A stretch of 64,000 nucleotides of DNA. Source: [Clostridium] celerecrescens 18A. GTDB lineage: Bacteria; Bacillota; Clostridia; Lachnospirales; Lachnospiraceae. The stretch covers positions 2,914,001 to 2,978,000 of the forward strand of contig NZ_PGET01000001.1 of NCBI RefSeq assembly GCF_002797975.1. Reading direction: 5' to 3'. Each line of letters starts with the position of its first letter. Within the stretch, counting starts at the first letter, position 1. The position numbers and the translations under genes are program-made. This document shows positions 1 to 64,000 of this stretch, one piece after another. A model generated the notes under the pieces. That model did not search any database and had not been told where the DNA came from. It worked only from the letters and a program-made list of their open reading frames with translations.

Positions 1-1155
1 TCTCGCATCTTTAAACCATATTACATGCATAATTTCACTACTGTCCTTATAATAGAAATAAGGTGATTGTGCTGCTTCATTAAATTGTATTGGTATATTA
101 TTTTCCGCTGCAATCAGTACTGCATTTTCAGTGGTTATTACAGTGGCTTCCGTGGCGCCGGGAACATAGGGAAGTGTCCAATCATAACCAAGTGTGGTGA
201 TACCTAGAAAAATTAATTCAGAAGGAATAATACTAACCGCATAATCTAACAAGCCTCTCAAAAAATCAACCGGAAAGATTGAGCTTGGATAGCTGTAAGA
301 CCTTGCCCAGTCATAAGATGAAAATATAATACCATCCACATATTCAGCAAATTTTGAATAGTCTAATTTTTCAAAACTGGCATATGGGACTTCACTATCC
401 GTAACCGGTGTTGTGGTGATCACGATCCTGACACCTTCTGAATGAAATATCTCTGAAGCTTTTTTCAAATATTCTGCAATATTATTTATATTGTCTAAGG
501 TGATGTCTTCGACATATATGTTGATACCATAATAACCTTTTGATTTTACTATTTGGAGAGCATTATTAATAAGGCTATCCTGTATAGAAGGATTATTTAA
601 AATTTCATAGTTCACTTCACGGCTGGCTATTCCCTCTCCCGAAATCGTGGAAACAAACAGCATGGGTGCAACACCATATGATTTCGCCAGCTGGATAAGT
701 TCCGTGTCGTCAGCAGTTGCGATGATCTCTCCTAAACTTGTAGCTCTATAATTGAAAATAGTCAAATACGTTAAAAAAGGAAGAGTTTTTATTAAAACAG
801 ATTTATCTATATAGGAAAAGATATAACCACTGGTGGCAATTGTTTTTGATTTATTCGTTTGATATTTTATAACAATCGTTTCACCGGAGTACAAATATTC
901 TCTATCAGAGAGATAGGGATTGTTTCTTAATAATTCCATTGTTGAAACACCATGCTGCTCTGCAATACTTTCTAAAGTATCACCAGCCTGGACGGTATAA
1001 ATTGTTTCAGGTTGAACAATCACAATCGTTTGACCTACTGCTAAATTGTCTGGGTTAATAATTCCGTTTTCCAATATTAGTCTGTCTATAGGGATTTTGT
1101 AATACTCTGATATTGTAAAGATGGTTTCACCAGGTTGGACAACGTGTATGATCAT
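1..1155 (-). CDS. LysM-GH18 family protein (spore cortex/peptidoglycan hydrolase-like), C-terminus outside window
   Basis: The frame is open from an ATG at 1155 (GAGGA ribosome binding site just upstream) to the window edge, so 385 codons are visible and the C-terminus is missing. Residues 1-45 and about 50-97 are two LysM repeats (IIHVVQPGETIFTISEYY and YTVQAGDTLESIAEQHG), which bind peptidoglycan or chitin-like glycans. From about residue 110 a GH18 TIM barrel follows, as in YaaH/SleL spore germination enzymes. The GH18 signature DxxDxDxE reads YGINIYVE: the glutamate is kept but the first and third acidic positions are Tyr. It may have weak or altered activity, or be a binding protein. There is no signal peptide, as is usual for spore-coat LysM proteins. 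The fold is clear; activity is uncertain. Confidence 0.85.
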   Translation of the reverse strand, partial: MIIHVVQPGETIFTISEYYKIPIDRLILENGIINPDNLAVGQTIVIVQPETIYTVQAGDTLESIAEQHGVSTMELLRNNPYLSDREYLYSGETIVIKYQTNKSKTIATSGYIFSYIDKSVLIKTLPFLTYLTIFNYRATSLGEIIATADDTELIQLAKSYGVAPMLFVSTISGEGIASREVNYEILNNPSIQDSLINNALQIVKSKGYYGINIYVEDITLDNINNIAEYLKKASEIFHSEGVRIVITTTPVTDSEVPYASFEKLDYSKFAEYVDGIIFSSYDWARSYSYPSSIFPVDFLRGLLDYAVSIIPSELIFLGITTLGYDWTLPYVPGATEATVITTENAVLIAAENNIPIQFNEAAQSPYFYYKDSSEIMHVIWFKDAR

Positions 1156-1420
1156 AGCTATCCTCAAATGATCTTATTAATTCTATTATATGCCAACCCT
1201 ACCTGTTCATAACAATATGTTACAAACAATTACATGATTTTTTGATAATCAAAATCAATACCGGTTCTGAACAGTCCTGCTTCTGTTCCGGCAACCTTCT
1301 GGATTCCGAAACCACATAGTGTGGATCTGTCCGTCTATCCATACGCCGGCATAGATCCTCGCTGTGATTGCCAGCATGACATTTTCCGTTGCACTTTCGT
1401 GGTCCTCGAAAATTGAATGG
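1156..1420. other. intergenic region with a possible decayed coding fragment
   Basis: No intact gene. On the minus strand about 1255-1402 an open stretch reads like protein (segments ENVMLAITARIYAGVWIDG and TMWFRNPEGC) but has no start codon or ribosome binding site. It is probably the C-terminal scrap of an unidentified gene. Confidence 0.35.
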
Positions 1421-2089
1421 TTATTTTTGAATAATAAAGAGCCTGTTCATACCTTTCTGCCAAGTATATTGGAATTCTAAATAAGCAATAATCTCACCAA
1501 ATTTTGATAACTGTTTCTTCCAATATTCTGTAGTGACCTGTCGAAGATGAAGAATCCCATCTTCTTCATATAGATTTCCCCCTTTTTTCTGATAGCCAAA
1601 CGAATCAAGTTCTTCTTTAGAATAATAAGGGTTCATCTTGATAAACCAGCAGCCGTCATGTTTCAAGAGACTGTTTAACTTAAGCATTGTTTCAGTGGAG
1701 ACATCTTTAGGCATTATATCCAAAACATTTGATAAAATAATTCCGTCAAACTCCTCTTTCTCAAACTGATCTAAGAATTTCTCTCCTCCAATAAAAAAAT
1801 GGGTTCTTCTATAATGACTCAGCTTGGCTGTTTCTTTTGCAAATCTAATACCTGTTTCCGCCTTATCTACTCCAACAATCTGATGATCCGGTTGATACTG
1901 CAGGTATTGAAATGAAACATCACCAGTTCCGCATCCAAAGTCCAATACTCGTTTTGTTCTGCCGGCAAACAGTTTCAACGCCTCGTCAAACATTGGTTCA
2001 ACCTTTAGTTCTATCTCTCTTAGATCCAATGGCTGATATTCTTCAAAAATCTTGTTCCACATATCAGTCTCACGTTCATAGGCTTTCAT
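1421..2089 (-). CDS. class I SAM-dependent methyltransferase
   Basis: This 222-residue protein has the Rossmann methyltransferase motif I VLDFGCGTGDVS at about residues 48-59, an acidic residue at the end of strand 2 (IVGVDKAETG) and a post-I/motif IV-like stretch (GIILSNVLDIMP). It would transfer a methyl group from S-adenosylmethionine to an unidentified substrate. It resembles the small UbiE/Tam-like methyltransferases common in Clostridia. The start ATG at 2089 begins MKAYERETDMW and is preceded by an AAGAGGT ribosome binding site. It stands alone between decayed regions, so context gives no substrate. Confidence 0.85.
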   Translation of the reverse strand: MKAYERETDMWNKIFEEYQPLDLREIELKVEPMFDEALKLFAGRTKRVLDFGCGTGDVSFQYLQYQPDHQIVGVDKAETGIRFAKETAKLSHYRRTHFFIGGEKFLDQFEKEEFDGIILSNVLDIMPKDVSTETMLKLNSLLKHDGCWFIKMNPYYSKEELDSFGYQKKGGNLYEEDGILHLRQVTTEYWKKQLSKFGEIIAYLEFQYTWQKGMNRLFIIQK

Positions 2090-2856
2090 ATCTAATACCT
2101 CTTTTACTTACTTCATTTGAACCTGCTAAATATTGAATTCTGATTATAATTTAATGAAATCAATCTGTCAATTATAAATATTTACTTACCACATATTTTG
2201 TAAGCCAAACTCCATAAGCTGATAAATAGAATTTAAATATCCACTATCTACTTTCAGAATAACCGGCTTACTTCGACCTTTGCCCACCCATGCTCGTCTA
2301 ATTGGCCAGTTTCAATATGATGTCTTTCTTCACGCCGTTTACTACCTCATAGGTGTGGGCAAGCACTGGTTCTTGGTGAGCCGGCGCTTCTTAGTATCTC
2401 GAGGCATTTTATCAGTACTACCCAATCCATGTTGTTTATTCATATTCATATAGAATCCTTCCATAGTTGTATAGTCTCAATTATATCATATTTCCGTTTG
2501 CCGCTCAAAGAAATAGTATTGAATTGCCTTCATCAACTTTTCAGCTCCTTTTTACGAATTTGTTCCTAAGCCTCCTTAATCATAAACCCATGATCATAAG
2601 TTTCTTTGCTCATTTTAATTTACCTCCTGCAATTTTTCATAAAGCTGCTGCTTGCCAGTGTCATGTGCTAGTGCTGTTATAATGCCTCTGTTATGCACGA
2701 GAACGGCTATGGGGACGTTTTAATAGTGGGCAGGGTTATTTTTAGACACTAAAATAAGCCCTCTATCAATCACATTTCTATAACTGATAAAGGACTTATG
2801 CTAATGTCCAAATATTTAATTATTCTGATATCATACCAAGACTGTCATTGCTATTC
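2090..2856. other. gene-poor decayed stretch left of the element boundary
   Basis: No intact gene. Minus-strand fragments at about 2270-2450 read as broken protein (for example LAHTYEVVNGVKKDIILKLAN, followed by a stop and DEHGWAKVEVSRLF), suggesting a dead accessory gene with frameshifts. At about 2751-2812 an imperfect inverted repeat (ATAAGCCCTCTATCA against TGATAAAGGACTTAT) could be a terminator. Short open frames on the plus strand have no ribosome binding site or recognisable content. Confidence 0.4.
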
Positions 2857-2886
2857 CTATTTCTCCAATGACTTCATCGTCGGGAA
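2857..2886 (-). pseudogene. displaced 3' end of lysS (last nine codons and stop)
   Basis: Read on the minus strand this encodes FPTMKSLEK followed by TAG, exactly the C-terminus of the intact LysS encoded at 29473-30978. The final codons differ synonymously from the intact gene (TTG GAG AAA TAG here; CTT GAG AAG TAA there), and similarity stops at the inner edge. This is the scar expected when an element integrates into the 3' end of lysS and supplies a replacement end. I infer that this copy is the original chromosomal terminus, pushed 26.6 kb away. Confidence 0.85.
2869..2886. repeat. left attachment site (att core), 18-bp direct repeat
   Basis: TGACTTCATCGTCGGGAA is repeated perfectly in the same orientation at 29485-29502 inside the end of lysS. 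The two copies bracket all the mobility and defence genes. The truncated tyrosine recombinase lies 150 bp inside this end, as is usual for the int side of integrative elements. Confidence 0.85.
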
Positions 2887-3002
2887 GATTAAAACATGAA
2901 AAACATATGTCTGCATATATCTTCATATCTTAATTTTCAAAACCAACGCACTTATACGTCAATTTATAACTCTTCATACATCTTCGTACAAGCATGTTCA
3001 CA

Positions 3003-3034
3003 TTGGTACAAAATTGGTAAAGAATTGGTACATG
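3003..3034. repeat. three 11-bp-spaced direct repeats, candidate integrase arm sites (left)
   Basis: TTGGTACAAA, TTGGTAAAGA and TTGGTACATG begin at 3003, 3014 and 3025, one helical turn apart, just after the recombinase stop. The same motif occurs twice at the other end of the element (29388 and 29399). Arm-type sites bound by the N-terminal domain of tyrosine integrases have this layout. The assignment is inferred from position and pattern. Confidence 0.65.
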
Positions 3035-3038
3035 GTTC

Positions 3039-3305
3039 CTATTCGTCATCATTCTTTAACCCAGCCACTTCATTCCGCATCAGTTTATCTTCCAAACTAC
3101 TAAATTCTTTCTTTTTCAATGCAGTTGTTACATCAGCGTATATATTTAAAGTAGTCTGGACATCTTTATGTCCCAAAGCATCCTGAATAAACTTCAGATT
3201 AACATTGTTCTCTATAAGGCGTGTCGTAAATGTATGGCGAAGTGAATGACAGCTGAATCTTGGCAGCAAAACAGGATTTATTCTTAGCCAACTACTATCA
3301 GCCAA
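3039..3305 (-). pseudogene. tyrosine recombinase (integrase), C-terminal remnant
   Basis: The frame encodes 88 residues with the final catalytic box of phage-type integrases: HSLRHTFTTR (His-x-x-Arg), then LGHKD and the nucleophile region TLNIYADV. A full-length protein is about 380-400 residues, so the arm-binding domain, the core-binding domain and the first catalytic Arg are missing. The only start is a TTG at 3305, with an in-frame stop immediately upstream, so this is a truncation and not a small gene. It sits next to the left att core and was presumably the element's own integrase. Confidence 0.85.
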
Positions 3306-3592
3306 AGTTTATTGTCGATCAAATTTTATAATCCTCAAGCTTTATTCTCTCTCGAAGATCAGATCGCATTAAAGTTGCAACGCTTTTATGTGAAGACATT
3401 TACAAAAAAATCGTAAGCACATAGTTGGTTCTCTCCAGGCTTTGTTGAAATGACAACCTATAAGCTGTTTTTGACTTAACAGTAACAAACATTTTATCAA
3501 ATCAACCAATCTTGAGAAAATCTTACAACTATTTTTAAAATTACATGAAATAAGCTCCTAACTTTAAATATCTTTCTTACAATATATATTTA
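3306..3592. other. intergenic region, junction of truncated integrase
   Basis: No intact gene. A minus-strand fragment (SSHKSVATLMRSDLRERI, then a stop) at about 3330-3405 reads like coding sequence but cannot be assigned. It probably marks the deletion that removed the N-terminal part of the integrase. Confidence 0.35.
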
Positions 3593-5230
3593 TTAAATCT
3601 GCAAAGTCTTATGCACCATACTACATCGTTTTTTATCATGCGCTAGTCCAATGCAAATAACTTCCCCCTTTAATCCTGTATAATATTGGTTCTCAATAAT
3701 CTGCTCTAACGCCTCCTCTTTCAGACGTTCCAGATCTTCCCCTTGCTTAAATTCAATAATTACATGGCTGCGAGCATTCATTAATGCTTCCAGGGTGATA
3801 TCGCTTCTTCCATATCCAGCCTCTATATTACTTGTTACTTTATAAGCTCCTCTAAGTGCAATGCACATCCCTAAAAACAGCATATGATATGCATTTTCCT
3901 TTGCATCCATATAACTGGTACAGGATATTACAATATCCTGATACAATTCAAAAAACCGTTTCATATCTTTATTAATCAGACAAGAAAGCATTTGTTGCAA
4001 GTCCAGTCCGTCAACACCTGATATTTCTGCGATCAATACTTGAAATTCTGACATCACTTCATCATTAGGTATTTTCACCACCGCCGTATTGGAATCAATC
4101 CGTTTCAAGGCTGTCAGATAGCCAGAGTTTACCAGAAGGCCCCACAAACTATAATTACTATCTCTTTCTATATATGAAGTTTCCAATGTAAGCCATACAG
4201 AAATTTCTTTCCCAGATGCCAATTTATCAAAGTCATCCCAAAATCGCTTATCTGCTGTCCGTAGTGCTTGTTTCACCAAAAAGTTAGAGGACGTATTAAT
4301 CCAATAGTTATCCAAAGAACCTATATCAGCGTAATTTAAAACAGACCATGGATTATATATTTCTATGCCTCCAAAGCGGTAACCATAATACTTAATTTGT
4401 ACATTTTCGTCCAATACCAGATCATAATCAGTTAAAAGTTTTTCTGTCTCCGGAGCAGTAAGTCCAAAATAAGAGGCATATTGTTTGTGCATCACCGTAT
4501 ACACTCTGGCATTGTTAAACTGTGAAAATATACTTTCCTTAGCAACTCGCTGTACCCCCGTGATAAGAGCCTGACCCAGTGCAGAATTTCCCTTCATCGC
4601 ACTTCCATAAAGATTAGCGAAAAAAGGTCCCAGCTGGTCATGATATCCGTATTCGTAGCTACTCATAATTGGCTGATCATATTCATCTATCAGAAGGATT
4701 GGACGAATATGATAAAAATCATAAACAACCCTGGTTAAATCCAGCAACACACTTGATAGATAGATATGAGTAGATTTCTGATCCATTAACAAATCGTAGG
4801 ATTCATAAAATTTCTTTGCACTAAAAGAATTTTTGTTTAGTTTATCTCTGAATTTTTCTTCATAGTAACCATATTGCTCCTGCATGGCCAGTTTTAATTG
4901 AGCAGTCAATTCTTCTACTGAGGTACCTTTAGAATTCTTAAATGTAAAATAAATAACAGGTCTTGAGTTAATCTGGTCCGCATATTCCGTATCCATAATT
5001 GCCAAGCCATCAAAAATATCCCTGCTCTCTGTTTCAATATCAAAAAACTCCTTGAGCATTGTCATATTTAATGTCTTTCCGAATCTCCTGGGACGGGCGA
5101 TCAATGCCACTTCATCCTTCATCTCAATAAAATCCTTTATCATTAAGGTTTTATCCACGTAATAAGAGCCATTTTCACGTAATTTTCGGAAATCATCATT
5201 TCCTATCGGTAAGATTCTTTTTACCCCCAT
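3593..5230 (-). CDS. AAA-ATPase-like / PD-(D/E)XK nuclease domain protein (DUF1703 type)
   Basis: This 545-residue protein belongs to the family with an N-terminal AAA-ATPase_like domain and a C-terminal PD-(D/E)XK nuclease-like domain. The Walker A variant is ARPRRFGKTLNM (about residues 45-56) and the Walker B is LLIDEYDQP (about 180). The C-terminal GRSDI followed by VIIEFKQG (about 475-500) matches the D...ExK core of the nuclease fold. These genes are abundant in Bacteroidetes and Clostridia, are often found on mobile DNA, and have no established role; nucleic-acid cleavage coupled to ATP hydrolysis is an inference. The length is normal and no frameshift is seen. The start ATG at 5230 has AAGGAT upstream. 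It is transcribed alone. Confidence 0.85.
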   Translation of the reverse strand: MGVKRILPIGNDDFRKLRENGSYYVDKTLMIKDFIEMKDEVALIARPRRFGKTLNMTMLKEFFDIETESRDIFDGLAIMDTEYADQINSRPVIYFTFKNSKGTSVEELTAQLKLAMQEQYGYYEEKFRDKLNKNSFSAKKFYESYDLLMDQKSTHIYLSSVLLDLTRVVYDFYHIRPILLIDEYDQPIMSSYEYGYHDQLGPFFANLYGSAMKGNSALGQALITGVQRVAKESIFSQFNNARVYTVMHKQYASYFGLTAPETEKLLTDYDLVLDENVQIKYYGYRFGGIEIYNPWSVLNYADIGSLDNYWINTSSNFLVKQALRTADKRFWDDFDKLASGKEISVWLTLETSYIERDSNYSLWGLLVNSGYLTALKRIDSNTAVVKIPNDEVMSEFQVLIAEISGVDGLDLQQMLSCLINKDMKRFFELYQDIVISCTSYMDAKENAYHMLFLGMCIALRGAYKVTSNIEAGYGRSDITLEALMNARSHVIIEFKQGEDLERLKEEALEQIIENQYYTGLKGEVICIGLAHDKKRCSMVHKTLQI

Positions 5231-5510
5231 GCCTTCTATCCTTTCTAAAATATTTGCAGTACATCTTATCCTAATAATATCATATTCCTATCAGTCTTAC
5301 CAGTCCAGGTTCCATTGTTATACCGATTATACTATTTCATCAGTTCGTAGTGCTCACGTCAAATTATAATTAGCAGGATATTTTTCATTTAATACCTTAT
5401 TATAATATACAATTCTCCACGTGAACACTTACAATAATTGTAATGGTATATTAATGTTGTAACACTCCTGCCTAATGAGTTAGAATATTCATTAGAAAAG
5501 GAGTAACACA
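5231..5510. other. intergenic region between ATPase gene and IS3 relic
   Basis: AT-rich, with no gene seen. The plus-strand ribosome binding site (AAAGGAG) of the IS3 orfA relic lies at 5496-5502. The IS3 terminal inverted repeats could not be identified with confidence. Confidence 0.4.
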
Positions 5511-6300
5511 ATGACACAGTTTTCAGATGCTACACGCAAAAAAATCGTAAAGCAGCATATCCAATGAAGGACTCTTGCAAGTCTTGCTGCAGAATATGGC
5601 GTATCCAAAGCCTCAATTTCGAATTGGGTACGTGCATACCGTGAAGAATGACAAACAGATGATGATGCCAAATCCCAGTTAGAATTAATGGAAGAAGTTC
5701 GAAAGCTTCGCCAGGAAAAGACTGAACTTGAAAAGGAAAACAACTTCTTAAAAAAAGCAGCGGCATTCTTCGCTAAGGAAAAAGCACCTTTATTACATTC
5801 CTCGTCGTAAAAAGCCGAACTATAAAAAAGGAACTCCTAATAAGCTTCTTCCTAATATTCTGAATCAGAATTTCGTCGTCAATGAGCCAAATCGCGTCTG
5901 GTGCACAGACTTTTCATATCTTTATCTTACAAACGGAAATGTCCGCTACAACTGCACAATCATAGACCTTTATGACAGAAGCGTTGTTGCGAGTGAAAAT
6001 GGTAAATTCATAACCAGCGATTTTGCGCTAAGTACGCTTGATAAGGCTATCCATGCTCAGCACTGCGATGCTTCACAACTGATCCTTCACTCAGATAAGG
6101 GGGTTCAATTCACATCTACTGATTTCACGAGTTTCTGTGAGTTGCGGGGTATTACGCAAAGTATGAGTCGTGCCGGAACCCCATATGATAATGCTCCGAT
6201 GGAACGTTATTACAATACTTTGAAAGCTGAGCTGATTTATCAGTACAACTTTCGGACGGATAAGGATCTTGATGATGCAGTTAATAAGTTTGTGTACTAA
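5511..6300 (+). pseudogene. IS3-family transposase relic (orfA plus 3' part of orfB)
   Basis: orfA starts at ATG 5511 and shows the HTH (LASLAAEYGVSKASISNWV) and leucine-zipper stretch (EEVRKLRQEKTELEKEN), but has in-frame TGA codons at 5565 and 5649 and ends at 5810. orfB continues in the +1 frame from about 5791 to 6300 with DDE integrase motifs: first Asp in WCTDFSYLYL, second in LHSDKGVQF, Glu in PMERYYNTLK. About 100 N-terminal residues of orfB are missing, so an internal deletion joined the two frames. The element is dead. A further IS3-type C-terminal scrap lies at 18022-18167. Confidence 0.9.
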
Positions 6301-6380
6301 CGGACAATATCCCGATGTACTTTTTATTGTAATTCTTACTATTTATTTCTAATCAGAACCCGGATTTACTAAAAAAGCCA

Positions 6381-6411
6381 CTTGTGGTCACGATGACCAC
6401 AAGTGACCTAA
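6381..6411 (-). repeat. 31-bp inverted repeat copy 1, itself palindromic; also terminator of the DUF6508-like gene
   Basis: On the minus strand this matches 6846-6876 base for base. Each copy contains the hairpin CTTGTGGTCA-TCG-TGACCACAAG. Copy 1 lies just after the stop codon of the DUF6508-like gene and is followed on the minus strand by a T-rich run, so here it can act as a Rho-independent terminator. Confidence 0.75.
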
Positions 6412-6414
6412 CCA

Positions 6415-6825
6415 CTACTTTTCATCAATTCCCTTTAGTCTTTGAAGCCATCTCAGCATTGCTCCACTCTTCAAAAAGCCAAGAAAAGCACCTTCACAGA
6501 ATCGGTCAGCTCGTAATGCACCAACTAATAATGCCATAACAGCTCTTCCATCAAGCCCTCTTACATCTGCTTTCTCCATTGACTCTGTTCCCCACTCAAG
6601 CCCATTCTGTTCTAGTATTTCACCATACTTAGTTAATTCCATCTCAGAATGTGAATCTACAAAGTCATAAATAGCCCGTTCTAAATCAATAACCGTCCTT
6701 TCGTAACCCACAAAAGGCATCTGTATTGGATCATCTTCTGTACCCTTATGCTCTGTATCAACATGCCATTTACCGTATTCTGAACGATCTAATTTAGTAA
6801 TATACTCAGTTAATGCTTCATACAT
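6415..6825 (-). CDS. DUF6508-like protein
   Basis: 136 residues from the ATG at 6825, which has GAGGTG upstream. A longer in-frame start at 6873 would run through a palindromic repeat and is unlikely. Conserved-looking blocks are PIQMPFVGYERTV, MELTKYGEILEQNGLEWG and ALLVGALRADRFCEGAFLGF. The pattern resembles DUF6508, a small soluble family of unknown function in Clostridia; that match is from memory. It ends KGIDEK at 6415. It is enclosed by two 31-bp inverted repeats and follows the McrBC-HNH genes in the same direction after a gap. Confidence 0.6.
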   Translation of the reverse strand: MYEALTEYITKLDRSEYGKWHVDTEHKGTEDDPIQMPFVGYERTVIDLERAIYDFVDSHSEMELTKYGEILEQNGLEWGTESMEKADVRGLDGRAVMALLVGALRADRFCEGAFLGFLKSGAMLRWLQRLKGIDEK

Positions 6826-6845
6826 TCTTTTCACCTCACACCATC

Positions 6846-6876
6846 TTAGGTCACTTGTGGTCATCGTGACCACAAG
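6846..6876 (+). repeat. 31-bp inverted repeat copy 2, upstream of the DUF6508-like gene
   Basis: Identical in inverse orientation to 6381-6411. It lies 21 bp before the start codon at 6825, where a regulator site or a transcript leader hairpin would be expected. Confidence 0.7.
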
Positions 6877-6884
6877 CTATTACA

Positions 6885-7058
6885 TTAAGTCATCTCCATA
6901 CCGCTAAATGCTCTTTTAAGCATCATTTGACCATGATATCCCCCTGACATATCATGACATCCTACAACCAAAGAGTAGTTTTTTTCCATGATGTCAAAAA
7001 TATTATTCATTTCAAATGCATCATGTTTTTCGAAGTTAAGTAAATTGAATATGAACTT
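6885..7058 (-). pseudogene. in-frame continuation of the HNH gene after an ochre stop
   Basis: After the TAA at 7059-7061 the same frame stays open for 57 codons to a TAA at 6885. It reads as plausible protein (FIFNLLNFEKHDAFEMNN and SLVVGCHDMSGGYHGQ). An internal ATG at 7010 would give 41 residues but lacks a ribosome binding site. I read it as the original C-terminal part of the HNH protein cut off by a nonsense mutation. A small separate gene is the alternative. Confidence 0.5.
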
Positions 7059-7688
7059 TTAATCAGATAACTCGAATACTAGCATCTTACCATCCATATT
7101 CCAGTCAATCTTACCTGTTTGAATATCTTTAAATCCCATTGGATCTGTAGAATAATCACGCTTTACAAAGTAAAGCCGCCATTCTCCGTTGTATTTCTTA
7201 GCATCTGGATCTCTCAGAAAATCTAAAAAATCAAACTTTATTCCTTGTGTCTCAGGTATCGATAAAAACTTAGCGTATAATGCCTTTACAATTTGAAGCT
7301 TCGTCTGCTCTTGAAAACCCTTTATCTTCTTTGGATTACCATCTTCATCAAAGAATTTTTTATATGCCTCGTCATATTTGCCAAAAAACGTATTACATTT
7401 CCGACATAATGTACGTGCAGTTCTTCCTTTTGGATACAAATCTTCCGCTAGACTATTATCAAAGTATTCTTCCGCTGTACTTTGCAAATTCTCTCCATTC
7501 CTAATCGCATTTCCAATCTTTCTATTTAATTCTTTGTTTTCACCCATGAAATCATCTGCGAGCTTAATAAAATCTAACTGAATAATATCATCATTTCCAA
7601 CACTATGAGCAGGATAATGCTCTTCACTCATATCCAGATCATCGAAAAACTGCTCGCACAGTCTACATTGTACTTTCTGTTCACTCAA
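7059..7688 (-). CDS. HNH-type nuclease-like protein of the McrBC cluster
   Basis: The protein has 209 residues. Zinc-finger HNH features are CRLC near the N-terminus (residues 8-11), SEEHYPAHSVG (about 21-31, the EH..P..S.G signature of the HNH_5-like group) and LCRKCNTFFGKYDEAY (about 93-108), which together form a Cys4 site around a beta-beta-alpha metal fold. It is predicted to nick or cleave nucleic acid. It lies 24 bp after mcrC in the same direction, so it is probably co-transcribed and may be an extra nuclease of the McrBC locus. Its frame continues in sensible protein beyond the TAA stop, so it may be truncated. Confidence 0.7.
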   Translation of the reverse strand: MSEQKVQCRLCEQFFDDLDMSEEHYPAHSVGNDDIIQLDFIKLADDFMGENKELNRKIGNAIRNGENLQSTAEEYFDNSLAEDLYPKGRTARTLCRKCNTFFGKYDEAYKKFFDEDGNPKKIKGFQEQTKLQIVKALYAKFLSIPETQGIKFDFLDFLRDPDAKKYNGEWRLYFVKRDYSTDPMGFKDIQTGKIDWNMDGKMLVFELSD

Positions 7689-7712
7689 GCTTATTTCCCC
7701 CTTTAACTAGTA

Positions 7713-9038
7713 CTACAATGATGAACTAAAAGTCCTTTCACTAATCTTTATTTGTTCTACAAAGTCATTATAATTTGCGCAGTCACTCGGTATTTTTAAG
7801 CCATGCTTAGTAATACTAATGTCTTCTCTGGCTAATACATTCTTTTCGTATGTAGAACCCGAATTGAGCATCAAAAGAAAATCACCAGACTCCTTTGCAT
7901 CTGGATATAGGTAATATGCCTTCTTTGCATCGAATCTGAACATATATGCTAGCACCTGAAGATAATCCTTATTTCCTATATTATCTATTGGCTTATACTT
8001 AGCATCTGCAATGATTCTGTTTTCTGAATCTCTTCCGATAAAATCCGGATAGATCAAACCAATTCCACCAGCAAATAAGCGTTGAGCACCTGCTCCAGCT
8101 TTATTCATTGGATGATAGAAGATATCTCCAATAAGCGTATTAACATACTCTTCCCAAAGCCAAGCTCCATCAAAGAGAATGCCATATACTTTTCGATTAA
8201 CGAATCCAAACTGATGCTTCTGATTCTGTAAGATTAAAATACATAATCTTTGAAGATCTCTATACTCATGATAATATGCATGCCTAAGCGTTTTCTTTTT
8301 ATTTGCTTCAATAATTGATCTTATATCGGCAACATGATATTCCGGTGTCGAGTCTACTATCAGTTTAACCTCATCTTTTGCTGTATTAAGCAGCTTATAA
8401 CCATAAGGTTTGCACTTTATAAACTCGATTGTATGACGAATGAGCTCCATCAAATAATTATCAAATGAATATTCTCTCTGACTATAAGCTATATTCCCCA
8501 CAAACGGAATATTCTTTTTAATATGCCTTGCCACATCGATTGTTCCTCTTACATTCCCATCATTATATTCATTACGGATATAAGTCTTATATGCTCCTTT
8601 GCGCGCAGCACTCTTGAGGTAATGTGGGAAGAGGAATAACAGCAAGTTAAACATTCTGTCGTCCTGATTAGCATTAGTATTTAAGTTAATAAAGTTGGGA
8701 AAATCCAGCACTTTTTCTAATAGATACTGAAAGAAATAATCATTCTCACCCAAGCTAAATCTGGACTCGATTACGAGACGTTCATCACCTGAGCCAAGGA
8801 ATCCCATGACATTTCCAGAGCAATACATATCATTATAGCTTTGAAGAATCATCTGATCCTTTGTTATATCCTCTGCTTCTTTAATTATATCAGGAAATAC
8901 AAAAATGCCCTCTCGCTCAAGCTGTTCTAATGTTTTATCTGCAACTCGATCTACTACGGATTTAACTTCAAAGAACTCTTCTTTTAATTTATATTGATTA
9001 TCCTTAATTTTCAGTTGCTTCATCTGCATCACCTTCAC
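7713..9038 (-). CDS. mcrC: McrC-family 5-methylcytosine restriction nuclease subunit
   Basis: The 441-residue protein is the nuclease partner of McrB. The PD-(D/E)XK core is YPDFIGR (about residue 329) followed by IADAKYKPI (about 340). Upstream segments (RNEYNDGNVRGTIDVARHI, then QREYSFDNYLMELIRHTI) are typical of McrC. McrC binds the McrB hexamer, stimulates its GTPase and cuts DNA between distant modified sites. The start overlaps the 3' end of mcrB by 35 bp; ATGs at 9038, 9026 and 9020 are possible. Operon order is mcrB-mcrC-HNH gene. Confidence 0.9.
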   Translation of the reverse strand: MKVMQMKQLKIKDNQYKLKEEFFEVKSVVDRVADKTLEQLEREGIFVFPDIIKEAEDITKDQMILQSYNDMYCSGNVMGFLGSGDERLVIESRFSLGENDYFFQYLLEKVLDFPNFINLNTNANQDDRMFNLLLFLFPHYLKSAARKGAYKTYIRNEYNDGNVRGTIDVARHIKKNIPFVGNIAYSQREYSFDNYLMELIRHTIEFIKCKPYGYKLLNTAKDEVKLIVDSTPEYHVADIRSIIEANKKKTLRHAYYHEYRDLQRLCILILQNQKHQFGFVNRKVYGILFDGAWLWEEYVNTLIGDIFYHPMNKAGAGAQRLFAGGIGLIYPDFIGRDSENRIIADAKYKPIDNIGNKDYLQVLAYMFRFDAKKAYYLYPDAKESGDFLLMLNSGSTYEKNVLAREDISITKHGLKIPSDCANYNDFVEQIKISERTFSSSL

Positions 9039-11082
9039 CTAAAGCTTGATATCCATATGCTCTGGCAAATCTCTTCATGATGCCCTCTTCGTCGTATAAT
9101 CCACGAACATAATCTTGTAATAACGGATGCAGGTAGTCAGTCCAAAGATCATCAAAGCTTAATGTCTTTAATTTAAGGAAATATGAAGCACCAATCTGAT
9201 AGTTCTCATTCAAGTCATCTACCTTAAGAATCTCTGCATTCAGCTTATCCATTCTATTAACAGCATCATTCTTAAGTTCTTCATTCTCTAATGATTCCAG
9301 CATGTCCTGCGTATCATCTGCTTTGATTTCAATAAATCTAAATCTTCTACGCATTGCGAAGTCAAAGCTATCCACAGATCTATCAATATCGTTCATTGTT
9401 CCAATAATATATACATTCTCTGGGATATAGAACTTCTCATCAGGATTTGCATGCATATTTGAATACTGTGTAGCAACCTCACCTGATTTACCACGATAAC
9501 CAGGATCGATTGAGAAGAATAATTCTCCAAAAATCTTTGAAATCTCACCACGGTTAATCTCATCGATAATGAAGATATATTTTTTCAACTCTTCCGGTGC
9601 AACAGAAGCTTTTATCCCATCTGATCCAGCCTCTTTAATTGCCTTAAAAAGTGCAAAGTCATATGAATAAGACTGAGTTGCAAACTGCTTTCCAAAAAAG
9701 TTTGTGATATCACTGACCTTATTAAACTCCATGCCTGATTCTAGCATCTTACGAACTTCAGCAATATTCAAACTAAGCTTGTCAGCTGTTTCATTACCTG
9801 GAATTGAAATGTAAATATGTTTATCATCTACATTTGTAATAGAGAACTTACTTCCCTTAATTGTCTGATACTCATTGTCTCCATATTCAATATTGGCAAA
9901 GAAATTAGCCATAATGGTTTTTGCAGAAACCTCTTGTTCTCTGATTTCTTTTGACTTCTGAGAATCCTCAAAGTTGCTTCTTGCTTTATCAACAAAGCTC
10001 TTAAAGATACCATCTTGTAATTCAAATCCCATGCTTCCATCTTCATTCATCTTTGGACGAAGACCTTCCACAAAATCCGAATAGTCATAGCTTGGATGAA
10101 ATTGAACAAATTCAACCTGTCTTCTCTGTTCGTCAGTTAAATCAGCATACTGATTGGTGTACCCATTACTAATAATATCTGCAGCAATTTGCTTGGCAAG
10201 ATAAGACTTTCCTGTACCAGGAGCTCCTCTGAAGATGATATTCTTCGATTCTAATAACAGTTTAGAATAAGGATTCTTACACTCTTGTGAAGATTTTTTC
10301 TCTTCTGCTTCTACAGCCTTTGCTACAGTATTTTCAGTCTTGGTCTTATCTCTATAAACCAAAATGAACTTATCTCCTGTATTTCCGAATCGTTTTAAGC
10401 ACTCCTGAACAAAGATAAGTGTTGAAAATACATTCCAAGAGTAGATAATAAACTTAGGACCATTTTCTCTCCAGTATGTTAAAAACTCCATAGAATTTTT
10501 GTACTGTTTATACGCTTCTTCACTTGGGAATATTCCACGAACATAATCCTGGTTAGGATTATACTTACATACAGGGAACTCCTTTTTATCTAAATCAGAC
10601 AAAGACACAATCTGCTTTTCATAAATCTGGAAAGCCAATCTTGGTAAAGACTGATTTGATATTCTATTTTCACTTTTATTTCTTTTTCTTCGAATAGTCT
10701 CTTTATTTGCGGATATAAAATAAGCATCTATTGGCTCATAGTTATCTCCCAAGCCAAGATCATCAATAATAAATCTATTATCTGTTGAAACAATAGACTC
10801 AGCTGTGATCGTAAGCTCAAACTTCTCCTGTTTAATTTCAATTTTATATCCACGTGCCTCAAAGTATCCCTTTGCTTCAACTGCATTATATCCGTCAGTT
10901 GCTATTTCTACTCCGTTTTCAATATGATCTGCCACTGCAATTACATATTTTGGAGGATACTTTTTTCCGTCTTCTGTTACGAACACATACTGTGTACTTT
11001 TATTTTTGTCAGGTACACCATTCTCATCAATGAACTTAAGTGCCTCAATTATATTTTTCTCATCAAATTTTGGAATAGCCAT
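9004..11082 (-). CDS. mcrB: McrB-family AAA+ GTPase with unusual N-terminal sensor region
   Basis: 692 residues. The C-terminal AAA+ module has Walker A GAPGTGKSYLAK (about 285), Walker B FIIDEINRGEISK (about 510) and the McrB-type sensor GTMNDIDRSVDSFD then MRRRF (about 555-575), the signature of the GTP-specific McrB motor. Residues 1-85 resemble the small N-terminal head domain of ScoMcrA-like proteins. Residues about 90-245 (including PRLAFQIYEKQIVSL and FIIYSWNVFSTLIFVQECL) are not a domain I recognise; they occupy the position of the modified-DNA reader. With McrC it would restrict DNA carrying modified bases. The start ATG at 11082 is preceded by AAAGGAGG. Confidence 0.9.
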   Translation of the reverse strand: MAIPKFDEKNIIEALKFIDENGVPDKNKSTQYVFVTEDGKKYPPKYVIAVADHIENGVEIATDGYNAVEAKGYFEARGYKIEIKQEKFELTITAESIVSTDNRFIIDDLGLGDNYEPIDAYFISANKETIRRKRNKSENRISNQSLPRLAFQIYEKQIVSLSDLDKKEFPVCKYNPNQDYVRGIFPSEEAYKQYKNSMEFLTYWRENGPKFIIYSWNVFSTLIFVQECLKRFGNTGDKFILVYRDKTKTENTVAKAVEAEEKKSSQECKNPYSKLLLESKNIIFRGAPGTGKSYLAKQIAADIISNGYTNQYADLTDEQRRQVEFVQFHPSYDYSDFVEGLRPKMNEDGSMGFELQDGIFKSFVDKARSNFEDSQKSKEIREQEVSAKTIMANFFANIEYGDNEYQTIKGSKFSITNVDDKHIYISIPGNETADKLSLNIAEVRKMLESGMEFNKVSDITNFFGKQFATQSYSYDFALFKAIKEAGSDGIKASVAPEELKKYIFIIDEINRGEISKIFGELFFSIDPGYRGKSGEVATQYSNMHANPDEKFYIPENVYIIGTMNDIDRSVDSFDFAMRRRFRFIEIKADDTQDMLESLENEELKNDAVNRMDKLNAEILKVDDLNENYQIGASYFLKLKTLSFDDLWTDYLHPLLQDYVRGLYDEEGIMKRFARAYGYQALGEGDADEATEN

Positions 11083-11338
11083 TGTTTTTCCTCCTTTACA
11101 TTTATTACCAGCTTCTATTCTATTTGTTTTTATGTCCCATTATCCATTATCTATCCTCCGATTAGACAACAATATACCTATTTTTGATTATATTCGTCTT
11201 AGCGAATACTTTCAATAAAAATAAAATGCGTCCTAGATATTTAATATATTTAATATCGATATTTAATCTAAGACACTAGTTTTATAACCTACTCTAATTT
11301 AACTCCTGCAGGAACTGCATCGTTAAGCATAACAAGGT
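11083..11338. other. upstream region of mcrB
   Basis: AT-rich and presumably holding the mcrB promoter. An imperfect inverted repeat around 11235-11270 (TAGATATTTAATAT against ATATTTAATCTA) may be an operator or the terminator of the next gene. A minus-strand scrap ending GEERLNLVMLNDAVPAGV just before a TAG at about 11290 looks like the tail of a lost gene. Confidence 0.4.
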
Positions 11339-11653
11339 TTAATCTTTCCTCGCCATTGCAATGCTAAGCTCTAATAAACCAACAAATCCAGCGGTAATCA
11401 CCTTCAAAAAGATTCTTACCACAGTAGCTCCAACCTTATCACACAAAGCCCAAAGCAGACCTGCATACATTATCGTGCTTGCAATGTTTACTGCAAAAGG
11501 AACATAAGGAATCAATGTTAATGCCATATACGCAATAACAAAAACAATTCCCACACCGATTTTAATACCTCCAGAGAACTTATCCATAAACTGACCTGTA
11601 ATAACAGCAGCATAGATAATAACTGGTATTAAATTGATAAAGGCCACCTTCAT
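11339..11653 (-). CDS. small integral membrane protein
   Basis: 104 residues with three or four hydrophobic helices (IPVIIYAAVITGQF, GVGIVFVIAYMALTLI, PFAVNIASTIMYAGLLWAL, FLKVITAGFVGLLELSI). No family is recognised. The ATG at 11653 overlaps the TGA of the truncated upstream frame (ATGA), which suggests translational coupling to a gene now mostly lost. A different frame continues past its stop with protein-like sequence, so the C-terminus may also be altered. Confidence 0.6.
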   Translation of the reverse strand: MKVAFINLIPVIIYAAVITGQFMDKFSGGIKIGVGIVFVIAYMALTLIPYVPFAVNIASTIMYAGLLWALCDKVGATVVRIFLKVITAGFVGLLELSIAMARKD

Positions 11654-11754
11654 ATTTGCTTTAAAAACGGCTGTGGTTTACCGGGAAACAAAGCATTAAT
11701 AATATCCTTCGCTGTTACCTTGCGCTTTTCCTTTTTGCAAAATTCTAAGATCTC
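11650..11754 (-). pseudogene. truncated gene tail upstream of the membrane protein
   Basis: A 34-codon open stretch (EILEFCKKEKRKVTAKDII, then ALFPGKPQPFLKQI) ends in a TGA overlapping the next start. It follows an in-frame stop and has no start codon. It reads as the conserved end of a larger gene that was deleted. Confidence 0.5.
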
Positions 11755-11784
11755 TTATTTGCGTCAAATATATATTCTACTTAT

Positions 11785-12417
11785 TTACGAATTTATTTTG
11801 TAAACCTCAGCTAAAATCTGTTTTTCTGTATTTGTTCTATTTTTTCTATCTGTAGCAGTTGGTGCCGGATTCCAAATCAGAGCCTTATTCTTAACTGCAT
11901 ATGACACTTCTGCAAAATTAATTTTATCATATCCATTATCATTACCATCTTGGTGATTATCTACATTAATTTCAATCCACCAGAATTCATTAAACAATTT
12001 GTTCATGTATCGATATTTATAGCAAATCTTATCCGTATAACTCTTTGATTTATATATTACTACATCCTTATGAAGAACAGATCTTTTATCCACATCACAA
12101 GAAGGTTCATACATCAACTTCACAATTCCACAGATCTCTTCTAAAATATCATCGCTACTCCCAACTTCAATACAAACCCAATCATCAGCTCCGATATAAC
12201 CATAAAAAGCCCATAAATGTTTTTGATCTTCATCAACATAATCAAATAATTTATGTTTTCTTATTGTTTTCTGAATGCTTTTTATTTGATTCCTATCAGT
12301 AATACTCCCAAATCGACAAATCTCAGCGTAACTCTGTTTACTGTCTTTCAATAGCTTACCTACATTAATTGTAGAACATATTTTTTTAACTTCACTAAGT
12401 GTAATTGATTCACTCAC
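11785..12417 (-). CDS. unrecognised 210-residue protein, second gene of a two-gene pair
   Basis: No family recognised. It is soluble with a mixed predicted fold. The N-terminal 80 residues (EVKKICSTINVGKLL, ITDRNQIKSIQKTIRKHK) are helical and may bind nucleic acid. The central region has aromatic-rich strands (HLWAFYGYIGADDWVCIEVG, FNEFWWIEINVD). It starts with GTG at 12417 directly after the TAA of the preceding gene (TAAGTG), so the pair is translationally coupled. Its place between McrBC and a restriction-modification system suggests a defence role; that is inference only. Confidence 0.7.
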   Translation of the reverse strand: MSESITLSEVKKICSTINVGKLLKDSKQSYAEICRFGSITDRNQIKSIQKTIRKHKLFDYVDEDQKHLWAFYGYIGADDWVCIEVGSSDDILEEICGIVKLMYEPSCDVDKRSVLHKDVVIYKSKSYTDKICYKYRYMNKLFNEFWWIEINVDNHQDGNDNGYDKINFAEVSYAVKNKALIWNPAPTATDRKNRTNTEKQILAEVYKINS

Positions 12418-12936
12418 TTAAAACGCCTCAATTCTTATGTATTTTATGCTTCCATATTTTTCAGTAAAAGCTACTATTCTATCTTGTGAATCTTCTCTTG
12501 AATAGAAATATATGTATCTTTTAACGTCATCATTTAACTGCATCAGCTTCTTAGAATCCTTTTTTATTTTTTGGTTATTGAAGGCTGTTACTGTTGCAAA
12601 ACACTCTGCAACAACTTTCTTGTCTGTAGATACAATATCAAAGCCAGTTAATGCACCCATATTAAGCTCAAAGGCTTTGTCCTCGTATCTACTCATAAGA
12701 TCTTCAACAGCCTTTAGTACCACAAGATCTGAATACGCCTGGTTAAGCATTTCAATAAAGTTAATTGGCTCACCACTTAATGGATCAAAAGATGTTTTAT
12801 CAAATTTAAGATTTGCAAGGGCATCTTTTGCTTCATTTTCAGCAAGAATAGCTACAATTTGATCCTTTGTTTTTTTAATGTTTGATTCAATAATTTCAAT
12901 TAATTTTCTTGCTTGATGTTTATCTGAAAGAATCAT
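12418..12936 (-). CDS. unrecognised 172-residue protein with nuclease-like motif, first gene of the pair
   Basis: No family recognised. The first half is helical. Residues about 95-125 read GFDIVSTDKKVVAECFATV followed by NNQKIKKDSKKL, a pattern compatible with the D...(D/E)x(K/C) strand-turn-strand of PD-(D/E)XK nucleases. The usual Lys is not obvious, since Cys-Phe follows the Glu. The ATG at 12936 has AAGGA upstream. It is coupled directly to the 210-residue gene downstream. An unusual restriction endonuclease pair or a toxin-antitoxin module are alternatives. Confidence 0.7.
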   Translation of the reverse strand: MILSDKHQARKLIEIIESNIKKTKDQIVAILAENEAKDALANLKFDKTSFDPLSGEPINFIEMLNQAYSDLVVLKAVEDLMSRYEDKAFELNMGALTGFDIVSTDKKVVAECFATVTAFNNQKIKKDSKKLMQLNDDVKRYIYFYSREDSQDRIVAFTEKYGSIKYIRIEAF

Positions 12937-13492
12937 ATTTTATTTCCTTTTTTATGTCCATGTTGTCCAATGTTTCATATGATAATCAATGTTTATAAGT
13001 TTTCCATTTCTGACAATTGCAGTTTTAATTTAATGTTGATTTTCAAGAATTTTTTCTCTTTTTACCACCAGCAATATATTATAAAAGGGCCAGGGATCTA
13101 GGTCTCCATTTGTGTTTAAAACGTCGACAAATTTACCTTTTCTTTAGCTTTTTTCAATCATATCAATTAGCTGATATTGAATGCTGCGTTCTAAAATATC
13201 TCTCTAACTTCTTTGTTTCATTACATTTTTTTAGTTCCAAAAACTTGTATATCTATCAAAGATTCCCTTTTCTTTGTATACCATTCCGACCACCCAACCC
13301 ATCTGCCCGACTCCCAGGAGGGTAGAGATAACATTAATCAAAGACTATATAATAGTTTTTGTATATTCTTCAAACAACAAATTAATTTGTTCAATCGCAC
13401 GATAAAGTTCATTATCAATTGCACCATTGACATATTTGCTGCAAGCTTCCGGTTTTTCGACTAATACCCATTAGGCAATCCTTTCAGGATAA
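12937..13492. other. 550-bp non-coding or decayed region
   Basis: AT-rich; only short frames without ribosome binding sites. It separates the two-gene unit from the IS256 relic and probably holds the promoter of 12418-12936 and the deleted 3' half of the insertion sequence. Nothing else is supported. Confidence 0.4.
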
Positions 13493-14055
13493 TTATACAA
13501 AGAATGTTCTCCAGCTTTCACGGTCTTCCTTCATGCCTTCGGCCGCGCCAATAATTTCACGACATCCATCCTCGTTGACTCCAATGGCAACAAGGATAGA
13601 GACGTTTTGTATTTCGCCGTCCCAGCTACGCTTTAAGTAAACACCATCTATAAAGACATACGGATAAGAACCGGTAAGTTTGCGGCTTCTCCACGTTTCA
13701 ATATGTTCATAGGCCTTTTTATTTAGATTGCTTATAGTTCCAGGTGAAATCTTGGTTCCCCATAACGCCTCGGTAATGTCTTCAACGCGGCGGACAGAAA
13801 CACCCGCGGGGTACATTTCAATGAGGGCTTCTTCCACAGAGCATTCTCTGCGGCAATATCGCTCAATAATGGCAGTTTCAAACGGAACGCCTTTTAACTT
13901 TGGCATCTTCAATTTGACCTCACCGGCAGTGGTTGAAATTTCTGCTGTTATGTCCGGAACGATACCCTTTGTGATCACCGGAAGGTTCGTATTTTTCAGC
14001 ATTAACGAGTTCATCTGCTTCATGATCCAGCAAGGCGTTGAGAGTATTTGGTTGT
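13493..14055 (-). pseudogene. IS256-family (mutator) transposase fragment
   Basis: The N-terminal half of an IS256-type transposase is recognisable: LLDHEADELVNAEKYE in one frame, then after a frameshift near 13945 TTAGEVKLKMPKLKGVPFE, VRRVEDITEALWGTKISPG and the first catalytic Asp in YPYVFIDGVYLKRSW. It ends at DRESWRTFFV, where an active protein would continue for about 200 residues including the second Asp and the Glu. Frameshifted and truncated, so inactive. Confidence 0.9.
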
Positions 14056-14089
14056 GGTGACTTAATTTTACCAAACGACTATAGACCAT

Positions 14090-14251
14090 GTCTATTTTTA
14101 TTAAAAAAAATTTGCGAAATTAATTATACGTCATCGTAATACCCAGTATTTAATGACGCAAGCATTATTAACCTGGGCAATGGTTACCGCCCTTAACTTG
14201 TTGAAGGCTCTGCCTCTCAACTCCGTCAAAGGTTGCACCTCTGCACACAAA
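14090..14251. other. short gene-free stretch beside IS256 relic
   Basis: Contains a minus-strand open scrap (LTELRGRAFNKLRAVTIA, then NNACVIKYWVLR) with no start. It is probably a remnant from a repeat or insertion sequence. Confidence 0.3.
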
Positions 14252-14282
14252 AAAATAACCAGAATATTACTCTGGTTATTTT
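14252..14282 (-). terminator. Rho-independent terminator after the restriction endonuclease gene
   Basis: Perfect 12-bp arms AAAATAACCAGA / TCTGGTTATTTT around a 7-nt loop, flanked by A/T runs, 8 bp after the stop at 14290. Confidence 0.85.
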
Positions 14283-14289
14283 ACACTCA

Positions 14290-15450
14290 CTATCTTTCAG
14301 CACATATTTTATTCCACGCACTCTTATGCTCATAATTAACATCTTCATCAATAGACAATAAATCCGTATATGAATTTATAAACTCATTTGTTGATTCTAG
14401 TAAACGTAAATAATATTTTAATGTACCATAAACACCATTTACTATTATTTCGCATCCATTTGTTTTCATAAAATCATCTTTCATTCTCTGTATTTCATCT
14501 ATATCGCTAGGTAATGTCTCTGCCGTAGATAAAATAAAATACCTTTCAACTGATTCTGCTCTAACTTTTTGCATTGTTTCACTTACATGTGACTTATTAA
14601 TTGGAATTTCAAATTTTATTTCTACAGCTTCAATCGGTCTCCCATCTTTCCAGATATCAATGTCACCTACAGTACCACTTTTTCTATTTGCAGTCTTCAT
14701 TCTCTCCAACGGTTTTAACTCAAAATCAGAATATCTTCCAACGTCCTTCATTAGACATTGGTACATTGCATACAATGCAACTTGAGGGAGTCTAGGAGCA
14801 TTTTTCTGATAAGGACTCTTAAAATGTTCATGCAATAATTGCATCACTTGGTCTATGCTTAAGTTTTTTGGCTTCGTTAGTGGTATTTTCCCTTTGTTCC
14901 TCTCCTCAATCATTTTCTCTAAAATTAAGATAACAATTTTTTCTAAACGTTCATTACTGTCTGCATTCTGTATTAGATTAGCAGTTATGATTAAATCAGG
15001 TCCTGCTTTTTTGGGAACTGTTTTAAGAACTGAATCCGGCAAAAATGGACCAGCAAATGACAATGTCTGACTAAGCCAATGCGACTCTACATTATATGGT
15101 AATCCGTGTTCAAGTAAAAAAGGAACTGTTACTTTTGTATCTACCCCCCTTGCTGAAAAGCCGTTTTCATATTCGGACTTATGATTTCTAATATCCTGCT
15201 CTGGATGAAGAATTTTATAGATTGCAAGCGTAAGTGCCGCTCCTCTTGATGCATGTTTTATGTTTGCTAACTCAATAATTGTTTTTGCATCCTCATCACC
15301 AATATAGGTTATTAAGTCTGTCTGATTATCTTTTTTAAATTCATTCTCAGCTTCATCATAACATTTTGAAAGAATATTATTTAGCAACTCTTTCTCTTGT
15401 TGTTCCGAAACGTCTGAAGCAATTTCTTTCTTTTCTGAATTGTCACACAT
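14290..15450 (-). CDS. type II restriction endonuclease, SacI-like family
   Basis: 386 residues. A PD-(D/E)XK core is visible as GDIDIWKDG (about 265-273) and AVEIKFEIPI (about 278-287). Sequence blocks such as HASRGAALTLAIYKIL, SEYENGFSARGVDTKVTVPF and NAPRLPQVALYAMY recall the SacI family of type II enzymes; this match is from memory and the recognition sequence is not predicted. It starts 3 bp after the methyltransferase stop, so endonuclease and methylase share one transcript, with the controller first. It cuts unmethylated incoming DNA at sites the partner methylase protects. Confidence 0.75.
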   Translation of the reverse strand: MCDNSEKKEIASDVSEQQEKELLNNILSKCYDEAENEFKKDNQTDLITYIGDEDAKTIIELANIKHASRGAALTLAIYKILHPEQDIRNHKSEYENGFSARGVDTKVTVPFLLEHGLPYNVESHWLSQTLSFAGPFLPDSVLKTVPKKAGPDLIITANLIQNADSNERLEKIVILILEKMIEERNKGKIPLTKPKNLSIDQVMQLLHEHFKSPYQKNAPRLPQVALYAMYQCLMKDVGRYSDFELKPLERMKTANRKSGTVGDIDIWKDGRPIEAVEIKFEIPINKSHVSETMQKVRAESVERYFILSTAETLPSDIDEIQRMKDDFMKTNGCEIIVNGVYGTLKYYLRLLESTNEFINSYTDLLSIDEDVNYEHKSAWNKICAER

Positions 15451-15453
15451 AGT

Positions 15454-17319
15454 TTATGCCTCCCTCACACTTTTTTTATTAAATAAAACTCTTTCTGATA
15501 ACATTGGAAATGGATAAGTACAAATAATTTCATCTGTTCGTATTGTAGGATGTGTTTTTGCGGTTCGTACATCAAAACGTAGATTTCTCATTTTCTCAAC
15601 AAATTTGTCTATATCTTCGATTGATAATCCCATTTTTTCCGATACATCTGCTCTTGATATATATAAACCACAGTTATCCGAGTCGCCGAAAAAATTAATT
15701 TCTTTTATTAATGTTTCATTATCTGGTATCTCTTGGAATAATGTAGAAACTTTAACTGTATCTCCACGATTTGCATAATGACCATAAATATCAATTAATG
15801 AATAGAACTGACTCATGTCTACTAACTCTTTTTGAATTACATCCCACACATCAAATATATTACATATATCTCCTATTTTAAATGTCAATTGAAGAGTATC
15901 AACTTTTAACAAGTATTTACGAAGACCTCTAATACATATTGTTCCCTTTAGTAAATTTTTACCATTACACATTGTCATATCAATATCAATATTCTCGTTT
16001 TGGCATTTTGATTGGATTTTATATACAGATTGATATTTTTCCGTCTGCTTTATACTTGGTTTCTTTTTTAGTGTCTCCTTCGCAAATTTTGATATATATC
16101 CAATATAATAACTATTATCGAAACCAAAGTACGCACCAATTATTTTATCAGCATTTATTGAACCAAATCTTTTAATTATTTCGTTTTCTGCAACTTGTTT
16201 ATAATAATTACTTGTTTCTCTTTGACGTTTTCTGAATGTTGATTTAAATCCAACATCTCGAGTCTTATATGTTAGATTATCAGTAGGACGCAGTAATTGT
16301 TCCCGAACTGATACTGCAATTACCTCAGCAAGCTTTGGTGGGACTGAATTACCAATCTGTGCTATGACTTGTGTATTTGTTCCTGTTAATTCATAATCAT
16401 CAGGAAAACTTTGAATCCTTTTTAATTCATGTATTGAAAAATGCCTATTATCCCAATGAAATGGTCCTGTAAATTTGCCTGGCTGTGCTTTTAATGTTCT
16501 ACTAGGTTTATTCCTATCTGCCTTATACAAAAAATCATGAAATTTGGATCTCCAAGCAAAATATGGTTCTGGATACCCCATTTCCTTTGTAAAAAAGGAA
16601 TAATTTAATCCTTCTGGTACAAGTGGTAAAAGATGACCGTACATGCCACCTAAATCCTCACTCCCACTTGCTTCGTCTTTTAGATCCTTTATTGCATCGA
16701 AAATTGAAACTAATTGTTTACCTGATGAAGAATCTGGTCCATTAGTTGGCTCTGGAAACGAATAATCTCCGTCAAGTCTTCCTACAAGAATCAATCTCTC
16801 TCTGTGTTGCGGAACTCCGTAATCGGCTGCATCTAAAATTTCTGCTTCTATTAAATACCCTATTTCAGAAAAAGAAGCTACTATCTCATTCCATGCTTCT
16901 CCATTATTTGCACCCTTTAATCCATAAACATTTTCAAACACAAATACTTTTGGCTTAAGAATCCTTAATACATTACAATAACTTTCAAATAACATTCCTC
17001 TTTCATCTTGCATTCCCGGAACGCCACCTGCTCTTCTCCCAGCTGCTGAAAAAGGTTGACATGGTGGTCCTCCAATAACACATTCAATTCCCATATTAAC
17101 AAATTCGTTTGCATCAAATTGTCTTATATCCTGACAATATATTTTTGCATTTGGATTAAAATATCTCTTCATATTTCGATTTGCAATCATAGTATCACAA
17201 TACTGTTTTTCTATCTCTACGCAACCAACAATATCATATCCCGCCTTATGAAAACCTATATCTAAGCCACCCGCACCTGAGAACAAACTCAATGTACGAA
17301 TTGTATGCTTGTCTTTCAT
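15454..17319 (-). CDS. DNA (cytosine-5)-methyltransferase of the restriction-modification system
   Basis: 621 residues. C5-methylase motifs in order: I (LSLFSGAGGLDIGF, residues 11-24), IV with the catalytic Cys (GGPPCQPFSAAGRR, about 82-95), VI (VFENVYG, about 123), VIII (QHRERLILVG, about 171) and X (IGNSVPPKLAEV, about 325). The enzyme part ends near residue 340. The remaining 280 residues are an unusual C-terminal extension, with a stretch (SRADVSEKMGLSIEDIDKFV) that may be winged-helix. The extension may aid target recognition or regulate transcription. It lies between the XRE controller (15 bp upstream) and the endonuclease. Confidence 0.92.
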   Translation of the reverse strand: MKDKHTIRTLSLFSGAGGLDIGFHKAGYDIVGCVEIEKQYCDTMIANRNMKRYFNPNAKIYCQDIRQFDANEFVNMGIECVIGGPPCQPFSAAGRRAGGVPGMQDERGMLFESYCNVLRILKPKVFVFENVYGLKGANNGEAWNEIVASFSEIGYLIEAEILDAADYGVPQHRERLILVGRLDGDYSFPEPTNGPDSSSGKQLVSIFDAIKDLKDEASGSEDLGGMYGHLLPLVPEGLNYSFFTKEMGYPEPYFAWRSKFHDFLYKADRNKPSRTLKAQPGKFTGPFHWDNRHFSIHELKRIQSFPDDYELTGTNTQVIAQIGNSVPPKLAEVIAVSVREQLLRPTDNLTYKTRDVGFKSTFRKRQRETSNYYKQVAENEIIKRFGSINADKIIGAYFGFDNSYYIGYISKFAKETLKKKPSIKQTEKYQSVYKIQSKCQNENIDIDMTMCNGKNLLKGTICIRGLRKYLLKVDTLQLTFKIGDICNIFDVWDVIQKELVDMSQFYSLIDIYGHYANRGDTVKVSTLFQEIPDNETLIKEINFFGDSDNCGLYISRADVSEKMGLSIEDIDKFVEKMRNLRFDVRTAKTHPTIRTDEIICTYPFPMLSERVLFNKKSVREA

Positions 17320-17334
17320 TCTCTTACCTCACAT

Positions 17335-17544
17335 TCACTTTTCTTCTTCAACAAAATCTAATAAATCATCGACTTTACAACCAAACAGTCTACATGCTCT
17401 TTCAATGCAATCAAGTGAAACCGACTCATTTTTTCCCATATGTGCTAAAGCATTAGAACTTATTCCTGCTTCTCTCATGAAATCAGTTTTTTTCATTTTT
17501 TTATCTATGAGGAGTTTCCATAATTTGTCATAATTTACACTCAT
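17335..17544 (-). CDS. XRE-family controller of the restriction-modification operon
   Basis: 69 residues. An HTH of the Cro/C1 type spans about 8-65 (LIDKKMKKTDFMREAGISS, then ALAHMGKNESVSLDCIERA). Small XRE proteins placed first in restriction-modification operons act as C (controller) proteins that delay endonuclease expression after entry into a new host. The start ATG at 17544 has AAGGAGAAG upstream. A 27-bp palindrome centred 96 bp upstream is a candidate binding site. Confidence 0.85.
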   Translation of the reverse strand: MSVNYDKLWKLLIDKKMKKTDFMREAGISSNALAHMGKNESVSLDCIERACRLFGCKVDDLLDFVEEEK

Positions 17545-17626
17545 TCTTCTTCTCCTTATCCTTAATCTAACGACATAGAAATTATATCAGAATACCTCTA
17601 TTTTCTCAATGAAATTCAAAAAAAAA

Positions 17627-17653
17627 TCTAGATTTGAGAATCTCAAATTTAGA
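17627..17653. promoter_or_regulatory. 27-bp palindrome, candidate operator of the XRE controller
   Basis: The core ATTTGAGA-A-TCTCAAAT (17632-17648) is perfect; the outer TCTA/TAGA extends it with one mismatched pair. It lies upstream of the controller gene and could be its autoregulatory site. Confidence 0.5.
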
Positions 17654-18021
17654 ACGCAAATTAATCATCATAGTTTTTCTTTTGAAATAGAGTTGCATTC
17701 TGTGGTTCAAGTGCTTTTGTCGGCTTTTCTTAATTGGAGGCAAAAAGTCATGACAATAAGCTGCAATACCGTATCGGACAAGACTTACACTCGTTGGAAC
17801 GTGTGCCCGCCGGGCACACGCAGATATGGGCAGATCCAATACAAATCGGCTCTGCCCTTTCATAACTATTAACTTATCTTATATCAGTTTGTTTTGTTTA
17901 CTCAAAACTTGAAACAGTCTCAAGCTGGAAGCTACATTCATAGCCCTCCAGCTCAGTAATTATCATAGAAGATCTGCATTTACAAACTTTTCATCACACA
18001 CTCTTAAAATCCAGAATTTCA
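17654..18021. other. gene-free stretch with a GC-rich palindrome
   Basis: No gene seen. At 17800-17820 CGTGTGCCCG-C-CGGGCACACG forms a perfect 10-bp hairpin that is GC-rich against its surroundings. It may be a terminator without a T-run or a leftover repeat. Confidence 0.4.
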
Positions 18022-18167
18022 AACACACATATCAGCTTGTTTTTGAATATCTGGAAGCTTTTTATAATACCAAGCAGATTCACAGTCACTGCAATTATAT
18101 GCCACTAGACGATTATGAGAAACTTTATCAAAAGAGTCTGAAAGATGGAATCTTGCTTGCTGATTAA
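18022..18167 (+). pseudogene. IS3-family transposase, C-terminal scrap
   Basis: The plus-strand frame ending in TAA at 18167 reads HTYQLVFEYLEAFYNTKQIH followed by SHCNYMPLDDYEKLY, the typical last portion of IS3 orfB. Nothing of the catalytic core remains nearby. Confidence 0.8.
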
Positions 18168-18284
18168 TATGAGGATTCGATTCTCATTTTAACTTGTGCT
18201 AAATCTTGACATAGGACCATAAACACTGTTAATTGGCTTGAAGATCCCCAGCACATAACAAGAAATGCAATTAAACACACCTAT

Positions 18285-19013
18285 TTAATCAAAAATATTT
18301 TCAGAATTACATTTTATCTGTTGCATCATATTTTCACGACGAATCAGTGAAATATCTTGAATAATACTTTCAAGTTCGTTTTGTAAATTATTTACCGAAC
18401 TAATCATTCCCGTAAATGGAGCATCTGTCTCTAATAATATTTTATCAGCAGGAATATTGCGAATTGTTTGTTGACCTGACTTTGTTTTCGCCATTTTTTG
18501 ATTAATGGAAAAATAAGCATCATTCTCAACTGCTCTTTTTCTCTGTATTGCTGTTCCAGTAAACCAATGCAATATACATATACAGTTTTTAAATGTACCT
18601 TCTTCTTCAAGAATGTTGATCACTTCATTTGTAGCATTAACACTGTGAATAGATATAACTTTTTCTCCCTGTTTTGCACATGTTTGAGCTATTTTTCGAA
18701 AAAAATAAAGTTGTTGTTTTTTCGATCTAATATTGTCTTTATTGAAATCAAGTCCAACTTCACCAACATATCTTGTCTTTTTTAATTCTTGTAAAAACAA
18801 ATCAATTTCATACTCTCTTTGTTCCACAAGCTGAGGGTGAAACCCTAGTCCAACCCTAATATTATTAATTCCAGAAACAAATTCTAATTCTCTACTATAA
18901 GCCAATGGTGTTGTACCAACAGCAATTATTCCAACATCCACTCCACGAAATTGTTTTATTAAAGACTGCATATTTTCCATCAAATCCAAATGAAAATGTG
19001 TGTCAACTAGCAA
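18285..19013 (-). CDS. qatD: TatD-like metal-dependent nuclease, QatD of Qat anti-phage system
   Basis: 242 residues with the TatD amidohydrolase-fold DNase pattern: metal-binding HxH in VDTHFHLD (residues 3-10), Glu in VGEVGLDF (about 88), His in SIHSVN and ILHWF, and Asp in LLETDAPF (about 197). Its start overlaps the end of the QueC-like gene by 7 bp. A QueC-like protein coupled to a TatD-like nuclease is the hallmark of the Qat defence system (QatA ATPase, QatB, QatC, QatD). A housekeeping TatD is unlikely, given the overlap and the lack of rsmA-type neighbours. Confidence 0.85.
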   Translation of the reverse strand: MLVDTHFHLDLMENMQSLIKQFRGVDVGIIAVGTTPLAYSRELEFVSGINNIRVGLGFHPQLVEQREYEIDLFLQELKKTRYVGEVGLDFNKDNIRSKKQQLYFFRKIAQTCAKQGEKVISIHSVNATNEVINILEEEGTFKNCICILHWFTGTAIQRKRAVENDAYFSINQKMAKTKSGQQTIRNIPADKILLETDAPFTGMISSVNNLQNELESIIQDISLIRRENMMQQIKCNSENIFD

Positions 19014-20365
19014 TTATTCTTTCCTCCATTATCCTGAATCCATTGTTCTACTTCCATAAGGCCTCGGTAATACATATCCGATAGCTCTGTAAGATATTTC
19101 TCATCATTTTTTAGTGGACCTGACTTATGAATTAATATTTTTTTAGCATTTGGTGTTTGTGTTACTTTACGAATTGCGTATTGAAAAGAACGCAACTGTT
19201 CACCCACTAATTCTCGATTGTTCTCAATATTTTTAATTTCAGAATATAAGTACTCCGATGGATCATAAGCTCCAAACGCATGATACATTGCAGCCCTTCT
19301 AATAATGCACGGTAAGCAGTGCCCACAATGCTGAGAATGTCCACCCCTAATACTAGCATTATTAACTGACGAACAGGAAAACGATTCACCCATTGCAACC
19401 TTGAGTATGTCTTTATTTAAACATTCCGCTGCCATCTCACCCTTTGTTTTATTCCAGTATGGATTTGTGATAGAAATACCAAACATATCCTGACTAATTT
19501 CATTCCATAACTTAAGATAAAAAGGATGTGTCGTCTTTGTACTATGTGAACCAACACGAGTGGAGTCTAGTGGTACATTTAATGCTATTAATCCGTTCTC
19601 TGGCATAAACAATCTTGTACAATTTTTTGTTCCACTCATTGCAAACATTGCTATTGCAATAAATAGAAAAGATCTACTTCGCTGATTTTTATCTTGATCC
19701 GCTTCTGGTAATTCAATATCTCCAAGACTAGTCCATAAATATGCATTTTCATGGCACACATCTGGATACTCGTGATCCAAAATTTTTAACAAATTCGTTT
19801 GCCAACTTCTTACCCTTGATTCTCCAGCATGACTTACCAGAAGTGTTGGTTGCTTTTGCTCCATATAATTTATAGAAGCTATGAGGCTATCCATACCTCC
19901 GGAAAATAATGATGCTGTTTCATATTTTTCTGTACGTATACTCCGTTTCTCTTTTTGAACAAACTCTGATCCTCTTTTACTGAATTCTATTGTCCATATA
20001 TCTCCTGTTAAAAATCTAAGCATTCGTTCTAAAATTTCTTTATGTTTTTCCCAACGATTATCATAAACTGGTATAGACAAGATAATTTCCCTTGTCCACG
20101 AATCCTGTGATTGTTTAATCCTAGATATTTTCATATCTGCAATATATACCATTAATCCAAAGATAATTGCATCATATCCAGTTTCTGAAGGATATATATT
20201 CTGCCTCTTAAGTTCATTAATGGTTGTTTGAAGACCATATCGAAAATTCCCAGCAGTTGTCAACATTGGCAGTTGTGCTTGAACTGTACTTTTTTCCGAA
20301 ATTATTTTATATTTTGGCAGTTTTAGCTCTTTGTTAAACGAAGCTATCAAATGATATCTGTACAT
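19007..20365 (-). CDS. qatC: QueC-like PP-loop protein, QatC of Qat anti-phage system
   Basis: 452 residues, about twice the length of true QueC. The PP-loop ATP-binding motif is SLFSGGMDSLIAS (about 151-163). A zinc-type cluster HSQHCGHCLPC lies at about 342-352. The first 140 residues are a Qat-specific N-terminal region. QueC makes the preQ0 nitrile in deazaguanine synthesis; the QatC homologue works in phage defence. No queD, queE or queF is near, arguing against queuosine synthesis. ATG 20365 has AGGAGG upstream and sits two bases after the stop of a truncated gene, consistent with former coupling to qatB. QatA is absent. Confidence 0.85.
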   Translation of the reverse strand: MYRYHLIASFNKELKLPKYKIISEKSTVQAQLPMLTTAGNFRYGLQTTINELKRQNIYPSETGYDAIIFGLMVYIADMKISRIKQSQDSWTREIILSIPVYDNRWEKHKEILERMLRFLTGDIWTIEFSKRGSEFVQKEKRSIRTEKYETASLFSGGMDSLIASINYMEQKQPTLLVSHAGESRVRSWQTNLLKILDHEYPDVCHENAYLWTSLGDIELPEADQDKNQRSRSFLFIAIAMFAMSGTKNCTRLFMPENGLIALNVPLDSTRVGSHSTKTTHPFYLKLWNEISQDMFGISITNPYWNKTKGEMAAECLNKDILKVAMGESFSCSSVNNASIRGGHSQHCGHCLPCIIRRAAMYHAFGAYDPSEYLYSEIKNIENNRELVGEQLRSFQYAIRKVTQTPNAKKILIHKSGPLKNDEKYLTELSDMYYRGLMEVEQWIQDNGGKNNC

Positions 20366-20367
20366 AC

Positions 20368-20450
20368 TTAATCCTCCTGACTTTCTAATATTTCATATGT
20401 CCTCTGATAAATCGAATCTGTAATTTCCTGCGCTTTATCACCTGTGGAAT
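20368..20450 (-). pseudogene. tail of a lost gene upstream of qatC (candidate qatB remnant)
   Basis: A frame distinct from the neighbouring secreted-protein gene runs GDKAQEITDSIYQRTYEIL then ESQED and a TAA two bases before the qatC start. It has no start of its own. In intact Qat operons qatB precedes qatC, so this is probably the last 25-30 codons of qatB left by a deletion that also removed qatA. The QatB identity is positional inference. Confidence 0.5.
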
Positions 20451-21142
20451 CCGGTCGGAATAGGCATGGTCTTTCCGGTAAGTGAATATTCAAAACTATC
20501 ACTCAAATCAGATAAATAATCCTCTTCTCCGTCATATTGATCTGACATGCGGTATACAGCTTTAAACTGATAGGATCCATCCCCATCAAAACTTTCAAGA
20601 AGTTTCAAATTTGTTGCATATCCGACATTAGCATTTCTTTGTCCAATCTTTTCACCATTCTTATAAATAACCAGAAAAAGTCCCTTTACATTTTGCTGTT
20701 GTTCAGGTTCTAATTCATCCCACGTTGCCACTCCTGGCTGATCAGATACCCAATGCGGATTAGTGACAGGTATAAATTTAGGAGTTTCTTCCAATAGACC
20801 TGCATAAATATCGCTTTTAGCATATGCAGCAGATTGTATATCCTGCAAGGTCTTATTATCTAACACATTTTCTTCTGGCGCTGTCGTTTCCGTCTCTGTT
20901 TCTTTTGTTTTTGCTTCTTCCGATCCAGTATCACTTATTGCATTTTCTTGGTCTCCTGGAGCTTCTTCCGTGCCACTTTCGGATGTGGTTATATCAGGTG
21001 AAGCTGTGCTTTCTGTTGCTACCGGGATTCCATTCTCCTTAAAGCTCTCAGATTTATCAGCAAATGAAGTAAACCCTATGAAGGAACATAACACTACAGT
21101 ACCGCAAACTGTTCCAACCAACATTTTATAATTTTTTCTCAT
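20438..21142 (-). CDS. secreted Ig-like (fibronectin-type) domain protein
   Basis: 234 residues. The N-terminal signal peptide has a KNYK basic start and core MLVGTVCGTVVLCSFIGFTS, with likely cleavage near SFA-DK. A Thr/Glu/Ser-rich linker spans about 35-95. The C-terminal 110 residues (GVATWDELE, LFLVIYKNGEKIGQRN, GSYQFKAVYRMSD) resemble the Ig/FnIII-like repeats of clostridial surface proteins. The stop lies within the remnant of the gene before qatC, so this gene was joined to the Qat remnant by rearrangement. Its function is unknown; cell-surface adhesion or binding is a guess. Confidence 0.65.
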   Translation of the reverse strand: MRKNYKMLVGTVCGTVVLCSFIGFTSFADKSESFKENGIPVATESTASPDITTSESGTEEAPGDQENAISDTGSEEAKTKETETETTAPEENVLDNKTLQDIQSAAYAKSDIYAGLLEETPKFIPVTNPHWVSDQPGVATWDELEPEQQQNVKGLFLVIYKNGEKIGQRNANVGYATNLKLLESFDGDGSYQFKAVYRMSDQYDGEEDYLSDLSDSFEYSLTGKTMPIPTGFHR

Positions 21143-21289
21143 CTTTTGTCTCCTTTATAACATGCCTATTTTAACAACGCAAAAATTTACGCCTACTCTT
21201 ATTTATGGTGGAATCCCCCTCTCGCAAACTCCAAATACCACTTCAGTTAGCTTACCCTTTCCCATATAGTCACCTCGTCTTAATTATTG
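21143..21289. other. intergenic
   Basis: No gene or clear signal seen beyond the upstream region of the secreted protein gene. Confidence 0.3.
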
Positions 21290-21442
21290 TTATTTTTGTT
21301 TTCTACCTTTTTCTATTTCTGATTTTGAATTTATGTTTTCACCAGCCTCCAAACCCGCTATAAAAATCCTCACTTTTACCACCTGTTCCGCTGGCATTTC
21401 CTTAATCTTTTCTATTACTATATCTTTTTCTGTAGGTTCCAT
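21290..21442 (-). CDS. small 50-residue hypothetical protein
   Basis: ATG at 21442 with AGGAGG a few bases upstream; the frame ends at TAA 21290. The sequence begins MEPTEKDIVIEKIKEMPAEQ and continues VVKVRIFIAGLEAGEN. The segment resembles the C-terminal helix of XRE regulators (compare LTPEQIKAVLAFVKSLE in the regulator at 26165-26524), so it may be a small partner or the tail of a lost regulator. An inverted repeat lies just upstream. Confidence 0.55.
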   Translation of the reverse strand: MEPTEKDIVIEKIKEMPAEQVVKVRIFIAGLEAGENINSKSEIEKGRKQK

Positions 21443-21466
21443 ATTTTCCTCCTCTTAATTAATTCG

Positions 21467-21505
21467 ATCTAAATTGAATTAAGTTTATCATGATTGAATT
21501 TAGAT
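21467..21505. promoter_or_regulatory. inverted repeat, candidate operator
   Basis: ATCTAAATTGAAT (21467-21479) and ATTGAATTTAGAT (21493-21505) pair except at one centre position. TGAATTTAG also occurs within the promoter-like region of the XRE regulator (26118-26126), so the two may share a regulator. Confidence 0.4.
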
Positions 21506-21575
21506 GTCAACAACACACATTTGACTATATTTAATAGTCACAAACAAATTTCTATTTAATTCTAATCATAAAAAT

Positions 21576-21629
21576 ACCCAACGTCTCTATACTAAAAAGC
21601 CTTACTGTTTTAGTATAGAGACGTTGGGT
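21576..21629 (-). terminator. perfect 22-bp hairpin, terminator of the WYL/YkgJ operon
   Basis: Arms at 21576-21597 and 21608-21629 are perfectly complementary around a 10-nt loop. On the minus strand the stem is followed by ATTTTTATG, so it ends the operon whose last gene stops at 21662. The perfect, unusually long stem could instead be a miniature insertion sequence end or a structured RNA. Confidence 0.7.
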
Positions 21630-21661
21630 GACAGTGTCTGTCATATAAAGTTTTTTACCAT

Positions 21662-23140
21662 TTATTTTAAAACAAAATCTTGATCTGATATCATTGCACT
21701 GCTGAAATCCGAAAAATTCGCATGTTGCAATGCAAATCCTGTCTGATTTGCAAACTTAATGATAGTATAAATAGCCTGGTCATAACTCCTACCGGACTCA
21801 AGATTATATTCAAAATCGCACAAAAATTGCTGCATCACTTGCCTTTGTTTTTGCTCATAATATTGCAGATACCCATTCATCAGTACATGGAAATCTTCCA
21901 TTAATTTTGTAGACTCATCAAGTAAATTGGCAATGCGAATATATTCAGCGGCATTTAATTTTGCATTATTTATAATCTCTCTAGTACATATAACCACATA
22001 ACTGGCAACAGAATATATAGACATTGTTATAAATGGATTTACAGACCCAACCACTGTGGTTATAGCCTTTGTAAAATATATTGTCGTCGTTGCTTTGACA
22101 GTCGTATTCTGCAGCTCTTCTTTAAGCTGCTCTGATGATATCTCGCCTTTTCCATAAGCAAATATTGCGGCGCCTCCATCAACGATACTACCCGCAATCA
22201 CCGTTGCTACACTGGAATCAGATATAAGCGCAACCTTTGCTTTCACACCTGTAATATGTAAAAGAGAACTAATTAACCCCGTTGTACCACCTCTTGACGC
22301 ACCTTTTACTGTATTGATTCCAATATCTTTTAAAGCTTCATCTAATTTCTTCCGTCCGTTAAGTACAGCATACATATTCTGTACACCAGATACTAGACCG
22401 GTAGTAATTGCTGCCGCTTCTGCCCCATATGCGACCGTTGTACCTATTTCCTGTATATATTGTCGGGTTTCAAAACGATTTGCATACTTTTTTACTGCGT
22501 CCTGAGATACTTTACCATCTTTGCCCATTAAGCTCTTGATTTCTTCTGAGGTGGTTCCTCCCGATGATATACCAGAGTCAGGGTCGCTCAACCCTTTATA
22601 CTGTAAATTATTACATGCGTCTGTATATGCATTTTGGGAAATTTCACCTTTTGCCAGCATAGTATCCAACTGCTTCTTTATATTATTTACTTGATCACTG
22701 GGGGCTATTCGTTGCATTTGGATATACTTTTCATTAGTAAAATTAAGGGCAGCTTTATGCGATTCGTTATTATATTTTGCCTGTCCCCTTCCAATTATCT
22801 TTTGATTTTTTTGTAATCTGAAGTCATCCGGCGCAGTATTTTCTCCGAATCCTCCCATAACACCAGAAGCATCAGTTAGGGGGGTTCTGTCAAATGCCTG
22901 TGCGCCAGTATTTGCCATATTCCTCTCCAGTTTCGCTACTTCGATATATTCAAACAGATTTCCCTTTGACTGCTCAAACCCAACATTTGCTACTCTTCCC
23001 GCTTTCCATTTAAATAATTCCATGCCACTAATCGCCTTTTCAGTTCCAGTCTGCACATTTCCGGCCATTTCATTGGCAACTACAGCACTCGCCTGATTTA
23101 TTATGTCATTTTCAAACTTCTCTTTCTTTTTTCTATACAT
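21662..23140 (-). CDS. large glycine/alanine-rich protein, last gene of the WYL operon
   Basis: 492 residues from ATG 23140, which has GGAAGGAG upstream; a longer frame start at 23191 overlaps the preceding gene and lacks a site. No family is recognised. Residues about 1-190 are hydrophilic and helical (ENDIINQASAVVANEMAG). The middle (about 220-380) is rich in Gly, Ala, Ser and Thr with amphipathic or membrane-compatible helices (TTVAYGAEAAAITTGLVSG, VALISDSSVATVIAGSIVDG, TIYFTKAITTVVGSVNPFI). The C-terminal 100 residues are a helical bundle. The pattern suggests a membrane-inserting effector or scaffold. It is coupled with the preceding gly-zipper gene; defence or toxin function is inferred from island context. 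Confidence 0.75.
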   Translation of the reverse strand: MYRKKKEKFENDIINQASAVVANEMAGNVQTGTEKAISGMELFKWKAGRVANVGFEQSKGNLFEYIEVAKLERNMANTGAQAFDRTPLTDASGVMGGFGENTAPDDFRLQKNQKIIGRGQAKYNNESHKAALNFTNEKYIQMQRIAPSDQVNNIKKQLDTMLAKGEISQNAYTDACNNLQYKGLSDPDSGISSGGTTSEEIKSLMGKDGKVSQDAVKKYANRFETRQYIQEIGTTVAYGAEAAAITTGLVSGVQNMYAVLNGRKKLDEALKDIGINTVKGASRGGTTGLISSLLHITGVKAKVALISDSSVATVIAGSIVDGGAAIFAYGKGEISSEQLKEELQNTTVKATTTIYFTKAITTVVGSVNPFITMSIYSVASYVVICTREIINNAKLNAAEYIRIANLLDESTKLMEDFHVLMNGYLQYYEQKQRQVMQQFLCDFEYNLESGRSYDQAIYTIIKFANQTGFALQHANFSDFSSAMISDQDFVLK

Positions 23141-23162
23141 ATATAACTCCTTCCGGCTCAAA

Positions 23163-24605
23163 TCAAAGTACCAGGAAAAAACCGCTACCAATCCAAAGAC
23201 CCACTGCCATCAGAACCTTAACCCATGTTTTCTGTTTTCTGAATAATAAAGGACAAAATAAGGCTGATACCACGAGAAATGCAACGCCCACTGGTATGGA
23301 TACTGTAAAAGTGCCAATTGCGGCCAACACAAACAAAATGCTCATACTCCATAAAACCATCAGTTTAATAAAATGCAAAAGCCTCTTTGTTAAGCTGAGT
23401 ACCGCTCCTGTCTCATTCTTTCCTGTGCTTACAGATCTTGTTATAGTGGTGGCATTAACAGAATCATTTTCCTGTTTGTACGGAATCATTTTCTGCAAAG
23501 AAACATCTTCTGGGATTTGCTCCAGCCTTTGTTGCTCAATCGAGATCTTGTTAACAGATTCATTCGCCCCAGTCAGTACCGTCTCAGCATTTAAATCCAG
23601 GTCACCCTGCTGTGTCAAAATTGGTGCCGACAAGACTGAATATAGTACCTGAGCCATAAGCCATGATATATGTAATACTTGTTGCTGACGCATACTCAAT
23701 TTTCTAAAATCAATTTTGACTTTCAGGCAAAAAAATCTTTTAATACGATTTCCTAAATAGGTCTCCTGTACAACATAAGCTTGATGTTGGACTTCCTTTA
23801 ATTGGCTCAGCACCGGTGCATACATACTCCTGAATTCGCATATAAATCCTTCGTGATTACTTGCTATCGCTGAAACACTGGTCATAAAATCTGTCATGAT
23901 ATTTATCTTTTCTGCTGCATTCTTCGCTTCTGAATGTGTTTTTTGTGCATTAGCCAAATTTTCTTCTGACTTAGCCGCCATAATAAACCCGGCTACTGCC
24001 AAAACCGGTCCCGCAACAATTCCTCCTAGCACCATAGAACCTCCGGCCATCCCTAAGCCTCCAGCTGCCAGAGAGCCTCCGCCAAACCAAGCCATCGTAG
24101 CATTTGTCGCCGCAATACCGGACAGTGAAGCAATTGCTGTTCCAGTAGACGCAGAGGCGAACATCATAGCACCGCCGTAAGATGCAATACCTGCAAGTGC
24201 GCCTGCTCCCAGAGAACCAATACCTGCTCTCATAACCTCTGATGCCTTTAAAGAAGCTGTTTTCATGTTCTTAAGACTTTGAGGATTCGCTATCTGCATC
24301 TTAAGTTTCTCATTTAATTCCACATTTCCTTGCAAAGAAACGTTTTTAAATGTTTTAAAAAGCTGAATAAAAGAACCTATTTCACCTGACCAAGCTTCCA
24401 GTTTTACACGTCCAAGAGAATCCAGGTTTCCTGTCGTTTCTATACGCTGATAATCTAATCGCTCTTTTGCTTCATCATAAATCCTCTGTGCTTCATTTAC
24501 TAAATCTTTCGCTTTCGAATTATTCGAAATTGCTTCTCCTCCTTTAATAATTCCAGCGGCTCCAGCAGCAACTGCTAGTCCGGCTAATATAAATGGTACT
24601 GGCAT
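23163..24605 (-). CDS. glycine-zipper membrane-associated protein
   Basis: 480 residues. The N-terminal hydrophobic segment FILAGLAVAAGAAGIIKGG is followed by a coiled coil (EAQRIYDEAKERLDYQRIE). A long Gly/Ala zipper spans about 128-212 (GIGSLGAGALAGIASYGGAM, GGGSLAAGGLGMAGGSMVLG). A second helical region precedes two C-terminal membrane hairpins (about 415-480; MVLWSMSILFVLAAIGTFTV). Similar uncharacterised gly-zipper proteins are scattered in bacteria. Such zippers oligomerise in membranes, so pore formation is a reasonable hypothesis, not a demonstrated function. It starts at 24605 immediately after the YkgJ-like stop. Confidence 0.75.
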   Translation of the reverse strand: MPVPFILAGLAVAAGAAGIIKGGEAISNNSKAKDLVNEAQRIYDEAKERLDYQRIETTGNLDSLGRVKLEAWSGEIGSFIQLFKTFKNVSLQGNVELNEKLKMQIANPQSLKNMKTASLKASEVMRAGIGSLGAGALAGIASYGGAMMFASASTGTAIASLSGIAATNATMAWFGGGSLAAGGLGMAGGSMVLGGIVAGPVLAVAGFIMAAKSEENLANAQKTHSEAKNAAEKINIMTDFMTSVSAIASNHEGFICEFRSMYAPVLSQLKEVQHQAYVVQETYLGNRIKRFFCLKVKIDFRKLSMRQQQVLHISWLMAQVLYSVLSAPILTQQGDLDLNAETVLTGANESVNKISIEQQRLEQIPEDVSLQKMIPYKQENDSVNATTITRSVSTGKNETGAVLSLTKRLLHFIKLMVLWSMSILFVLAAIGTFTVSIPVGVAFLVVSALFCPLLFRKQKTWVKVLMAVGLWIGSGFFLVL

Positions 24606-24863
24606 TTAATTTTCCTCCTTAAGTATTTTACAGGCATCGTAGTTTAACGACAAATATTCCTCATACGTCATTTCATTCTGAAAGAATATATATGTGTCTT
24701 TGATATTACACAAAATAGGTCTCTTTTCATATATCTTACATAAATGCGTCCTGCAATCATAATAAATACAAGTTCCCGTACCATCATCCAAGTCCGCATA
24801 AAGCAACGATTTTTTCAGATTTCTACAACATTTTCCACATTTATCACAGACAAACTCGTTCAT
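24606..24863 (-). CDS. YkgJ-type cysteine-cluster protein
   Basis: 85 residues with the Cys pattern of the YkgJ family: CDKCGKCCRN at residues 6-15, then CIYYDCRTHLCKIYEKRPIL with a final Cys. The family binds Zn or an Fe-S cluster and has no settled function. It is short but looks complete, with an ATG at 24863. It is the second gene of the WYL-YkgJ-membrane-protein operon, directly abutting the gly-zipper gene, so it could act as a redox or metal sensor or a maturation factor for the partner proteins; this role is speculative. Confidence 0.8.
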   Translation of the reverse strand: MNEFVCDKCGKCCRNLKKSLLYADLDDGTGTCIYYDCRTHLCKIYEKRPILCNIKDTYIFFQNEMTYEEYLSLNYDACKILKEEN

Positions 24864-24905
24864 CCATATAATCTCCCTATACTTTATCTCATTATAGCCT
24901 GAATT

Positions 24906-25927
24906 CTATTTATATCGTGAGATCATTCCCGTTAATGTTGTTATTATTTGCTCTCTCATGCTCACAGGCTTAAGAAGCTCAACCGCCTCCCCTTGACTTA
25001 AAAGCCACATCACTACACCTTTCCCGTATACCTCTGCTTCAATGGTGTACTCTCCATCAACTTGTTTTATAATTTGTGCGGTAGGCAGTCGGTCAAGAAC
25101 TGCTTCCGGCGATTTTCCCATATATTTAAACTGAATCTTAATCAATTCTCCCGGATACATGAACTGTACCCGTTTGCGGAATTCTCCTTCTTGAAACCTG
25201 TCACTATACGGTATCTTAAATTTCACATCCATAATTTGATAAAATTGAATCCGGTCAATACGAAACACTGCCGGATATTGATGTATCTGCTGAATAATGC
25301 CACTTTCTTCATCTAATCTGACAATATTGGCAATCAGATAAAAATAATATTCGGAAAACATAATAGCCAATGGTTCTATCATTCGTTCCACTAAACCATT
25401 ATCTTCCGCCTGTTTACGATATGAAATTTTCATTAAACTACTGCTTTTGATTGCTGTACCAATATTCCAGATTTTGTCTTGAATAAAAGATATACTGGAT
25501 AATTCTACATAATGAAATTGTTCGTTTGCTATTAAAGCCTCGACCATCTTCCTATTTTTGTATGATACACACTTTGCAACTACCTTATCCAGTATTGATA
25601 CAATCTCTTTCTTAGTAAATGCCCTGCTCTCTAAAAGAATCATAGTGATTGCAAGAATTTCACCATTATTTAGAAATTTATCTTCATTACCTGTCATTAA
25701 AAAACCCTTTTGGGATCGGATATATTCCACTCCTCTGACATCTGCTATCCCCAAAGTTGCCTGTTCAGCTAAAAACGCTCGAATATCGTCAATGTCCCTC
25801 TGGATTGAGCGTTCGTCTACCTCATACTTATCGGCTTCATCTCGTTTATTAATGATCTTGCCCTGGCATAATCTTACATAAATTCCCAGTATTCTATGAT
25901 TTTTAGTTTTTTTTTACTGTTGACCAT
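24906..25927 (-). pseudogene. WYL-domain transcriptional regulator with an A9-tract frameshift near its start
   Basis: The well-placed ATG at 25927 (AGGAGC upstream) reads into a run of nine A (25907-25915) and then a stop at 25874-25876 (MVNSKKKLKIIEYWEFM). With one extra A the frame joins the long open frame and gives an HTH (RILGIYVRLCQGKIINKRDE, then RSIQRDIDDIRAFL) followed by a WYL domain (MKISYRKQAEDNGLVERMIE, VFRIDRIQF) and the C-terminal extension. The downstream TTG at 25754 would give only the 282-residue part without the HTH. WYL proteins sense ligands such as nucleic acids and often repress defence operons. It leads the operon of YkgJ-like and gly-zipper genes. It is a phase-variable or slippage-expressed gene, a mutant, or a sequence error. 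Confidence 0.75.
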
Positions 25928-25968
25928 TCTTGCTCCTATATTCTTTTTAAAAAATTATACTACTTTTT

Positions 25969-25987
25969 CATGACATTTTTTGTCATG
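25969..25987. promoter_or_regulatory. inverted repeat upstream of the WYL operon, candidate operator
   Basis: CATGACA-TTTTT-TGTCATG forms a perfect 7-bp inverted repeat 42 bp upstream of the WYL start codon. It may be the autoregulatory site of the WYL protein; nothing else supports it. Confidence 0.45.
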
Positions 25988-26112
25988 GTGGTAGAAAAAA
26001 CAGAATAAGTTATGCCCATATCTTAGCATTCTTTTAATATATTAACAAGAATATTCCTTTCATAACTAACATCATTTTACCATGATTCGGTTTATTTGTT
26101 ATAATTATTTTC

Positions 26113-26141
26113 TTGACTGAATTTAGTTGCTGTGTTAACAT
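26113..26141 (+). promoter_or_regulatory. candidate promoter of the XRE regulator
   Basis: TTGACT (26113-26118), a 17-bp spacer, then TAACAT (26136-26141). The spacer contains TGAATTTAG, which recurs in the inverted repeat at 21467-21505, so the regulator could bind its own promoter. Confidence 0.4.
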
Positions 26142-26164
26142 TCTGTATAAAGGCGGTGATCAAT

Positions 26165-26524
26165 TTGAATTTAAGCGAACGAATCAAACTGATACTAGAA
26201 GAAAACCAGTTAAAGCAAAAAGAACTGGCTAAGGAACTGGGGGTTACTGAGAGTTATATTTCTGCAATCATAAACAGTAGAAACTACAACATATCTCAAG
26301 CCCTCGCTACGTTGATTGAAGAGAAATATGGCTATAGCACTTCCTGGATCTTAGAAGGAACAGAACCCAAATTAAAGGTCATAGGAAAAAATAGGACCTT
26401 ATCTGACATTCATAAAAAGGCAATCCTGCAAATAGAAAAGTTGACACCAGAGCAAATTAAGGCTGTGTTGGCCTTCGTAAAATCTCTGGAAGAAGTAGAA
26501 AACGATTTAAAGGGCAGACAGTAA
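26165..26524 (+). CDS. XRE-family HTH regulator
   Basis: 119 residues from TTG at 26165, which is 5 bp after an AGGCGGTGA site; an upstream GTG at 26132 lacks one. HTH at residues 2-45 (IKLILEENQLKQKELAKELG, VTESYISAIINSRNYN). The C-terminal helix (LTPEQIKAVLAFVKSLEEVE) resembles the dimerisation tail of Clostridia phage- and ICE-type repressors. It is divergent from the WYL operon and may control the element or that operon. Confidence 0.8.
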   Translation: MNLSERIKLILEENQLKQKELAKELGVTESYISAIINSRNYNISQALATLIEEKYGYSTSWILEGTEPKLKVIGKNRTLSDIHKKAILQIEKLTPEQIKAVLAFVKSLEEVENDLKGRQ

Positions 26525-26729
26525 ATAGCAGGTACATGATTATGATATATAACTATTGTTATTAAGATTGGCAATTAGTAAATTATGAAACTGCAGAAAA
26601 AAAGGGGGGGACATATAAGCAATACTCCAATTAGGCGATTTACCAATATCTTAATTGTTTCGCTCTCTAAAAAACGATTATTGATAAATTGTAAATAATT
26701 CTTTATTGGAGGATTTGCTTTATGACAAA

Positions 26730-27491
26730 ATGAATTCTAAAGAAAAAAAGAATTTGGTATTGAAAGAGGTTGTAAAACCTTTATTGAAAAAAGCTGGGTA
26801 TCGTAGTTCTGGAAAAGTCTATTACTCTCAACGAGGAGACTGTTGCCTTGCCCTTTGCATAAAAGGATCACATTGGAATTCAGTGGTTACAGGTTACAGC
26901 TTCTATTTTGAAATTATGGCCTTTGAAGGAGCGGTGACAGAGGACATAAAAAAGGGATATTGGATCACACAAATTATGGAGTACACTCTGCTACCGGATT
27001 GGGGATATCTTCATCCATACCGTGACCGCATTGGTTACAAGATTGATGGATTCAAAAACTACCAGCCTCAGGACATGCAGCTTGAAGACATTAAATCACG
27101 GATACAGGACGATATGGAGCGTTATATCATCCCAGAACTGGCTCAGGTTGAAAATTTTTCCGACTGGGAACGCAAACAGAAGGAATGGATTCAGCGAGGC
27201 AGTTCAGAAAGGATTCGTTTACTTCGTTATTTTACGATGGCTCATTCCCTTGCTGCTACCTCAGGAAACCTTCCCCATTTCCTCGGTGCTCGGCGACAGT
27301 TGGAACTTCCAATTGAAACAATTCGGAATAATTCGGTTCTGTACCACCAGATACAAGAAACCTCCCCATGGCCAGAAAAGGACGACTGGAACTTTATTAT
27401 TTCCGTTCTGGACGCAGAAGAAACAGCTTTAGCTCAAGTGACAGAAGAACAGCTTAATTCTCAAATAGACTGTGAATCTTGGTTTTGTTAA
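26730..27491 (+). CDS. DUF4304-type hypothetical protein
   Basis: 253 residues from ATG 26730. The N-terminal 120 residues (VVKPLLKKAGYRSSGKVYYS, CCLALCIKGSHWNSVVTG) match the DUF4304 pattern of unknown function. The C-terminal half is helical (LRYFTMAHSLAATSGNLPH). A strong GGAGG site (26708-26712) is placed for an ATG at 26722 that encodes only Met-Thr-Lys before a TGA overlapping the gene's ATG (ATGA). Either a start-proximal base was lost or expression relies on reinitiation. It lies between the XRE regulator and the mobilisation genes. Confidence 0.7.
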   Translation: MNSKEKKNLVLKEVVKPLLKKAGYRSSGKVYYSQRGDCCLALCIKGSHWNSVVTGYSFYFEIMAFEGAVTEDIKKGYWITQIMEYTLLPDWGYLHPYRDRIGYKIDGFKNYQPQDMQLEDIKSRIQDDMERYIIPELAQVENFSDWERKQKEWIQRGSSERIRLLRYFTMAHSLAATSGNLPHFLGARRQLELPIETIRNNSVLYHQIQETSPWPEKDDWNFIISVLDAEETALAQVTEEQLNSQIDCESWFC

Positions 27492-27784
27492 TATATTTAG
27501 TAACATTAAGTGACTAGTATACAGTCTATACCAACTCAGTATACAAGGTTAGGAGAAAAGAAAAATCGTAGAATTTTAAGGTCCTACGATAAATCTTAAA
27601 AACAGGAAAAAGCTTTACTGATACACGCCATAAATAAGCTATCCTTTTCCAAATCTATATACAAGTGGTATTACTGCTCAGCTATGAACCGGTACAACTG
27701 TTGAGGCACTCACCAGTGCCATCTAAATAATATATAATTGATCTTTGTCATAATTACCCATTGAAACTATCTGACTTAATACCT
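27492..27784. other. intergenic, nothing recognised
   Basis: AT-rich gap downstream of the DUF4304 gene. No gene, and no clear hairpin terminator immediately after the stop, was seen. Confidence 0.3.
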
Positions 27785-27867
27785 CATAAAAGAAACCTAA
27801 GCAGACTTTCTCCGCTCCGTAGCGCCTTCATGGCGCCTACGCTTCGGCTGCTTAGATTTCCTTTATG
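27785..27867. repeat. large 20-bp-stem hairpin downstream of the relaxase gene
   Basis: CATAAAAGAAACCTAAGCAG (27785-27804) pairs with 27848-27867 with two wobble positions. The intervening loop contains a second GC-rich stem (TAGCGCC/GGCGCCTA). It could be a terminator of the mobilisation operon or an end of a lost insertion. Confidence 0.6.
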
Positions 27868-27886
27868 ATTTAACAAACGACTCATT

Positions 27887-28426
27887 CTACTTCTTATAGA
27901 CATTCCACTTAGCGTTTGGCATGATTTCTTTTGCAGCATTACCGAGATCATAATAATTTCCTCGACGATCATAAAATCTATTTCCGTCCACATAGCTAAT
28001 TGTGTTAATTATAAAATGCACATGAAGATAATATTTGCTATAATCACTCCCCTGATGAACACCATATATTACTTGAAATCTCTGCCCTATGTAATTAGCA
28101 AACCGTTCTGCAAAGATATAAGCCAACGTCGGATTCATAATATCTTTGCATTCAAATCCTACTACAATATGAACCACCTGCTGACCATCCAATTTGTTAT
28201 ATGCCGTTTTTACAGCTCGAAACGAATCTGCTAAATACTTTATATTACTGTCTATTTCATTTACACCCAATACTTTATCAGTTTGGCATTGTCTTAAGGA
28301 TGGATACCATAATAAGCCTACTGCTCCGGAATACTGATAATATTCAGAACCAAATACATAATTAATTGTATCATAAATTGCATCTTCATTCTGATAATCT
28401 TGGTTTACTATGATAATATTCGCCAT
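27887..28426 (-). CDS. small relaxase (mobilisation nuclease, MOB family)
   Basis: 179 residues. The metal-binding motif YYLHVHFIINTISYVDG at about 134-150 contains the HxH...N pattern of relaxases, and AYIFAERFANYIGQRFQV precedes it. Relaxases nick oriT and remain attached to the 5' end through a tyrosine. At this length only the nicking domain is present, without the helicase or other C-terminal parts. It overlaps the ribbon-helix-helix gene by 19 bp and lies beside an oriT-like inverted repeat, so these form the mobilisation module of the element. Confidence 0.8.
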   Translation of the reverse strand: MANIIIVNQDYQNEDAIYDTINYVFGSEYYQYSGAVGLLWYPSLRQCQTDKVLGVNEIDSNIKYLADSFRAVKTAYNKLDGQQVVHIVVGFECKDIMNPTLAYIFAERFANYIGQRFQVIYGVHQGSDYSKYYLHVHFIINTISYVDGNRFYDRRGNYYDLGNAAKEIMPNAKWNVYKK

Positions 28427-28689
28427 GATGAACGTACCTCCTCTTTTAATTTCATGACATCTTCATCTTCTGGATAATTTTCTCCTAGGTGATTTATACA
28501 TGTAGATATCTTACTTATTGCACATATTAGCTCTTTTTGATTTAATACAACATTATTATCCTTTAAGTCATTTTCAATCAGAGTATTTAAATATTCTGAT
28601 TGCGTCATATTTAATTTCTCCAGTTTCTCCTTCAGATTTATATATCTATCTTGGGGACAGCGTATAGTTATCTTCTTTGTTATTTCCAT
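28408..28689 (-). CDS. ribbon-helix-helix mobilisation accessory protein (MobC-like)
   Basis: 93 residues. The N-terminal strand ITKKITIRCPQDRYINLK is followed by helices (KLNMTQSEYLNTLIENDL), the form of RHH relaxosome proteins. The ATG at 28689 has AGGAGG upstream. It overlaps the relaxase start, so the pair is translated together. It would bind oriT, which here is presumed to lie just upstream. Confidence 0.75.
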   Translation of the reverse strand: MEITKKITIRCPQDRYINLKEKLEKLNMTQSEYLNTLIENDLKDNNVVLNQKELICAISKISTCINHLGENYPEDEDVMKLKEEVRSSWRILS

Positions 28690-28786
28690 TTTTTCCTCCT
28701 GTTACTTTAAATTATTACATTCATTGGTTACATATCAATTATTCATAATTCTATTACTTTTGTATCTCTGGGATACATACTCTGGC

Positions 28787-28826
28787 AAGCAAAGGAAAAC
28801 TGTCGGACAGTCTATTATCTTTGCTT
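28787..28826. other. oriT-like nested inverted repeat
   Basis: The outer arms AAGCAAAG (28787-28794) and CTTTGCTT (28819-28826) enclose a perfect inner palindrome ACTGTC-G-GACAGT (28799-28811). It lies about 100 bp upstream of the RHH and relaxase genes, the usual place for oriT. The nick site cannot be read. Confidence 0.5.
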
Positions 28827-28959
28827 ACAAATATGTTATGCCGTATTTAAAATAAAATAGCAGTATCTAAAATCATGTAACCTTTATTAGCATTTTTACA
28901 TATTAGAATACGAACATCTTATATAATAATTATCAAATAAACTTGAAAGGAAAAAAATA

Positions 28960-29145
28960 ATGCTTAATGACTATGGAGATATCCTAACACTAAACGAGCT
29001 TTGTGAAGTTTTAAAAATCAGTGAGAATGTTGCATATCGGCTAATTAGAGAAAAATCCATATCTGCTTTTAAAGTTGGCCGAATTTACAAGATTCCCAAA
29101 AAAGCTGTGGAATCTTATATTTTGGTGGCAGCAAATATGAAGTAG
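28960..29145 (+). CDS. excisionase-family HTH protein
   Basis: 61 residues with an MerR/excisionase-type HTH (LTLNELCEVLKISENVAYRL) and a wing (FKVGRIYKIPKKAVESYI). The ATG at 28960 has AAAGGAAA upstream. Such proteins bend the arm region to direct excision by a tyrosine recombinase. It sits at the end of the element opposite the integrase remnant. Confidence 0.8.
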   Translation: MLNDYGDILTLNELCEVLKISENVAYRLIREKSISAFKVGRIYKIPKKAVESYILVAANMK

Positions 29146-29174
29146 TGTAATCAATCTATATTTTCACCATAATA

Positions 29175-29209
29175 AAACCCTGGTAGAATTGTATCCTCTA
29201 CCAGGGTTT
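29175..29209 (+). terminator. terminator after the excisionase-like gene
   Basis: Arms AAACCCTGGTAGA / TCTACCAGGGTTT are perfect, with a T-rich tail on the plus strand. Confidence 0.85.
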
Positions 29210-29311
29210 CATTTCTTTGTGAATTTTTAAGTTCAGCTTATTCACTGCATTTCTATCTTTGCACCTCTTTATTCTACATCAAAAAGATAACCCCTATATG
29301 ACAAAAAAAAT

Positions 29312-29360
29312 AATGCAAGAGCTATTATACTAAACAATGTCGTATAATAACTCTTGCATT
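29312..29360. repeat. 19-bp-stem hairpin near the right end of the element
   Basis: AATGCAAGAGCTATTATAC (29312-29330) pairs with 29342-29360 with one mismatch. It may terminate transcription from lysS or the element, or be a recombinase accessory structure. Confidence 0.6.
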
Positions 29361-29387
29361 TACTAAGTTACATTAATTCTGTTCTAG

Positions 29388-29408
29388 TTGGTACAAAATT
29401 GGTACAAA
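29388..29408. repeat. two 11-bp-spaced direct repeats, candidate integrase arm sites (right)
   Basis: TTGGTACAAA occurs at 29388 and 29399, matching the three copies at 3003-3034. It lies about 80 bp inside the right att core. Confidence 0.65.
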
Positions 29409-29472
29409 AGTACAAATAACCAAATAACCCTCTTGCTTAAAAGCCTTGATTTTACTAGCTTTCCGCAATCTA

Positions 29473-30978
29473 TTACTTCTCAAGTGACTTCATCGTCGGG
29501 AACAGCAACACATCCCTGATCGCATAAGAATCCGTAAGCAGCATAACAAACCTGTCAATACCAATCCCAATTCCGCCAGTAGGAGGCATACCAATCATGA
29601 GTGCATTTACAAAATCATCATCCATGGAGTTAGCTTCATCATCTCCCGCTGCAAGAAGTGCCTCCTGAGCCTTAAAACGCTCGATCTGATCCAGAGGATC
29701 ATTTAACTCAGAGTAAGCATTTGCCATCTCACGCTTTGTAATGAACAGCTCAAAACGCTCCGTATAATCGGGATCATCAGGTTTTTTCTTGGTAAGAGGA
29801 GAAATCTCTACCGGATGGTCCATAATAAAGGTCGGCTGTACCAGATGCTCTTCAACAAATTCCTCAAAAAGCATGCTTAAGATATCGCCCTTCTTATGGT
29901 GTGCCCCATACTCCACATGATACTGGTCTGCGAGAGCCTTTGCTTCCTCATCCGTATGAATGGTGGTAAAATCAATATCCTTGTATTTCTTTAAAGCATC
30001 TACCATGGTAATGCGTTCAAATGGCTTTGATAAGTCAATTTCCACACCATCATAGTTCACCACAGCAGTTCCAAGAACCTTAAGGGCAACTGACCGGAAT
30101 AAATCCTCTACCAGATCCATCATGCCGTGGTAATCGGTATAAGCCTGATATAATTCCATTAAAGTAAACTCTGGGTTATGGCGGGTATCCACGCCTTCAT
30201 TACGGAAAACGCGTCCGATTTCATAAACTCTTTCCAAACCGCCTACGATCAGTCTCTTTAAGTAAAGCTCCAGAGAAATACGCAGCTTTACATCCTCATC
30301 AAGAGCATTGTAGTGAGTTTCAAACGGTCTTGCCGCAGCGCCGCCTGCATTCGCAACCAGCATAGGTGTCTCCACTTCCATGAAGCCCTGGGCATCTAAA
30401 TGGTCACGGATGGACTTGATGATTTGGGAACGTTTTACAAACGTATCCCTTACTTCAGGGTTCATGATCAGATCCACATATCTCTGTCTATAACGAATGT
30501 CCGTATTGGTCAGACCGTGGAACTTCTCCGGAAGAATCTGAAGACTCTTGGTAAGCAGAAGAACGCTCTCAGCATGGATGGAAACTTCTCCCGTCTTTGT
30601 TGTAAACGCACTTCCCTTAATGCCTACGATATCACCGATATCCAGCTTCTTGAATTCCTTGTATTCCTCTTCTCCGATACTGTCTCTGGCCACATAGGAC
30701 TGAATATTGCCCTTTAAATCCTGTACATTACAGAAGGAAGCTTTCCCCATCACGCGCTTTGACATGAGACGTCCTGCGATGGATACTTCCTTTCCTTCCC
30801 ATACCTCATAATGTTCCTTGATTTCACTGCTGTGTACGTTAACATCGTACTTTGTAACTTTAAACGGATCCTTTCCCGATTCCTGAAGCTCTGCCAGCTT
30901 TTCCCGGCGAACCTTCAGTAAATGGTTTAAGTCCTCTTCCATATTCTGATTCTGGTTTTGATTCTGCTGTTCTGCCAC
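29473..30978 (-). CDS. lysS: lysyl-tRNA synthetase, class II
   Basis: 501 residues. It charges tRNA-Lys with lysine in the cytoplasm. An N-terminal OB-fold anticodon-binding domain (about 60-165) is followed by the class II core: motif 1 near MEVETPMLV (about 200), motif 2 [17 protein letters not shown] (about 255-272) and motif 3 [12 protein letters not shown] (about 475). The extreme 3' end was supplied by the integrated element, which restores the same amino acids. The start ATG at 30978 has an AAAGGAGTGC site. The operon partner greA lies upstream. Confidence 0.97.
29485..29502. repeat. right attachment site (att core) within lysS
   Basis: The same 18 bases as 2869-2886. It lies in the last codons of lysS; the bases to its left supply the terminal Ser-Leu-Glu-Lys and stop of the functional gene. 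Confidence 0.85.
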
Positions 30979-31050
30979 CTATTTGCACTCCTTTGTGAAC
31001 TATGTTAAGGAAGTTCGATTCGCCAGACGGCTCATCGAACGGCTAATTTA

Positions 31051-31533
31051 TTAAGACACTCTCTGAATTTCCAGAACCTTATACTGAATTACTCCGGACT
31101 GTGTCTCTACGTCTACTACATCTCCTACTTTCTTGCCGATCAGCGCATGACCTACCGGAGATTCGTTGGAAATTTTATTCTGAAGGCTGTTTGCCTCTGT
31201 GGAACCCACGATTTTGAATTCCATCTCTTCGTCCTCATCCACATCGTAGACTTTTACCTTGCAGCCAATGTTAATCTTATCTAAATCAATCTCATCCTCA
31301 ACCACTACCTCTGCATTTTTAAGGAGCTTCTCCAGCTCTTCAATACGCAGCTCTATGTCTCTTTGTTCATCCTTAGCGGCATCATATTCAGCGTTTTCGG
31401 ATAAGTCGCCTTGTTCTCTGGCTTCCTTGATCTTCTGGGCGACCTCTTTTCTTTTTACTACCTTTAAATTCTGAAGCTCATCCTCGTATCTTTTAAGGCC
31501 TTCGTAGGTTAAAATATTTTTCTTGTCTACCAT
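31051..31533 (-). CDS. greA: transcription elongation factor GreA
   Basis: 160 residues. The N-terminal coiled coil ([20 protein letters not shown], with the acidic tip residues) enters the RNA polymerase secondary channel and stimulates cleavage of backtracked RNA. The C-terminal FKBP-like domain ends in [20 protein letters not shown]. The ATG at 31533 has AGGAGG upstream. It is co-directional with lysS, 72 bp away, a usual Clostridia arrangement. Confidence 0.97.
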
Positions 31534-31642
31534 GGTTTTTGATTCCTCCTGGTTTCATACTCGCTCATTCGCATTCCAAATATTATAGCGTAAACATCTA
31601 AAAATGTCAAGAATGTAACTATTCCTGATTCTATTTCTCTGA

Positions 31643-32611
31643 TCAGATTTTTCCGATCCTTTCTTCCGCAAATCGCCTTAATTCGTCCATGGTTCCCACC
31701 TGGTTGATATCATTTCTTAGCTTTGCAGAATGAGGGAGTCCGGCTGTATACCATGCCATATGCCCACGCATTTCACGCATGGCCACCACCTCTCCTTTGT
31801 GCTCCATCTCCAGGGTACCATGACAGATGATCATCTTAGCAATCTCTTCCCTGGTAGGCCCCGGTAGCAGCTCCCCTGTCTCCAGATAATGAAGGGTTCT
31901 TTTAAATATCCAGGGATTTCCCTTGGCTCCTCTGGCAATCATCACCCCGTCACAGCCGGTTTCCTCCAGAAGAGCCTTTGCATCCTCCGGTTTAAATACG
32001 TCGCCGTTTCCAATGACCGGAATTGATACAGCTTCCTTTACCTTCCTTATAATATCCCAATCCGCTGTTCCTGAATAATACTGCTCCCTGGTCCTGCCAT
32101 GAACAGCAACTGCCGCCACTCCGCAGCTTTCCGCCATTTTAGCAAATTCTACGGCATTGCATTCCTCTTCTGTAAAGCCTTTTCTGAATTTTACGGTCAC
32201 AGGCTTTTTAACGGTCTTTACCATAGCGGTTAAAATACGCTCTGCAAGCCTGATATCCTTCATTAGCGCCGACCCCTCGCCGTTATTAACAATTTTGGGC
32301 ATGGGACATCCCATGTTCACATCAATGAATGCATAGGGTCCTTCTTCCACTTTAGCCGCAATATCCGCCATGATATCCGGATCAGAACCAAAAAGCTGGA
32401 GGCTGACAGGGCCTTCCCCATCGGCCACCTTAAGCAGCTCATTTGTATTTCTGTTCTTATATAAAATTGCCTTGGCGCTGACCATCTCCGTAACCGCCAT
32501 ACCGCAGCCCTGCTCCCTGCAGAGAAAACGAAATGGCAGGTCCGTAACTCCTGCCATCGGTGCCAGTATCAGGTTGTTGTCCAACGTCAAATTTCCAATT
32601 CTAAGCTTCAC
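31643..32611 (-). CDS. dusB: tRNA-dihydrouridine synthase
   Basis: 322 residues. A flavin TIM barrel reduces uridine in tRNA. Family blocks: LILAPMAGVTDLPFR near the start, DVNMGCPMPKIVNNGEGSAL (about 97-116) with the catalytic Cys, VTVKFRKGF, AVHGRTREQYYSG and IGNGDVF (about 200). It overlaps the next upstream gene by 4 bp, so translation is coupled. Part of the lysS-greA-dusB block. Confidence 0.95.
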   Translation of the reverse strand: MKLRIGNLTLDNNLILAPMAGVTDLPFRFLCREQGCGMAVTEMVSAKAILYKNRNTNELLKVADGEGPVSLQLFGSDPDIMADIAAKVEEGPYAFIDVNMGCPMPKIVNNGEGSALMKDIRLAERILTAMVKTVKKPVTVKFRKGFTEEECNAVEFAKMAESCGVAAVAVHGRTREQYYSGTADWDIIRKVKEAVSIPVIGNGDVFKPEDAKALLEETGCDGVMIARGAKGNPWIFKRTLHYLETGELLPGPTREEIAKMIICHGTLEMEHKGEVVAMREMRGHMAWYTAGLPHSAKLRNDINQVGTMDELRRFAEERIGKI

Positions 32612-33006
32612 GTATCTATTTCTCCGCCTTCCAATTCTTCTCCCAGATAAAACACCCGGTAATACATTTCCAAAGATTCCAGAAGTTCCCTTTTTTCTTT
32701 CCGGTACTGCTTGATCTTCAGCACGCTTCCGATCTCATCAAACAGATAATCCCCCTCCTCTGCTGTCACCTTAAATTCCAGGGTGCCATCCTCATCGTAT
32801 TCCATGATAAGGATTCCACCTACATCTTCGGTATAAAGCACGCACATAATTTGAAGATCCTGCTTGATGCTTTCGGGGAGGCTCACAAACTGCTGGTTAA
32901 AATAATATTTCTGCTCATAGGAATTGGCGCCGCAAAGCACCACATTATCTCCATCATGCTCCATCGTATCTGCCACCGCTCTTTCCTTATTAATGCGCAT
33001 TTCCAA
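32608..33006 (-). CDS. conserved hypothetical protein (DUF6145-like)
   Basis: 132 residues, acidic, with a beta-rich centre (VLCGANSYEQKYYFNQQF, GGILIMEYDEDGTLEFKV) and C-terminal helix. It overlaps dusB by 4 bp. I recall an equivalent gene in Lachnospiraceae named DUF6145; that name is from memory. No catalytic motif is seen. Confidence 0.6.
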   Translation of the reverse strand: MEMRINKERAVADTMEHDGDNVVLCGANSYEQKYYFNQQFVSLPESIKQDLQIMCVLYTEDVGGILIMEYDEDGTLEFKVTAEEGDYLFDEIGSVLKIKQYRKEKRELLESLEMYYRVFYLGEELEGGEIDT

Positions 33007-33055
33007 TATTTACTGAGATTATATTTTAGCATACACGGAAAGAAATGACAATAGG

Positions 33056-34063
33056 CTAAAAATCTGTGGTACACCGCTTGATCAGCCGGCATGGAATCCG
33101 GTTATTCCTGTTAACTTCCGTTTCTTCTCCCAGAAGGATTTTCATCATATTATCGACGGAGATGTTGCATAATTCTTCGACCCTGTTATCAATGGAAGAA
33201 AGCTCTGGATCGCTGCAGATCGACAGGGCTGAATTATTAAATCCGGTAATGCACAAATTTTCAGGTACCTTTAATAGCTTTGCATTGGCATACTTAATCG
33301 CTCCTACGGCAAGACCGTCATCTGTGGCTACCACGCTGTCAAATCGTAAATCACGGCGCTCCAGAAGGATATCCCTTACCGTATGGATCCGGTTCTTTAC
33401 ATAAAGCTTTAAATCTCCCAGCACAGGAAGCCCGTGGGCTTTTAAAGCAGATTCATAGCCCGCCAGCTTCTGATTTGCACTGTAAGAATGGGAGTCACAG
33501 AGAAACAGGATTCTGCGCCGTCCTGTCTCAATCATCTGGCTGGTCACATCGTAGGTTGCCTGATAATCATCTCCATAAGCGCAATAAATATTCTCGCCAT
33601 CCAGATATCCGTTGATCAAAAATACCGGAACCTGCTTTGCTGCATCGCGGACATACTGCGTATGTTTATCCGATTCCCCTGTTCCTGCATAAGTAGAACC
33701 GACCATGAGAAGCGCATCAATCCGCTTCGCAAGAAGAAGGCTGACATATTTTTCTTTCACGGACTGTTCAAATCCGCTGCAGCACAAAATACAGTCGTAA
33801 CCATGCTCGTGCATGCGGCTCTCTAAATGGGCTACCGCTGTAGCCATATAAGCATCTGATACATCCGGACATAAAATTCCAATGGTCTTCATGGAATCAA
33901 GCCCAAGGCCCCTGGCAAATACATTGGGAGTATAGCCATGTTCTTCCATAATCGTCCTGACTTTTTGTTTTGTTTTCTCACTCACACGGGGGCTGTCGTT
34001 CACCACCCGGGATACGGTAGCGATGGAAACTCCTGCAAGTTCTGCAATGTCATAAATGTTCAT
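33056..34063 (-). CDS. LacI-family transcriptional regulator of the pectin/hexuronate genes
   Basis: 335 residues. N-terminal LacI HTH (IYDIAELAGVSIATVSRVVN, residues 3-22) with hinge helix, followed by a periplasmic-binding-protein-like sensor domain (TIGILCPDVSDAYMATAVAH, DSVVATDDGLAVGAIKYA). It is divergent from uxaA-uxaB. A GTAAGCGCTTAC palindrome lies in its own upstream region, and matching palindromes precede uxaA and the ABC operon. The ligand is unidentified; a hexuronate or its product is likely. A CcpA-like role is possible because the site resembles a cre-type palindrome. Confidence 0.9.
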   Translation of the reverse strand: MNIYDIAELAGVSIATVSRVVNDSPRVSEKTKQKVRTIMEEHGYTPNVFARGLGLDSMKTIGILCPDVSDAYMATAVAHLESRMHEHGYDCILCCSGFEQSVKEKYVSLLLAKRIDALLMVGSTYAGTGESDKHTQYVRDAAKQVPVFLINGYLDGENIYCAYGDDYQATYDVTSQMIETGRRRILFLCDSHSYSANQKLAGYESALKAHGLPVLGDLKLYVKNRIHTVRDILLERRDLRFDSVVATDDGLAVGAIKYANAKLLKVPENLCITGFNNSALSICSDPELSSIDNRVEELCNISVDNMMKILLGEETEVNRNNRIPCRLIKRCTTDF

Positions 34064-34110
34064 CCTGGTAGTCCCTTTTACTCATCAAAATTTCCATACA
34101 CAAAGCAAGC

Positions 34111-34122
34111 GTAAGCGCTTAC
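34111..34122. promoter_or_regulatory. LacI-type operator palindrome upstream of the regulator gene
   Basis: GTAAGCGCTTAC, a perfect 12-bp palindrome, about 48 bp upstream of the lacI-type start at 34063. The same 12 bases recur at 46713-46724. Confidence 0.75.
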
Positions 34123-34258
34123 ACTTTTCTCGCTTCATTATACAGGATAAATTTCTGTAAAGCAACAGTTATTGCTGATTTTATTTCTTAAAAAAATCAG
34201 TTTTTTTCTTAAATTGTTCCCATAAATAAAAAGAAAAATCTCTTTTTTTCTTTCCCTA

Positions 34259-34305
34259 TTGACGTCTGCACCAAAATAGTGTATGTTTTATGTAAGTACT
34301 TACAT
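34259..34305 (+). promoter_or_regulatory. promoter and operator of uxaA-uxaB
   Basis: TTGACG (34259-34264), a 17-bp spacer and TATGTT (34282-34287) are followed immediately by the 16-bp palindrome ATGTAAGTACTTACAT (34290-34305). An operator overlapping the start point fits repression by the adjacent LacI-type protein. Confidence 0.7.
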
Positions 34306-34350
34306 TACATGTACCGATTGATTCTGGTACCAAGAAAGGAAAGGAAGCTT

Positions 34351-35832
34351 ATGCAGGATTTCATCAAAATTCATTCCGGAGATAATGTTGCAGTTGCATT
34401 AAAGCCGCTTTCTTCCGGCACTGCCGCAGAGATAGGCGGAAATACCGTTACACTCCTGGAAGATATACCACAGGGTCATAAATTTGCCCTTGCCGATATA
34501 CCTGCCGGCTCATCCGTCATCAAATACGGCTGTGCCATTGGCATGGCAAAGGAACATATTAAGACAGGGGCCTGGATTCACACGCATAATTTAAAAACAG
34601 GTTTGGGGGATTTACTTACTTATACGTATGAGAAACAGGAAACTGCTGTTGTCCCCACAGAAGAACGTTTCTTTCAAGGCTACCGCAGGCCAGACGGAAA
34701 AGTGGGTGTGCGCAATGAAATCTGGATCATACCCACTGTTGGCTGTGTCAATAACATAGCCACTGCACTGGAGCGTATGGCTAAGAAATACGTAGGCGGC
34801 TCCATTGACGAAATTGCCGCATTCCCTCATCCTTACGGTTGTTCCCAGATGGGTGACGACCAGGAATATACACGAACCATTCTGGCTGATTTAATCAACC
34901 ATCCCAACGCCGGGGGCGTTCTGGTCCTGGGACTTGGCTGCGAAAACAGCAGCGTTGCCGAACTGAAATCCTATATCGGCGATTACGACGAGAACAGGGT
35001 AAAATTCCTGGTAACTCAGGAGTCTGAGGATGAAATGGCAGATGCCATGGACCTCATCGGACAGCTGGCTGAATACGCAGGTACGTTCCACAGAGAGCCT
35101 GTAAGCTGCAGCGAACTCATCATTGGTATGAAATGCGGCGGTTCCGACGGTTTATCCGGAATCACAGCCAATCCCACGGTAGGAGCATTCTCCGATATGC
35201 TGGTTTCCAAAGGCGGGACTACCATTCTGACGGAGGTTCCTGAGATGTTCGGAGCGGAAACACTTCTTATGAACCGCTGTCAGAATGAAGAGACCTTTGA
35301 TAAAACCGTGGATCTGATCAATGATTTCAAAAACTATTTCACCAGTCATAACCAGACCATTTACGAAAATCCTTCCCCAGGCAACAAAAAGGGCGGTATC
35401 TCTACCCTGGAGGACAAATCCTTAGGCTGCGTCCAGAAATCCGGCAGCGCTCCGGTCGTAGATGTATTAAAATACGGGGAACCGGTACGCGATAAGGGCT
35501 TAAATCTCTTAAGTGCTCCTGGTAACGACTTAGTCGCCTCCACGGCACTTGCCGCTTCCGGTGCCCACATCGTCCTGTTCACCACAGGCCGCGGTACTCC
35601 ATTTGCCTGCCCGGTACCGACCATGAAGATTTCAACCAACACTGCCTTAAGCACAAAGAAAAGTAACTGGATTGATTTTAACTGTGGCGTACTGGTCGAG
35701 GGTTCGGATATGGATACCCTTAAAAATGAATTCTTTGATTTTGTCATGGAGGTAGCTTCCGGCAAAAAGGTGAAATCCGAAGAAGCAGGTTTCCATGACA
35801 TGGCTATCTTTAAGCAGGGCGTGACCTTATAA
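34351..35832 (+). CDS. uxaA: altronate dehydratase
   Basis: 493 residues from ATG 34351, which has GGAAAGGAAG upstream; the longer frame from 34279 begins inside the operator and is rejected. It converts D-altronate to 2-keto-3-deoxy-gluconate in galacturonate breakdown. An N-terminal SAF domain (DNVAVALKPLSSGTAAEIGG) precedes the dehydratase core (RRPDGKVGVRNEIWIIPTVG, IGMKCGGSDGLSGITANPTV, GRGTPFACPVPTMKISTNT). It is followed 85 bp later by uxaB. Regulated by the LacI operator. Confidence 0.95.
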   Translation: MQDFIKIHSGDNVAVALKPLSSGTAAEIGGNTVTLLEDIPQGHKFALADIPAGSSVIKYGCAIGMAKEHIKTGAWIHTHNLKTGLGDLLTYTYEKQETAVVPTEERFFQGYRRPDGKVGVRNEIWIIPTVGCVNNIATALERMAKKYVGGSIDEIAAFPHPYGCSQMGDDQEYTRTILADLINHPNAGGVLVLGLGCENSSVAELKSYIGDYDENRVKFLVTQESEDEMADAMDLIGQLAEYAGTFHREPVSCSELIIGMKCGGSDGLSGITANPTVGAFSDMLVSKGGTTILTEVPEMFGAETLLMNRCQNEETFDKTVDLINDFKNYFTSHNQTIYENPSPGNKKGGISTLEDKSLGCVQKSGSAPVVDVLKYGEPVRDKGLNLLSAPGNDLVASTALAASGAHIVLFTTGRGTPFACPVPTMKISTNTALSTKKSNWIDFNCGVLVEGSDMDTLKNEFFDFVMEVASGKKVKSEEAGFHDMAIFKQGVTL

Positions 35833-35917
35833 TTCAACTACTATGCCATTCTGTTCCCCTATATGAATGCAGAATGCGGATTGAGATATGCAAAGAAGAA
35901 AAAAGGAGATAAATTCA

Positions 35918-37408
35918 ATGGAAAAGTTATGTTATGAAACACTGGAAAAGCTTGGGTATGACGGATATCTTTTAAAGGAAGCCCCGGAACGGGTTCTGCA
36001 GTTCGGCGAAGGTAATTTCTTAAGGGCATTTGTGGATTATTTTATCGATGTCCTGAATGAAAAAACCGGATTTAACTCCAAGGTTGTTTTATGCCAGCCC
36101 ATTGCACCAGGTCTTGCGGATATGATCAACGAACAGGAGGGACTTTATACCCTTTTCCTCCGCGGTTTTGAAAACGGGCAGAAGGTAAATGCAAAACGGG
36201 TGATCTCCTGTGTAAGCAGATGCTTAAATCCTTATGCAGATTATGAGTCCGTATTGGCCTGTGCGGATAATCCTGACCTGCGTTACATTGCCTGCAATAC
36301 CACTGAAGCAGGTATTACCTACGATCCTTCCTGCCAGTTTACAGATGTTCCGGCTGAAAGCTACCCTGGAAAACTGACCCAGTTCCTTTACAGAAGATTT
36401 GAAACGTTCGGAAAGGAAGCCGGAAAGGGCTTTGTTATCCTCTCCTGCGAGCTGATCGATAACAACGGAAAAGAGCTGGAGAAATGTGTTCTAAAATACG
36501 CCGAGCAATGGAACCTGGGCAATGAATTCATTCATTGGATCAAAGAGGAGAACATCTTCTGCTCCACTCTGGTAGACCGTATCGTAACCGGATATCCGAG
36601 AAATGAAGCTGCTGCCATTTGTGAAGAACTAGGCTATCAGGATAACATCATCGATACCGGTGAAGTCTTCGGCTTCTGGGTCATCGAAGGACCGGACAGC
36701 TTAAAGAAAGAACTGCCTTTTGAAGAAGCAGGCCTCCCTGTTATCATCTGTAACGACCACAAGCCATATAAGCAGAGAAAGGTCCGCATTTTAAACGGTG
36801 CGCACACATCCTTTGTATTAGGCGCTTACCTTGCCGGACAGGATATCGTCCGTGACTGCATGAATGACGAAGTGATCTGCGGCTTTATGAATAAGACCAT
36901 CTATGATGAGATCATTCCTACCCTGACCCTTCCGAAGGAGGAATTAATGAGTTTTGCCTCCTCTGTTACGGAGCGTTTCAAAAACCCATTTATTGATCAT
37001 GCCCTGTTATCCATTTCCTTAAATACCACCTCCAAATGGAAAGCCAGGGTTATGCCCTCTCTTAAGAGCTACGTGGCCAAAACAGGTACACTTCCTAAAT
37101 GCATAACAGCCTCCTTCGCTTTCTACATTGCATTCTACAACGGAATGAACCTTACGGTCGACGGCCTTGTTGCAGCACGTCCTGCAGGTGATGAATACAC
37201 CATCAAGGATGATAAGCCGGTTCTTCAGTTCTTCTTTGATCATAAGGATGACGATGCGGCTTCCCTTGTTCATGCGGTTTGCACCAATGATGACTTCTGG
37301 GATGAGGATTTAAGTGAAATTCCTGGATTTGAAGAAGCCGTGGCTGGTTATTTTACAGGTATTAAAGAAAAAGGCGCATATGAAGTTATGAAGGAATGTT
37401 TAAACTGA
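35918..37408 (+). CDS. uxaB: tagaturonate reductase (altronate oxidoreductase)
   Basis: 496 residues from ATG 35918, with AAAGGAG upstream. It reduces D-tagaturonate to altronate with NADH. Polyol/mannitol dehydrogenase family features: RVLQFGEGNFLRAFVDYF at the N-terminus (dinucleotide site), IACNTTEAGITYD, LVDRIVTGYPRNEA and the catalytic region KVRILNGAHTSFVLGAYLAG. It forms an operon with uxaA and is followed by a strong terminator. Confidence 0.95.
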   Translation: MEKLCYETLEKLGYDGYLLKEAPERVLQFGEGNFLRAFVDYFIDVLNEKTGFNSKVVLCQPIAPGLADMINEQEGLYTLFLRGFENGQKVNAKRVISCVSRCLNPYADYESVLACADNPDLRYIACNTTEAGITYDPSCQFTDVPAESYPGKLTQFLYRRFETFGKEAGKGFVILSCELIDNNGKELEKCVLKYAEQWNLGNEFIHWIKEENIFCSTLVDRIVTGYPRNEAAAICEELGYQDNIIDTGEVFGFWVIEGPDSLKKELPFEEAGLPVIICNDHKPYKQRKVRILNGAHTSFVLGAYLAGQDIVRDCMNDEVICGFMNKTIYDEIIPTLTLPKEELMSFASSVTERFKNPFIDHALLSISLNTTSKWKARVMPSLKSYVAKTGTLPKCITASFAFYIAFYNGMNLTVDGLVAARPAGDEYTIKDDKPVLQFFFDHKDDDAASLVHAVCTNDDFWDEDLSEIPGFEEAVAGYFTGIKEKGAYEVMKECLN

Positions 37409-37457
37409 CCGGAATAACGAGTACCCATTCATAAAACATAAAGACTTGAGGATACAG

Positions 37458-37494
37458 ACACCGGTGTCACCTTGATTGGTGATACCGGTGTTTT
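37458..37494 (+). terminator. terminator of uxaA-uxaB
   Basis: ACACCGGTGTCACC (37458-37471) pairs with GGTGATACCGGTGT (37478-37491) with one mismatch, followed by TTTTAATAT. Confidence 0.85.
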
Positions 37495-37602
37495 AATATG
37501 CATGTAAATGGAACACCCCCTTATTCTCCGGATGCAAGTTACAAGCTAAGGAAGTTGTCATTATGCCTCTATTACATTGCTTGCCGTTTTGCGCAGGCCG
37601 CA

Positions 37603-38505
37603 TTAGGAAGCATAGAACTTTACCACCTTATTATATTCCTTCATGATACTATGCAAAACATCTGCATGTTTAAAATCGCTGTGATACAGAATGTTGATCT
37701 CCCGGATCATGCTAAGATTTTCTATAGGCAATGCAGTTATTTTCCCTTTCTTTAGTTCGTCCAGACATACGCTTCGAGAAAGTATGGAAACTCCTATATC
37801 CCGCCTAATAAGATCTTTAATCGTTGCAATATTGTCGACTTCTAAAATGACATTAAAATCATCAAGTGACATGTTATTACTTTCTAAGTGGGCAGTAAAC
37901 AGGTTTCTAGTCCCCGATGAGGGTCTTCGAAGTATCAATGGCTCCTTCATTAATTCATTTATGGTTACCATGCTCTTTTTTGCCAGTAGATTATTGTTTG
38001 ATACAACCAGCATCAGGGAATCTGTGTCCAGCAGAAGCGAGTTAATGCTGTCATCTTGAACTTTTCCCTCTACAACAGCTAAATCCACCTCATAATTTTT
38101 CAGCATATCATAAAGATTATTTATAGAGTCAGAAATAATTGTTATGCTTGCACCAGGATTTTTGGAGCTGTACTTTCCTAACACTTCTGCCACTGCATTA
38201 CTTTCCGCAGTATGGGTAATTCCAACCGTAAGCCGTCTGACATGTCGCTGCTCATCCAAAATATTTTGCTCCATCCTCTGATATAGGGCTATGCTTCGCC
38301 GGGCATACTGAATGACTATATTTCCTTCATTTGTAGGCTTTATATCATTTCCAACGCGATTGAAAATTTTAATATTCAATTCTTTTTCCAATTGCTTTAT
38401 GTGTTGAGTAACCGCTGGCTGCGTCAAAGAAAGATGTTCTGCCGCACGTGTGTAACTGTTAAATTCGACCACTGCTAATAACGTATAAAGTTTCGTATCA
38501 ATCAT
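37603..38505 (-). CDS. LysR-family transcriptional regulator
   Basis: 300 residues from ATG 38505, 5 bp after GGAGGTGG; the TTG at 38520 lies inside that site. HTH at residues 5-60 (LLAVVEFNSYTRAAEHLSLT, QPAVTQHIKQLEKELNIKIF) followed by a type 2 periplasmic-binding-like effector domain. It is divergent from the antiporter gene at 38828, its likely target. The inducer is unknown. Confidence 0.92.
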   Translation of the reverse strand: MIDTKLYTLLAVVEFNSYTRAAEHLSLTQPAVTQHIKQLEKELNIKIFNRVGNDIKPTNEGNIVIQYARRSIALYQRMEQNILDEQRHVRRLTVGITHTAESNAVAEVLGKYSSKNPGASITIISDSINNLYDMLKNYEVDLAVVEGKVQDDSINSLLLDTDSLMLVVSNNNLLAKKSMVTINELMKEPLILRRPSSGTRNLFTAHLESNNMSLDDFNVILEVDNIATIKDLIRRDIGVSILSRSVCLDELKKGKITALPIENLSMIREINILYHSDFKHADVLHSIMKEYNKVVKFYAS

Positions 38506-38618
38506 CTTATCCACCTCCAATCATAATGATTACTTATGGCATACTAAATAATTATAAATATACATTATGCAATTTATGATTATAATAGTAGCATAAATCA
38601 AGAAAGGAGGCAAGAATA

Positions 38619-38813
38619 ATGAGGCAAAGGCTATTATTTGTATGGCACGTCCTTATTTTTAATGTAATTAAACCATTTCCATATTCTTCATGCTATTTTA
38701 ACAATCACTTTCGGTCACCAACACAAAATAATCTTTTTAGTTGTCTGGTTACATCATCATATTGGACTTTAACGTGCGTGTTTTTAACCGCATTTGAAAA
38801 TATAGGATTATAG
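38619..38813 (+). CDS. possible small leader protein of the antiporter gene
   Basis: 64 codons starting at ATG 38619, with AGAAAGGAGG 7 bp upstream, ending in TAG just before the antiporter ribosome binding site. The product (MRQRLLFVWHVLIFNVIKPF start) matches nothing known and has little hydrophobic or charged logic. It may be translated to couple the antiporter, or be a decayed gene start. Confidence 0.35.
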   Translation: MRQRLLFVWHVLIFNVIKPFPYSSCYFNNHFRSPTQNNLFSCLVTSSYWTLTCVFLTAFENIGL

Positions 38814-38827
38814 AGGAGGATTTATCA

Positions 38828-40105
38828 ATGGAGTATCTTTTTAGTCATTTAAATGACACAACAATTATTCTTTTATCTTTATCAGTTATATTGCTGGCTG
38901 GATTTCTGCTTACGCGTATTACAAAGCTGGCGAAACTGCCTAATGTTACTGGTTATATTATTGCCGGAGTTGTGATAGGGCCTTATGTTTTGAACTTGAT
39001 TCCACATGAAATGGTTGAACATATGGGGTTTATCAGTGACATTGCATTAGCCTTCATCGCATTTGGTGTTGGGCGTTTTTTTAAAAAAGAGGCTTTTAAA
39101 GAAACTGGATTTGGAGTTATCGTGATTACTTTAATGGAATCTTTATTGGCTGGAATATTAGTAACGTTATCCATGCACTACATATTCCATTTAAGCTGGA
39201 GCTTTTGTCTGCTCTTGGGAGCGATTGCAACGGCTACAGCCCCGGCGAGCACTATGATTACAATCCGGCAATATCATGCACGTGGAAATTTTGTAAATAT
39301 TTTATTACAGGTAGCTGCACTCGATGATGCTGTGTGTCTTATCGCTTTCAGCTTAGCCTCTGCTTTTGTTAATACGGAAGCCGGAGCACGTGTTTCTGCT
39401 TTTGAAATCATATTGCCCATCATTTATAATATTGGTGCATTGGTAATCGGTTTTATAAGCGGAGCTTTATTAAGCAGGCTGATGACTCCGGGACGGAGTG
39501 AGGATAACAGGCTGATATTAACAATTTCACTTCTTCTTGGAATTGCGGGTCTATGCGCCTCCGTAGATATTTCACCTCTACTTTCCTGTATGCTTTTTGG
39601 CACAACTTATATCAATATGACGAAAGACAAAGACTTATATAAGCAGGTTGAACGGTTTACTCCGCCTATTTTGTCTATGTTCTTTGTTGTATCAGGAATG
39701 AGTTTGAATATTCGCTCGTTTGGAACTCTGGGGATAATTGGGGCAACTTATTTTGTAATACGGATTGCAGGAAAATACCTTGGTGCTTTTGGAGGTTGTA
39801 TGATAGCTAAGACAACAGCAGCAGTACGAAACTATTTAGGGTTAGCCTTGATCCCACAAGCCGGTGTTGCCATTGGCCTTGCTTTCATGGGGAAAAGAGT
39901 TTTGCCCGATCGTATGGGAAATATGTTGCTTACGATCATATTATCCTCTTCGGTTTTGTATGAGTTAATTGGACCAGTCTGTGCTAAAATCGCTCTAATT
40001 CATTCTGGATCTATAATAAAAGATAAAGTTGAAACTTGTAACGACAAAATTGAGCCAACAACCGATAGAACACAAGAAGGTCAAAATGTTATAAACTGGA
40101 CGTAG
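38828..40105 (+). CDS. cation:proton antiporter (CPA2 / Kef-type)
   Basis: 425 residues with about 12 membrane helices. The family pattern is visible in LAKLPNVTGYIIAGVVIGPY, ALAFIAFGVGRFF and the core AALDDAVCLIAFSLAS, with the DD pair of the transport site at about 164-165. It exchanges Na+ or K+ for H+ across the membrane. There is no C-terminal RCK/TrkA-N domain; a short polar tail follows. AGGAGG lies upstream of the ATG. Probably controlled by the divergent LysR regulator. Confidence 0.9.
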   Translation: MEYLFSHLNDTTIILLSLSVILLAGFLLTRITKLAKLPNVTGYIIAGVVIGPYVLNLIPHEMVEHMGFISDIALAFIAFGVGRFFKKEAFKETGFGVIVITLMESLLAGILVTLSMHYIFHLSWSFCLLLGAIATATAPASTMITIRQYHARGNFVNILLQVAALDDAVCLIAFSLASAFVNTEAGARVSAFEIILPIIYNIGALVIGFISGALLSRLMTPGRSEDNRLILTISLLLGIAGLCASVDISPLLSCMLFGTTYINMTKDKDLYKQVERFTPPILSMFFVVSGMSLNIRSFGTLGIIGATYFVIRIAGKYLGAFGGCMIAKTTAAVRNYLGLALIPQAGVAIGLAFMGKRVLPDRMGNMLLTIILSSSVLYELIGPVCAKIALIHSGSIIKDKVETCNDKIEPTTDRTQEGQNVINWT

Positions 40106-40147
40106 TTATGCAAAATAATACGTTCATTTAATCAGCTGAGCATGCAA

Positions 40148-40174
40148 AACGGTGAGGACAAAAGCCTCACCGTT
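40148..40174. terminator. bidirectional terminator between antiporter and isomerase genes
   Basis: AACGGTGAGG / CCTCACCGTT perfect arms with a 7-nt loop between two convergent genes. Confidence 0.8.
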
Positions 40175-40202
40175 CACATCTGCTGAATTTTAAGTTATCT
40201 TC

Positions 40203-41033
40203 TTAACAACCATAATTCTCAAGAAATTCCCTTGACCATTCCGCATTATCCGGTCTGCTGTCCTCAATGGTCATCTGGATATACGGCTTTTCCTTTTTCA
40301 CAAAGTCCAGAATCACATCGTATTTCATAACTCCTGTTCCCGGAGCACCGGATATGATCCGTCCGTCTTCCACTACAAAGTCTTTCATATGAAGAACATC
40401 TGTATAGCCGCCTAAATCCTCAATGGCTTCCCTTATTACCTGGTCGTAATTGCTGCTGTTTTCCACTGACAAAAGATTTACCGGATCCAGGATAATTCTT
40501 AAATTAGGCGAACCAATGGCTTTAAGCACCTTTAGTGCCTGTTTGGAATTGTATACAATATGGCTCCACACAGGTTCGATTGCCAGAATCACACCGAATT
40601 TTTCCGCACACTCCACAACCGGACGCAGATTGGTGATAAATGTCTGAAGGGCTTCCTCTGTGTGGCAGGCCGGTTCATAGCAATATTCCTTATTCGGTGC
40701 GCCGGTTTCGGTTCCGACAACGCTGCAGCCTAATATAGAAGCAAAACGCAGATGGGCGAAGTAACGCTCCTGGATTTTTTTGATTTCTTCCTGATCTGGA
40801 TGGGCCAGATTTAAATAGCAGCCCAGAACTGCAATATCCACATCATGTTCTGCAAACTTTTTACGCAAATATGAAGCATAGCCTGGCGTCAGCGCGGAAT
40901 TCTCCACGGAATGCTCTTGCACCGTTTTTGCCAGGGCCAAATGGGCACAGGTAAATCCCTGCTCATGGGCAATCTCCACCCGTTCCTCCAGGGTCCCAGG
41001 TGTGACATCATGTAACCGGATTCCGATCTGCAT
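40203..41033 (-). CDS. sugar phosphate isomerase/epimerase (AP-endonuclease-2 fold)
   Basis: 276 residues. TIM-barrel features of the xylose-isomerase-like family: GCSVVGTETGAPNKE, VILAIEPVWSHIVY with the metal Glu, LRIILDPVNLLS with Asp, VLHMKDFVVEDGRI with His, and a final IEDSRP. It probably isomerises or epimerises a uronate-derived sugar. It is the last gene of the GH28/ABC operon, 14 bp after GH28. The substrate is not readable. Confidence 0.85.
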   Translation of the reverse strand: MQIGIRLHDVTPGTLEERVEIAHEQGFTCAHLALAKTVQEHSVENSALTPGYASYLRKKFAEHDVDIAVLGCYLNLAHPDQEEIKKIQERYFAHLRFASILGCSVVGTETGAPNKEYCYEPACHTEEALQTFITNLRPVVECAEKFGVILAIEPVWSHIVYNSKQALKVLKAIGSPNLRIILDPVNLLSVENSSNYDQVIREAIEDLGGYTDVLHMKDFVVEDGRIISGAPGTGVMKYDVILDFVKKEKPYIQMTIEDSRPDNAEWSREFLENYGC

Positions 41034-41047
41034 AATAAACTCCTCCT

Positions 41048-42601
41048 TTATCTCACTTCGTAATGATTGATGCTGCTTAACACAAAAGCTTCCCCTTCCT
41101 GGCCGGAAATTTTAACATGATCAAAGATAAGGGTGTCTACGTTACTGATGAGAAATCCTTTTTTCCTGCATTCTCCTACTCCGGACAGCATGGCGGGGAC
41201 TCCTGTCTTTGCCTCGCCTGCAAAGGAAATATCAACATTTTTAAATTCAATGCGCTCAATTTTTCTCTCCGGCAGTCCATAGAGAAAGGAAGCCGCCACA
41301 TGGCAGTTTTCCGCCTTGATGTTGGTAAAATACAGCTTTTTGATCTCAGGGGTCCGTTCATCAACAGGAAGGGCCTCTCTGCATTGTATATAATCAGATT
41401 TCCCATCGGGATCGCAGAAATAAAAGCTATTTACAACAAATGGTGTCCTGACATGATCCATGTGTATGTGGTCAAAATAAATTTCAGAAAGCACAGAGTC
41501 CTTTCCCCGGCCTCTTCTGGTCTTGATCCGAAGGCCTCTGTCCGTATTGGAAAACAGGCAGCGCTCTACCCGGATATTCTTAACGCCTGCACCCACTTCG
41601 CTTCCCACAGTCACCGCTCCATGGCCATCTTCCATCAGGCACTGGCGGATCACGATGTTTTCAGAAGGTGTTTGATACCTGCGGCCCATGTAGATTTTTC
41701 CAGACTTGATTGCAATGCAGTCATCACCTAAAGAAAAGTGAAGACCCAGTATTTCCACGTCCTTGCAGGATTCCGGGTCCAGTCCATCGGTATTGGGAGA
41801 ATCTGCCGGATTATGAATATCCAGATTGAGGAATTTTAAGTCCTGGCTGAAATATGGATGAAGCACCCAGGCAGGGCTGTTCTTTAAGAAAAAGCCCTGA
41901 AGGGTCACATTTTTACACCTTTCTAAAAATACCGTACGCGGACGGAATGCCACCTTCATCTGGCGGACATTCTCCCACCAGTTATCAAAGGAAGCCTGAC
42001 CATTGATGAGGCCACTGCCATAGACCACTACATCTTCTACATCGATTCCGGTTATGATTCCTGCAAACATCGGGAGAGGATTTCCTTCCCAGGTACCAAG
42101 ATTGTAATCCCCTTTTTCATCATAGCTCTCGATCATTCCAGGAAATCTCGGATATTTATACCGGTCCGTATCTGCCAGTAGTTCCGCTCCCTCAGCCAGC
42201 TCAAGCCTTAAATGGCTCTTTAGAAACAGGCTGGTAATACGATATCTTCCTTTGGGGATCAATACCCGGCTGTCTTTCGGACAAGCCATGATAGCCGCCT
42301 GGATAAAGGATGTATCATCCTGGATTCCATCGCCCCTGGCTCCCATATCCTTTACATTTAATGTTACAAATTCATAGTCGGTATGGAAGCTGGCTTCTGC
42401 CATTTCCCCATTTCTTTCCAGAGAAATATTATAATCCATATCAGGTTTTAAGTCAAACAGCGTAAAGACAACTCGTTTCGTTTCACCAAAAACATTACCG
42501 TTTACCAGAATCTTACCCGGTGTTTCAAATTCATAAATCTGTTCCGTCACAGTCTCAAGGGTAACGGACCGTGCCGTTTTAAAAACAACTTTTAATTCCA
42601 T
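41048..42601 (-). CDS. glycoside hydrolase family 28 (polygalacturonase-like)
   Basis: 517 residues. An N-terminal FnIII-like region (1-80) precedes the right-handed beta-helix. GH28 catalytic signatures are present in order: NTDG in SPNTDGLDPESC (about 265), GDDC in SLGDDCIAIKSG (about 288), GHG in MEDGHGAVTVGSE (about 318) and RIK in RGLRIKTRRGRG (about 350). It hydrolyses galacturonic-acid chains. There is no signal peptide, so it acts inside the cell on imported oligosaccharides. It belongs to the operon with the ABC transporter. Confidence 0.93.
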   Translation of the reverse strand: MELKVVFKTARSVTLETVTEQIYEFETPGKILVNGNVFGETKRVVFTLFDLKPDMDYNISLERNGEMAEASFHTDYEFVTLNVKDMGARGDGIQDDTSFIQAAIMACPKDSRVLIPKGRYRITSLFLKSHLRLELAEGAELLADTDRYKYPRFPGMIESYDEKGDYNLGTWEGNPLPMFAGIITGIDVEDVVVYGSGLINGQASFDNWWENVRQMKVAFRPRTVFLERCKNVTLQGFFLKNSPAWVLHPYFSQDLKFLNLDIHNPADSPNTDGLDPESCKDVEILGLHFSLGDDCIAIKSGKIYMGRRYQTPSENIVIRQCLMEDGHGAVTVGSEVGAGVKNIRVERCLFSNTDRGLRIKTRRGRGKDSVLSEIYFDHIHMDHVRTPFVVNSFYFCDPDGKSDYIQCREALPVDERTPEIKKLYFTNIKAENCHVAASFLYGLPERKIERIEFKNVDISFAGEAKTGVPAMLSGVGECRKKGFLISNVDTLIFDHVKISGQEGEAFVLSSINHYEVR

Positions 42602-42667
42602 TCTGACTTCACCTCAACTTTTCCTATGTCGATCGAATATTCGCAATCCGCGGCCCTACTTGATGAT

Positions 42668-42705
42668 GTTAAAAAGGGCGCGGCAATTACCTACCACGCC
42701 CGTGC
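42668..42705 (-). terminator. hairpin between permease 2 and GH28
   Basis: On the minus strand GGGCGTGG pairs with CCGCGCCC (one wobble), followed by TTTTT. It probably attenuates transcription into GH28. Confidence 0.6.
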
Positions 42706-42711
42706 TTTTCA

Positions 42712-43563
42712 TTATCCTTTCACGCCTCCTGCTGCGATACCGTCAATAAAGGCATCCTGGGCACAGAAGAATACAATCAGGGAAGGGATGATGGAGATTA
42801 AAGACATCGCCAGAATCCGGTTCCACTGGAATCCTACATCACCGTCCATGGACATGCGCAAATAAATGGAATTCGTATATTTGGGCATATCGGAAACGTA
42901 AATTAATGGTCCCATAAAGTCGTTGGACGTCCACATAAACTGAAACAGTGCAACGGATACCAGTGATGGCTTTAACATGGGAACAATCACATACCATAAG
43001 GTCTTAATGGAACTGCAGCCATCAATTTTGGCAGCTTCCTCCAGTTCCTTTGGCACACCTCTTAAAAACTGTATCAGCATGAATAAGAAATAGGTATCTC
43101 CTGCAAACAGGGAGGGAATCACTAACGGTAAATAGGAGTTGGTCCAGCCCCATTTATTGAACATGATATACTGGGGCGCATTCAGCACTACCTGAGGCAG
43201 AAACAGGGTGGAAATCATAAGTGAGAACAGGATTCCCTTTCCCTTAAATTCAAACCGGCCGAAACCATAAGCCGTGATCGTGGCTGATACAACGGTGAAA
43301 AGAACCTTTGGCACAACAATCTTGTATGTATTGAGCATGGATTTGATCAGATTGATCTTTCCGCCGTAATCTACAAATGCATTTGCATAACCATCGGTCA
43401 CAGGCTTTTTGGGCCAGAACCATGCACTGGTAAAAATCTCCGAGTTTGTCTTAAAAGTAGCACCCACCATCCAGATCAGGGGGTATACCATAATAAATCC
43501 GACAAGTATCAGTAATGCATAACGGATCGCTGCACTGATCTTTCTCTTAGTCTCTTTCGTCAT
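42712..43563 (-). CDS. carbohydrate ABC transporter permease (MalG-type)
   Basis: 283 residues with six membrane helices. The EAA-type loop contacting the ATPase reads KELEEAAKIDGCSSIKTLWY. N-terminal MVYPLIWMVGATFK and the C-terminal end are typical of CUT1 permease II. It pairs with the permease encoded next to it and the lipoprotein at 45237-46619. No ATP-binding subunit is in the window; CUT1 systems often share an MsmX-type ATPase. Confidence 0.93.
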   Translation of the reverse strand: MTKETKRKISAAIRYALLILVGFIMVYPLIWMVGATFKTNSEIFTSAWFWPKKPVTDGYANAFVDYGGKINLIKSMLNTYKIVVPKVLFTVVSATITAYGFGRFEFKGKGILFSLMISTLFLPQVVLNAPQYIMFNKWGWTNSYLPLVIPSLFAGDTYFLFMLIQFLRGVPKELEEAAKIDGCSSIKTLWYVIVPMLKPSLVSVALFQFMWTSNDFMGPLIYVSDMPKYTNSIYLRMSMDGDVGFQWNRILAMSLISIIPSLIVFFCAQDAFIDGIAAGGVKG

Positions 43564-43568
43564 GTCAA

Positions 43569-44468
43569 TTACCTCCCGTCCTCATCTGAATAATAAACCC
43601 ACTTCTTCTGGCTTACAAACGCTACTATTGTAAAGGTCATAACAATGAGGAACAGGATCCAGGCCTGTGCACTTGCCATACCCATCTTATGCCGTAAGAA
43701 TGCATTGTTATAAATCAGGATTGAGATCAAAGTAGTCGCTCCGTTAGGTCCGCCCTTTGTTACAAGGAATGGCCCGTTAAATTCCTGGAACGCCTGGCAT
43801 AACTGCGTGATCAGGTTGTAGAAAATAACCGGTGTAATTAAGGGAACTGTAATTTTAAAGAACTGTGTCCACTTTCCTGCCCCGTCAATGGAAGCAGCTT
43901 CGTATAAATCTTCAGAAACACCCTTTAAGGCAGCAAGGAAGATTACCATGGCAGAACCAAACTGCCAGACCCTTAAAAGTACAATCACGGTCAGGGCACC
44001 GCCCCCGCTTGCCATCCAGTTGATTTTTTCAACACCAAATACGCCAAGAACGGTATTAATCAGTCCGTCTGTATTGAATACGGCTCTCCACAGAATTGCA
44101 ATGGCAATGGATCCGCCCAGGATAGACGGAACATAATATGCAGTCCGGAAGAAATTAACTCCCTTTAATTTAAAGTTCAGGATATATGCAATGAACAATG
44201 CGAACATCAGCTTTAAGGGAACGTCGAAAATTGCATATTTAAATGTAACATAAAACGCTTTTTTAATGTCGGAATCTGTGAAAATCTTATTATAGTTCAT
44301 CATGCCTGTCTTCGAGATGCCGTTAAACAAATCATAGTTTGTAAAGCTATAGTATAGGGAAGAGGCGAACGGATAAACTTTGAAAAGAATAAATCCGACC
44401 AGCCATGGTAAGATGAAAAAAAATCCTGCATTGTCTGCCAGAACCTTACGGATACCTTTTGACTTCAT
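43569..44468 (-). CDS. carbohydrate ABC transporter permease (MalF-type)
   Basis: 299 residues with six membrane helices. The coupling loop reads EDLYEAASIDGAGKWTQFFK. The start GFFFILPWLVGFILFKVYPF is typical of the CUT1 family. It is 5 bp upstream of the other permease and shares its transcript. Likely cargo is pectin-derived oligosaccharide, given GH28 and GH105 nearby. Confidence 0.93.
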   Translation of the reverse strand: MKSKGIRKVLADNAGFFFILPWLVGFILFKVYPFASSLYYSFTNYDLFNGISKTGMMNYNKIFTDSDIKKAFYVTFKYAIFDVPLKLMFALFIAYILNFKLKGVNFFRTAYYVPSILGGSIAIAILWRAVFNTDGLINTVLGVFGVEKINWMASGGGALTVIVLLRVWQFGSAMVIFLAALKGVSEDLYEAASIDGAGKWTQFFKITVPLITPVIFYNLITQLCQAFQEFNGPFLVTKGGPNGATTLISILIYNNAFLRHKMGMASAQAWILFLIVMTFTIVAFVSQKKWVYYSDEDGR

Positions 44469-44471
44469 ACT

Positions 44472-45140
44472 TTATTCCTCCTGTTTTTTTAATATAGTAT
44501 GTTGCGCTTTAAGCATTTCCTGTAGGCCTGCGCATGTATCTTTATCGTTACTTTCGATCGTTTTCCAAATTAATTCTCCGAAATCACCGTATTTCTCTCT
44601 TTGAAGCACGCCCATATTGCATGCTCTCAAGATGGAATAACCGATTTCCAGGGCTTCAGAAGAATCCGGGAGTTCCTTTATTTTTTTCCTGACTGCGGTT
44701 TTAAACAAATCCCTTAATTCCCTATAAAATTCATAGATTTCTTCTGACATCTGCCCAATTGTTTCTATAAGAGCTACCAGGTCACTTCCTGCAAGTCTTT
44801 CTTCCCTATGGAACAAAGCTGCAATCTCATTATAATGTTCTTTTCTTTTATACCTTGTCTCGTATGCTGTTACAAAGGGCATAAAATCTAAGGTCCATTC
44901 ATTCTGTCCGATGATTGACTCAATCATCTGTCTGTATTTCTCATTCCCTGTATGATCCAAAGCAAAAAAGCAGGCCAGGCCATCCTGTATCGGCAGACCA
45001 TCTGCCAATCCTTCCGGAGCTTCCAGCCCGCTTAGATAAGTCATTACAACATCCTTATAGACCTCTTCGCCGGTAGCTTCATACATTTGTATTGCCCCTG
45101 TCAGCTGGTATGGTTTTATTCTCTTATTTCTGCATTCCAT
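44472..45140 (-). CDS. hypothetical protein resembling a reduced GH88/GH105 hydrolase
   Basis: 222 residues. The N-terminal third (GAIQMYEATGEEVYKDVVMT, PIQDGLACFFALDHTGNEKY) echoes the alpha/alpha-barrel repeats of unsaturated glucuronyl hydrolases, but the usual aromatic-rich catalytic segment with its Asp was not found and the length is about 60% of normal. It sits 3 bp before the first permease within the sugar transport operon. It may be a degenerate hydrolase or a helical accessory protein. Family assignment is uncertain. Confidence 0.55.
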   Translation of the reverse strand: MECRNKRIKPYQLTGAIQMYEATGEEVYKDVVMTYLSGLEAPEGLADGLPIQDGLACFFALDHTGNEKYRQMIESIIGQNEWTLDFMPFVTAYETRYKRKEHYNEIAALFHREERLAGSDLVALIETIGQMSEEIYEFYRELRDLFKTAVRKKIKELPDSSEALEIGYSILRACNMGVLQREKYGDFGELIWKTIESNDKDTCAGLQEMLKAQHTILKKQEE

Positions 45141-45167
45141 ATCTTTTGTCTGCCCTTTTCTTTATGG

Positions 45168-45193
45168 GAGCCGCCATAAAATTATGGCGGCTC
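45168..45193 (-). terminator. intra-operon hairpin after the binding-protein gene
   Basis: GAGCCGCCATAA / TTATGGCGGCTC, perfect 12-bp arms and a 2-nt loop, without a long T-run. Such hairpins behind binding-protein genes stabilise the 5' transcript and lower downstream expression. Confidence 0.75.
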
Positions 45194-45236
45194 GTATGAA
45201 ATATGTATCACCTATTCAAACTGTACGAAATCGTTA

Positions 45237-46619
45237 TTAACTCTCAAGAGTCTCTGTAATGCCCTTAATCAATTCAATTGCTGCCTGCTTAGAATCAATT
45301 TCCCCTGTGCTTAACTTACCAAATACTTTATAGTAAACGCCATCTGGGTTTGCTTTTAAATCGTTGTGCTCAAATTTGCTGTCTAAGTTGAACTTGCTGT
45401 AATTCATAACCTTTGTATTAGCTTCAATGGTCAGAGGATCGCCAAGTTTGTTCGCCTCAAGAATCTTTAAGCCCTCTGTAGAGCAAGGAATCCCTCTCTC
45501 TGTGGATACGATCTTAACGCCTTCCTCATCATTTAACAAATAGTTGATCAGCATTGCTGCTTCCTTTGGATGTTTGGAATTACCTGCAATTGCATATGCC
45601 ATGGAAATCTTTGTAAAGCCTCCGTTGTTATCACCCATCTTAACGAACTCACCGACTACGAACTTTTGGCCAGGCTTGTTTACGCTGCCTTCAAGTGCTG
45701 ACATGAATTTAGAAGCGGAGGAATCCCACTCAAAGATACCTGCATACTTGCCATCAATCCATTTTGCGTTCTTGTCAAGAGAGTCAGCCATATCACCCTG
45801 AATGGTTGCCAATGTCGGAATGACATGCTTTGTTTCCAGTTCAGTAATGAAATCCATTCCGTCCTTAACTTCATCTTCCGTATAGTTGACCGCTCCGCCT
45901 TCAACCCAGTTTTTACCATACTTGGATTCCAGATAATAAACCATTAAAATCATACGGTCATATTCACCAAGAGCTAAAGGATACATATCCGGATCTTTTG
46001 CTTTAAATGCTGCACCTGCTGCATACAGGGAATCCAGATCAGTAGGAATGTCACAGCCTACTTCTTCAAATGCAGTCTGATTCCAATAAAAGACACGTCC
46101 TGTTAATGAAATCGGTACCGCCATTAACTTATTATCAACCTTACAGAGATCAAGGCTTTCCGGTGTAAACTGTTTTAAGTCAAGAACATCAGAGTAATCT
46201 TCCAGATTAGCAAAAGCTGTTCCGCCCTGGCTATAGGATTCGATCCAGTTCCAGTTGATCTGCATAACATCAGCAGCATTTCCGCCTAATATATTTAAAG
46301 ACTGCTTCTCTTCCCAGCCGGTCCATGCACCATACTCAGGAGTCACCTTGATGTTTGGATATTTCGCTTCAAATGCCTTTATCGCTTCTTCTGTTGCAGC
46401 ATGTCTGCTATCGCCGCCCCACCAGGAAAACCTAAGCTCTACCGGCTCTCCTGAAGTAGTTGATGCCGCTGTTGTCGCTTCATCTGCCGCAGCAGCAGTT
46501 GTATCTGCCGCTGTAGAAGCTGCTGTCTCACTTGTGCTCTTTCCCCCGCCGCAGGCGCTTAAGGACACTGCCATAACAGTTGCTAACCCCATCGCAGCCC
46601 ACTGTTTGATTTTTTTCAT
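45237..46619 (-). CDS. ABC transporter sugar-binding lipoprotein
   Basis: 460 residues from ATG 46619, with AAAGGAG upstream; the longer frame from 46754 lies in the promoter. A lipoprotein signal (WAAMGLATVMAVSLSACGGG) places Cys at the outer face of the membrane, followed by an Ala/Thr-rich linker. The mature part is a CUT1 family 1 binding protein (VELRFSWWGGDSRHAATEEA, ADVMQINWNWIESY). It delivers oligosaccharide to the two permeases. A LacI-type operator lies upstream. Confidence 0.95.
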   Translation of the reverse strand: MKKIKQWAAMGLATVMAVSLSACGGGKSTSETAASTAADTTAAAADEATTAASTTSGEPVELRFSWWGGDSRHAATEEAIKAFEAKYPNIKVTPEYGAWTGWEEKQSLNILGGNAADVMQINWNWIESYSQGGTAFANLEDYSDVLDLKQFTPESLDLCKVDNKLMAVPISLTGRVFYWNQTAFEEVGCDIPTDLDSLYAAGAAFKAKDPDMYPLALGEYDRMILMVYYLESKYGKNWVEGGAVNYTEDEVKDGMDFITELETKHVIPTLATIQGDMADSLDKNAKWIDGKYAGIFEWDSSASKFMSALEGSVNKPGQKFVVGEFVKMGDNNGGFTKISMAYAIAGNSKHPKEAAMLINYLLNDEEGVKIVSTERGIPCSTEGLKILEANKLGDPLTIEANTKVMNYSKFNLDSKFEHNDLKANPDGVYYKVFGKLSTGEIDSKQAAIELIKGITETLES

Positions 46620-46712
46620 AGTTTTCTTCTCCTTTTTCTTACCCTCATAATTGAGTTCTTCAAAGCCCTGTGTAAGTGGTTTCACTTTTTCTACATTTTC
46701 TGACATATTTGC

Positions 46713-46724
46713 GTAAGCGCTTAC
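46713..46724. promoter_or_regulatory. LacI-type operator of the sugar transporter operon
   Basis: GTAAGCGCTTAC, identical to 34111-34122. A minus-strand TATAAT is at about 46738-46743, so the operator covers the transcription start. It links this operon to the LacI regulator at 33056. Confidence 0.75.
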
Positions 46725-46789
46725 ACTTTGCTTTTTCCTTATTATAACATCCATCTACTTATATTTCATTTCAAATCCCGCACAAAACA

Positions 46790-46818
46790 TTGCAAATATT
46801 GACATCCTATGGTATAAT
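46790..46818 (+). promoter_or_regulatory. promoter of the AraC regulator
   Basis: TTGCAA (46790-46795), a 17-bp spacer, TATAAT (46813-46818). Confidence 0.7.
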
Positions 46819-46850
46819 TTTAGTATCATTAGCTAAGGAATTTATGGTTT

Positions 46851-47717
46851 ATGAAAGTACTTACCTCTTTTTCTGATGGAATTGATCAATGCATTGCCTC
46901 CCGGTACTTCTCTATTGTACATCATTATAACGAACCGGGAGTTTTAAGCATGCACAGCCACCACTGCCACGAATTTCACTTTTCCCTAAGCGGAGGCAGC
47001 ACATTTCTGATCGATAATAAAAATTACTTAATCGAACCAGGAAGCCTGTTCATGATCAGCCAATACGAAAAGCACCAGCTGCTTCAGATGGATACCACCA
47101 GCCCTCAGGAACGGTTTGTTATATTCATAGATCCCTCCTACCTGGAGAACATCTCCACGCCGCAGACGGATCTGACCTACTGCTTTACCCACAGACCTGA
47201 GAGGTTTTCCCACCGTATTGTCTTAAACCATGGACAGCAGCGGCATTTCACATATCTTTTTAATAAACTGGCCGTGGAAGAGGGATTCGGCCAGGATGTG
47301 AAGGAACGTTCTACCTTTGCCGAGCTTATGGTTTTCATGACAAAATTGGCTGCAGAGGCTTTTCTTGGAGAGGGATCGGCAAATCAAAAACAGTATTTCA
47401 GCAGTAAAGTGACCGACATCATAACCTATATCCATCACAACATCGATTCCCCGTTGAGCATCGGTGATATTGCGGCTCATTTTTATTTAAGTACCTCATA
47501 CCTTTGCAGGCTGTTCAAGAAAAGCACCGGTACCACCATCAATTCCTACATAATCTCCCGCCGCATCCAACTGGCACAGAACCTTCTGTCAGGCGGCTAC
47601 AGCGTCAATGAGGTTTACAGCATGTGCGGGTTTAACGACTACAGTAATTTTTTTAAAGCATTTACAAAAAAAGTGGGGATTTCACCGAAGAAATATTCAC
47701 AGAATAGTTTAAGATAA
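46851..47717 (+). CDS. AraC-family transcriptional regulator
   Basis: 288 residues. An N-terminal cupin sensor (HSHHCHEFHFSLSGGSTFLI) and two C-terminal HTH motifs (PLSIGDIAAHFYLSTSYLCR, GYSVNEVYSMCGFNDYSNFF). It is divergent from the sugar-binding lipoprotein gene, so it probably activates the transporter operon or the GH105 gene in response to a pectin sugar. The ATG is at 46851. Confidence 0.93.
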   Translation: MKVLTSFSDGIDQCIASRYFSIVHHYNEPGVLSMHSHHCHEFHFSLSGGSTFLIDNKNYLIEPGSLFMISQYEKHQLLQMDTTSPQERFVIFIDPSYLENISTPQTDLTYCFTHRPERFSHRIVLNHGQQRHFTYLFNKLAVEEGFGQDVKERSTFAELMVFMTKLAAEAFLGEGSANQKQYFSSKVTDIITYIHHNIDSPLSIGDIAAHFYLSTSYLCRLFKKSTGTTINSYIISRRIQLAQNLLSGGYSVNEVYSMCGFNDYSNFFKAFTKKVGISPKKYSQNSLR

Positions 47718-47725
47718 TATAGTTT

Positions 47726-47761
47726 GGGGATTGGAGCCCGGTAATCCGGGCCCCAATCCCC
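47726..47761. terminator. bidirectional terminator between araC-like and GH105 genes
   Basis: A 16-bp stem with one mismatch (GGGGATTGGAGCCCGG against CCGGGCCCCAATCCCC) between convergent genes. Confidence 0.8.
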
Positions 47762-47777
47762 ATTTGCATTCCTGTTT

Positions 47778-48914
47778 TTATTGATTATATACCCAGCCGG
47801 TTCTTCTCATCTCCGTATAGGCAAGAAGGAAGGGTCCTACCCCTTTGGCATCATCTTTAACAATGGGCTCGGACATGTAATAATCATAAGTTCCGTTTCT
47901 CCTCTCATTGCCCCCAAGTCCGGCCACCAGGCAGATTCCTCCCAGGCTTATATCCCCCTCTTCCAGATGAAGATAGGTTTCGCAGATTCCCTGGAATGCC
48001 CTTTTGCCATATCCGGCATAGGACTCCGGAAGATAACCTAAACGGACTCCCTTTAAAATAGCATAGGAAAAAATGGCACTTCCGCTGGTTTCCAGATAAT
48101 TCCGGTCCATGCCGCCTAAGTTTACCACCTGATACCACATGCCGCTTTCATCCTGGTACTTTAACATGGAGTCTATCAGGTCACGGAAGGCTGCCTCCAT
48201 CTCCTTTAAGCTTTCCTTATCCGAAGGATCAGACTTGTCCATGGTATCTAAAAGGGCCATGGTGTACCAGCCTAACGCTCTCAGCCAGAAATTCTGGGAC
48301 AGCCCGGTCACCTTATCACACCAGAACATCTCTCTGGAAGAATCATACGCATGGTAGTAAAGGCCGGTTTCCGTGTCCCTCATGATCTTCATCACATTGG
48401 CAAACTGGAGGTAAATATCGCCGCAGTTTTCCTTTTGATTAAACCGGGTCTCATATTCCATATAAAATGGCTGACACATGTACAGACCGTCAAGCCAAAC
48501 CTGGTTGGGATAAATATTCTTATGCCAGAAGTTCCCCTCTTTTGTCCTCGGCATCTTTCCGATCTGGCTGTAAACCAGATCAATGGCCTTTCTGTATTTT
48601 TCCTTTCCCGTCAGGTCGTAAAGCTCGAACAGAGTTTTTCCCGCATTGACATTGTCAATGTTCCGTTCTTCTACATCATATCCGTCAATGGTCCCGTCTA
48701 CTCTCACCCTGTAATCGATAAATGTGTCCGCAAAATCCAGATATTTTAAATCTCCGGTAATGGCGTACATTTCTAAAATGGATTTGATCATACAGCCATC
48801 TATGTAATTCCATCCTGCCTTCTCCCCATGAAGCAGCTTCTCAATGTTCCATACCGGACGGTCCGGTGTGCTCTTTTCCATCAGATCATTGATATACCTT
48901 TCAATTGAATCCAT
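47778..48914 (-). CDS. GH105 unsaturated rhamnogalacturonyl hydrolase
   Basis: 378 residues from ATG 48914 (an AAGGTG site upstream; GTG at 48923 is the alternative). The YteR-like signature with the catalytic Asp is NQVWLDGLYMCQPF (about 137-150). Other barrel helices are VTGLSQNFWLRALGWYTM and YLETSGSAIFSYAILKG. It releases unsaturated galacturonate from the ends of pectin oligomers made by lyases, with no signal peptide, so it acts inside the cell. It is part of the pectin gene cluster and transcribed toward the AraC gene. Confidence 0.93.
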   Translation of the reverse strand: MDSIERYINDLMEKSTPDRPVWNIEKLLHGEKAGWNYIDGCMIKSILEMYAITGDLKYLDFADTFIDYRVRVDGTIDGYDVEERNIDNVNAGKTLFELYDLTGKEKYRKAIDLVYSQIGKMPRTKEGNFWHKNIYPNQVWLDGLYMCQPFYMEYETRFNQKENCGDIYLQFANVMKIMRDTETGLYYHAYDSSREMFWCDKVTGLSQNFWLRALGWYTMALLDTMDKSDPSDKESLKEMEAAFRDLIDSMLKYQDESGMWYQVVNLGGMDRNYLETSGSAIFSYAILKGVRLGYLPESYAGYGKRAFQGICETYLHLEEGDISLGGICLVAGLGGNERRNGTYDYYMSEPIVKDDAKGVGPFLLAYTEMRRTGWVYNQ

Positions 48915-49103
48915 GTTCTTCACCTTGCTTTCTGTCCCTTTTGTCCCCTTAAGCGACCATGGTCATTTTAGTATAAGCATAACCGGAAAAAACCGGCTTG
49001 TCAAATTCCAATAAAAAACAGACTATAAAAAAATGGCGGGAAACAGCCGGGAATATATTAAAAATCCCGTTTGTTCTCGCCAATCTCATTATCTTTTATT
49101 TCA

Positions 49104-49697
49104 TTAAAAACCCAGTGCCTCATCCACAAAGATGATTTCGCACTTCATGCCCATAGGAGCCCGGTCGATCACCGCCGTTATGCGGCAGATCCGTTCAGGG
49201 CTGTTGCAGTCATAGCACTTGTCTCCTTTTTGGGCGCAAGGTGTCTTTGCATGGATTCTTTGGGCATTTTGCGGAGCAGCCACATTCCTGCTTCGGTAAA
49301 TGGCATCCTCTAAGTTGGGGGTAATTTTATTCTTGCCCACAACATAATAGCATGTCTGAGGTCCAAAAGCGGTCATAGCGACCCGGTTTCCGGTTCCGTC
49401 AATGTTAACGATCTGCCCGGTCTCCGATACGGCATTGGCGCTGGTTATATAGATATTGGCACAGTTAGCCAGGTGCCGCACCTCTCTGGAAGGTACCTTA
49501 TTGTGCCATACCACCGCATTGTTCTTAAGCAGCGCTTCATATAATCCCATTTCCAAAAGGGTCACGCTTCCACCAAATCCAATGGTCTGGTTCTTTAAGG
49601 CATCCACCAGATACTCACGTGCTTCTTCTTTTGTAGAAAAAAGCTGTGTGGAAAACCCGTGTTTTTCAAAATTTTGCCTGATCACCGTATATTCCAT
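49104..49697 (-). CDS. LUD-domain protein (lactate utilisation / YkgG-like)
   Basis: 197 residues from ATG 49697, with GGAGG upstream; an earlier frame start at 49724 overlaps pfkA. The LUD fold pattern (TIGFGGSVTLLEMGLYEALL, YITSANAVSETGQIVNIDG, VGKNKITPNLEDAIYRSRN) is clear. A C-terminal cluster of Cys (QKGDKCYDCNSPERICRI) is notable. LutC-type proteins take part in lactate oxidation, but single LUD proteins in Clostridia are uncharacterised. It directly follows pfkA. Confidence 0.85.
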   Translation of the reverse strand: MEYTVIRQNFEKHGFSTQLFSTKEEAREYLVDALKNQTIGFGGSVTLLEMGLYEALLKNNAVVWHNKVPSREVRHLANCANIYITSANAVSETGQIVNIDGTGNRVAMTAFGPQTCYYVVGKNKITPNLEDAIYRSRNVAAPQNAQRIHAKTPCAQKGDKCYDCNSPERICRITAVIDRAPMGMKCEIIFVDEALGF

Positions 49698-49724
49698 ATC
49701 TGCCTCCAGATGAATCTGATTCAA

Positions 49725-50699
49725 TTATCTCACAAGCATCTTACTGATCTGATACTGGTCTTCCGGGATGTCCTTTGTCATGCTAAGGGCTTCCTGAATA
49801 TCGAAATCCTGGAATTCTCCATGCTTATAGCCTACGACACGGTTGCTCTTTCCCTCACATAGAAGCTCTACTGCCCTTGCGCCCATAATGGAAGCATAGA
49901 CACGGTCCTTGCAGGTAGGCGCGCCGCCTCGCTGCATATGGCCCAGGATGGTAGCTCTGGTCTCAATGCCTGTGGCCGCTTCGATTCTCTTTGCCATAGA
50001 GGAAGAATGTCCGATGCCCTCTGCATTGATGATGATATGATGCTTTTTGCCCCGCTTTCTGTTCTCAATGATACGGTTAATGAGGGCCTGTTCATCGCCG
50101 TCATAACGCTCCGGCAAGAGAATGTCCTCTGCGCCGTTTGCAAACCCGCACCAAAGGGCAATATAGCCTGCATTACGTCCCATTACCTCGATGATGCTGC
50201 AGCGCTCATGGGAAGTGGATGTATCACGTACCTTATCAATGGCCTCCATAGCTGTGTTGACAGCCGTATCAAAGCCAATGGTGTAATCCGTACAGGCAAT
50301 ATCCAAGTCAATGGTTCCAGGAAGTCCAATGGTATTGATCCCAAGCGCGGAAAGCTTCCCGGCTCCCCGGAATGAACCGTCTCCTCCGATGACCACAATG
50401 CCGTCGATATTATGTTTTCTGCAGATCTCAGCGCCCTTTTTCTGCCCTTCGGCAGTTGTGAACTCCTGACATCTGGCTGTATATAAAACGGTTCCTCCGC
50501 GGTGAATAATATCGGATACACTGGTGCTGTTCATATCAACAATTTCTTCCTGCAGAAGGCCTGCGTATCCCCTCATGATTCCCTTTACTTCCAATCCTTT
50601 ATGGATTGCAGTCCTGACAATTGCGCGGATTGCAGCGTTCATACCTGGTGCATCACCGCCGCTGGTTAATACGCCGATGGTTTTCACTTGTTTTGCCAT
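49725..50699 (-). CDS. pfkA: 6-phosphofructokinase
   Basis: 324 residues from ATG 50699, with AGGAGG upstream. It phosphorylates fructose 6-phosphate in glycolysis. Motifs: ATP site LTSGGDAPGMNAAIRAIV (about 8-25), GGDGSFRGAGKL (about 102-113), catalytic TIDLDIACTDYTIGFDTA with Asp, and GHMQRGGAPTCKDR (about 245-258). The residues mark an ATP-dependent rather than PPi-dependent enzyme (GGDGS, not GGDDS). It lies downstream of dnaE with a 65-bp gap. Confidence 0.96.
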   Translation of the reverse strand: MAKQVKTIGVLTSGGDAPGMNAAIRAIVRTAIHKGLEVKGIMRGYAGLLQEEIVDMNSTSVSDIIHRGGTVLYTARCQEFTTAEGQKKGAEICRKHNIDGIVVIGGDGSFRGAGKLSALGINTIGLPGTIDLDIACTDYTIGFDTAVNTAMEAIDKVRDTSTSHERCSIIEVMGRNAGYIALWCGFANGAEDILLPERYDGDEQALINRIIENRKRGKKHHIIINAEGIGHSSSMAKRIEAATGIETRATILGHMQRGGAPTCKDRVYASIMGARAVELLCEGKSNRVVGYKHGEFQDFDIQEALSMTKDIPEDQYQISKMLVR

Positions 50700-50764
50700 A
50701 GTAGCTTCCTCCTGATTCACGGATATCTGTTATTGTAAGTTTTTCATTGCATACATGTTGTATT

Positions 50765-53700
50765 CTAATTCATTTTCCCAATCTTTTCAAGTTTTTTTTC
50801 TACGAGCTTGACATTTTTTTCACCAAGTTTTTTAACCAGAGCATCCAGGAGTCCATCTCCCGCGTTCACGTTCCGGTTAGCCGGCAGAACCTTTCTGGCC
50901 CGCTCTTTTTCCAGATAGATGATGACTGAATCATCGCCCTCTGATTCCTTTAGGTCATTTAAGATATCCCGTTCTAGCACCATATAGGATTCCTTATCAG
51001 GGAATTTCAGCCACAGTTCCTTTGGCAGAGCTGAAAATGGAGTTACCCGCTCACAAATCAGTTTTCCCACCGGATCCTCGCCAACGGATACCCTGCCTTG
51101 TATGAAGACCTTGGAATCTTCCACAAATAGCTCCCTCTTGCTCTCATAATCCTTGGGGAACACGATTACTTCCACGGATCCTGCCAGATCCTCCAGGATG
51201 AGGAATGCCATCATTTTGTTGTTTCTAGTAGTTTTTACGGTCTTTCCTGTAATCATACCTCCAATGGTCACATAGGAACCGTCAGAAACACCGGCATCTC
51301 CGGTTTCTTCGTCCACAACAAAATCGATGGTGGTTGCGGTAATATTATTTCTCCAGGTGGTTTCGTAAGCTTCCATGGGATGACCGCTTAAATAAATTCC
51401 AAGGGTTTCCTTCTCAAATGCCAGAAGATCTTCTTTTATAAATTCTCCCACATCAGGGAACGTAACCTGAAAATGGCTCTTTTCTTCCTCCCCTGCAATA
51501 TCAAACAGGGTCATCTGGCCTTCCATGGTATTTTTCCGTTCCTTGGCTTTATGCTCCAAAAGCTCCGGTGCAATCAAAAGCTTCTGCTTTCTTGTACCAG
51601 GAAGGGTATCCAAAGCTCCGGATTTTATGAAATTTTCCAGGGTCCTTTTGTTGACCTCCTTATTGCTCATCCGGTCAATAAAATCTTCCATATCGTGAAA
51701 TATTCCATTTTGTTCCCGTTCCGTCACGATCTGCTCTACCACGGACTTTCCTACGCTCTTAATGGCCGACAAGCCGTAGCGGATGGATCCTCCGGAAACG
51801 GAAAACCCGCTTTCTCCCTCGTTAATATCCGGTGGAAGAATAAAGATTCCCATCTGTCTGCAGCTTAAAATATATTCGGATACTTTTGTTACGTTATCCA
51901 TGACCGAAGTAAGAAGAGCTGCCATGAATTCCTGGGGATAATAATATTTTAAAAAGGCGGTCTGATAAGATACCACCGCATAAGCTGCCGCATGGGACTT
52001 ATTAAAGGCGTATTTGGCAAAATCGATCATCTCGTCATAGATTTGATTTGCTGTCTTTTCATCGATTCCATTGGAGATACACCCAGATACTTCCTCTTCT
52101 GGATTCCCATAAACAAAATTCTGCCGTTCCTTTTCCATGACAGAAGTCTTCTTCTTTGACATGGCTCTTCGCACTAAGTCGCTGCGGCCCATGGTATATC
52201 CGGCAAGGTCCCTTACGATCTGCATTACCTGCTCCTGGTATACGATACAGCCATAAGTAGGACCTAGGATGGGCTCTAACTGGGTGCATTCATAGGTTAT
52301 GGAGCTTAGGTCGTTCTTCCCCTTTAAATACTTTGGAATAAAGTCCATGGGACCGGGGCGGTAAAGGGATATTCCGGCAATAATATCTTCCAGGCTTCCT
52401 GGTTTCAGTTCCTTCATAAAGCTCTTCATACCGGAACTTTCCAGCTGGAACACTCCATCGTCCTTTCCGGTACCAATGGAATCCAGCACTGCCTTGTCAT
52501 TATAATTGATCCGGTCCATATCAATGGATAATTGCCTGTTTTTCTCTATGCCCTTTACCGCATTCTGAATAACGGTCAGAGTACGCAGCCCAAGGAAGTC
52601 CATTTTTAAAAGCCCCAGTTCTTCCAGAGTGGTCATGGTAAACTGCGTGGTTATGGTTCCGTCAGCTGCTCTGGAAAGAGGAACATATTCATCCACAGAA
52701 GTCCGGCTGATCACGACTCCGGCAGCATGCATGGACGTATGCCTCGGCAGGCCTTCCAAACGCATGGACATGTCAATGAGGTATTTGACCTCAGGATCTT
52801 CCTCATATGCATTTCTTAAGTCAGGGCTTTGCTTTAAAGCCTTTTCAAGGGTCATGCCAAGGTCTCCCGGGATCATTTTTGCTATGGTGTCGCAACGGGC
52901 ATAGGGCATGTCCAGAACCCTGCCCACATCCCTCACCACCCCCTTGGCCGCCAGGGTACCAAAGGTCACGATCTGAACCACCTGGTCCTTTCCATACTTC
53001 CGAACCACATAATCAATAACTTCCTGACGCCGTTCAAAGCAGAAATCCACGTCAATATCAGGCATGGAAATTCGCTCCGGATTCAAGAAACGCTCAAACA
53101 GAAGGTTATAGCGGATAGGATCGATGTTAGTGATCCCCAGACAGTAGGACACGATGCTTCCTGCTGCGGATCCCCGTCCCGGCCCCACGATAATATCCTG
53201 GGACCTGGCGTAATGAATGAAATCCCATACGATCAGGAAATAATCCACGTACCCCATGGTATGAATGACATCAAGCTCATAATCAAGCCTTTCCTTTAAT
53301 TCCCCTTCATCCTGAGGATAATGGCGCTCAAAGCCTTCCAGGCATAGCTTGTTTAAATAGGACCAGGAATCATACCCTTCCGGCACGTCATACTTTGGCA
53401 GTTTGGTTACGCCGAACTCAATCTCAACGTTACAGCGCTCTGCAATCTTGTAAGTGTTGTCAATGGCTTCTCCTGCATAGGAGAAGAGCGTACGCATCTC
53501 CTCTTCGGATTTGCAGTAATACTGGCCCCCCTCGTAGCGCATGCGGTTCTCATCCGCCACCTTTTTTCCGGTCTGAATGCACAGCAGGATATCATGAGGT
53601 GTGGCATCCTCTGCATAGGTATAGTGGATATCATTGGTGGCCACCAAATCGATCCCCGTTTCCTGGCTCATCCGAAGAAGGTTCTGGTTTACCGTATTCT

Positions 53701-54247
53701 GAGCCGGTATCCCATGATCCTGAAGCTCCAGAAAGAAATTTCCCTTCCCGAATATCTCCTGATAGCGAAGGGCAGCTTCCATTCCCTTCTCATACTGTCC
53801 GCGGCTGACCAGCCTCTGTACCTCTCCTGCCAGACAGGCACTTAATGCAATGATCCCTTCACTGTATTGCTTTAAAATCTCATAATCCACTCTTGGTTTA
53901 TAGTAAAATCCATCTACAAAGCCTTTTGAGACAATCTTCATTAAATTCTGGTAGCCCTGGTTATTCTCCGCCAATAAGACCAGATGATAGTAACGGTCCT
54001 CACCGCCTACGGTTTCCCTGTCAAACCTTGATCCGGAGGTTACATATACCTCACACCCGATGATGGGCTTAATCCCCGCCTCTCTGGCCGCCCTGTAAAA
54101 ATCAATGACGCCATACATCACCCCATGATCAGTGATGGCCATGCTGTCCATTCCAAGCTCCTTTGCCCTGGCCACAAGCTCTTTTATCTTACAGGAGCCG
54201 TCCAACAGACTGTATTCCGTATGGACGTGTAAATGTGTAAATGCCAT
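50765..54247 (-). CDS. dnaE: DNA polymerase III alpha subunit
   Basis: 1160 residues. PHP domain at the N-terminus (FTHLHVHTEYSLLDG); the catalytic palm has PDIDVDFCFERR (about 400); fingers contain RAMSKKKTSVMEKERQNFVY (about 700); helix-hairpin-helix and OB-fold (SYVTIGGMITGKTVKTTRNN) follow near residue 1000. A replicative polymerase alongside PolC in Firmicutes. Start ATG 54247 has GGGAGG upstream. It stands between crh and pfkA in the same direction. Confidence 0.97.
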   Translation of the reverse strand: MAFTHLHVHTEYSLLDGSCKIKELVARAKELGMDSMAITDHGVMYGVIDFYRAAREAGIKPIIGCEVYVTSGSRFDRETVGGEDRYYHLVLLAENNQGYQNLMKIVSKGFVDGFYYKPRVDYEILKQYSEGIIALSACLAGEVQRLVSRGQYEKGMEAALRYQEIFGKGNFFLELQDHGIPAQNTVNQNLLRMSQETGIDLVATNDIHYTYAEDATPHDILLCIQTGKKVADENRMRYEGGQYYCKSEEEMRTLFSYAGEAIDNTYKIAERCNVEIEFGVTKLPKYDVPEGYDSWSYLNKLCLEGFERHYPQDEGELKERLDYELDVIHTMGYVDYFLIVWDFIHYARSQDIIVGPGRGSAAGSIVSYCLGITNIDPIRYNLLFERFLNPERISMPDIDVDFCFERRQEVIDYVVRKYGKDQVVQIVTFGTLAAKGVVRDVGRVLDMPYARCDTIAKMIPGDLGMTLEKALKQSPDLRNAYEEDPEVKYLIDMSMRLEGLPRHTSMHAAGVVISRTSVDEYVPLSRAADGTITTQFTMTTLEELGLLKMDFLGLRTLTVIQNAVKGIEKNRQLSIDMDRINYNDKAVLDSIGTGKDDGVFQLESSGMKSFMKELKPGSLEDIIAGISLYRPGPMDFIPKYLKGKNDLSSITYECTQLEPILGPTYGCIVYQEQVMQIVRDLAGYTMGRSDLVRRAMSKKKTSVMEKERQNFVYGNPEEEVSGCISNGIDEKTANQIYDEMIDFAKYAFNKSHAAAYAVVSYQTAFLKYYYPQEFMAALLTSVMDNVTKVSEYILSCRQMGIFILPPDINEGESGFSVSGGSIRYGLSAIKSVGKSVVEQIVTEREQNGIFHDMEDFIDRMSNKEVNKRTLENFIKSGALDTLPGTRKQKLLIAPELLEHKAKERKNTMEGQMTLFDIAGEEEKSHFQVTFPDVGEFIKEDLLAFEKETLGIYLSGHPMEAYETTWRNNITATTIDFVVDEETGDAGVSDGSYVTIGGMITGKTVKTTRNNKMMAFLILEDLAGSVEVIVFPKDYESKRELFVEDSKVFIQGRVSVGEDPVGKLICERVTPFSALPKELWLKFPDKESYMVLERDILNDLKESEGDDSVIIYLEKERARKVLPANRNVNAGDGLLDALVKKLGEKNVKLVEKKLEKIGKMN

Positions 54248-54390
54248 TTGTGCCTCCCTTCTTCTTTCCTATGTATGCATAAGGCCGCAGTGCCGCCTGC
54301 GAATCCTGCTCATTGCTCTATGAAACAGTATACCATAAAGAAACATGCCGGAAAACCTTTTGTACCAGATTTCTTCGTTTCATACGTTAA

Positions 54391-54423
54391 GAGGCGGAGC
54401 CTCCATTATCAGAGCCTCCGCCT
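54391..54423 (-). terminator. hairpin between crh and dnaE
   Basis: AGGCGGAGCCTC pairs with GAGCCTCCGCCT (mismatch in the middle), between the crh stop and the dnaE start. No clear T-run. Confidence 0.6.
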
Positions 54424-54447
54424 GGAACATACCGTATTCTTTAAATA

Positions 54448-54705
54448 TTACTCGTGATTGCTTAAGTATTTTTCGATTTCGGCAATCGCCTGCTCCTCAT
54501 CCGTACCATCCGCAGTGATCGTAATCTGTTCTCCCGCTGCAAGTCCCAGAGTCATCATGCCCATAATACTCTTTGCATTTACTCTCTTGGATTCGATTTC
54601 AACATAAATGTTGCTTTCATACTGGCTTGCAACCTGAACCAGCATAGCAACTGGTCTTGCCTCTAAGCCTGATGCAAGTTCAACGGTGACTGTTTTTCTT
54701 ACCAT
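54448..54705 (-). CDS. crh: HPr-like catabolite regulatory protein, Crh type
   Basis: 85 residues from ATG 54705, with AGGAGG upstream. HPr fold, but position 15, where HPr has the PEP-phosphorylated His, is Glu (SGLEARPVAM). The regulatory Ser46 (NAKSIMGMMTL) is present. This is the Crh pattern: it cannot relay phosphate to sugars but can be phosphorylated by HPr kinase at Ser46 and assist CcpA. It follows whiA as in Bacillus crh; hprK lies 3 kb away. Confidence 0.85.
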   Translation of the reverse strand: MVRKTVTVELASGLEARPVAMLVQVASQYESNIYVEIESKRVNAKSIMGMMTLGLAAGEQITITADGTDEEQAIAEIEKYLSNHE

Positions 54706-54733
54706 AATTATCCTCCTCAATCCTATGAACGGA

Positions 54734-55702
54734 TTATTCCATTCCGCTGCTAATGCCTGTCCCGCGCAGCCGCCCTGCCAGGTCGCCAAGCTTTCTAAGT
54801 CGGTGGTTCACTCCTGATTTGCCTACAGGAGGGTCCAGAGCTTCTCCAAGCTCTTTTAATGTTGCTTCCGGCCTCTCCAACCGTTCCCTGGCAATTTCGC
54901 TTAAATTGTCCGGAAGATTATCAAGTCCGATTGTATCTCTGATATATGTTATATCTTCTATCTGCTTTACCGCAGCTGATACCGTTTTATTAATATTGGC
55001 AGTCTCGCAGTTGACCTGTCGGTTCACACTGTTGCGCATGTCCTTTAAGATCCTGATGTTCTCCAGTTCCATTAAGGCCACCGGAGCTTCCATTACATTC
55101 AGAATATCTACGATCTGGTTTCCTTCTTTTATATAAACCACAAAATAGCGTTTCCTCTTTACGATCTTTGCCTCAAGGTCAAAGGTCGCAATAATGGACT
55201 TTAGCTGCTGTGCTTTTTCTTCTGTTGCACATACGATTTCAAAATGGTAGAATTTCTCAGGGTCACTTATGGATCCGGAAGAGAGAAATGCACCACGGAT
55301 AAATGCCCTCCTGCAGCAGGACTGCTGGATGACAACATTCCTTACAAGATTTAAGTTTTCCCCTATTTCTCCGTTTTCATCAAGAAGTTTTGTGGCGTGT
55401 AAAACACGGATCGCTTCCTCATGCTCCCGGACTGTCACCGTATAGGTACGGTTTTTATTTAAATAAGCATTTCTTCTAATGGACACATCAGTACTTATAT
55501 TAAATGTTTTTTTCAATAATGTAAAGTACTTTCTTGCAACTGCCACATTTTCTGTATTAATTTTAATCGTATAGCGGTCGTCTTCCGATATGATTATTTT
55601 TCCGCAAAGGCTTATGATCGCAGCCATCTCAGCAATCTGGCAATGCCTTGCCGGACTGATCTGTCTGGAAAGCTCTTCTTTTAACTTGGAAGAAAATGAC
55701 AT
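54734..55702 (-). CDS. whiA: WhiA, sporulation/cell-division DNA-binding protein
   Basis: 322 residues. The N-terminal LAGLIDADG-like region (CRRAFIRGAFLSSGSISDPE) and C-terminal HTH (ARERLERPEATLKELGEALD, then PVGKSGVNHRLRKL) are both visible. WhiA affects chromosome segregation and division in Bacillus and sporulation in actinomycetes. It starts 2 bp after rapZ and ends before crh, in the conserved Firmicutes order. Confidence 0.95.
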   Translation of the reverse strand: MSFSSKLKEELSRQISPARHCQIAEMAAIISLCGKIIISEDDRYTIKINTENVAVARKYFTLLKKTFNISTDVSIRRNAYLNKNRTYTVTVREHEEAIRVLHATKLLDENGEIGENLNLVRNVVIQQSCCRRAFIRGAFLSSGSISDPEKFYHFEIVCATEEKAQQLKSIIATFDLEAKIVKRKRYFVVYIKEGNQIVDILNVMEAPVALMELENIRILKDMRNSVNRQVNCETANINKTVSAAVKQIEDITYIRDTIGLDNLPDNLSEIARERLERPEATLKELGEALDPPVGKSGVNHRLRKLGDLAGRLRGTGISSGME

Positions 55703-55704
55703 GG

Positions 55705-56586
55705 CTAGACCATCCTTTTCCGTATATTATCCTTATCGATGTCCCGGTGTTCGATCTTAATCCCAAATTCTTCCCTGGATTTAAACCTGTCATAAACAGA
55801 CCTGGCAATGGTAACCGACCGGTGCTTGCCGCCTGTGCATCCGATGGCAATTACCAGCTGGTTCTTTCCTTCCAGTACATAGTTGGGAATCAGAAATTCC
55901 AGCATATCGTTAAGCTTGTCTAAAAACAGGGCAGCGGTCCCATGCTGCATCACATAGTCCCGCACTTCTTTTTCTTCTCCGGTTTTGGGCCGCAGCTCTT
56001 CTGCATAGTATGGATTTGGCAAAAACCTTACATCAAATACCAGATCCGCATCCGACGGAATCCCATACTTGAATCCAAAAGAAAGGATCGTGATATATAA
56101 ATTCCGGTAGGATTCCCGGTTCACAAATATTTTTTCCAGCTCCTGCCTGAGTTCCTTTGTTAGAAGCCGGCTGGTATCAATGATAAAATCCGCTTCTTCC
56201 TTTAAAAATCCCAGCTTTACCCGTTCTTTTTCAATCCCGCTGTCGATCCTTCCGCCAGCCGCCAGGGGATGGGCTCTCCTGGTTTCCTTATAGCGCTTAA
56301 TCAGTGTTTCGTCACCTGCATCAAGGAAGAGAATTTCAAAGGGTACCCGTTTTCTTGACCAATCATCAAAAATCCTGTTTAAAACCGATAAATCCTCTCC
56401 ACTGCGGATATCAATCCCCATAGCTGCGTTCCGGATCCCTCCCTGATTGCTCAGGGTCAGCTCTGCGAACGTTTCGATCAGGGGTATGGGAAGATTATCC
56501 ACGCAATAAAATCCCATATCCTCCAGCATCTTAAGCGCCTGGGTCTTTCCTGCGCCTGACATGCCTGTTACAATGACTAGCCTCAC
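55705..56586 (-). CDS. rapZ: RapZ/YvcJ, nucleotide-binding RNase adaptor family
   Basis: 293 residues. Walker A GMSGAGKTQALKML near the N-terminus; the C-terminal half includes GCTGGKHRSVTIAR, the conserved RapZ loop. In E. coli RapZ guides RNase E to GlmZ; the Firmicutes YvcJ role is less defined. It belongs to the block murB-rapZ-whiA-crh, with short gaps; yvcK, usual between rapZ and whiA, is absent. Confidence 0.95.
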   Translation of the reverse strand: MRLVIVTGMSGAGKTQALKMLEDMGFYCVDNLPIPLIETFAELTLSNQGGIRNAAMGIDIRSGEDLSVLNRIFDDWSRKRVPFEILFLDAGDETLIKRYKETRRAHPLAAGGRIDSGIEKERVKLGFLKEEADFIIDTSRLLTKELRQELEKIFVNRESYRNLYITILSFGFKYGIPSDADLVFDVRFLPNPYYAEELRPKTGEEKEVRDYVMQHGTAALFLDKLNDMLEFLIPNYVLEGKNQLVIAIGCTGGKHRSVTIARSVYDRFKSREEFGIKIEHRDIDKDNIRKRMV

Positions 56587-56605
56587 GTTGTTCTCCTTTG
56601 CACCG

Positions 56606-57517
56606 TTAAAACTTCCCCAGTGTCTTTACCTCCATCTCAAGAGCTACCCCGGAATTTTTTAATACCCTTTTTTTCACCTCTTCACACAGGTTTCTGATAT
56701 CAGCCGCAGTTGCGCCGTCTTTGTTAATGACAAATCCGCAATGCTTCTCTGAAACTTGGGCGCCGCCCAGGGAAAAACCTCTTAATCCGGCCTCCTCTAT
56801 GAGTTTGCCTGCAAAATGCCCTTCCGGTCTCTTAAAGGTGCTTCCCGCACTTGGATATTCCAAAGGTTGTTTTTCCTTTCTCCTGCGGGCCAGTTCATCC
56901 ATCCGGTTTTTAATTGAAACCTCATCTCCATCCCTTAACCGGATCTTGGCTTCCAACACAATATACTGCTTTGGTATAATACAGCTGGCTCGGTATCCTA
57001 AAGAAAGCTGGTCAGCATGCAGCTCCCTTACTTCTCCCTCCGGCGTCAATACTTTAACAGACCGGAGAACCTCCTTCATCTCCGAACCATAGGCTCCGGC
57101 GTTCATCACCACAGCGCCCCCCAGGGTGCCCGGTATCCCGGCTGCAAATTCAAAACCGGTTAGAGTCGCCCTGTATGCTTCCAGTGCAATCCGGGCAAGT
57201 GGTGCCCCGGCTCCAGCTTTTAAAATCCCCGTCTCCTTATCCACCTGGCAGTGGTTAAAGCAGTCCATGGAAATGACCACTCCATCAAAGCCTTCATCTC
57301 CAACCAGAAGATTGCTTCCATTGCCAAGTATGAAAAAAGGCACCTCTTCCCGACGGCAAAGAGCCATAACAGCAGCAAGCTCTTTCTCATCCGCCGGAAT
57401 AACAAAGCAGGCGGCAGGCCCCCCCACCCGGAATGAGGTATGCTTTCGCATCTCTTCCCCAACTTTTATATGGTCTTTATCAGCTGCACCAAGAAGTTTT
57501 TCATAAAATCCAGTCAT
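56606..57517 (-). CDS. murB: UDP-N-acetylenolpyruvoylglucosamine reductase
   Basis: 303 residues from ATG 57517, with GAGGTG upstream, overlapping the end of hprK. It reduces the enolpyruvyl group to form UDP-MurNAc in peptidoglycan synthesis. FAD-binding features: FILGNGSNLLVGDEG and FAAGIPGTLGGAVVMNAG. The catalytic Ser is in LEYPSAGSTFKRPEG (type II MurB), with the final acid near the C-terminus. Confidence 0.96.
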   Translation of the reverse strand: MTGFYEKLLGAADKDHIKVGEEMRKHTSFRVGGPAACFVIPADEKELAAVMALCRREEVPFFILGNGSNLLVGDEGFDGVVISMDCFNHCQVDKETGILKAGAGAPLARIALEAYRATLTGFEFAAGIPGTLGGAVVMNAGAYGSEMKEVLRSVKVLTPEGEVRELHADQLSLGYRASCIIPKQYIVLEAKIRLRDGDEVSIKNRMDELARRRKEKQPLEYPSAGSTFKRPEGHFAGKLIEEAGLRGFSLGGAQVSEKHCGFVINKDGATAADIRNLCEEVKKRVLKNSGVALEMEVKTLGKF

Positions 57518-57525
57518 CAGACACC

Positions 57526-58458
57526 TCAATCATCCTGTTTTCTTGAAAGGTTTGCCTGAACGCGGTTATATAATTCCTGAGCCGCGTTGTACCCCATCTT
57601 CTTTTGTCTGTAATTGACGGCAGCAGATTCAACTATAATGGCCAGATTACGTCCCGGACGCACCGGAATGGAATGGCATACCACCCGGTTTCCAAGGAAT
57701 TCCGTATACTGGTCCTCGATTCCCATTCTGTCGTATTCCTTATCTCTATCCCAGTCTTCCAGTTTGATCACCATATCAATGGCCTGGGTATCCTTTACAC
57801 TTTCCACGCCGAACAGCGTCTTGACATCGATGATACCAATGCCCCTTAATTCAATAAAATGCCTGGTTATCTCCGGGGCGGTACCAATGAGTGTCTCATC
57901 GCTTACCTTGCGGATCTCCACCACATCATCGGTTACCAGACGATGGCCTCGTTTGATCAGTTCCAGAGCTGCCTCGCTTTTCCCAATGCCGCTTTCTCCC
58001 ATGATCAGCACACCTTCGCCGAATACATCAACCAAAACTCCGTGAATGCTGATACAGGGCGCAAGCTTTACTTTAAGCCAGCGGATGATCTCCGCCATAA
58101 GATCGGAAGTGGTTTTATCTGATACAAGGCATGGCACGCCGTAATGGTTACAAAACGCCAGCATATCTTCATCCGGACTCTGGCTCCGGCTGTATACCAG
58201 ACACGGAATCTGGCTGGACAAAAGCTTGTCGTACATCTCAAGCTTTCTGTCATGTTCCATCTGATGAATGTATTCCTGTTCTACATATCCGATGATCTGC
58301 ACCCGCTCGTTGTCAAAATGGTCGTAAAATCCGGCTAACTGTAAAGCCGGACGATTGACATCCGGATGGCTGATCACAATCTTTTCCGCGTCAATCTCCG
58401 GAGTCATGTTCCGGAAATTCATCTTCTTTATCAAATCAGTAATAGCTACTCCATGCAT
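57526..58458 (-). CDS. hprK: HPr kinase/phosphorylase
   Basis: 310 residues from ATG 58458, with AGAGGAG upstream; 58476 is an alternative. Walker A GESGIGKSEAALELIKRGHR (about 153-172) and the signature LRGIGIIDVKTLFG are present. It phosphorylates HPr and Crh on Ser46 in response to glycolytic intermediates and removes the phosphate otherwise, controlling CcpA-type catabolite repression. Near pfkA, crh and the sugar genes it completes a carbon-control group. Confidence 0.96.
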   Translation of the reverse strand: MHGVAITDLIKKMNFRNMTPEIDAEKIVISHPDVNRPALQLAGFYDHFDNERVQIIGYVEQEYIHQMEHDRKLEMYDKLLSSQIPCLVYSRSQSPDEDMLAFCNHYGVPCLVSDKTTSDLMAEIIRWLKVKLAPCISIHGVLVDVFGEGVLIMGESGIGKSEAALELIKRGHRLVTDDVVEIRKVSDETLIGTAPEITRHFIELRGIGIIDVKTLFGVESVKDTQAIDMVIKLEDWDRDKEYDRMGIEDQYTEFLGNRVVCHSIPVRPGRNLAIIVESAAVNYRQKKMGYNAAQELYNRVQANLSRKQDD

Positions 58459-58517
58459 GGCGCTCCTCTTTTCCATCTGTTTTTTTCATACTAACACAGA
58501 TTTGGTCATTTGAAAAG

Positions 58518-60389
58518 CTATATGTGGAAGAACTCGTAAACGCTTTTCGCTGCCAGAGCATTCATACCCGGTACTTCGGAAAGCTCCTCCACGGTCGCTT
58601 CCTTTATGGCTTCCAGCCCTTTAAACCGGCGCATAAGCGCCTTTCTCCTGTTGGGGCCGATGCCAGGGATATCGTCAAGAATGGATTTCACCTGTCCCTT
58701 GCTTCTTAAACTTCTATGGTATTCGATAGCAAACCGGTGGGCTTCATCCTGGATCCTGGTGACCAGCTTAAATCCTTCGGAATGCCTGTCAATGGGTATC
58801 TCTACGTTATTATAGTAAAGCCCTCTTGTCCTGTGATTGTCATCCTTTACCATACCGCAGACAGGAATGGAAATATCCAGTTCCTTTAAAACCTCCAGGG
58901 CAATGTTTACCTGCCCCCGTCCTCCGTCCATCATAATTAAGTCCGGGAAACGGGTAAAGCTCCCAAGCTCCTCATCCACGCCCTTTTCTTTTAAGCTTTC
59001 CGCTTCCTTAAGGCCATGGGAAAATCTTCTTGTGAGCACCTCATTCATGGAGGCGTAATCATTGGCCCCCTTGACCCATTTGATCTTAAACTTCCTGTAA
59101 TCATTTCTCTTTGGTCTTCCATTTTCATAGACAATCATGGAGCCTACAGACTCAAAGCCGCTTATATTGGAAATATCAAATGCCTCGATCCGCTTAATGC
59201 CGGAAAGCCCGAGCCAGCCGCCCACCTCATTCATGGCGCCGATGGTGCGAAGCTCTTCCCGCTTTATCTTTTCCTTATCCTGAGAAAGAACCAGTGCGGC
59301 ATTTTTCTCCGCCAGTTCCACCAGGCGTTCCTTCTGGCCTTTCCGGGGAACTACGATTCTGACCTTCTGGCCGCGTTTTGCAGAAAGCCATTCTTCTATG
59401 ACGCTTTCATCCTCAAGATCAGTCTGCACCCACAGCTCTTTTGGAACAAAAGGAGTTCCTGCATAAAACTGTTTGACAAAACTGGTCAGAATCTGCCTGT
59501 TATCCTCTGCCGTTGCGATGCTTACATGGAAATGCTCCCGGCCGATGAGCCTGCCTTCCCGGACAAAGAATACCTGAACCACGGCATCCTTTTCATCCTT
59601 TGCCATGGCAATGATGTCCCGGTCTTCCATGCCGCTGTCCGTAATCTTCTGCTTCTGGGAAATCTGCTTTACACTGTTTAACAGATCCCGGTACTCAATG
59701 GCCTTTTCATAATCCATTTCTTCCGATGCCGCCTGCATCTTCTCTTCCAGCATCTTAATCACTGGCCCATATTTTCCGCCTAAAAAGTCCAGGGCACGGT
59801 TTATGGATTTCCAGTAATCTTCCTTGCTGATATAATCCTGGCACGGGGCCGAACACTGCTTGATATGGTAATTTAAGCAGGGACGTTCCTTCCCGATGTC
59901 TCTTGGCAGATTCCGGTTGCAGGTTCTTATCTGATAAAGCTTATGGATCAGCTCAATGGTATCCTTTACCGCTCCGGCGCTTGTATACGGTCCGAAATAT
60001 TTGCTTTTATCTTTTTTCATATCCCTTGAAAATAAGATCCTGGGATAGTCCTCGTAAACCGTTACCTTGATATAGGGATAGGTCTTATCATCCTTTAACA
60101 TGGTATTGTAACGGGGACGATGTTCCTTAATGAGATTGCATTCCAGCACAAGGGCTTCCAGCTCAGAGTCTGTTATAATGTATTCAAACCGGGCGATCCT
60201 CGACACCATTTGTTCGATTTTTGCCGTTTTATTTCTGCTGCTCTGAAAGTACTGTCTGACCCTGTTTTTTAAGCTGATGGCTTTTCCCACATAGATGATT
60301 TCGTCCCGCTTGTCGTGCATGATATACACGCCAGGCTGGGACGGCAGTTTTTTTAATTCTTCTTCTATATTAAATGACCTGTGGTCCAC
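58518..60389 (-). CDS. uvrC: excinuclease ABC subunit C
   Basis: 623 residues. GIY-YIG nuclease domain for the 3' incision ([18 protein letters not shown], about 20-37). UVR motif binding UvrB ([18 protein letters not shown], about 220). RNase-H-like 5' nuclease ([32 protein letters not shown]). C-terminal double HhH ([17 protein letters not shown]). Nucleotide excision repair. Full length, ATG 60389. Confidence 0.97.
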
Positions 60390-60398
60390 TGAAACAAA

Positions 60399-60920
60399 TC
60401 ACCTCAATCTTGATCCCTCGTATTTATTCTGCAGCTCCAGATACCTTTTCACTGCATAATATTTCTCCTCAGGTTCTGAATCCGGCCTTCCGATCTCCAT
60501 AATCTCGCAGATCGCCAGAAGCTCTTCCGCAGAAAACCGGTCCTTCCGATTCTCAAGAACCTCCAACTTCTCATGATACGTCCCCGCATCAAGAAATGCA
60601 AGGAGATTTTTATTTTCGTGATGGCAATGATCCGGTGGTAAACTCTCCTGACTTTGGAGACCAGCTTCCGCCACAGGCTGTTCAGAACAGATGTCCACCC
60701 GTTCAAACCTGTATTTCTGCTTTACCTCCGGATATTTTTCATGATCCACCTCACTGATAAACATGGACAATGGACGGGCATATGTTCCAAAGGATCCATA
60801 TAGCGCCTGATACACAACCAACTCTTCTCCTGTTTCGGAATGAACCGCAACGGTTATCACCTGGTACATCTTGTCTTTAAAGTGCCGGTAGAAATCTCCT
60901 GGTCTGGGTGTTCTGTCCAT
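60399..60920 (-). CDS. DUF1653-domain protein
   Basis: 173 residues from ATG 60920, with GAGG upstream. The first 65 residues (RPGDFYRHFKDKMYQVITVA, VVYQALYGSFGTYARPLSMF) form a DUF1653 domain, a small SH3-like fold of unknown function. The C-terminal part is helical, with FLDAGTYHEKLEVLENRK. The gene is 9 bp before uvrC in the same direction. Confidence 0.85.
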   Translation of the reverse strand: MDRTPRPGDFYRHFKDKMYQVITVAVHSETGEELVVYQALYGSFGTYARPLSMFISEVDHEKYPEVKQKYRFERVDICSEQPVAEAGLQSQESLPPDHCHHENKNLLAFLDAGTYHEKLEVLENRKDRFSAEELLAICEIMEIGRPDSEPEEKYYAVKRYLELQNKYEGSRLR

Positions 60921-60935
60921 GGCTTTCCTCACTTC

Positions 60936-62435
60936 CTAATCTCTTACGCCGCCTGTGGTCACAATGACAACATCTGGCTTGGATCTGGTTTTCTTTTTAT
61001 TTTCCTTCTTCGTCTCCTGTTCCGTCTCTGCTGCTGTGCTTCCTTCCAGGCTCTTTTCTGCCATCTCTTCTTTGCCTGCCGTTTGTACCTCAGTTGGTAC
61101 TTCCGTTGGTACCTTGGTTGATACTTCCATTGGTACCTCAGTTTGTACTTCCGTTGATCCCTCAGATGGTGCGGAAGAGGTCACTTCCGTTTCTCTTATT
61201 CTGGCAAGCTTCTCTGCCTCTTCTTTCGCCGCCTCCCGGCTTAAGAAGGCATCCCAGGTATACCGGTTGGATGCGCTCCAGAGAATCCACTCATCATAGC
61301 CTGCATCATAGACCGCCTGGATCTGGGCCCTTATTTCCTTAGCCCCGTAAGTAATGTGGTGTTCCAGATAGGTAGCCGTAAAATCCTGGAGCCAGGGGCG
61401 TACAATGGCCTGTTGCTTCCCGGCCACTCTGGCAGATTCCAGATCCTGCCTGGACAGCTTTAAAGCGGCTCGTATGGTACGGTATGGCTCCATATCCGGA
61501 TGATCGATTCCAAAGTTACCGTCACCGTAATGGGAAGGATAGATCATGGGACAAATATAATCCAGGTGGCATGCCATCTCCTGATAGATCTGCCCCACTG
61601 CCTCCGCGTCCACTTTGCTCCCGATGATGGTGCCAAACACATCTGCCGAAACAAAAACATTGCGGGAAGACAGCTTGTCATATGCATACTGGATAAATTC
61701 CGTAATAATATCCGTTTTGGAACGGCCCCTGGTATCCTTTTCGTCAAATACCACCTGCTTCATGGAGCTGTCCGTAGAAAACCGGATGTAGTCAAACTGG
61801 ACTTCATCAAATCCGGCCTTGGAAGCTTCGGTTCCCACCTCCACCAGATAATCCCATACCTCTGTCCGGTAAGGATTCACCCAGGCCAGTCCCTTATTAT
61901 CCCGGTGTAAACTTCCGTCCTTGTTCTTAAGTGCCCACTCCGGCTTTTTTTCGGCCAGATAAGGATCCCTGAACGCCACCACCCGGGCAATGGTATAAAG
62001 CCCCCTGGCCTTTAACTGGGCCATGAGACTGTCAATATCTTTGATGTACTTTTCTGTGGCACCGATCTCATTAACCGTAGGTGCATCTGCCATTGCAAAG
62101 GTAATCCGTCCGTCATCATTCTTCACATCAATGACAACCGTATTAATCTCAGTCCCCTGGATCTTGTCCAATATTGCCTGGAGCCCTTCCGAGCCGGCCA
62201 TATAGCTGGAAATATAGATTCCCTTTACCTTTACCGGCTTCTTTCCCGGTATTGCGGAAACTTCAACAGGAAGCTTCCCAGCCTCTGCCTCTGTGCTCTG
62301 CTCGGATTCCTCTGTACTCTGCTGAGATTCTTCTGTTTTGTTGTCTTTCTCTGTGGGTTCGGAAATTCCTTTGTATCTGCTGCATCCGGAGGTCACCAAC
62401 GAGAATGCAATCACTGCCAAAAGCCATCTTTTCAT
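60936..62435 (-). CDS. lipoprotein, putative glycoside hydrolase (DUF4015 family)
   Basis: 499 residues from ATG 62435; GTG at 62450 is possible. The lipoprotein signal KRWLLAVIAFSLVTSGCSRY is followed by a Glu/Ser linker. The TIM barrel typical of the family runs from about 75 to 420 (VKGIYISSYMAGSEGLQAIL, GFDEVQFDYIRFSTD, CPMIYPSHYGDGNFG), with the Asp-rich strand EVQFDYIRF likely catalytic. The C-terminus has short tandem repeats (VPMEVSTKVPTEVPTEVQT) and a basic tail. The substrate is unknown; cell-wall glycan is likely. Confidence 0.85.
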   Translation of the reverse strand: MKRWLLAVIAFSLVTSGCSRYKGISEPTEKDNKTEESQQSTEESEQSTEAEAGKLPVEVSAIPGKKPVKVKGIYISSYMAGSEGLQAILDKIQGTEINTVVIDVKNDDGRITFAMADAPTVNEIGATEKYIKDIDSLMAQLKARGLYTIARVVAFRDPYLAEKKPEWALKNKDGSLHRDNKGLAWVNPYRTEVWDYLVEVGTEASKAGFDEVQFDYIRFSTDSSMKQVVFDEKDTRGRSKTDIITEFIQYAYDKLSSRNVFVSADVFGTIIGSKVDAEAVGQIYQEMACHLDYICPMIYPSHYGDGNFGIDHPDMEPYRTIRAALKLSRQDLESARVAGKQQAIVRPWLQDFTATYLEHHITYGAKEIRAQIQAVYDAGYDEWILWSASNRYTWDAFLSREAAKEEAEKLARIRETEVTSSAPSEGSTEVQTEVPMEVSTKVPTEVPTEVQTAGKEEMAEKSLEGSTAAETEQETKKENKKKTRSKPDVVIVTTGGVRD

Positions 62436-62635
62436 AATACTCCTGTTCACTTTCTTTATGGTTTCAGGTGTTGAATGTAATAAATATTTAACATTTTACC
62501 ACAATTTGTAAAATTTTCCAATAAAAATTACATTTTCCGGATGCAGCCTTATTCTTTTAGCCTCTTATTTCATAAGCTATGTACTCTTTATCCAAATCAT
62601 TCCCCACTTTTTCTTTGTATGATCTGCCTTTGTTT

Positions 62636-63202
62636 TCAGCCGTTCTGACTGCTCTCCCGGCAGAAACAGGAAAGCTCATGGTCATTGACCACGCCAACTG
62701 CCTGAAGATAGGAATAGATGGTAACAGAACCTACAAAGGCCATTCCCCTCTTCTTTAAATCTTTTGAAACCCGGTCAGACAACTCCGTTTTTACTTGAAA
62801 GTCATCATCCTGATTGATGATGACTTCCTTGTTTGTGAATCCCCATAGATACTCGGAAAAAGAACCGAACTCCCGCTGGATCTCCAGAAAGGCACCGGAA
62901 TTTTTTACTGCAGCTTCTATTTTTTTCCTGTTCCTTATTATGCCCGTATTCTCCATTAAGCTATTTATTTTTTTCTCACCATAGCATGCCACCTTATCCA
63001 CATCAAAGCCATCAAAGGCTTCCCGGAAGGATTCTCTCTTTCTCAGTATGGTGATCCAGGAAAGCCCTGCCTGAAAGGTTTCCAAAAGGAACATCTCATA
63101 AAGCTTTTTATCATCATAAACTGGAACTCCCCACTCTTCGTCGTGATATTTCATATAAACCGGCGAGGATTCATCCACCCAAAAGCATCGTCTTTTCTCC
63201 AT
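62636..63202 (-). CDS. tag: DNA-3-methyladenine glycosylase I
   Basis: 188 residues. The Tag signature CFWVDESSPVYMKYHDEEWG covers the zinc Cys and catalytic region; FQAGLSWITILRKRESFREA follows; a His/Cys zinc set closes the protein (NDHELSCFCRES). It removes 3-methyladenine from alkylated DNA. The start ATG 63202 abuts the methionine aminopeptidase stop, so they share a transcript. Confidence 0.93.
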   Translation of the reverse strand: MEKRRCFWVDESSPVYMKYHDEEWGVPVYDDKKLYEMFLLETFQAGLSWITILRKRESFREAFDGFDVDKVACYGEKKINSLMENTGIIRNRKKIEAAVKNSGAFLEIQREFGSFSEYLWGFTNKEVIINQDDDFQVKTELSDRVSKDLKKRGMAFVGSVTIYSYLQAVGVVNDHELSCFCRESSQNG

Positions 63203-64000
63203 TTATCTTGCAAGCACCTCCGCTCCTTCTTCCGTAATCAAAACAGTATATTCCCACTGTGCAGACAGACTTCCATCCTTTGTATAAATGGTCCAGCCGT
63301 CATGGTCATCCTGTACTACATCAGCTTTTCCGGCATTCACCATTGGCTCAATGGTAAATATCATCCCTGGTACAAGAAGCATGTCGGTTCCTCTTGTGCC
63401 GATGTGGCTGACCCATGGCTCCTCATGGAAATCCACACCCACGCCGTGTCCGCCGATTTCCCGCACGACCGTAAAGCCATTGGCATAGATATGTTCCGAA
63501 ATAGCTGCTCCGATATCTCCCAGATGGCCCCATGCCCTGGTCTCCTTCACAGCCAGATCCACACTCTCCTTTGTGACACGGACAAGTCTCAAGGCCTCAT
63601 CGGATACGTTGCCGATGCAGAACATTCTGGAGGCATCGGCATAGAAACCGTCAACAATGGTAGTCACATCCACATTGACAATATCCCCATCCTTTAAGAT
63701 CCGGTTAGAATCCGGGATTCCGTGGCATACTACCTCATTGATGGATATGCACACACTTTTGGGATACCCCTCGAAATTAAGGGTTGCGGGGATTCCTCCC
63801 ATTCTGATAGTATTCTCGTGTACCAGTGTATTGATTTCTTCCGTACTGATGCCTGGCCTTATCATCTCATCCACCAGATCAAGAATCCTGTTGTTTACAA
63901 TTCCTGCACGGCGGACTCCTTCAATCTGAGCCGGCGTTTTTATCATATAGTGCTCTGGAACCTCATCTCCCATGACCGCATAGTTTTCAAGCTTCTGGTC
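63203..64000 (-). CDS. map: methionine aminopeptidase type I, N-terminus outside window
   Basis: The metal-binding residues are present: Asp in VNVDVTTIVDGFYADASRMF, His in IGGHGVGVDFHEEP, Glu in IFTIEPMVN and Glu near the end (WEYTVLITEEG). It removes initiator Met. An internal ATG at 63973 exists, but the frame stays open to the edge (DQKLENYAVMGDEVPEHYMI). That fits clostridial forms with an N-terminal SEC-C zinc motif, so the true start is probably beyond the window. Confidence 0.9.
   Translation of the reverse strand, partial: DQKLENYAVMGDEVPEHYMIKTPAQIEGVRRAGIVNNRILDLVDEMIRPGISTEEINTLVHENTIRMGGIPATLNFEGYPKSVCISINEVVCHGIPDSNRILKDGDIVNVDVTTIVDGFYADASRMFCIGNVSDEALRLVRVTKESVDLAVKETRAWGHLGDIGAAISEHIYANGFTVVREIGGHGVGVDFHEEPWVSHIGTRGTDMLLVPGMIFTIEPMVNAGKADVVQDDHDGWTIYTKDGSLSAQWEYTVLITEEGAEVLAR

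Follow-up and report, generated by a model that had tools for sequence, protein, structure and literature searches.

The window, by which we mean the whole 64-kb stretch of DNA analysed, comes from a 5.27-Mb single-contig genome (positions 2914001-2978000) and carries a 26.6-kb block between the 3' end of lysS and chromosomal genes that also lie downstream of lysS in the relatives G008 and G014. Both ends of the block carry the exact direct repeat TGACTTCATCGTCGGGAA. The features at the two ends are as follows.

1-2089, minus strand: outer chromosomal flank with a LysM-GH18 gene and a methyltransferase gene
2754-2799, minus strand: hairpin/terminator of the native lysS flank (z = -9.31), found 3' of lysS in G008 and G009
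2857-2868, minus strand: displaced native lysS end, TTG GAG AAA TAG (G006 and G014 have a similar tail at their outer cores)
2869-2886, minus strand: outer att core, 18 bp (repeat, codons, shuffle test; the G014 match ends inside the core)
3002-3036, no strand: three arm-type-like repeats ATTGGTA(C/A)A, one varied, at the outer end
29312-29360, minus strand: hairpin with a T-run after it, within the element and 3' of lysS (z = -6.36)
29387-29410, no strand: two arm-type-like repeats TTGGTACAAAA at the lysS-side end
29485-29502, minus strand: lysS-side att core, 18 bp (repeat, codons, shuffle test)
29473-30978, minus strand: lysS, the target gene (PF00152, PF01336), its last codons (29473-29484) lying on the element side of the core

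A search for TGACTTCATCGTCGGGAA with up to three mismatches found no further site in the 64-kb window; in shuffled sequence the same search gave a mean of 0.04 matches, and two matches occurred in 0 of 100 shuffles. The 40-bp contexts around the two 18-mers are 83% alike. On the lysS strand, the right copy reads TTC CCG ACG ATG AAG TCA CTT GAG AAG TAA and the left copy TTC CCG ACG ATG AAG TCA TTG GAG AAA TAG; both are in the lysS frame and encode nine identical residues, with differences in the last three codons and the stop. Exact matching and the shuffles thus confirm the perfect repeat recorded in a first-pass annotation, and the codons bear out its reading of the left copy as the end of LysS in different synonymous codons. 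Repeats of the form ATTGGTACAA, absent from the first-pass annotation, lie directly inside both cores. The native hairpin was left with the outer flank, now 26 kb from lysS, and insertion swapped the last codons of lysS and apparently, beyond the codons, its terminator. The hairpin inside the element was not among the results of a consensus terminator scan.

Genes and remnants within the block are listed below; A1 and A2 denote two elements of relative G014 that are described further on.

3039-3305, minus strand: C-terminal tyrosine integrase stub, an 88-aa ORF (79 aa align with the 453-aa A1 integrase of G014 at 87% identity)
3593-5309, minus strand: AAA-ATPase_like/PDDEXK_9 unit (gene 3593-5230; Pfam)
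7059-11082, minus strand: McrBC-like set (McrB-like AAA 9004-11082, McrC 7713-9038, weak HNH-like 7059-7688)
13493-14089, minus strand: Mutator-family transposase fragment (PF00872, positions 68-215 of 379)
15454-17319, minus strand: DNA cytosine-5 methyltransferase, adjoining a gene without family match (14290-15450)
18285-19013, minus strand: qatD (equivalog match)
19007-20365, minus strand: qatC (equivalog match)
20371-20445, minus strand: qatB remnant, last ~24 codons
20433-20446, no strand: junction of A1-like and A2 sequence
20438-21142, minus strand: A1-type gene truncated at about codon 233, 5' part only (G014 copy, 671 aa)
21662-24605, minus strand: gene pair; the second gene (23163-24605) has a match to candidate defence family PDC-M09A
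24906-25754, minus strand: WYL-domain regulator (48% to the G014 WYL regulator)
27887-28426, minus strand: short MobA/VirD2-type relaxase, 179 aa (PF03432; equal length in G014)
28408-28689, minus strand: MobC/NikA-like mobilisation protein (PF21983, below its cut-off)
28960-29145, plus strand: HTH_17 protein, probable excisionase, 61 aa (PF12728; 98% identical in G014 A1)

Several of these units have features of their own. The AAA-ATPase_like/PDDEXK_9 unit is also found downstream of lysS in G003 and G017 (87% over 1,717 bp), and G015 and G004 retain only its end pieces, as if it moved or decayed as a block. At 6381-6876, a DUF6508 gene lies between the arms of a perfect 31-bp inverted repeat and overlaps the right arm, an arrangement like that of a small transposable unit. 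The transposase fragment sits between the methyltransferase pair and the McrBC-like set and is shorter in G014 (134 aa), while the gene at 14290-15450 is perhaps the restriction partner of the cytosine-5 methyltransferase. A perfect 22-bp inverted repeat with a 10-nt loop (21576-21629), terminator-like, lies downstream of the PDC-M09A gene pair. A prophage was dropped as a candidate, with no phage structural family in the 22 element ORFs searched against Pfam and no match for 6772-20445 in a phage collection; a plasmid origin was likewise dropped, with one 47-bp match out of 13,674 bases in a plasmid collection.

The empty state of the locus is found in G008, where lysS (95.95% identical to the window lysS over 1,679 bp) ends at the core and is directly joined to the flank found left of 2869 in the window. 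This is the uninterrupted join that the first-pass annotation had expected in a relative lacking the element. The hairpin of the window's native flank lies ~155 to 205 bp past lysS in G008; the window's left flank is recognizable from ~265 bp on, and the GH18 gene comes after another 11.6 kb of other DNA, past the methyltransferase gene. With SKDV in place of SLEK as its LysS tail, G008 does not preserve the ancestral site unchanged. A lone TTTGACACC motif following this tail may be the scar of an older element, and the G008 assembly breaks lysS into two frames.

In comparison, G014 carries a tandem of A1 (24 kb) and A2 (18 kb) downstream of lysS, followed by a 4-kb remnant. Positions refer to the stretches downstream of lysS after joining.

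1592 to ~25938: A1, with a probable excisionase, a MobC-like gene, a relaxase and a 453-aa integrase at the far end
~25938 to 44339: A2, with QatA, QatB, QatC, QatD, a methyltransferase pair, an McrBC-like set and an integrase stub
44339 up to a degenerate core near 48294: the 4-kb remnant

The 453-aa A1 integrase is complete and of the Tn916 type, with Integrase_DNA (PF02920), SAM-like and catalytic domains, and the A2 stub is identical to the stub in the window. The core between A1 and A2 is degenerate (5/15 mismatches) and by eye reads LPMMKSLDR-stop. Immediately ahead of the A1 integrase (L124:3517-4557) stand a HerA/TrwB-like ATPase gene and two genes that match no family; the three may form a transfer or defence module. 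At their left ends, the elements in the window and G014 are identical for 80 bp up to the core, sharing TTCCC(G/T)ACGATGAAG before diverging, and outside the outer core the window has the native flank versus a further 4-kb segment in G014. Because identity stops at the core and the flanks beyond it differ, the core is, to judge from the alignment, the recombination edge. The comparisons with G008 and G014 support the first-pass proposal of a tyrosine-recombinase element at the lysS 3' end that supplied new terminal codons.

Aligned with G014, the block divides into two parts. Its left ~15 kb matches A2 at 99.5% (1,212 bp) and 99.6% (13,675 bp), interrupted by 2.7 kb (4083-6772) that G014 lacks, and at 20433-20446 the match switches from A2 to A1. 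The order at the join is the A1-type gene (cut at ~codon 233), the last ~24 codons of qatB, and intact qatC and qatD. From 27682 on, the right end of the block is A1-like (~94 to 95.5%). The intervening 21316-27682 shares a single piece with G014 DNA (213 bp at 69%), and because of this near absence of a match, the A1 parent of the window is, on sequence comparison, a different element from G014 A1. Missing relative to the G014 tandem are ~19.5 kb that hold the integrase gene, the internal core, qatA, and most of qatB. The two sides overlap at the join by only 2 bp (by eye), which suggests that the join arose by illegitimate deletion rather than site-specific recombination.

The first-pass annotation had described one integrated element. 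A single intact element is not supported, since the integrase is reduced to the 88-residue ORF, the Qat operon is cut, and G014 indicates the fusion of two tandem elements. We consider it likely that two integrative elements inserted successively at a 13- to 18-bp site at the lysS 3' end and that the 26.6-kb block is what remains after their collapse. By comparison, this reading rests on the bounds set by the lysS core, the uninterrupted site in G008, the left 15 kb equal to A2, and the A1-like right end; against it stand the SKDV tail and split lysS of G008, the degenerate internal core of G014, and the unmatched 21316-27682. A Tn916-type tyrosine integrase would have recombined the core copy of an element with the lysS end, giving lysS new last codons and a new terminator. 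A2 would then have decayed to a CIME, with its att sites kept and no integrase, before the lysS-side att site took up an A1-like element. Finally, the A1-like element and A2 may have been fused by an illegitimate deletion on the order of 20 kb.

Other histories of the block were weighed against this collapse of a tandem. The repeat could in principle be due to chance or to local duplication, unrelated to recombination, but no observation favoured this, the shuffles (mean, 0.04 matches) led us to drop chance, lysS-like cores recur at further ends in G004, G006, G012, and G014, and the empty site is seen in G008; the comparison with G008 and G014 refutes this explanation, to which we assign a negligible probability. 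A single element, inserted once, could also have lost its integrase to later decay and acquired its likeness to A1 and A2 by module exchange, with no tandem ever formed here. Such exchange is common between integrative elements, according to excerpts of PMC5704250, and the block has only two cores, with no internal core scoring above shuffled sequence. A scan for a degenerate core inside the block found none at threshold, the outcome to be expected after deletion of the internal att site; the scan was gapless and also missed the degenerate G014 cores near 25938 and 48294, so that its result is weak evidence. However, the join cuts two genes at once, leaving 24 qatB codons, and G014 has both parent types adjacent at the same lysS site, so that a single insertion appears quite improbable.

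Read in this way, the block is an integrase-less, CIME-like fusion, probably immobile alone. Both outer att sites are kept, and the integration genes are lost except for the probable excisionase gene; a complete integrase gene is present in G014 A1 and absent from the block, where the 88-aa ORF is the only trace. As for transfer genes, which a CIME would lack, the 179-aa relaxase and MobC-like genes remain, and in place of the integrase that an IME would carry along with its relaxase there is only the stub. Since the outer att sites, the probable excisionase, and the short relaxase are kept and the integrase is lost, movement of the fusion would require an integrase of the same specificity in trans. 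An integrase encoded elsewhere in the genome might already do so: both 18-bp cores, the arm-type-like repeats, and the probable excisionase are retained, and PF00589 matches occur at 11 other places in the genome. In the window's own genome, however, a search at an E value of 1e-60 found no relative of the G014 A1 integrase (5 of 21 candidates scored), and we regard such continuing mobility as unlikely.

Identity between the two species is higher for A2 (99.5 to 99.6% over 1.2 and 13.7 kb) than for lysS (96.3%) or for flank blocks longer than 600 bp (92 to 96%), with shorter pieces near the core at 80 to 93%. Because A2 exceeds flank and lysS in identity and its stub is identical in both, we infer that A2 was transferred recently between the species without an integrase of its own. 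In a simple scenario, an A1-type integrase would act on the outer sites and an A1-A2 composite would be transferred; CIME-ICE tandems have been reported to transfer (excerpts of PMC5704250).

The join also cuts the Qat operon. The qatABCD set is complete in G014, and the window retains qatC and qatD with the qatB remnant; qatA has no match in the window's own genome, and the same QatA query finds itself in the G014 stretch by another program. The QatC and QatD equivalogs and the MGTS at the start of G014 QatB agree with the qatABCD system described in excerpts of PMC13279940, whereas the window lacks qatA and holds only the last ~24 codons of qatB. In that source, the QatB-QatC complex is the minimal requirement and the MGTS motif is essential in QatB. 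Since QatB and QatC are the reported minimal unit and the window is without most of qatB, Qat is probably inactive here.

Across the genus, lysS was read in 23 genomes, namely, the window genome (G000) and all of the 24 same-genus genomes but G005 and G011, which lacked a useful lysS match (22 genomes), over downstream stretches of ~7 to 78 kb, so that further cores may lie beyond. Eleven kinds of residues follow FPTMK or FPTLK in the 23 genomes. Close arm-type direct repeats lie within ~230 bp of the core in 13 of 23 (reached in at most 3 of 60 shuffles), with ~1 genome expected by chance. A second lysS-like core with at most two mismatches is present in five (G000, G004, G006, G012, and G014), a G023 match at 25781 having been dropped for its unrelated frame, and relatives of known integrases occur in the stretches read from five (the G000 stub, G006, G012, G014, and G020). 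PF00589 matches were found in 22/22 same-genus genomes, among the matches listed. Considering these tails, arm-type repeats, second cores, and integrase relatives, many elements appear to use the lysS site in the genus, and part of the tail diversity may be ordinary divergence. In G006, two lysS-like cores 9.5 kb apart (C2:66284 and C2:75837; L130) share the same flank and have integrase relatives before each; the pair is a second tandem at the lysS site, with G006 lysS itself at the start of contig C1.

Relatives of the 453-aa integrase at an E value of 1e-60 or better were found in 30 of 295 genomes of the order. At five of 30 loci examined (L176, L183, L184, L185, and L188), a core with at most two mismatches lies 150 to 265 bp downstream of the integrase match, in the frame FPTMK, IPTMK, or VPTMK; L174 has three mismatches. 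The other 24 loci, including those of the two closest relatives (L172 and L173), showed no such core, and core matches in L179, L189, and L198 were set aside because their position or frame did not fit. With 24 of 30 loci lacking the core, either lysS specificity does not extend to the whole integrase family or some sites have diverged too far or fall outside the contigs. It is possible, though we propose it tentatively, that the lysS 3' end in this genus serves as a hotspot with heavy traffic, where an essential enzyme has its terminal residues and its terminator rewritten by one element after another, with the integrase-less A2 defence cargo spreading between species by means of a neighbour's integrase.

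The lysS 3' end has already been published as an insertion target, as excerpts of PMC4701971, PMC8301612, and PMC10765050 report. The vanD islands of Enterococcus (Tn6711-Tn6713 and ICEVREfm_vanD) are likewise inserted there, and their 13-bp repeat, TTCCC(g/a/c)AC(a/g)ATGA, corresponds to the first 13 bases of the window's 18-bp repeat on the lysS strand (PMC8301612 and PMC10765050, in the same excerpts). Those islands span 112 to 143 kb and carry vanD and an integrase gene, whereas the window block has 26.6 kb, a stub, and defence genes; the likeness drawn here is one of insertion site and repeat. Streptococcal ICEs at lysS share the tyrosine integrase and the lysS 3' end, with direct repeats of 13 or 17 bp; in contrast to these elements, which have conjugation genes (PMC4701971), the window showed none in 22 element ORFs searched except the short relaxase and MobC-like genes. 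As in the CIME and tandem accretion described in excerpts of PMC5704250, att sites are kept, integration genes are lost, and a neighbour stands at the gene-side att site; unlike in those cases, the tandem of the window collapsed by a deletion across the boundary and the relaxase gene was kept. Insertions at lysS in Lacrimispora, which the host of the window presumably resembles, are not mentioned in the titles or abstract openings of the literature searched.

CIME accretion and lysS insertion are thus already known, and the block is a new, degraded example with an informative three-state comparison. With the locus empty in G008, in tandem in G014, and fused in the window, accretion and decay can be read base by base, and the comparison also shows a defence operon cut in the process. 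Until it has been tested, an orphan qatCD pair of this kind should not be taken for a functional defence system. The lysS site used by vanD elements, for which Clostridiales have been suggested as the source, is also used in the host of the window.
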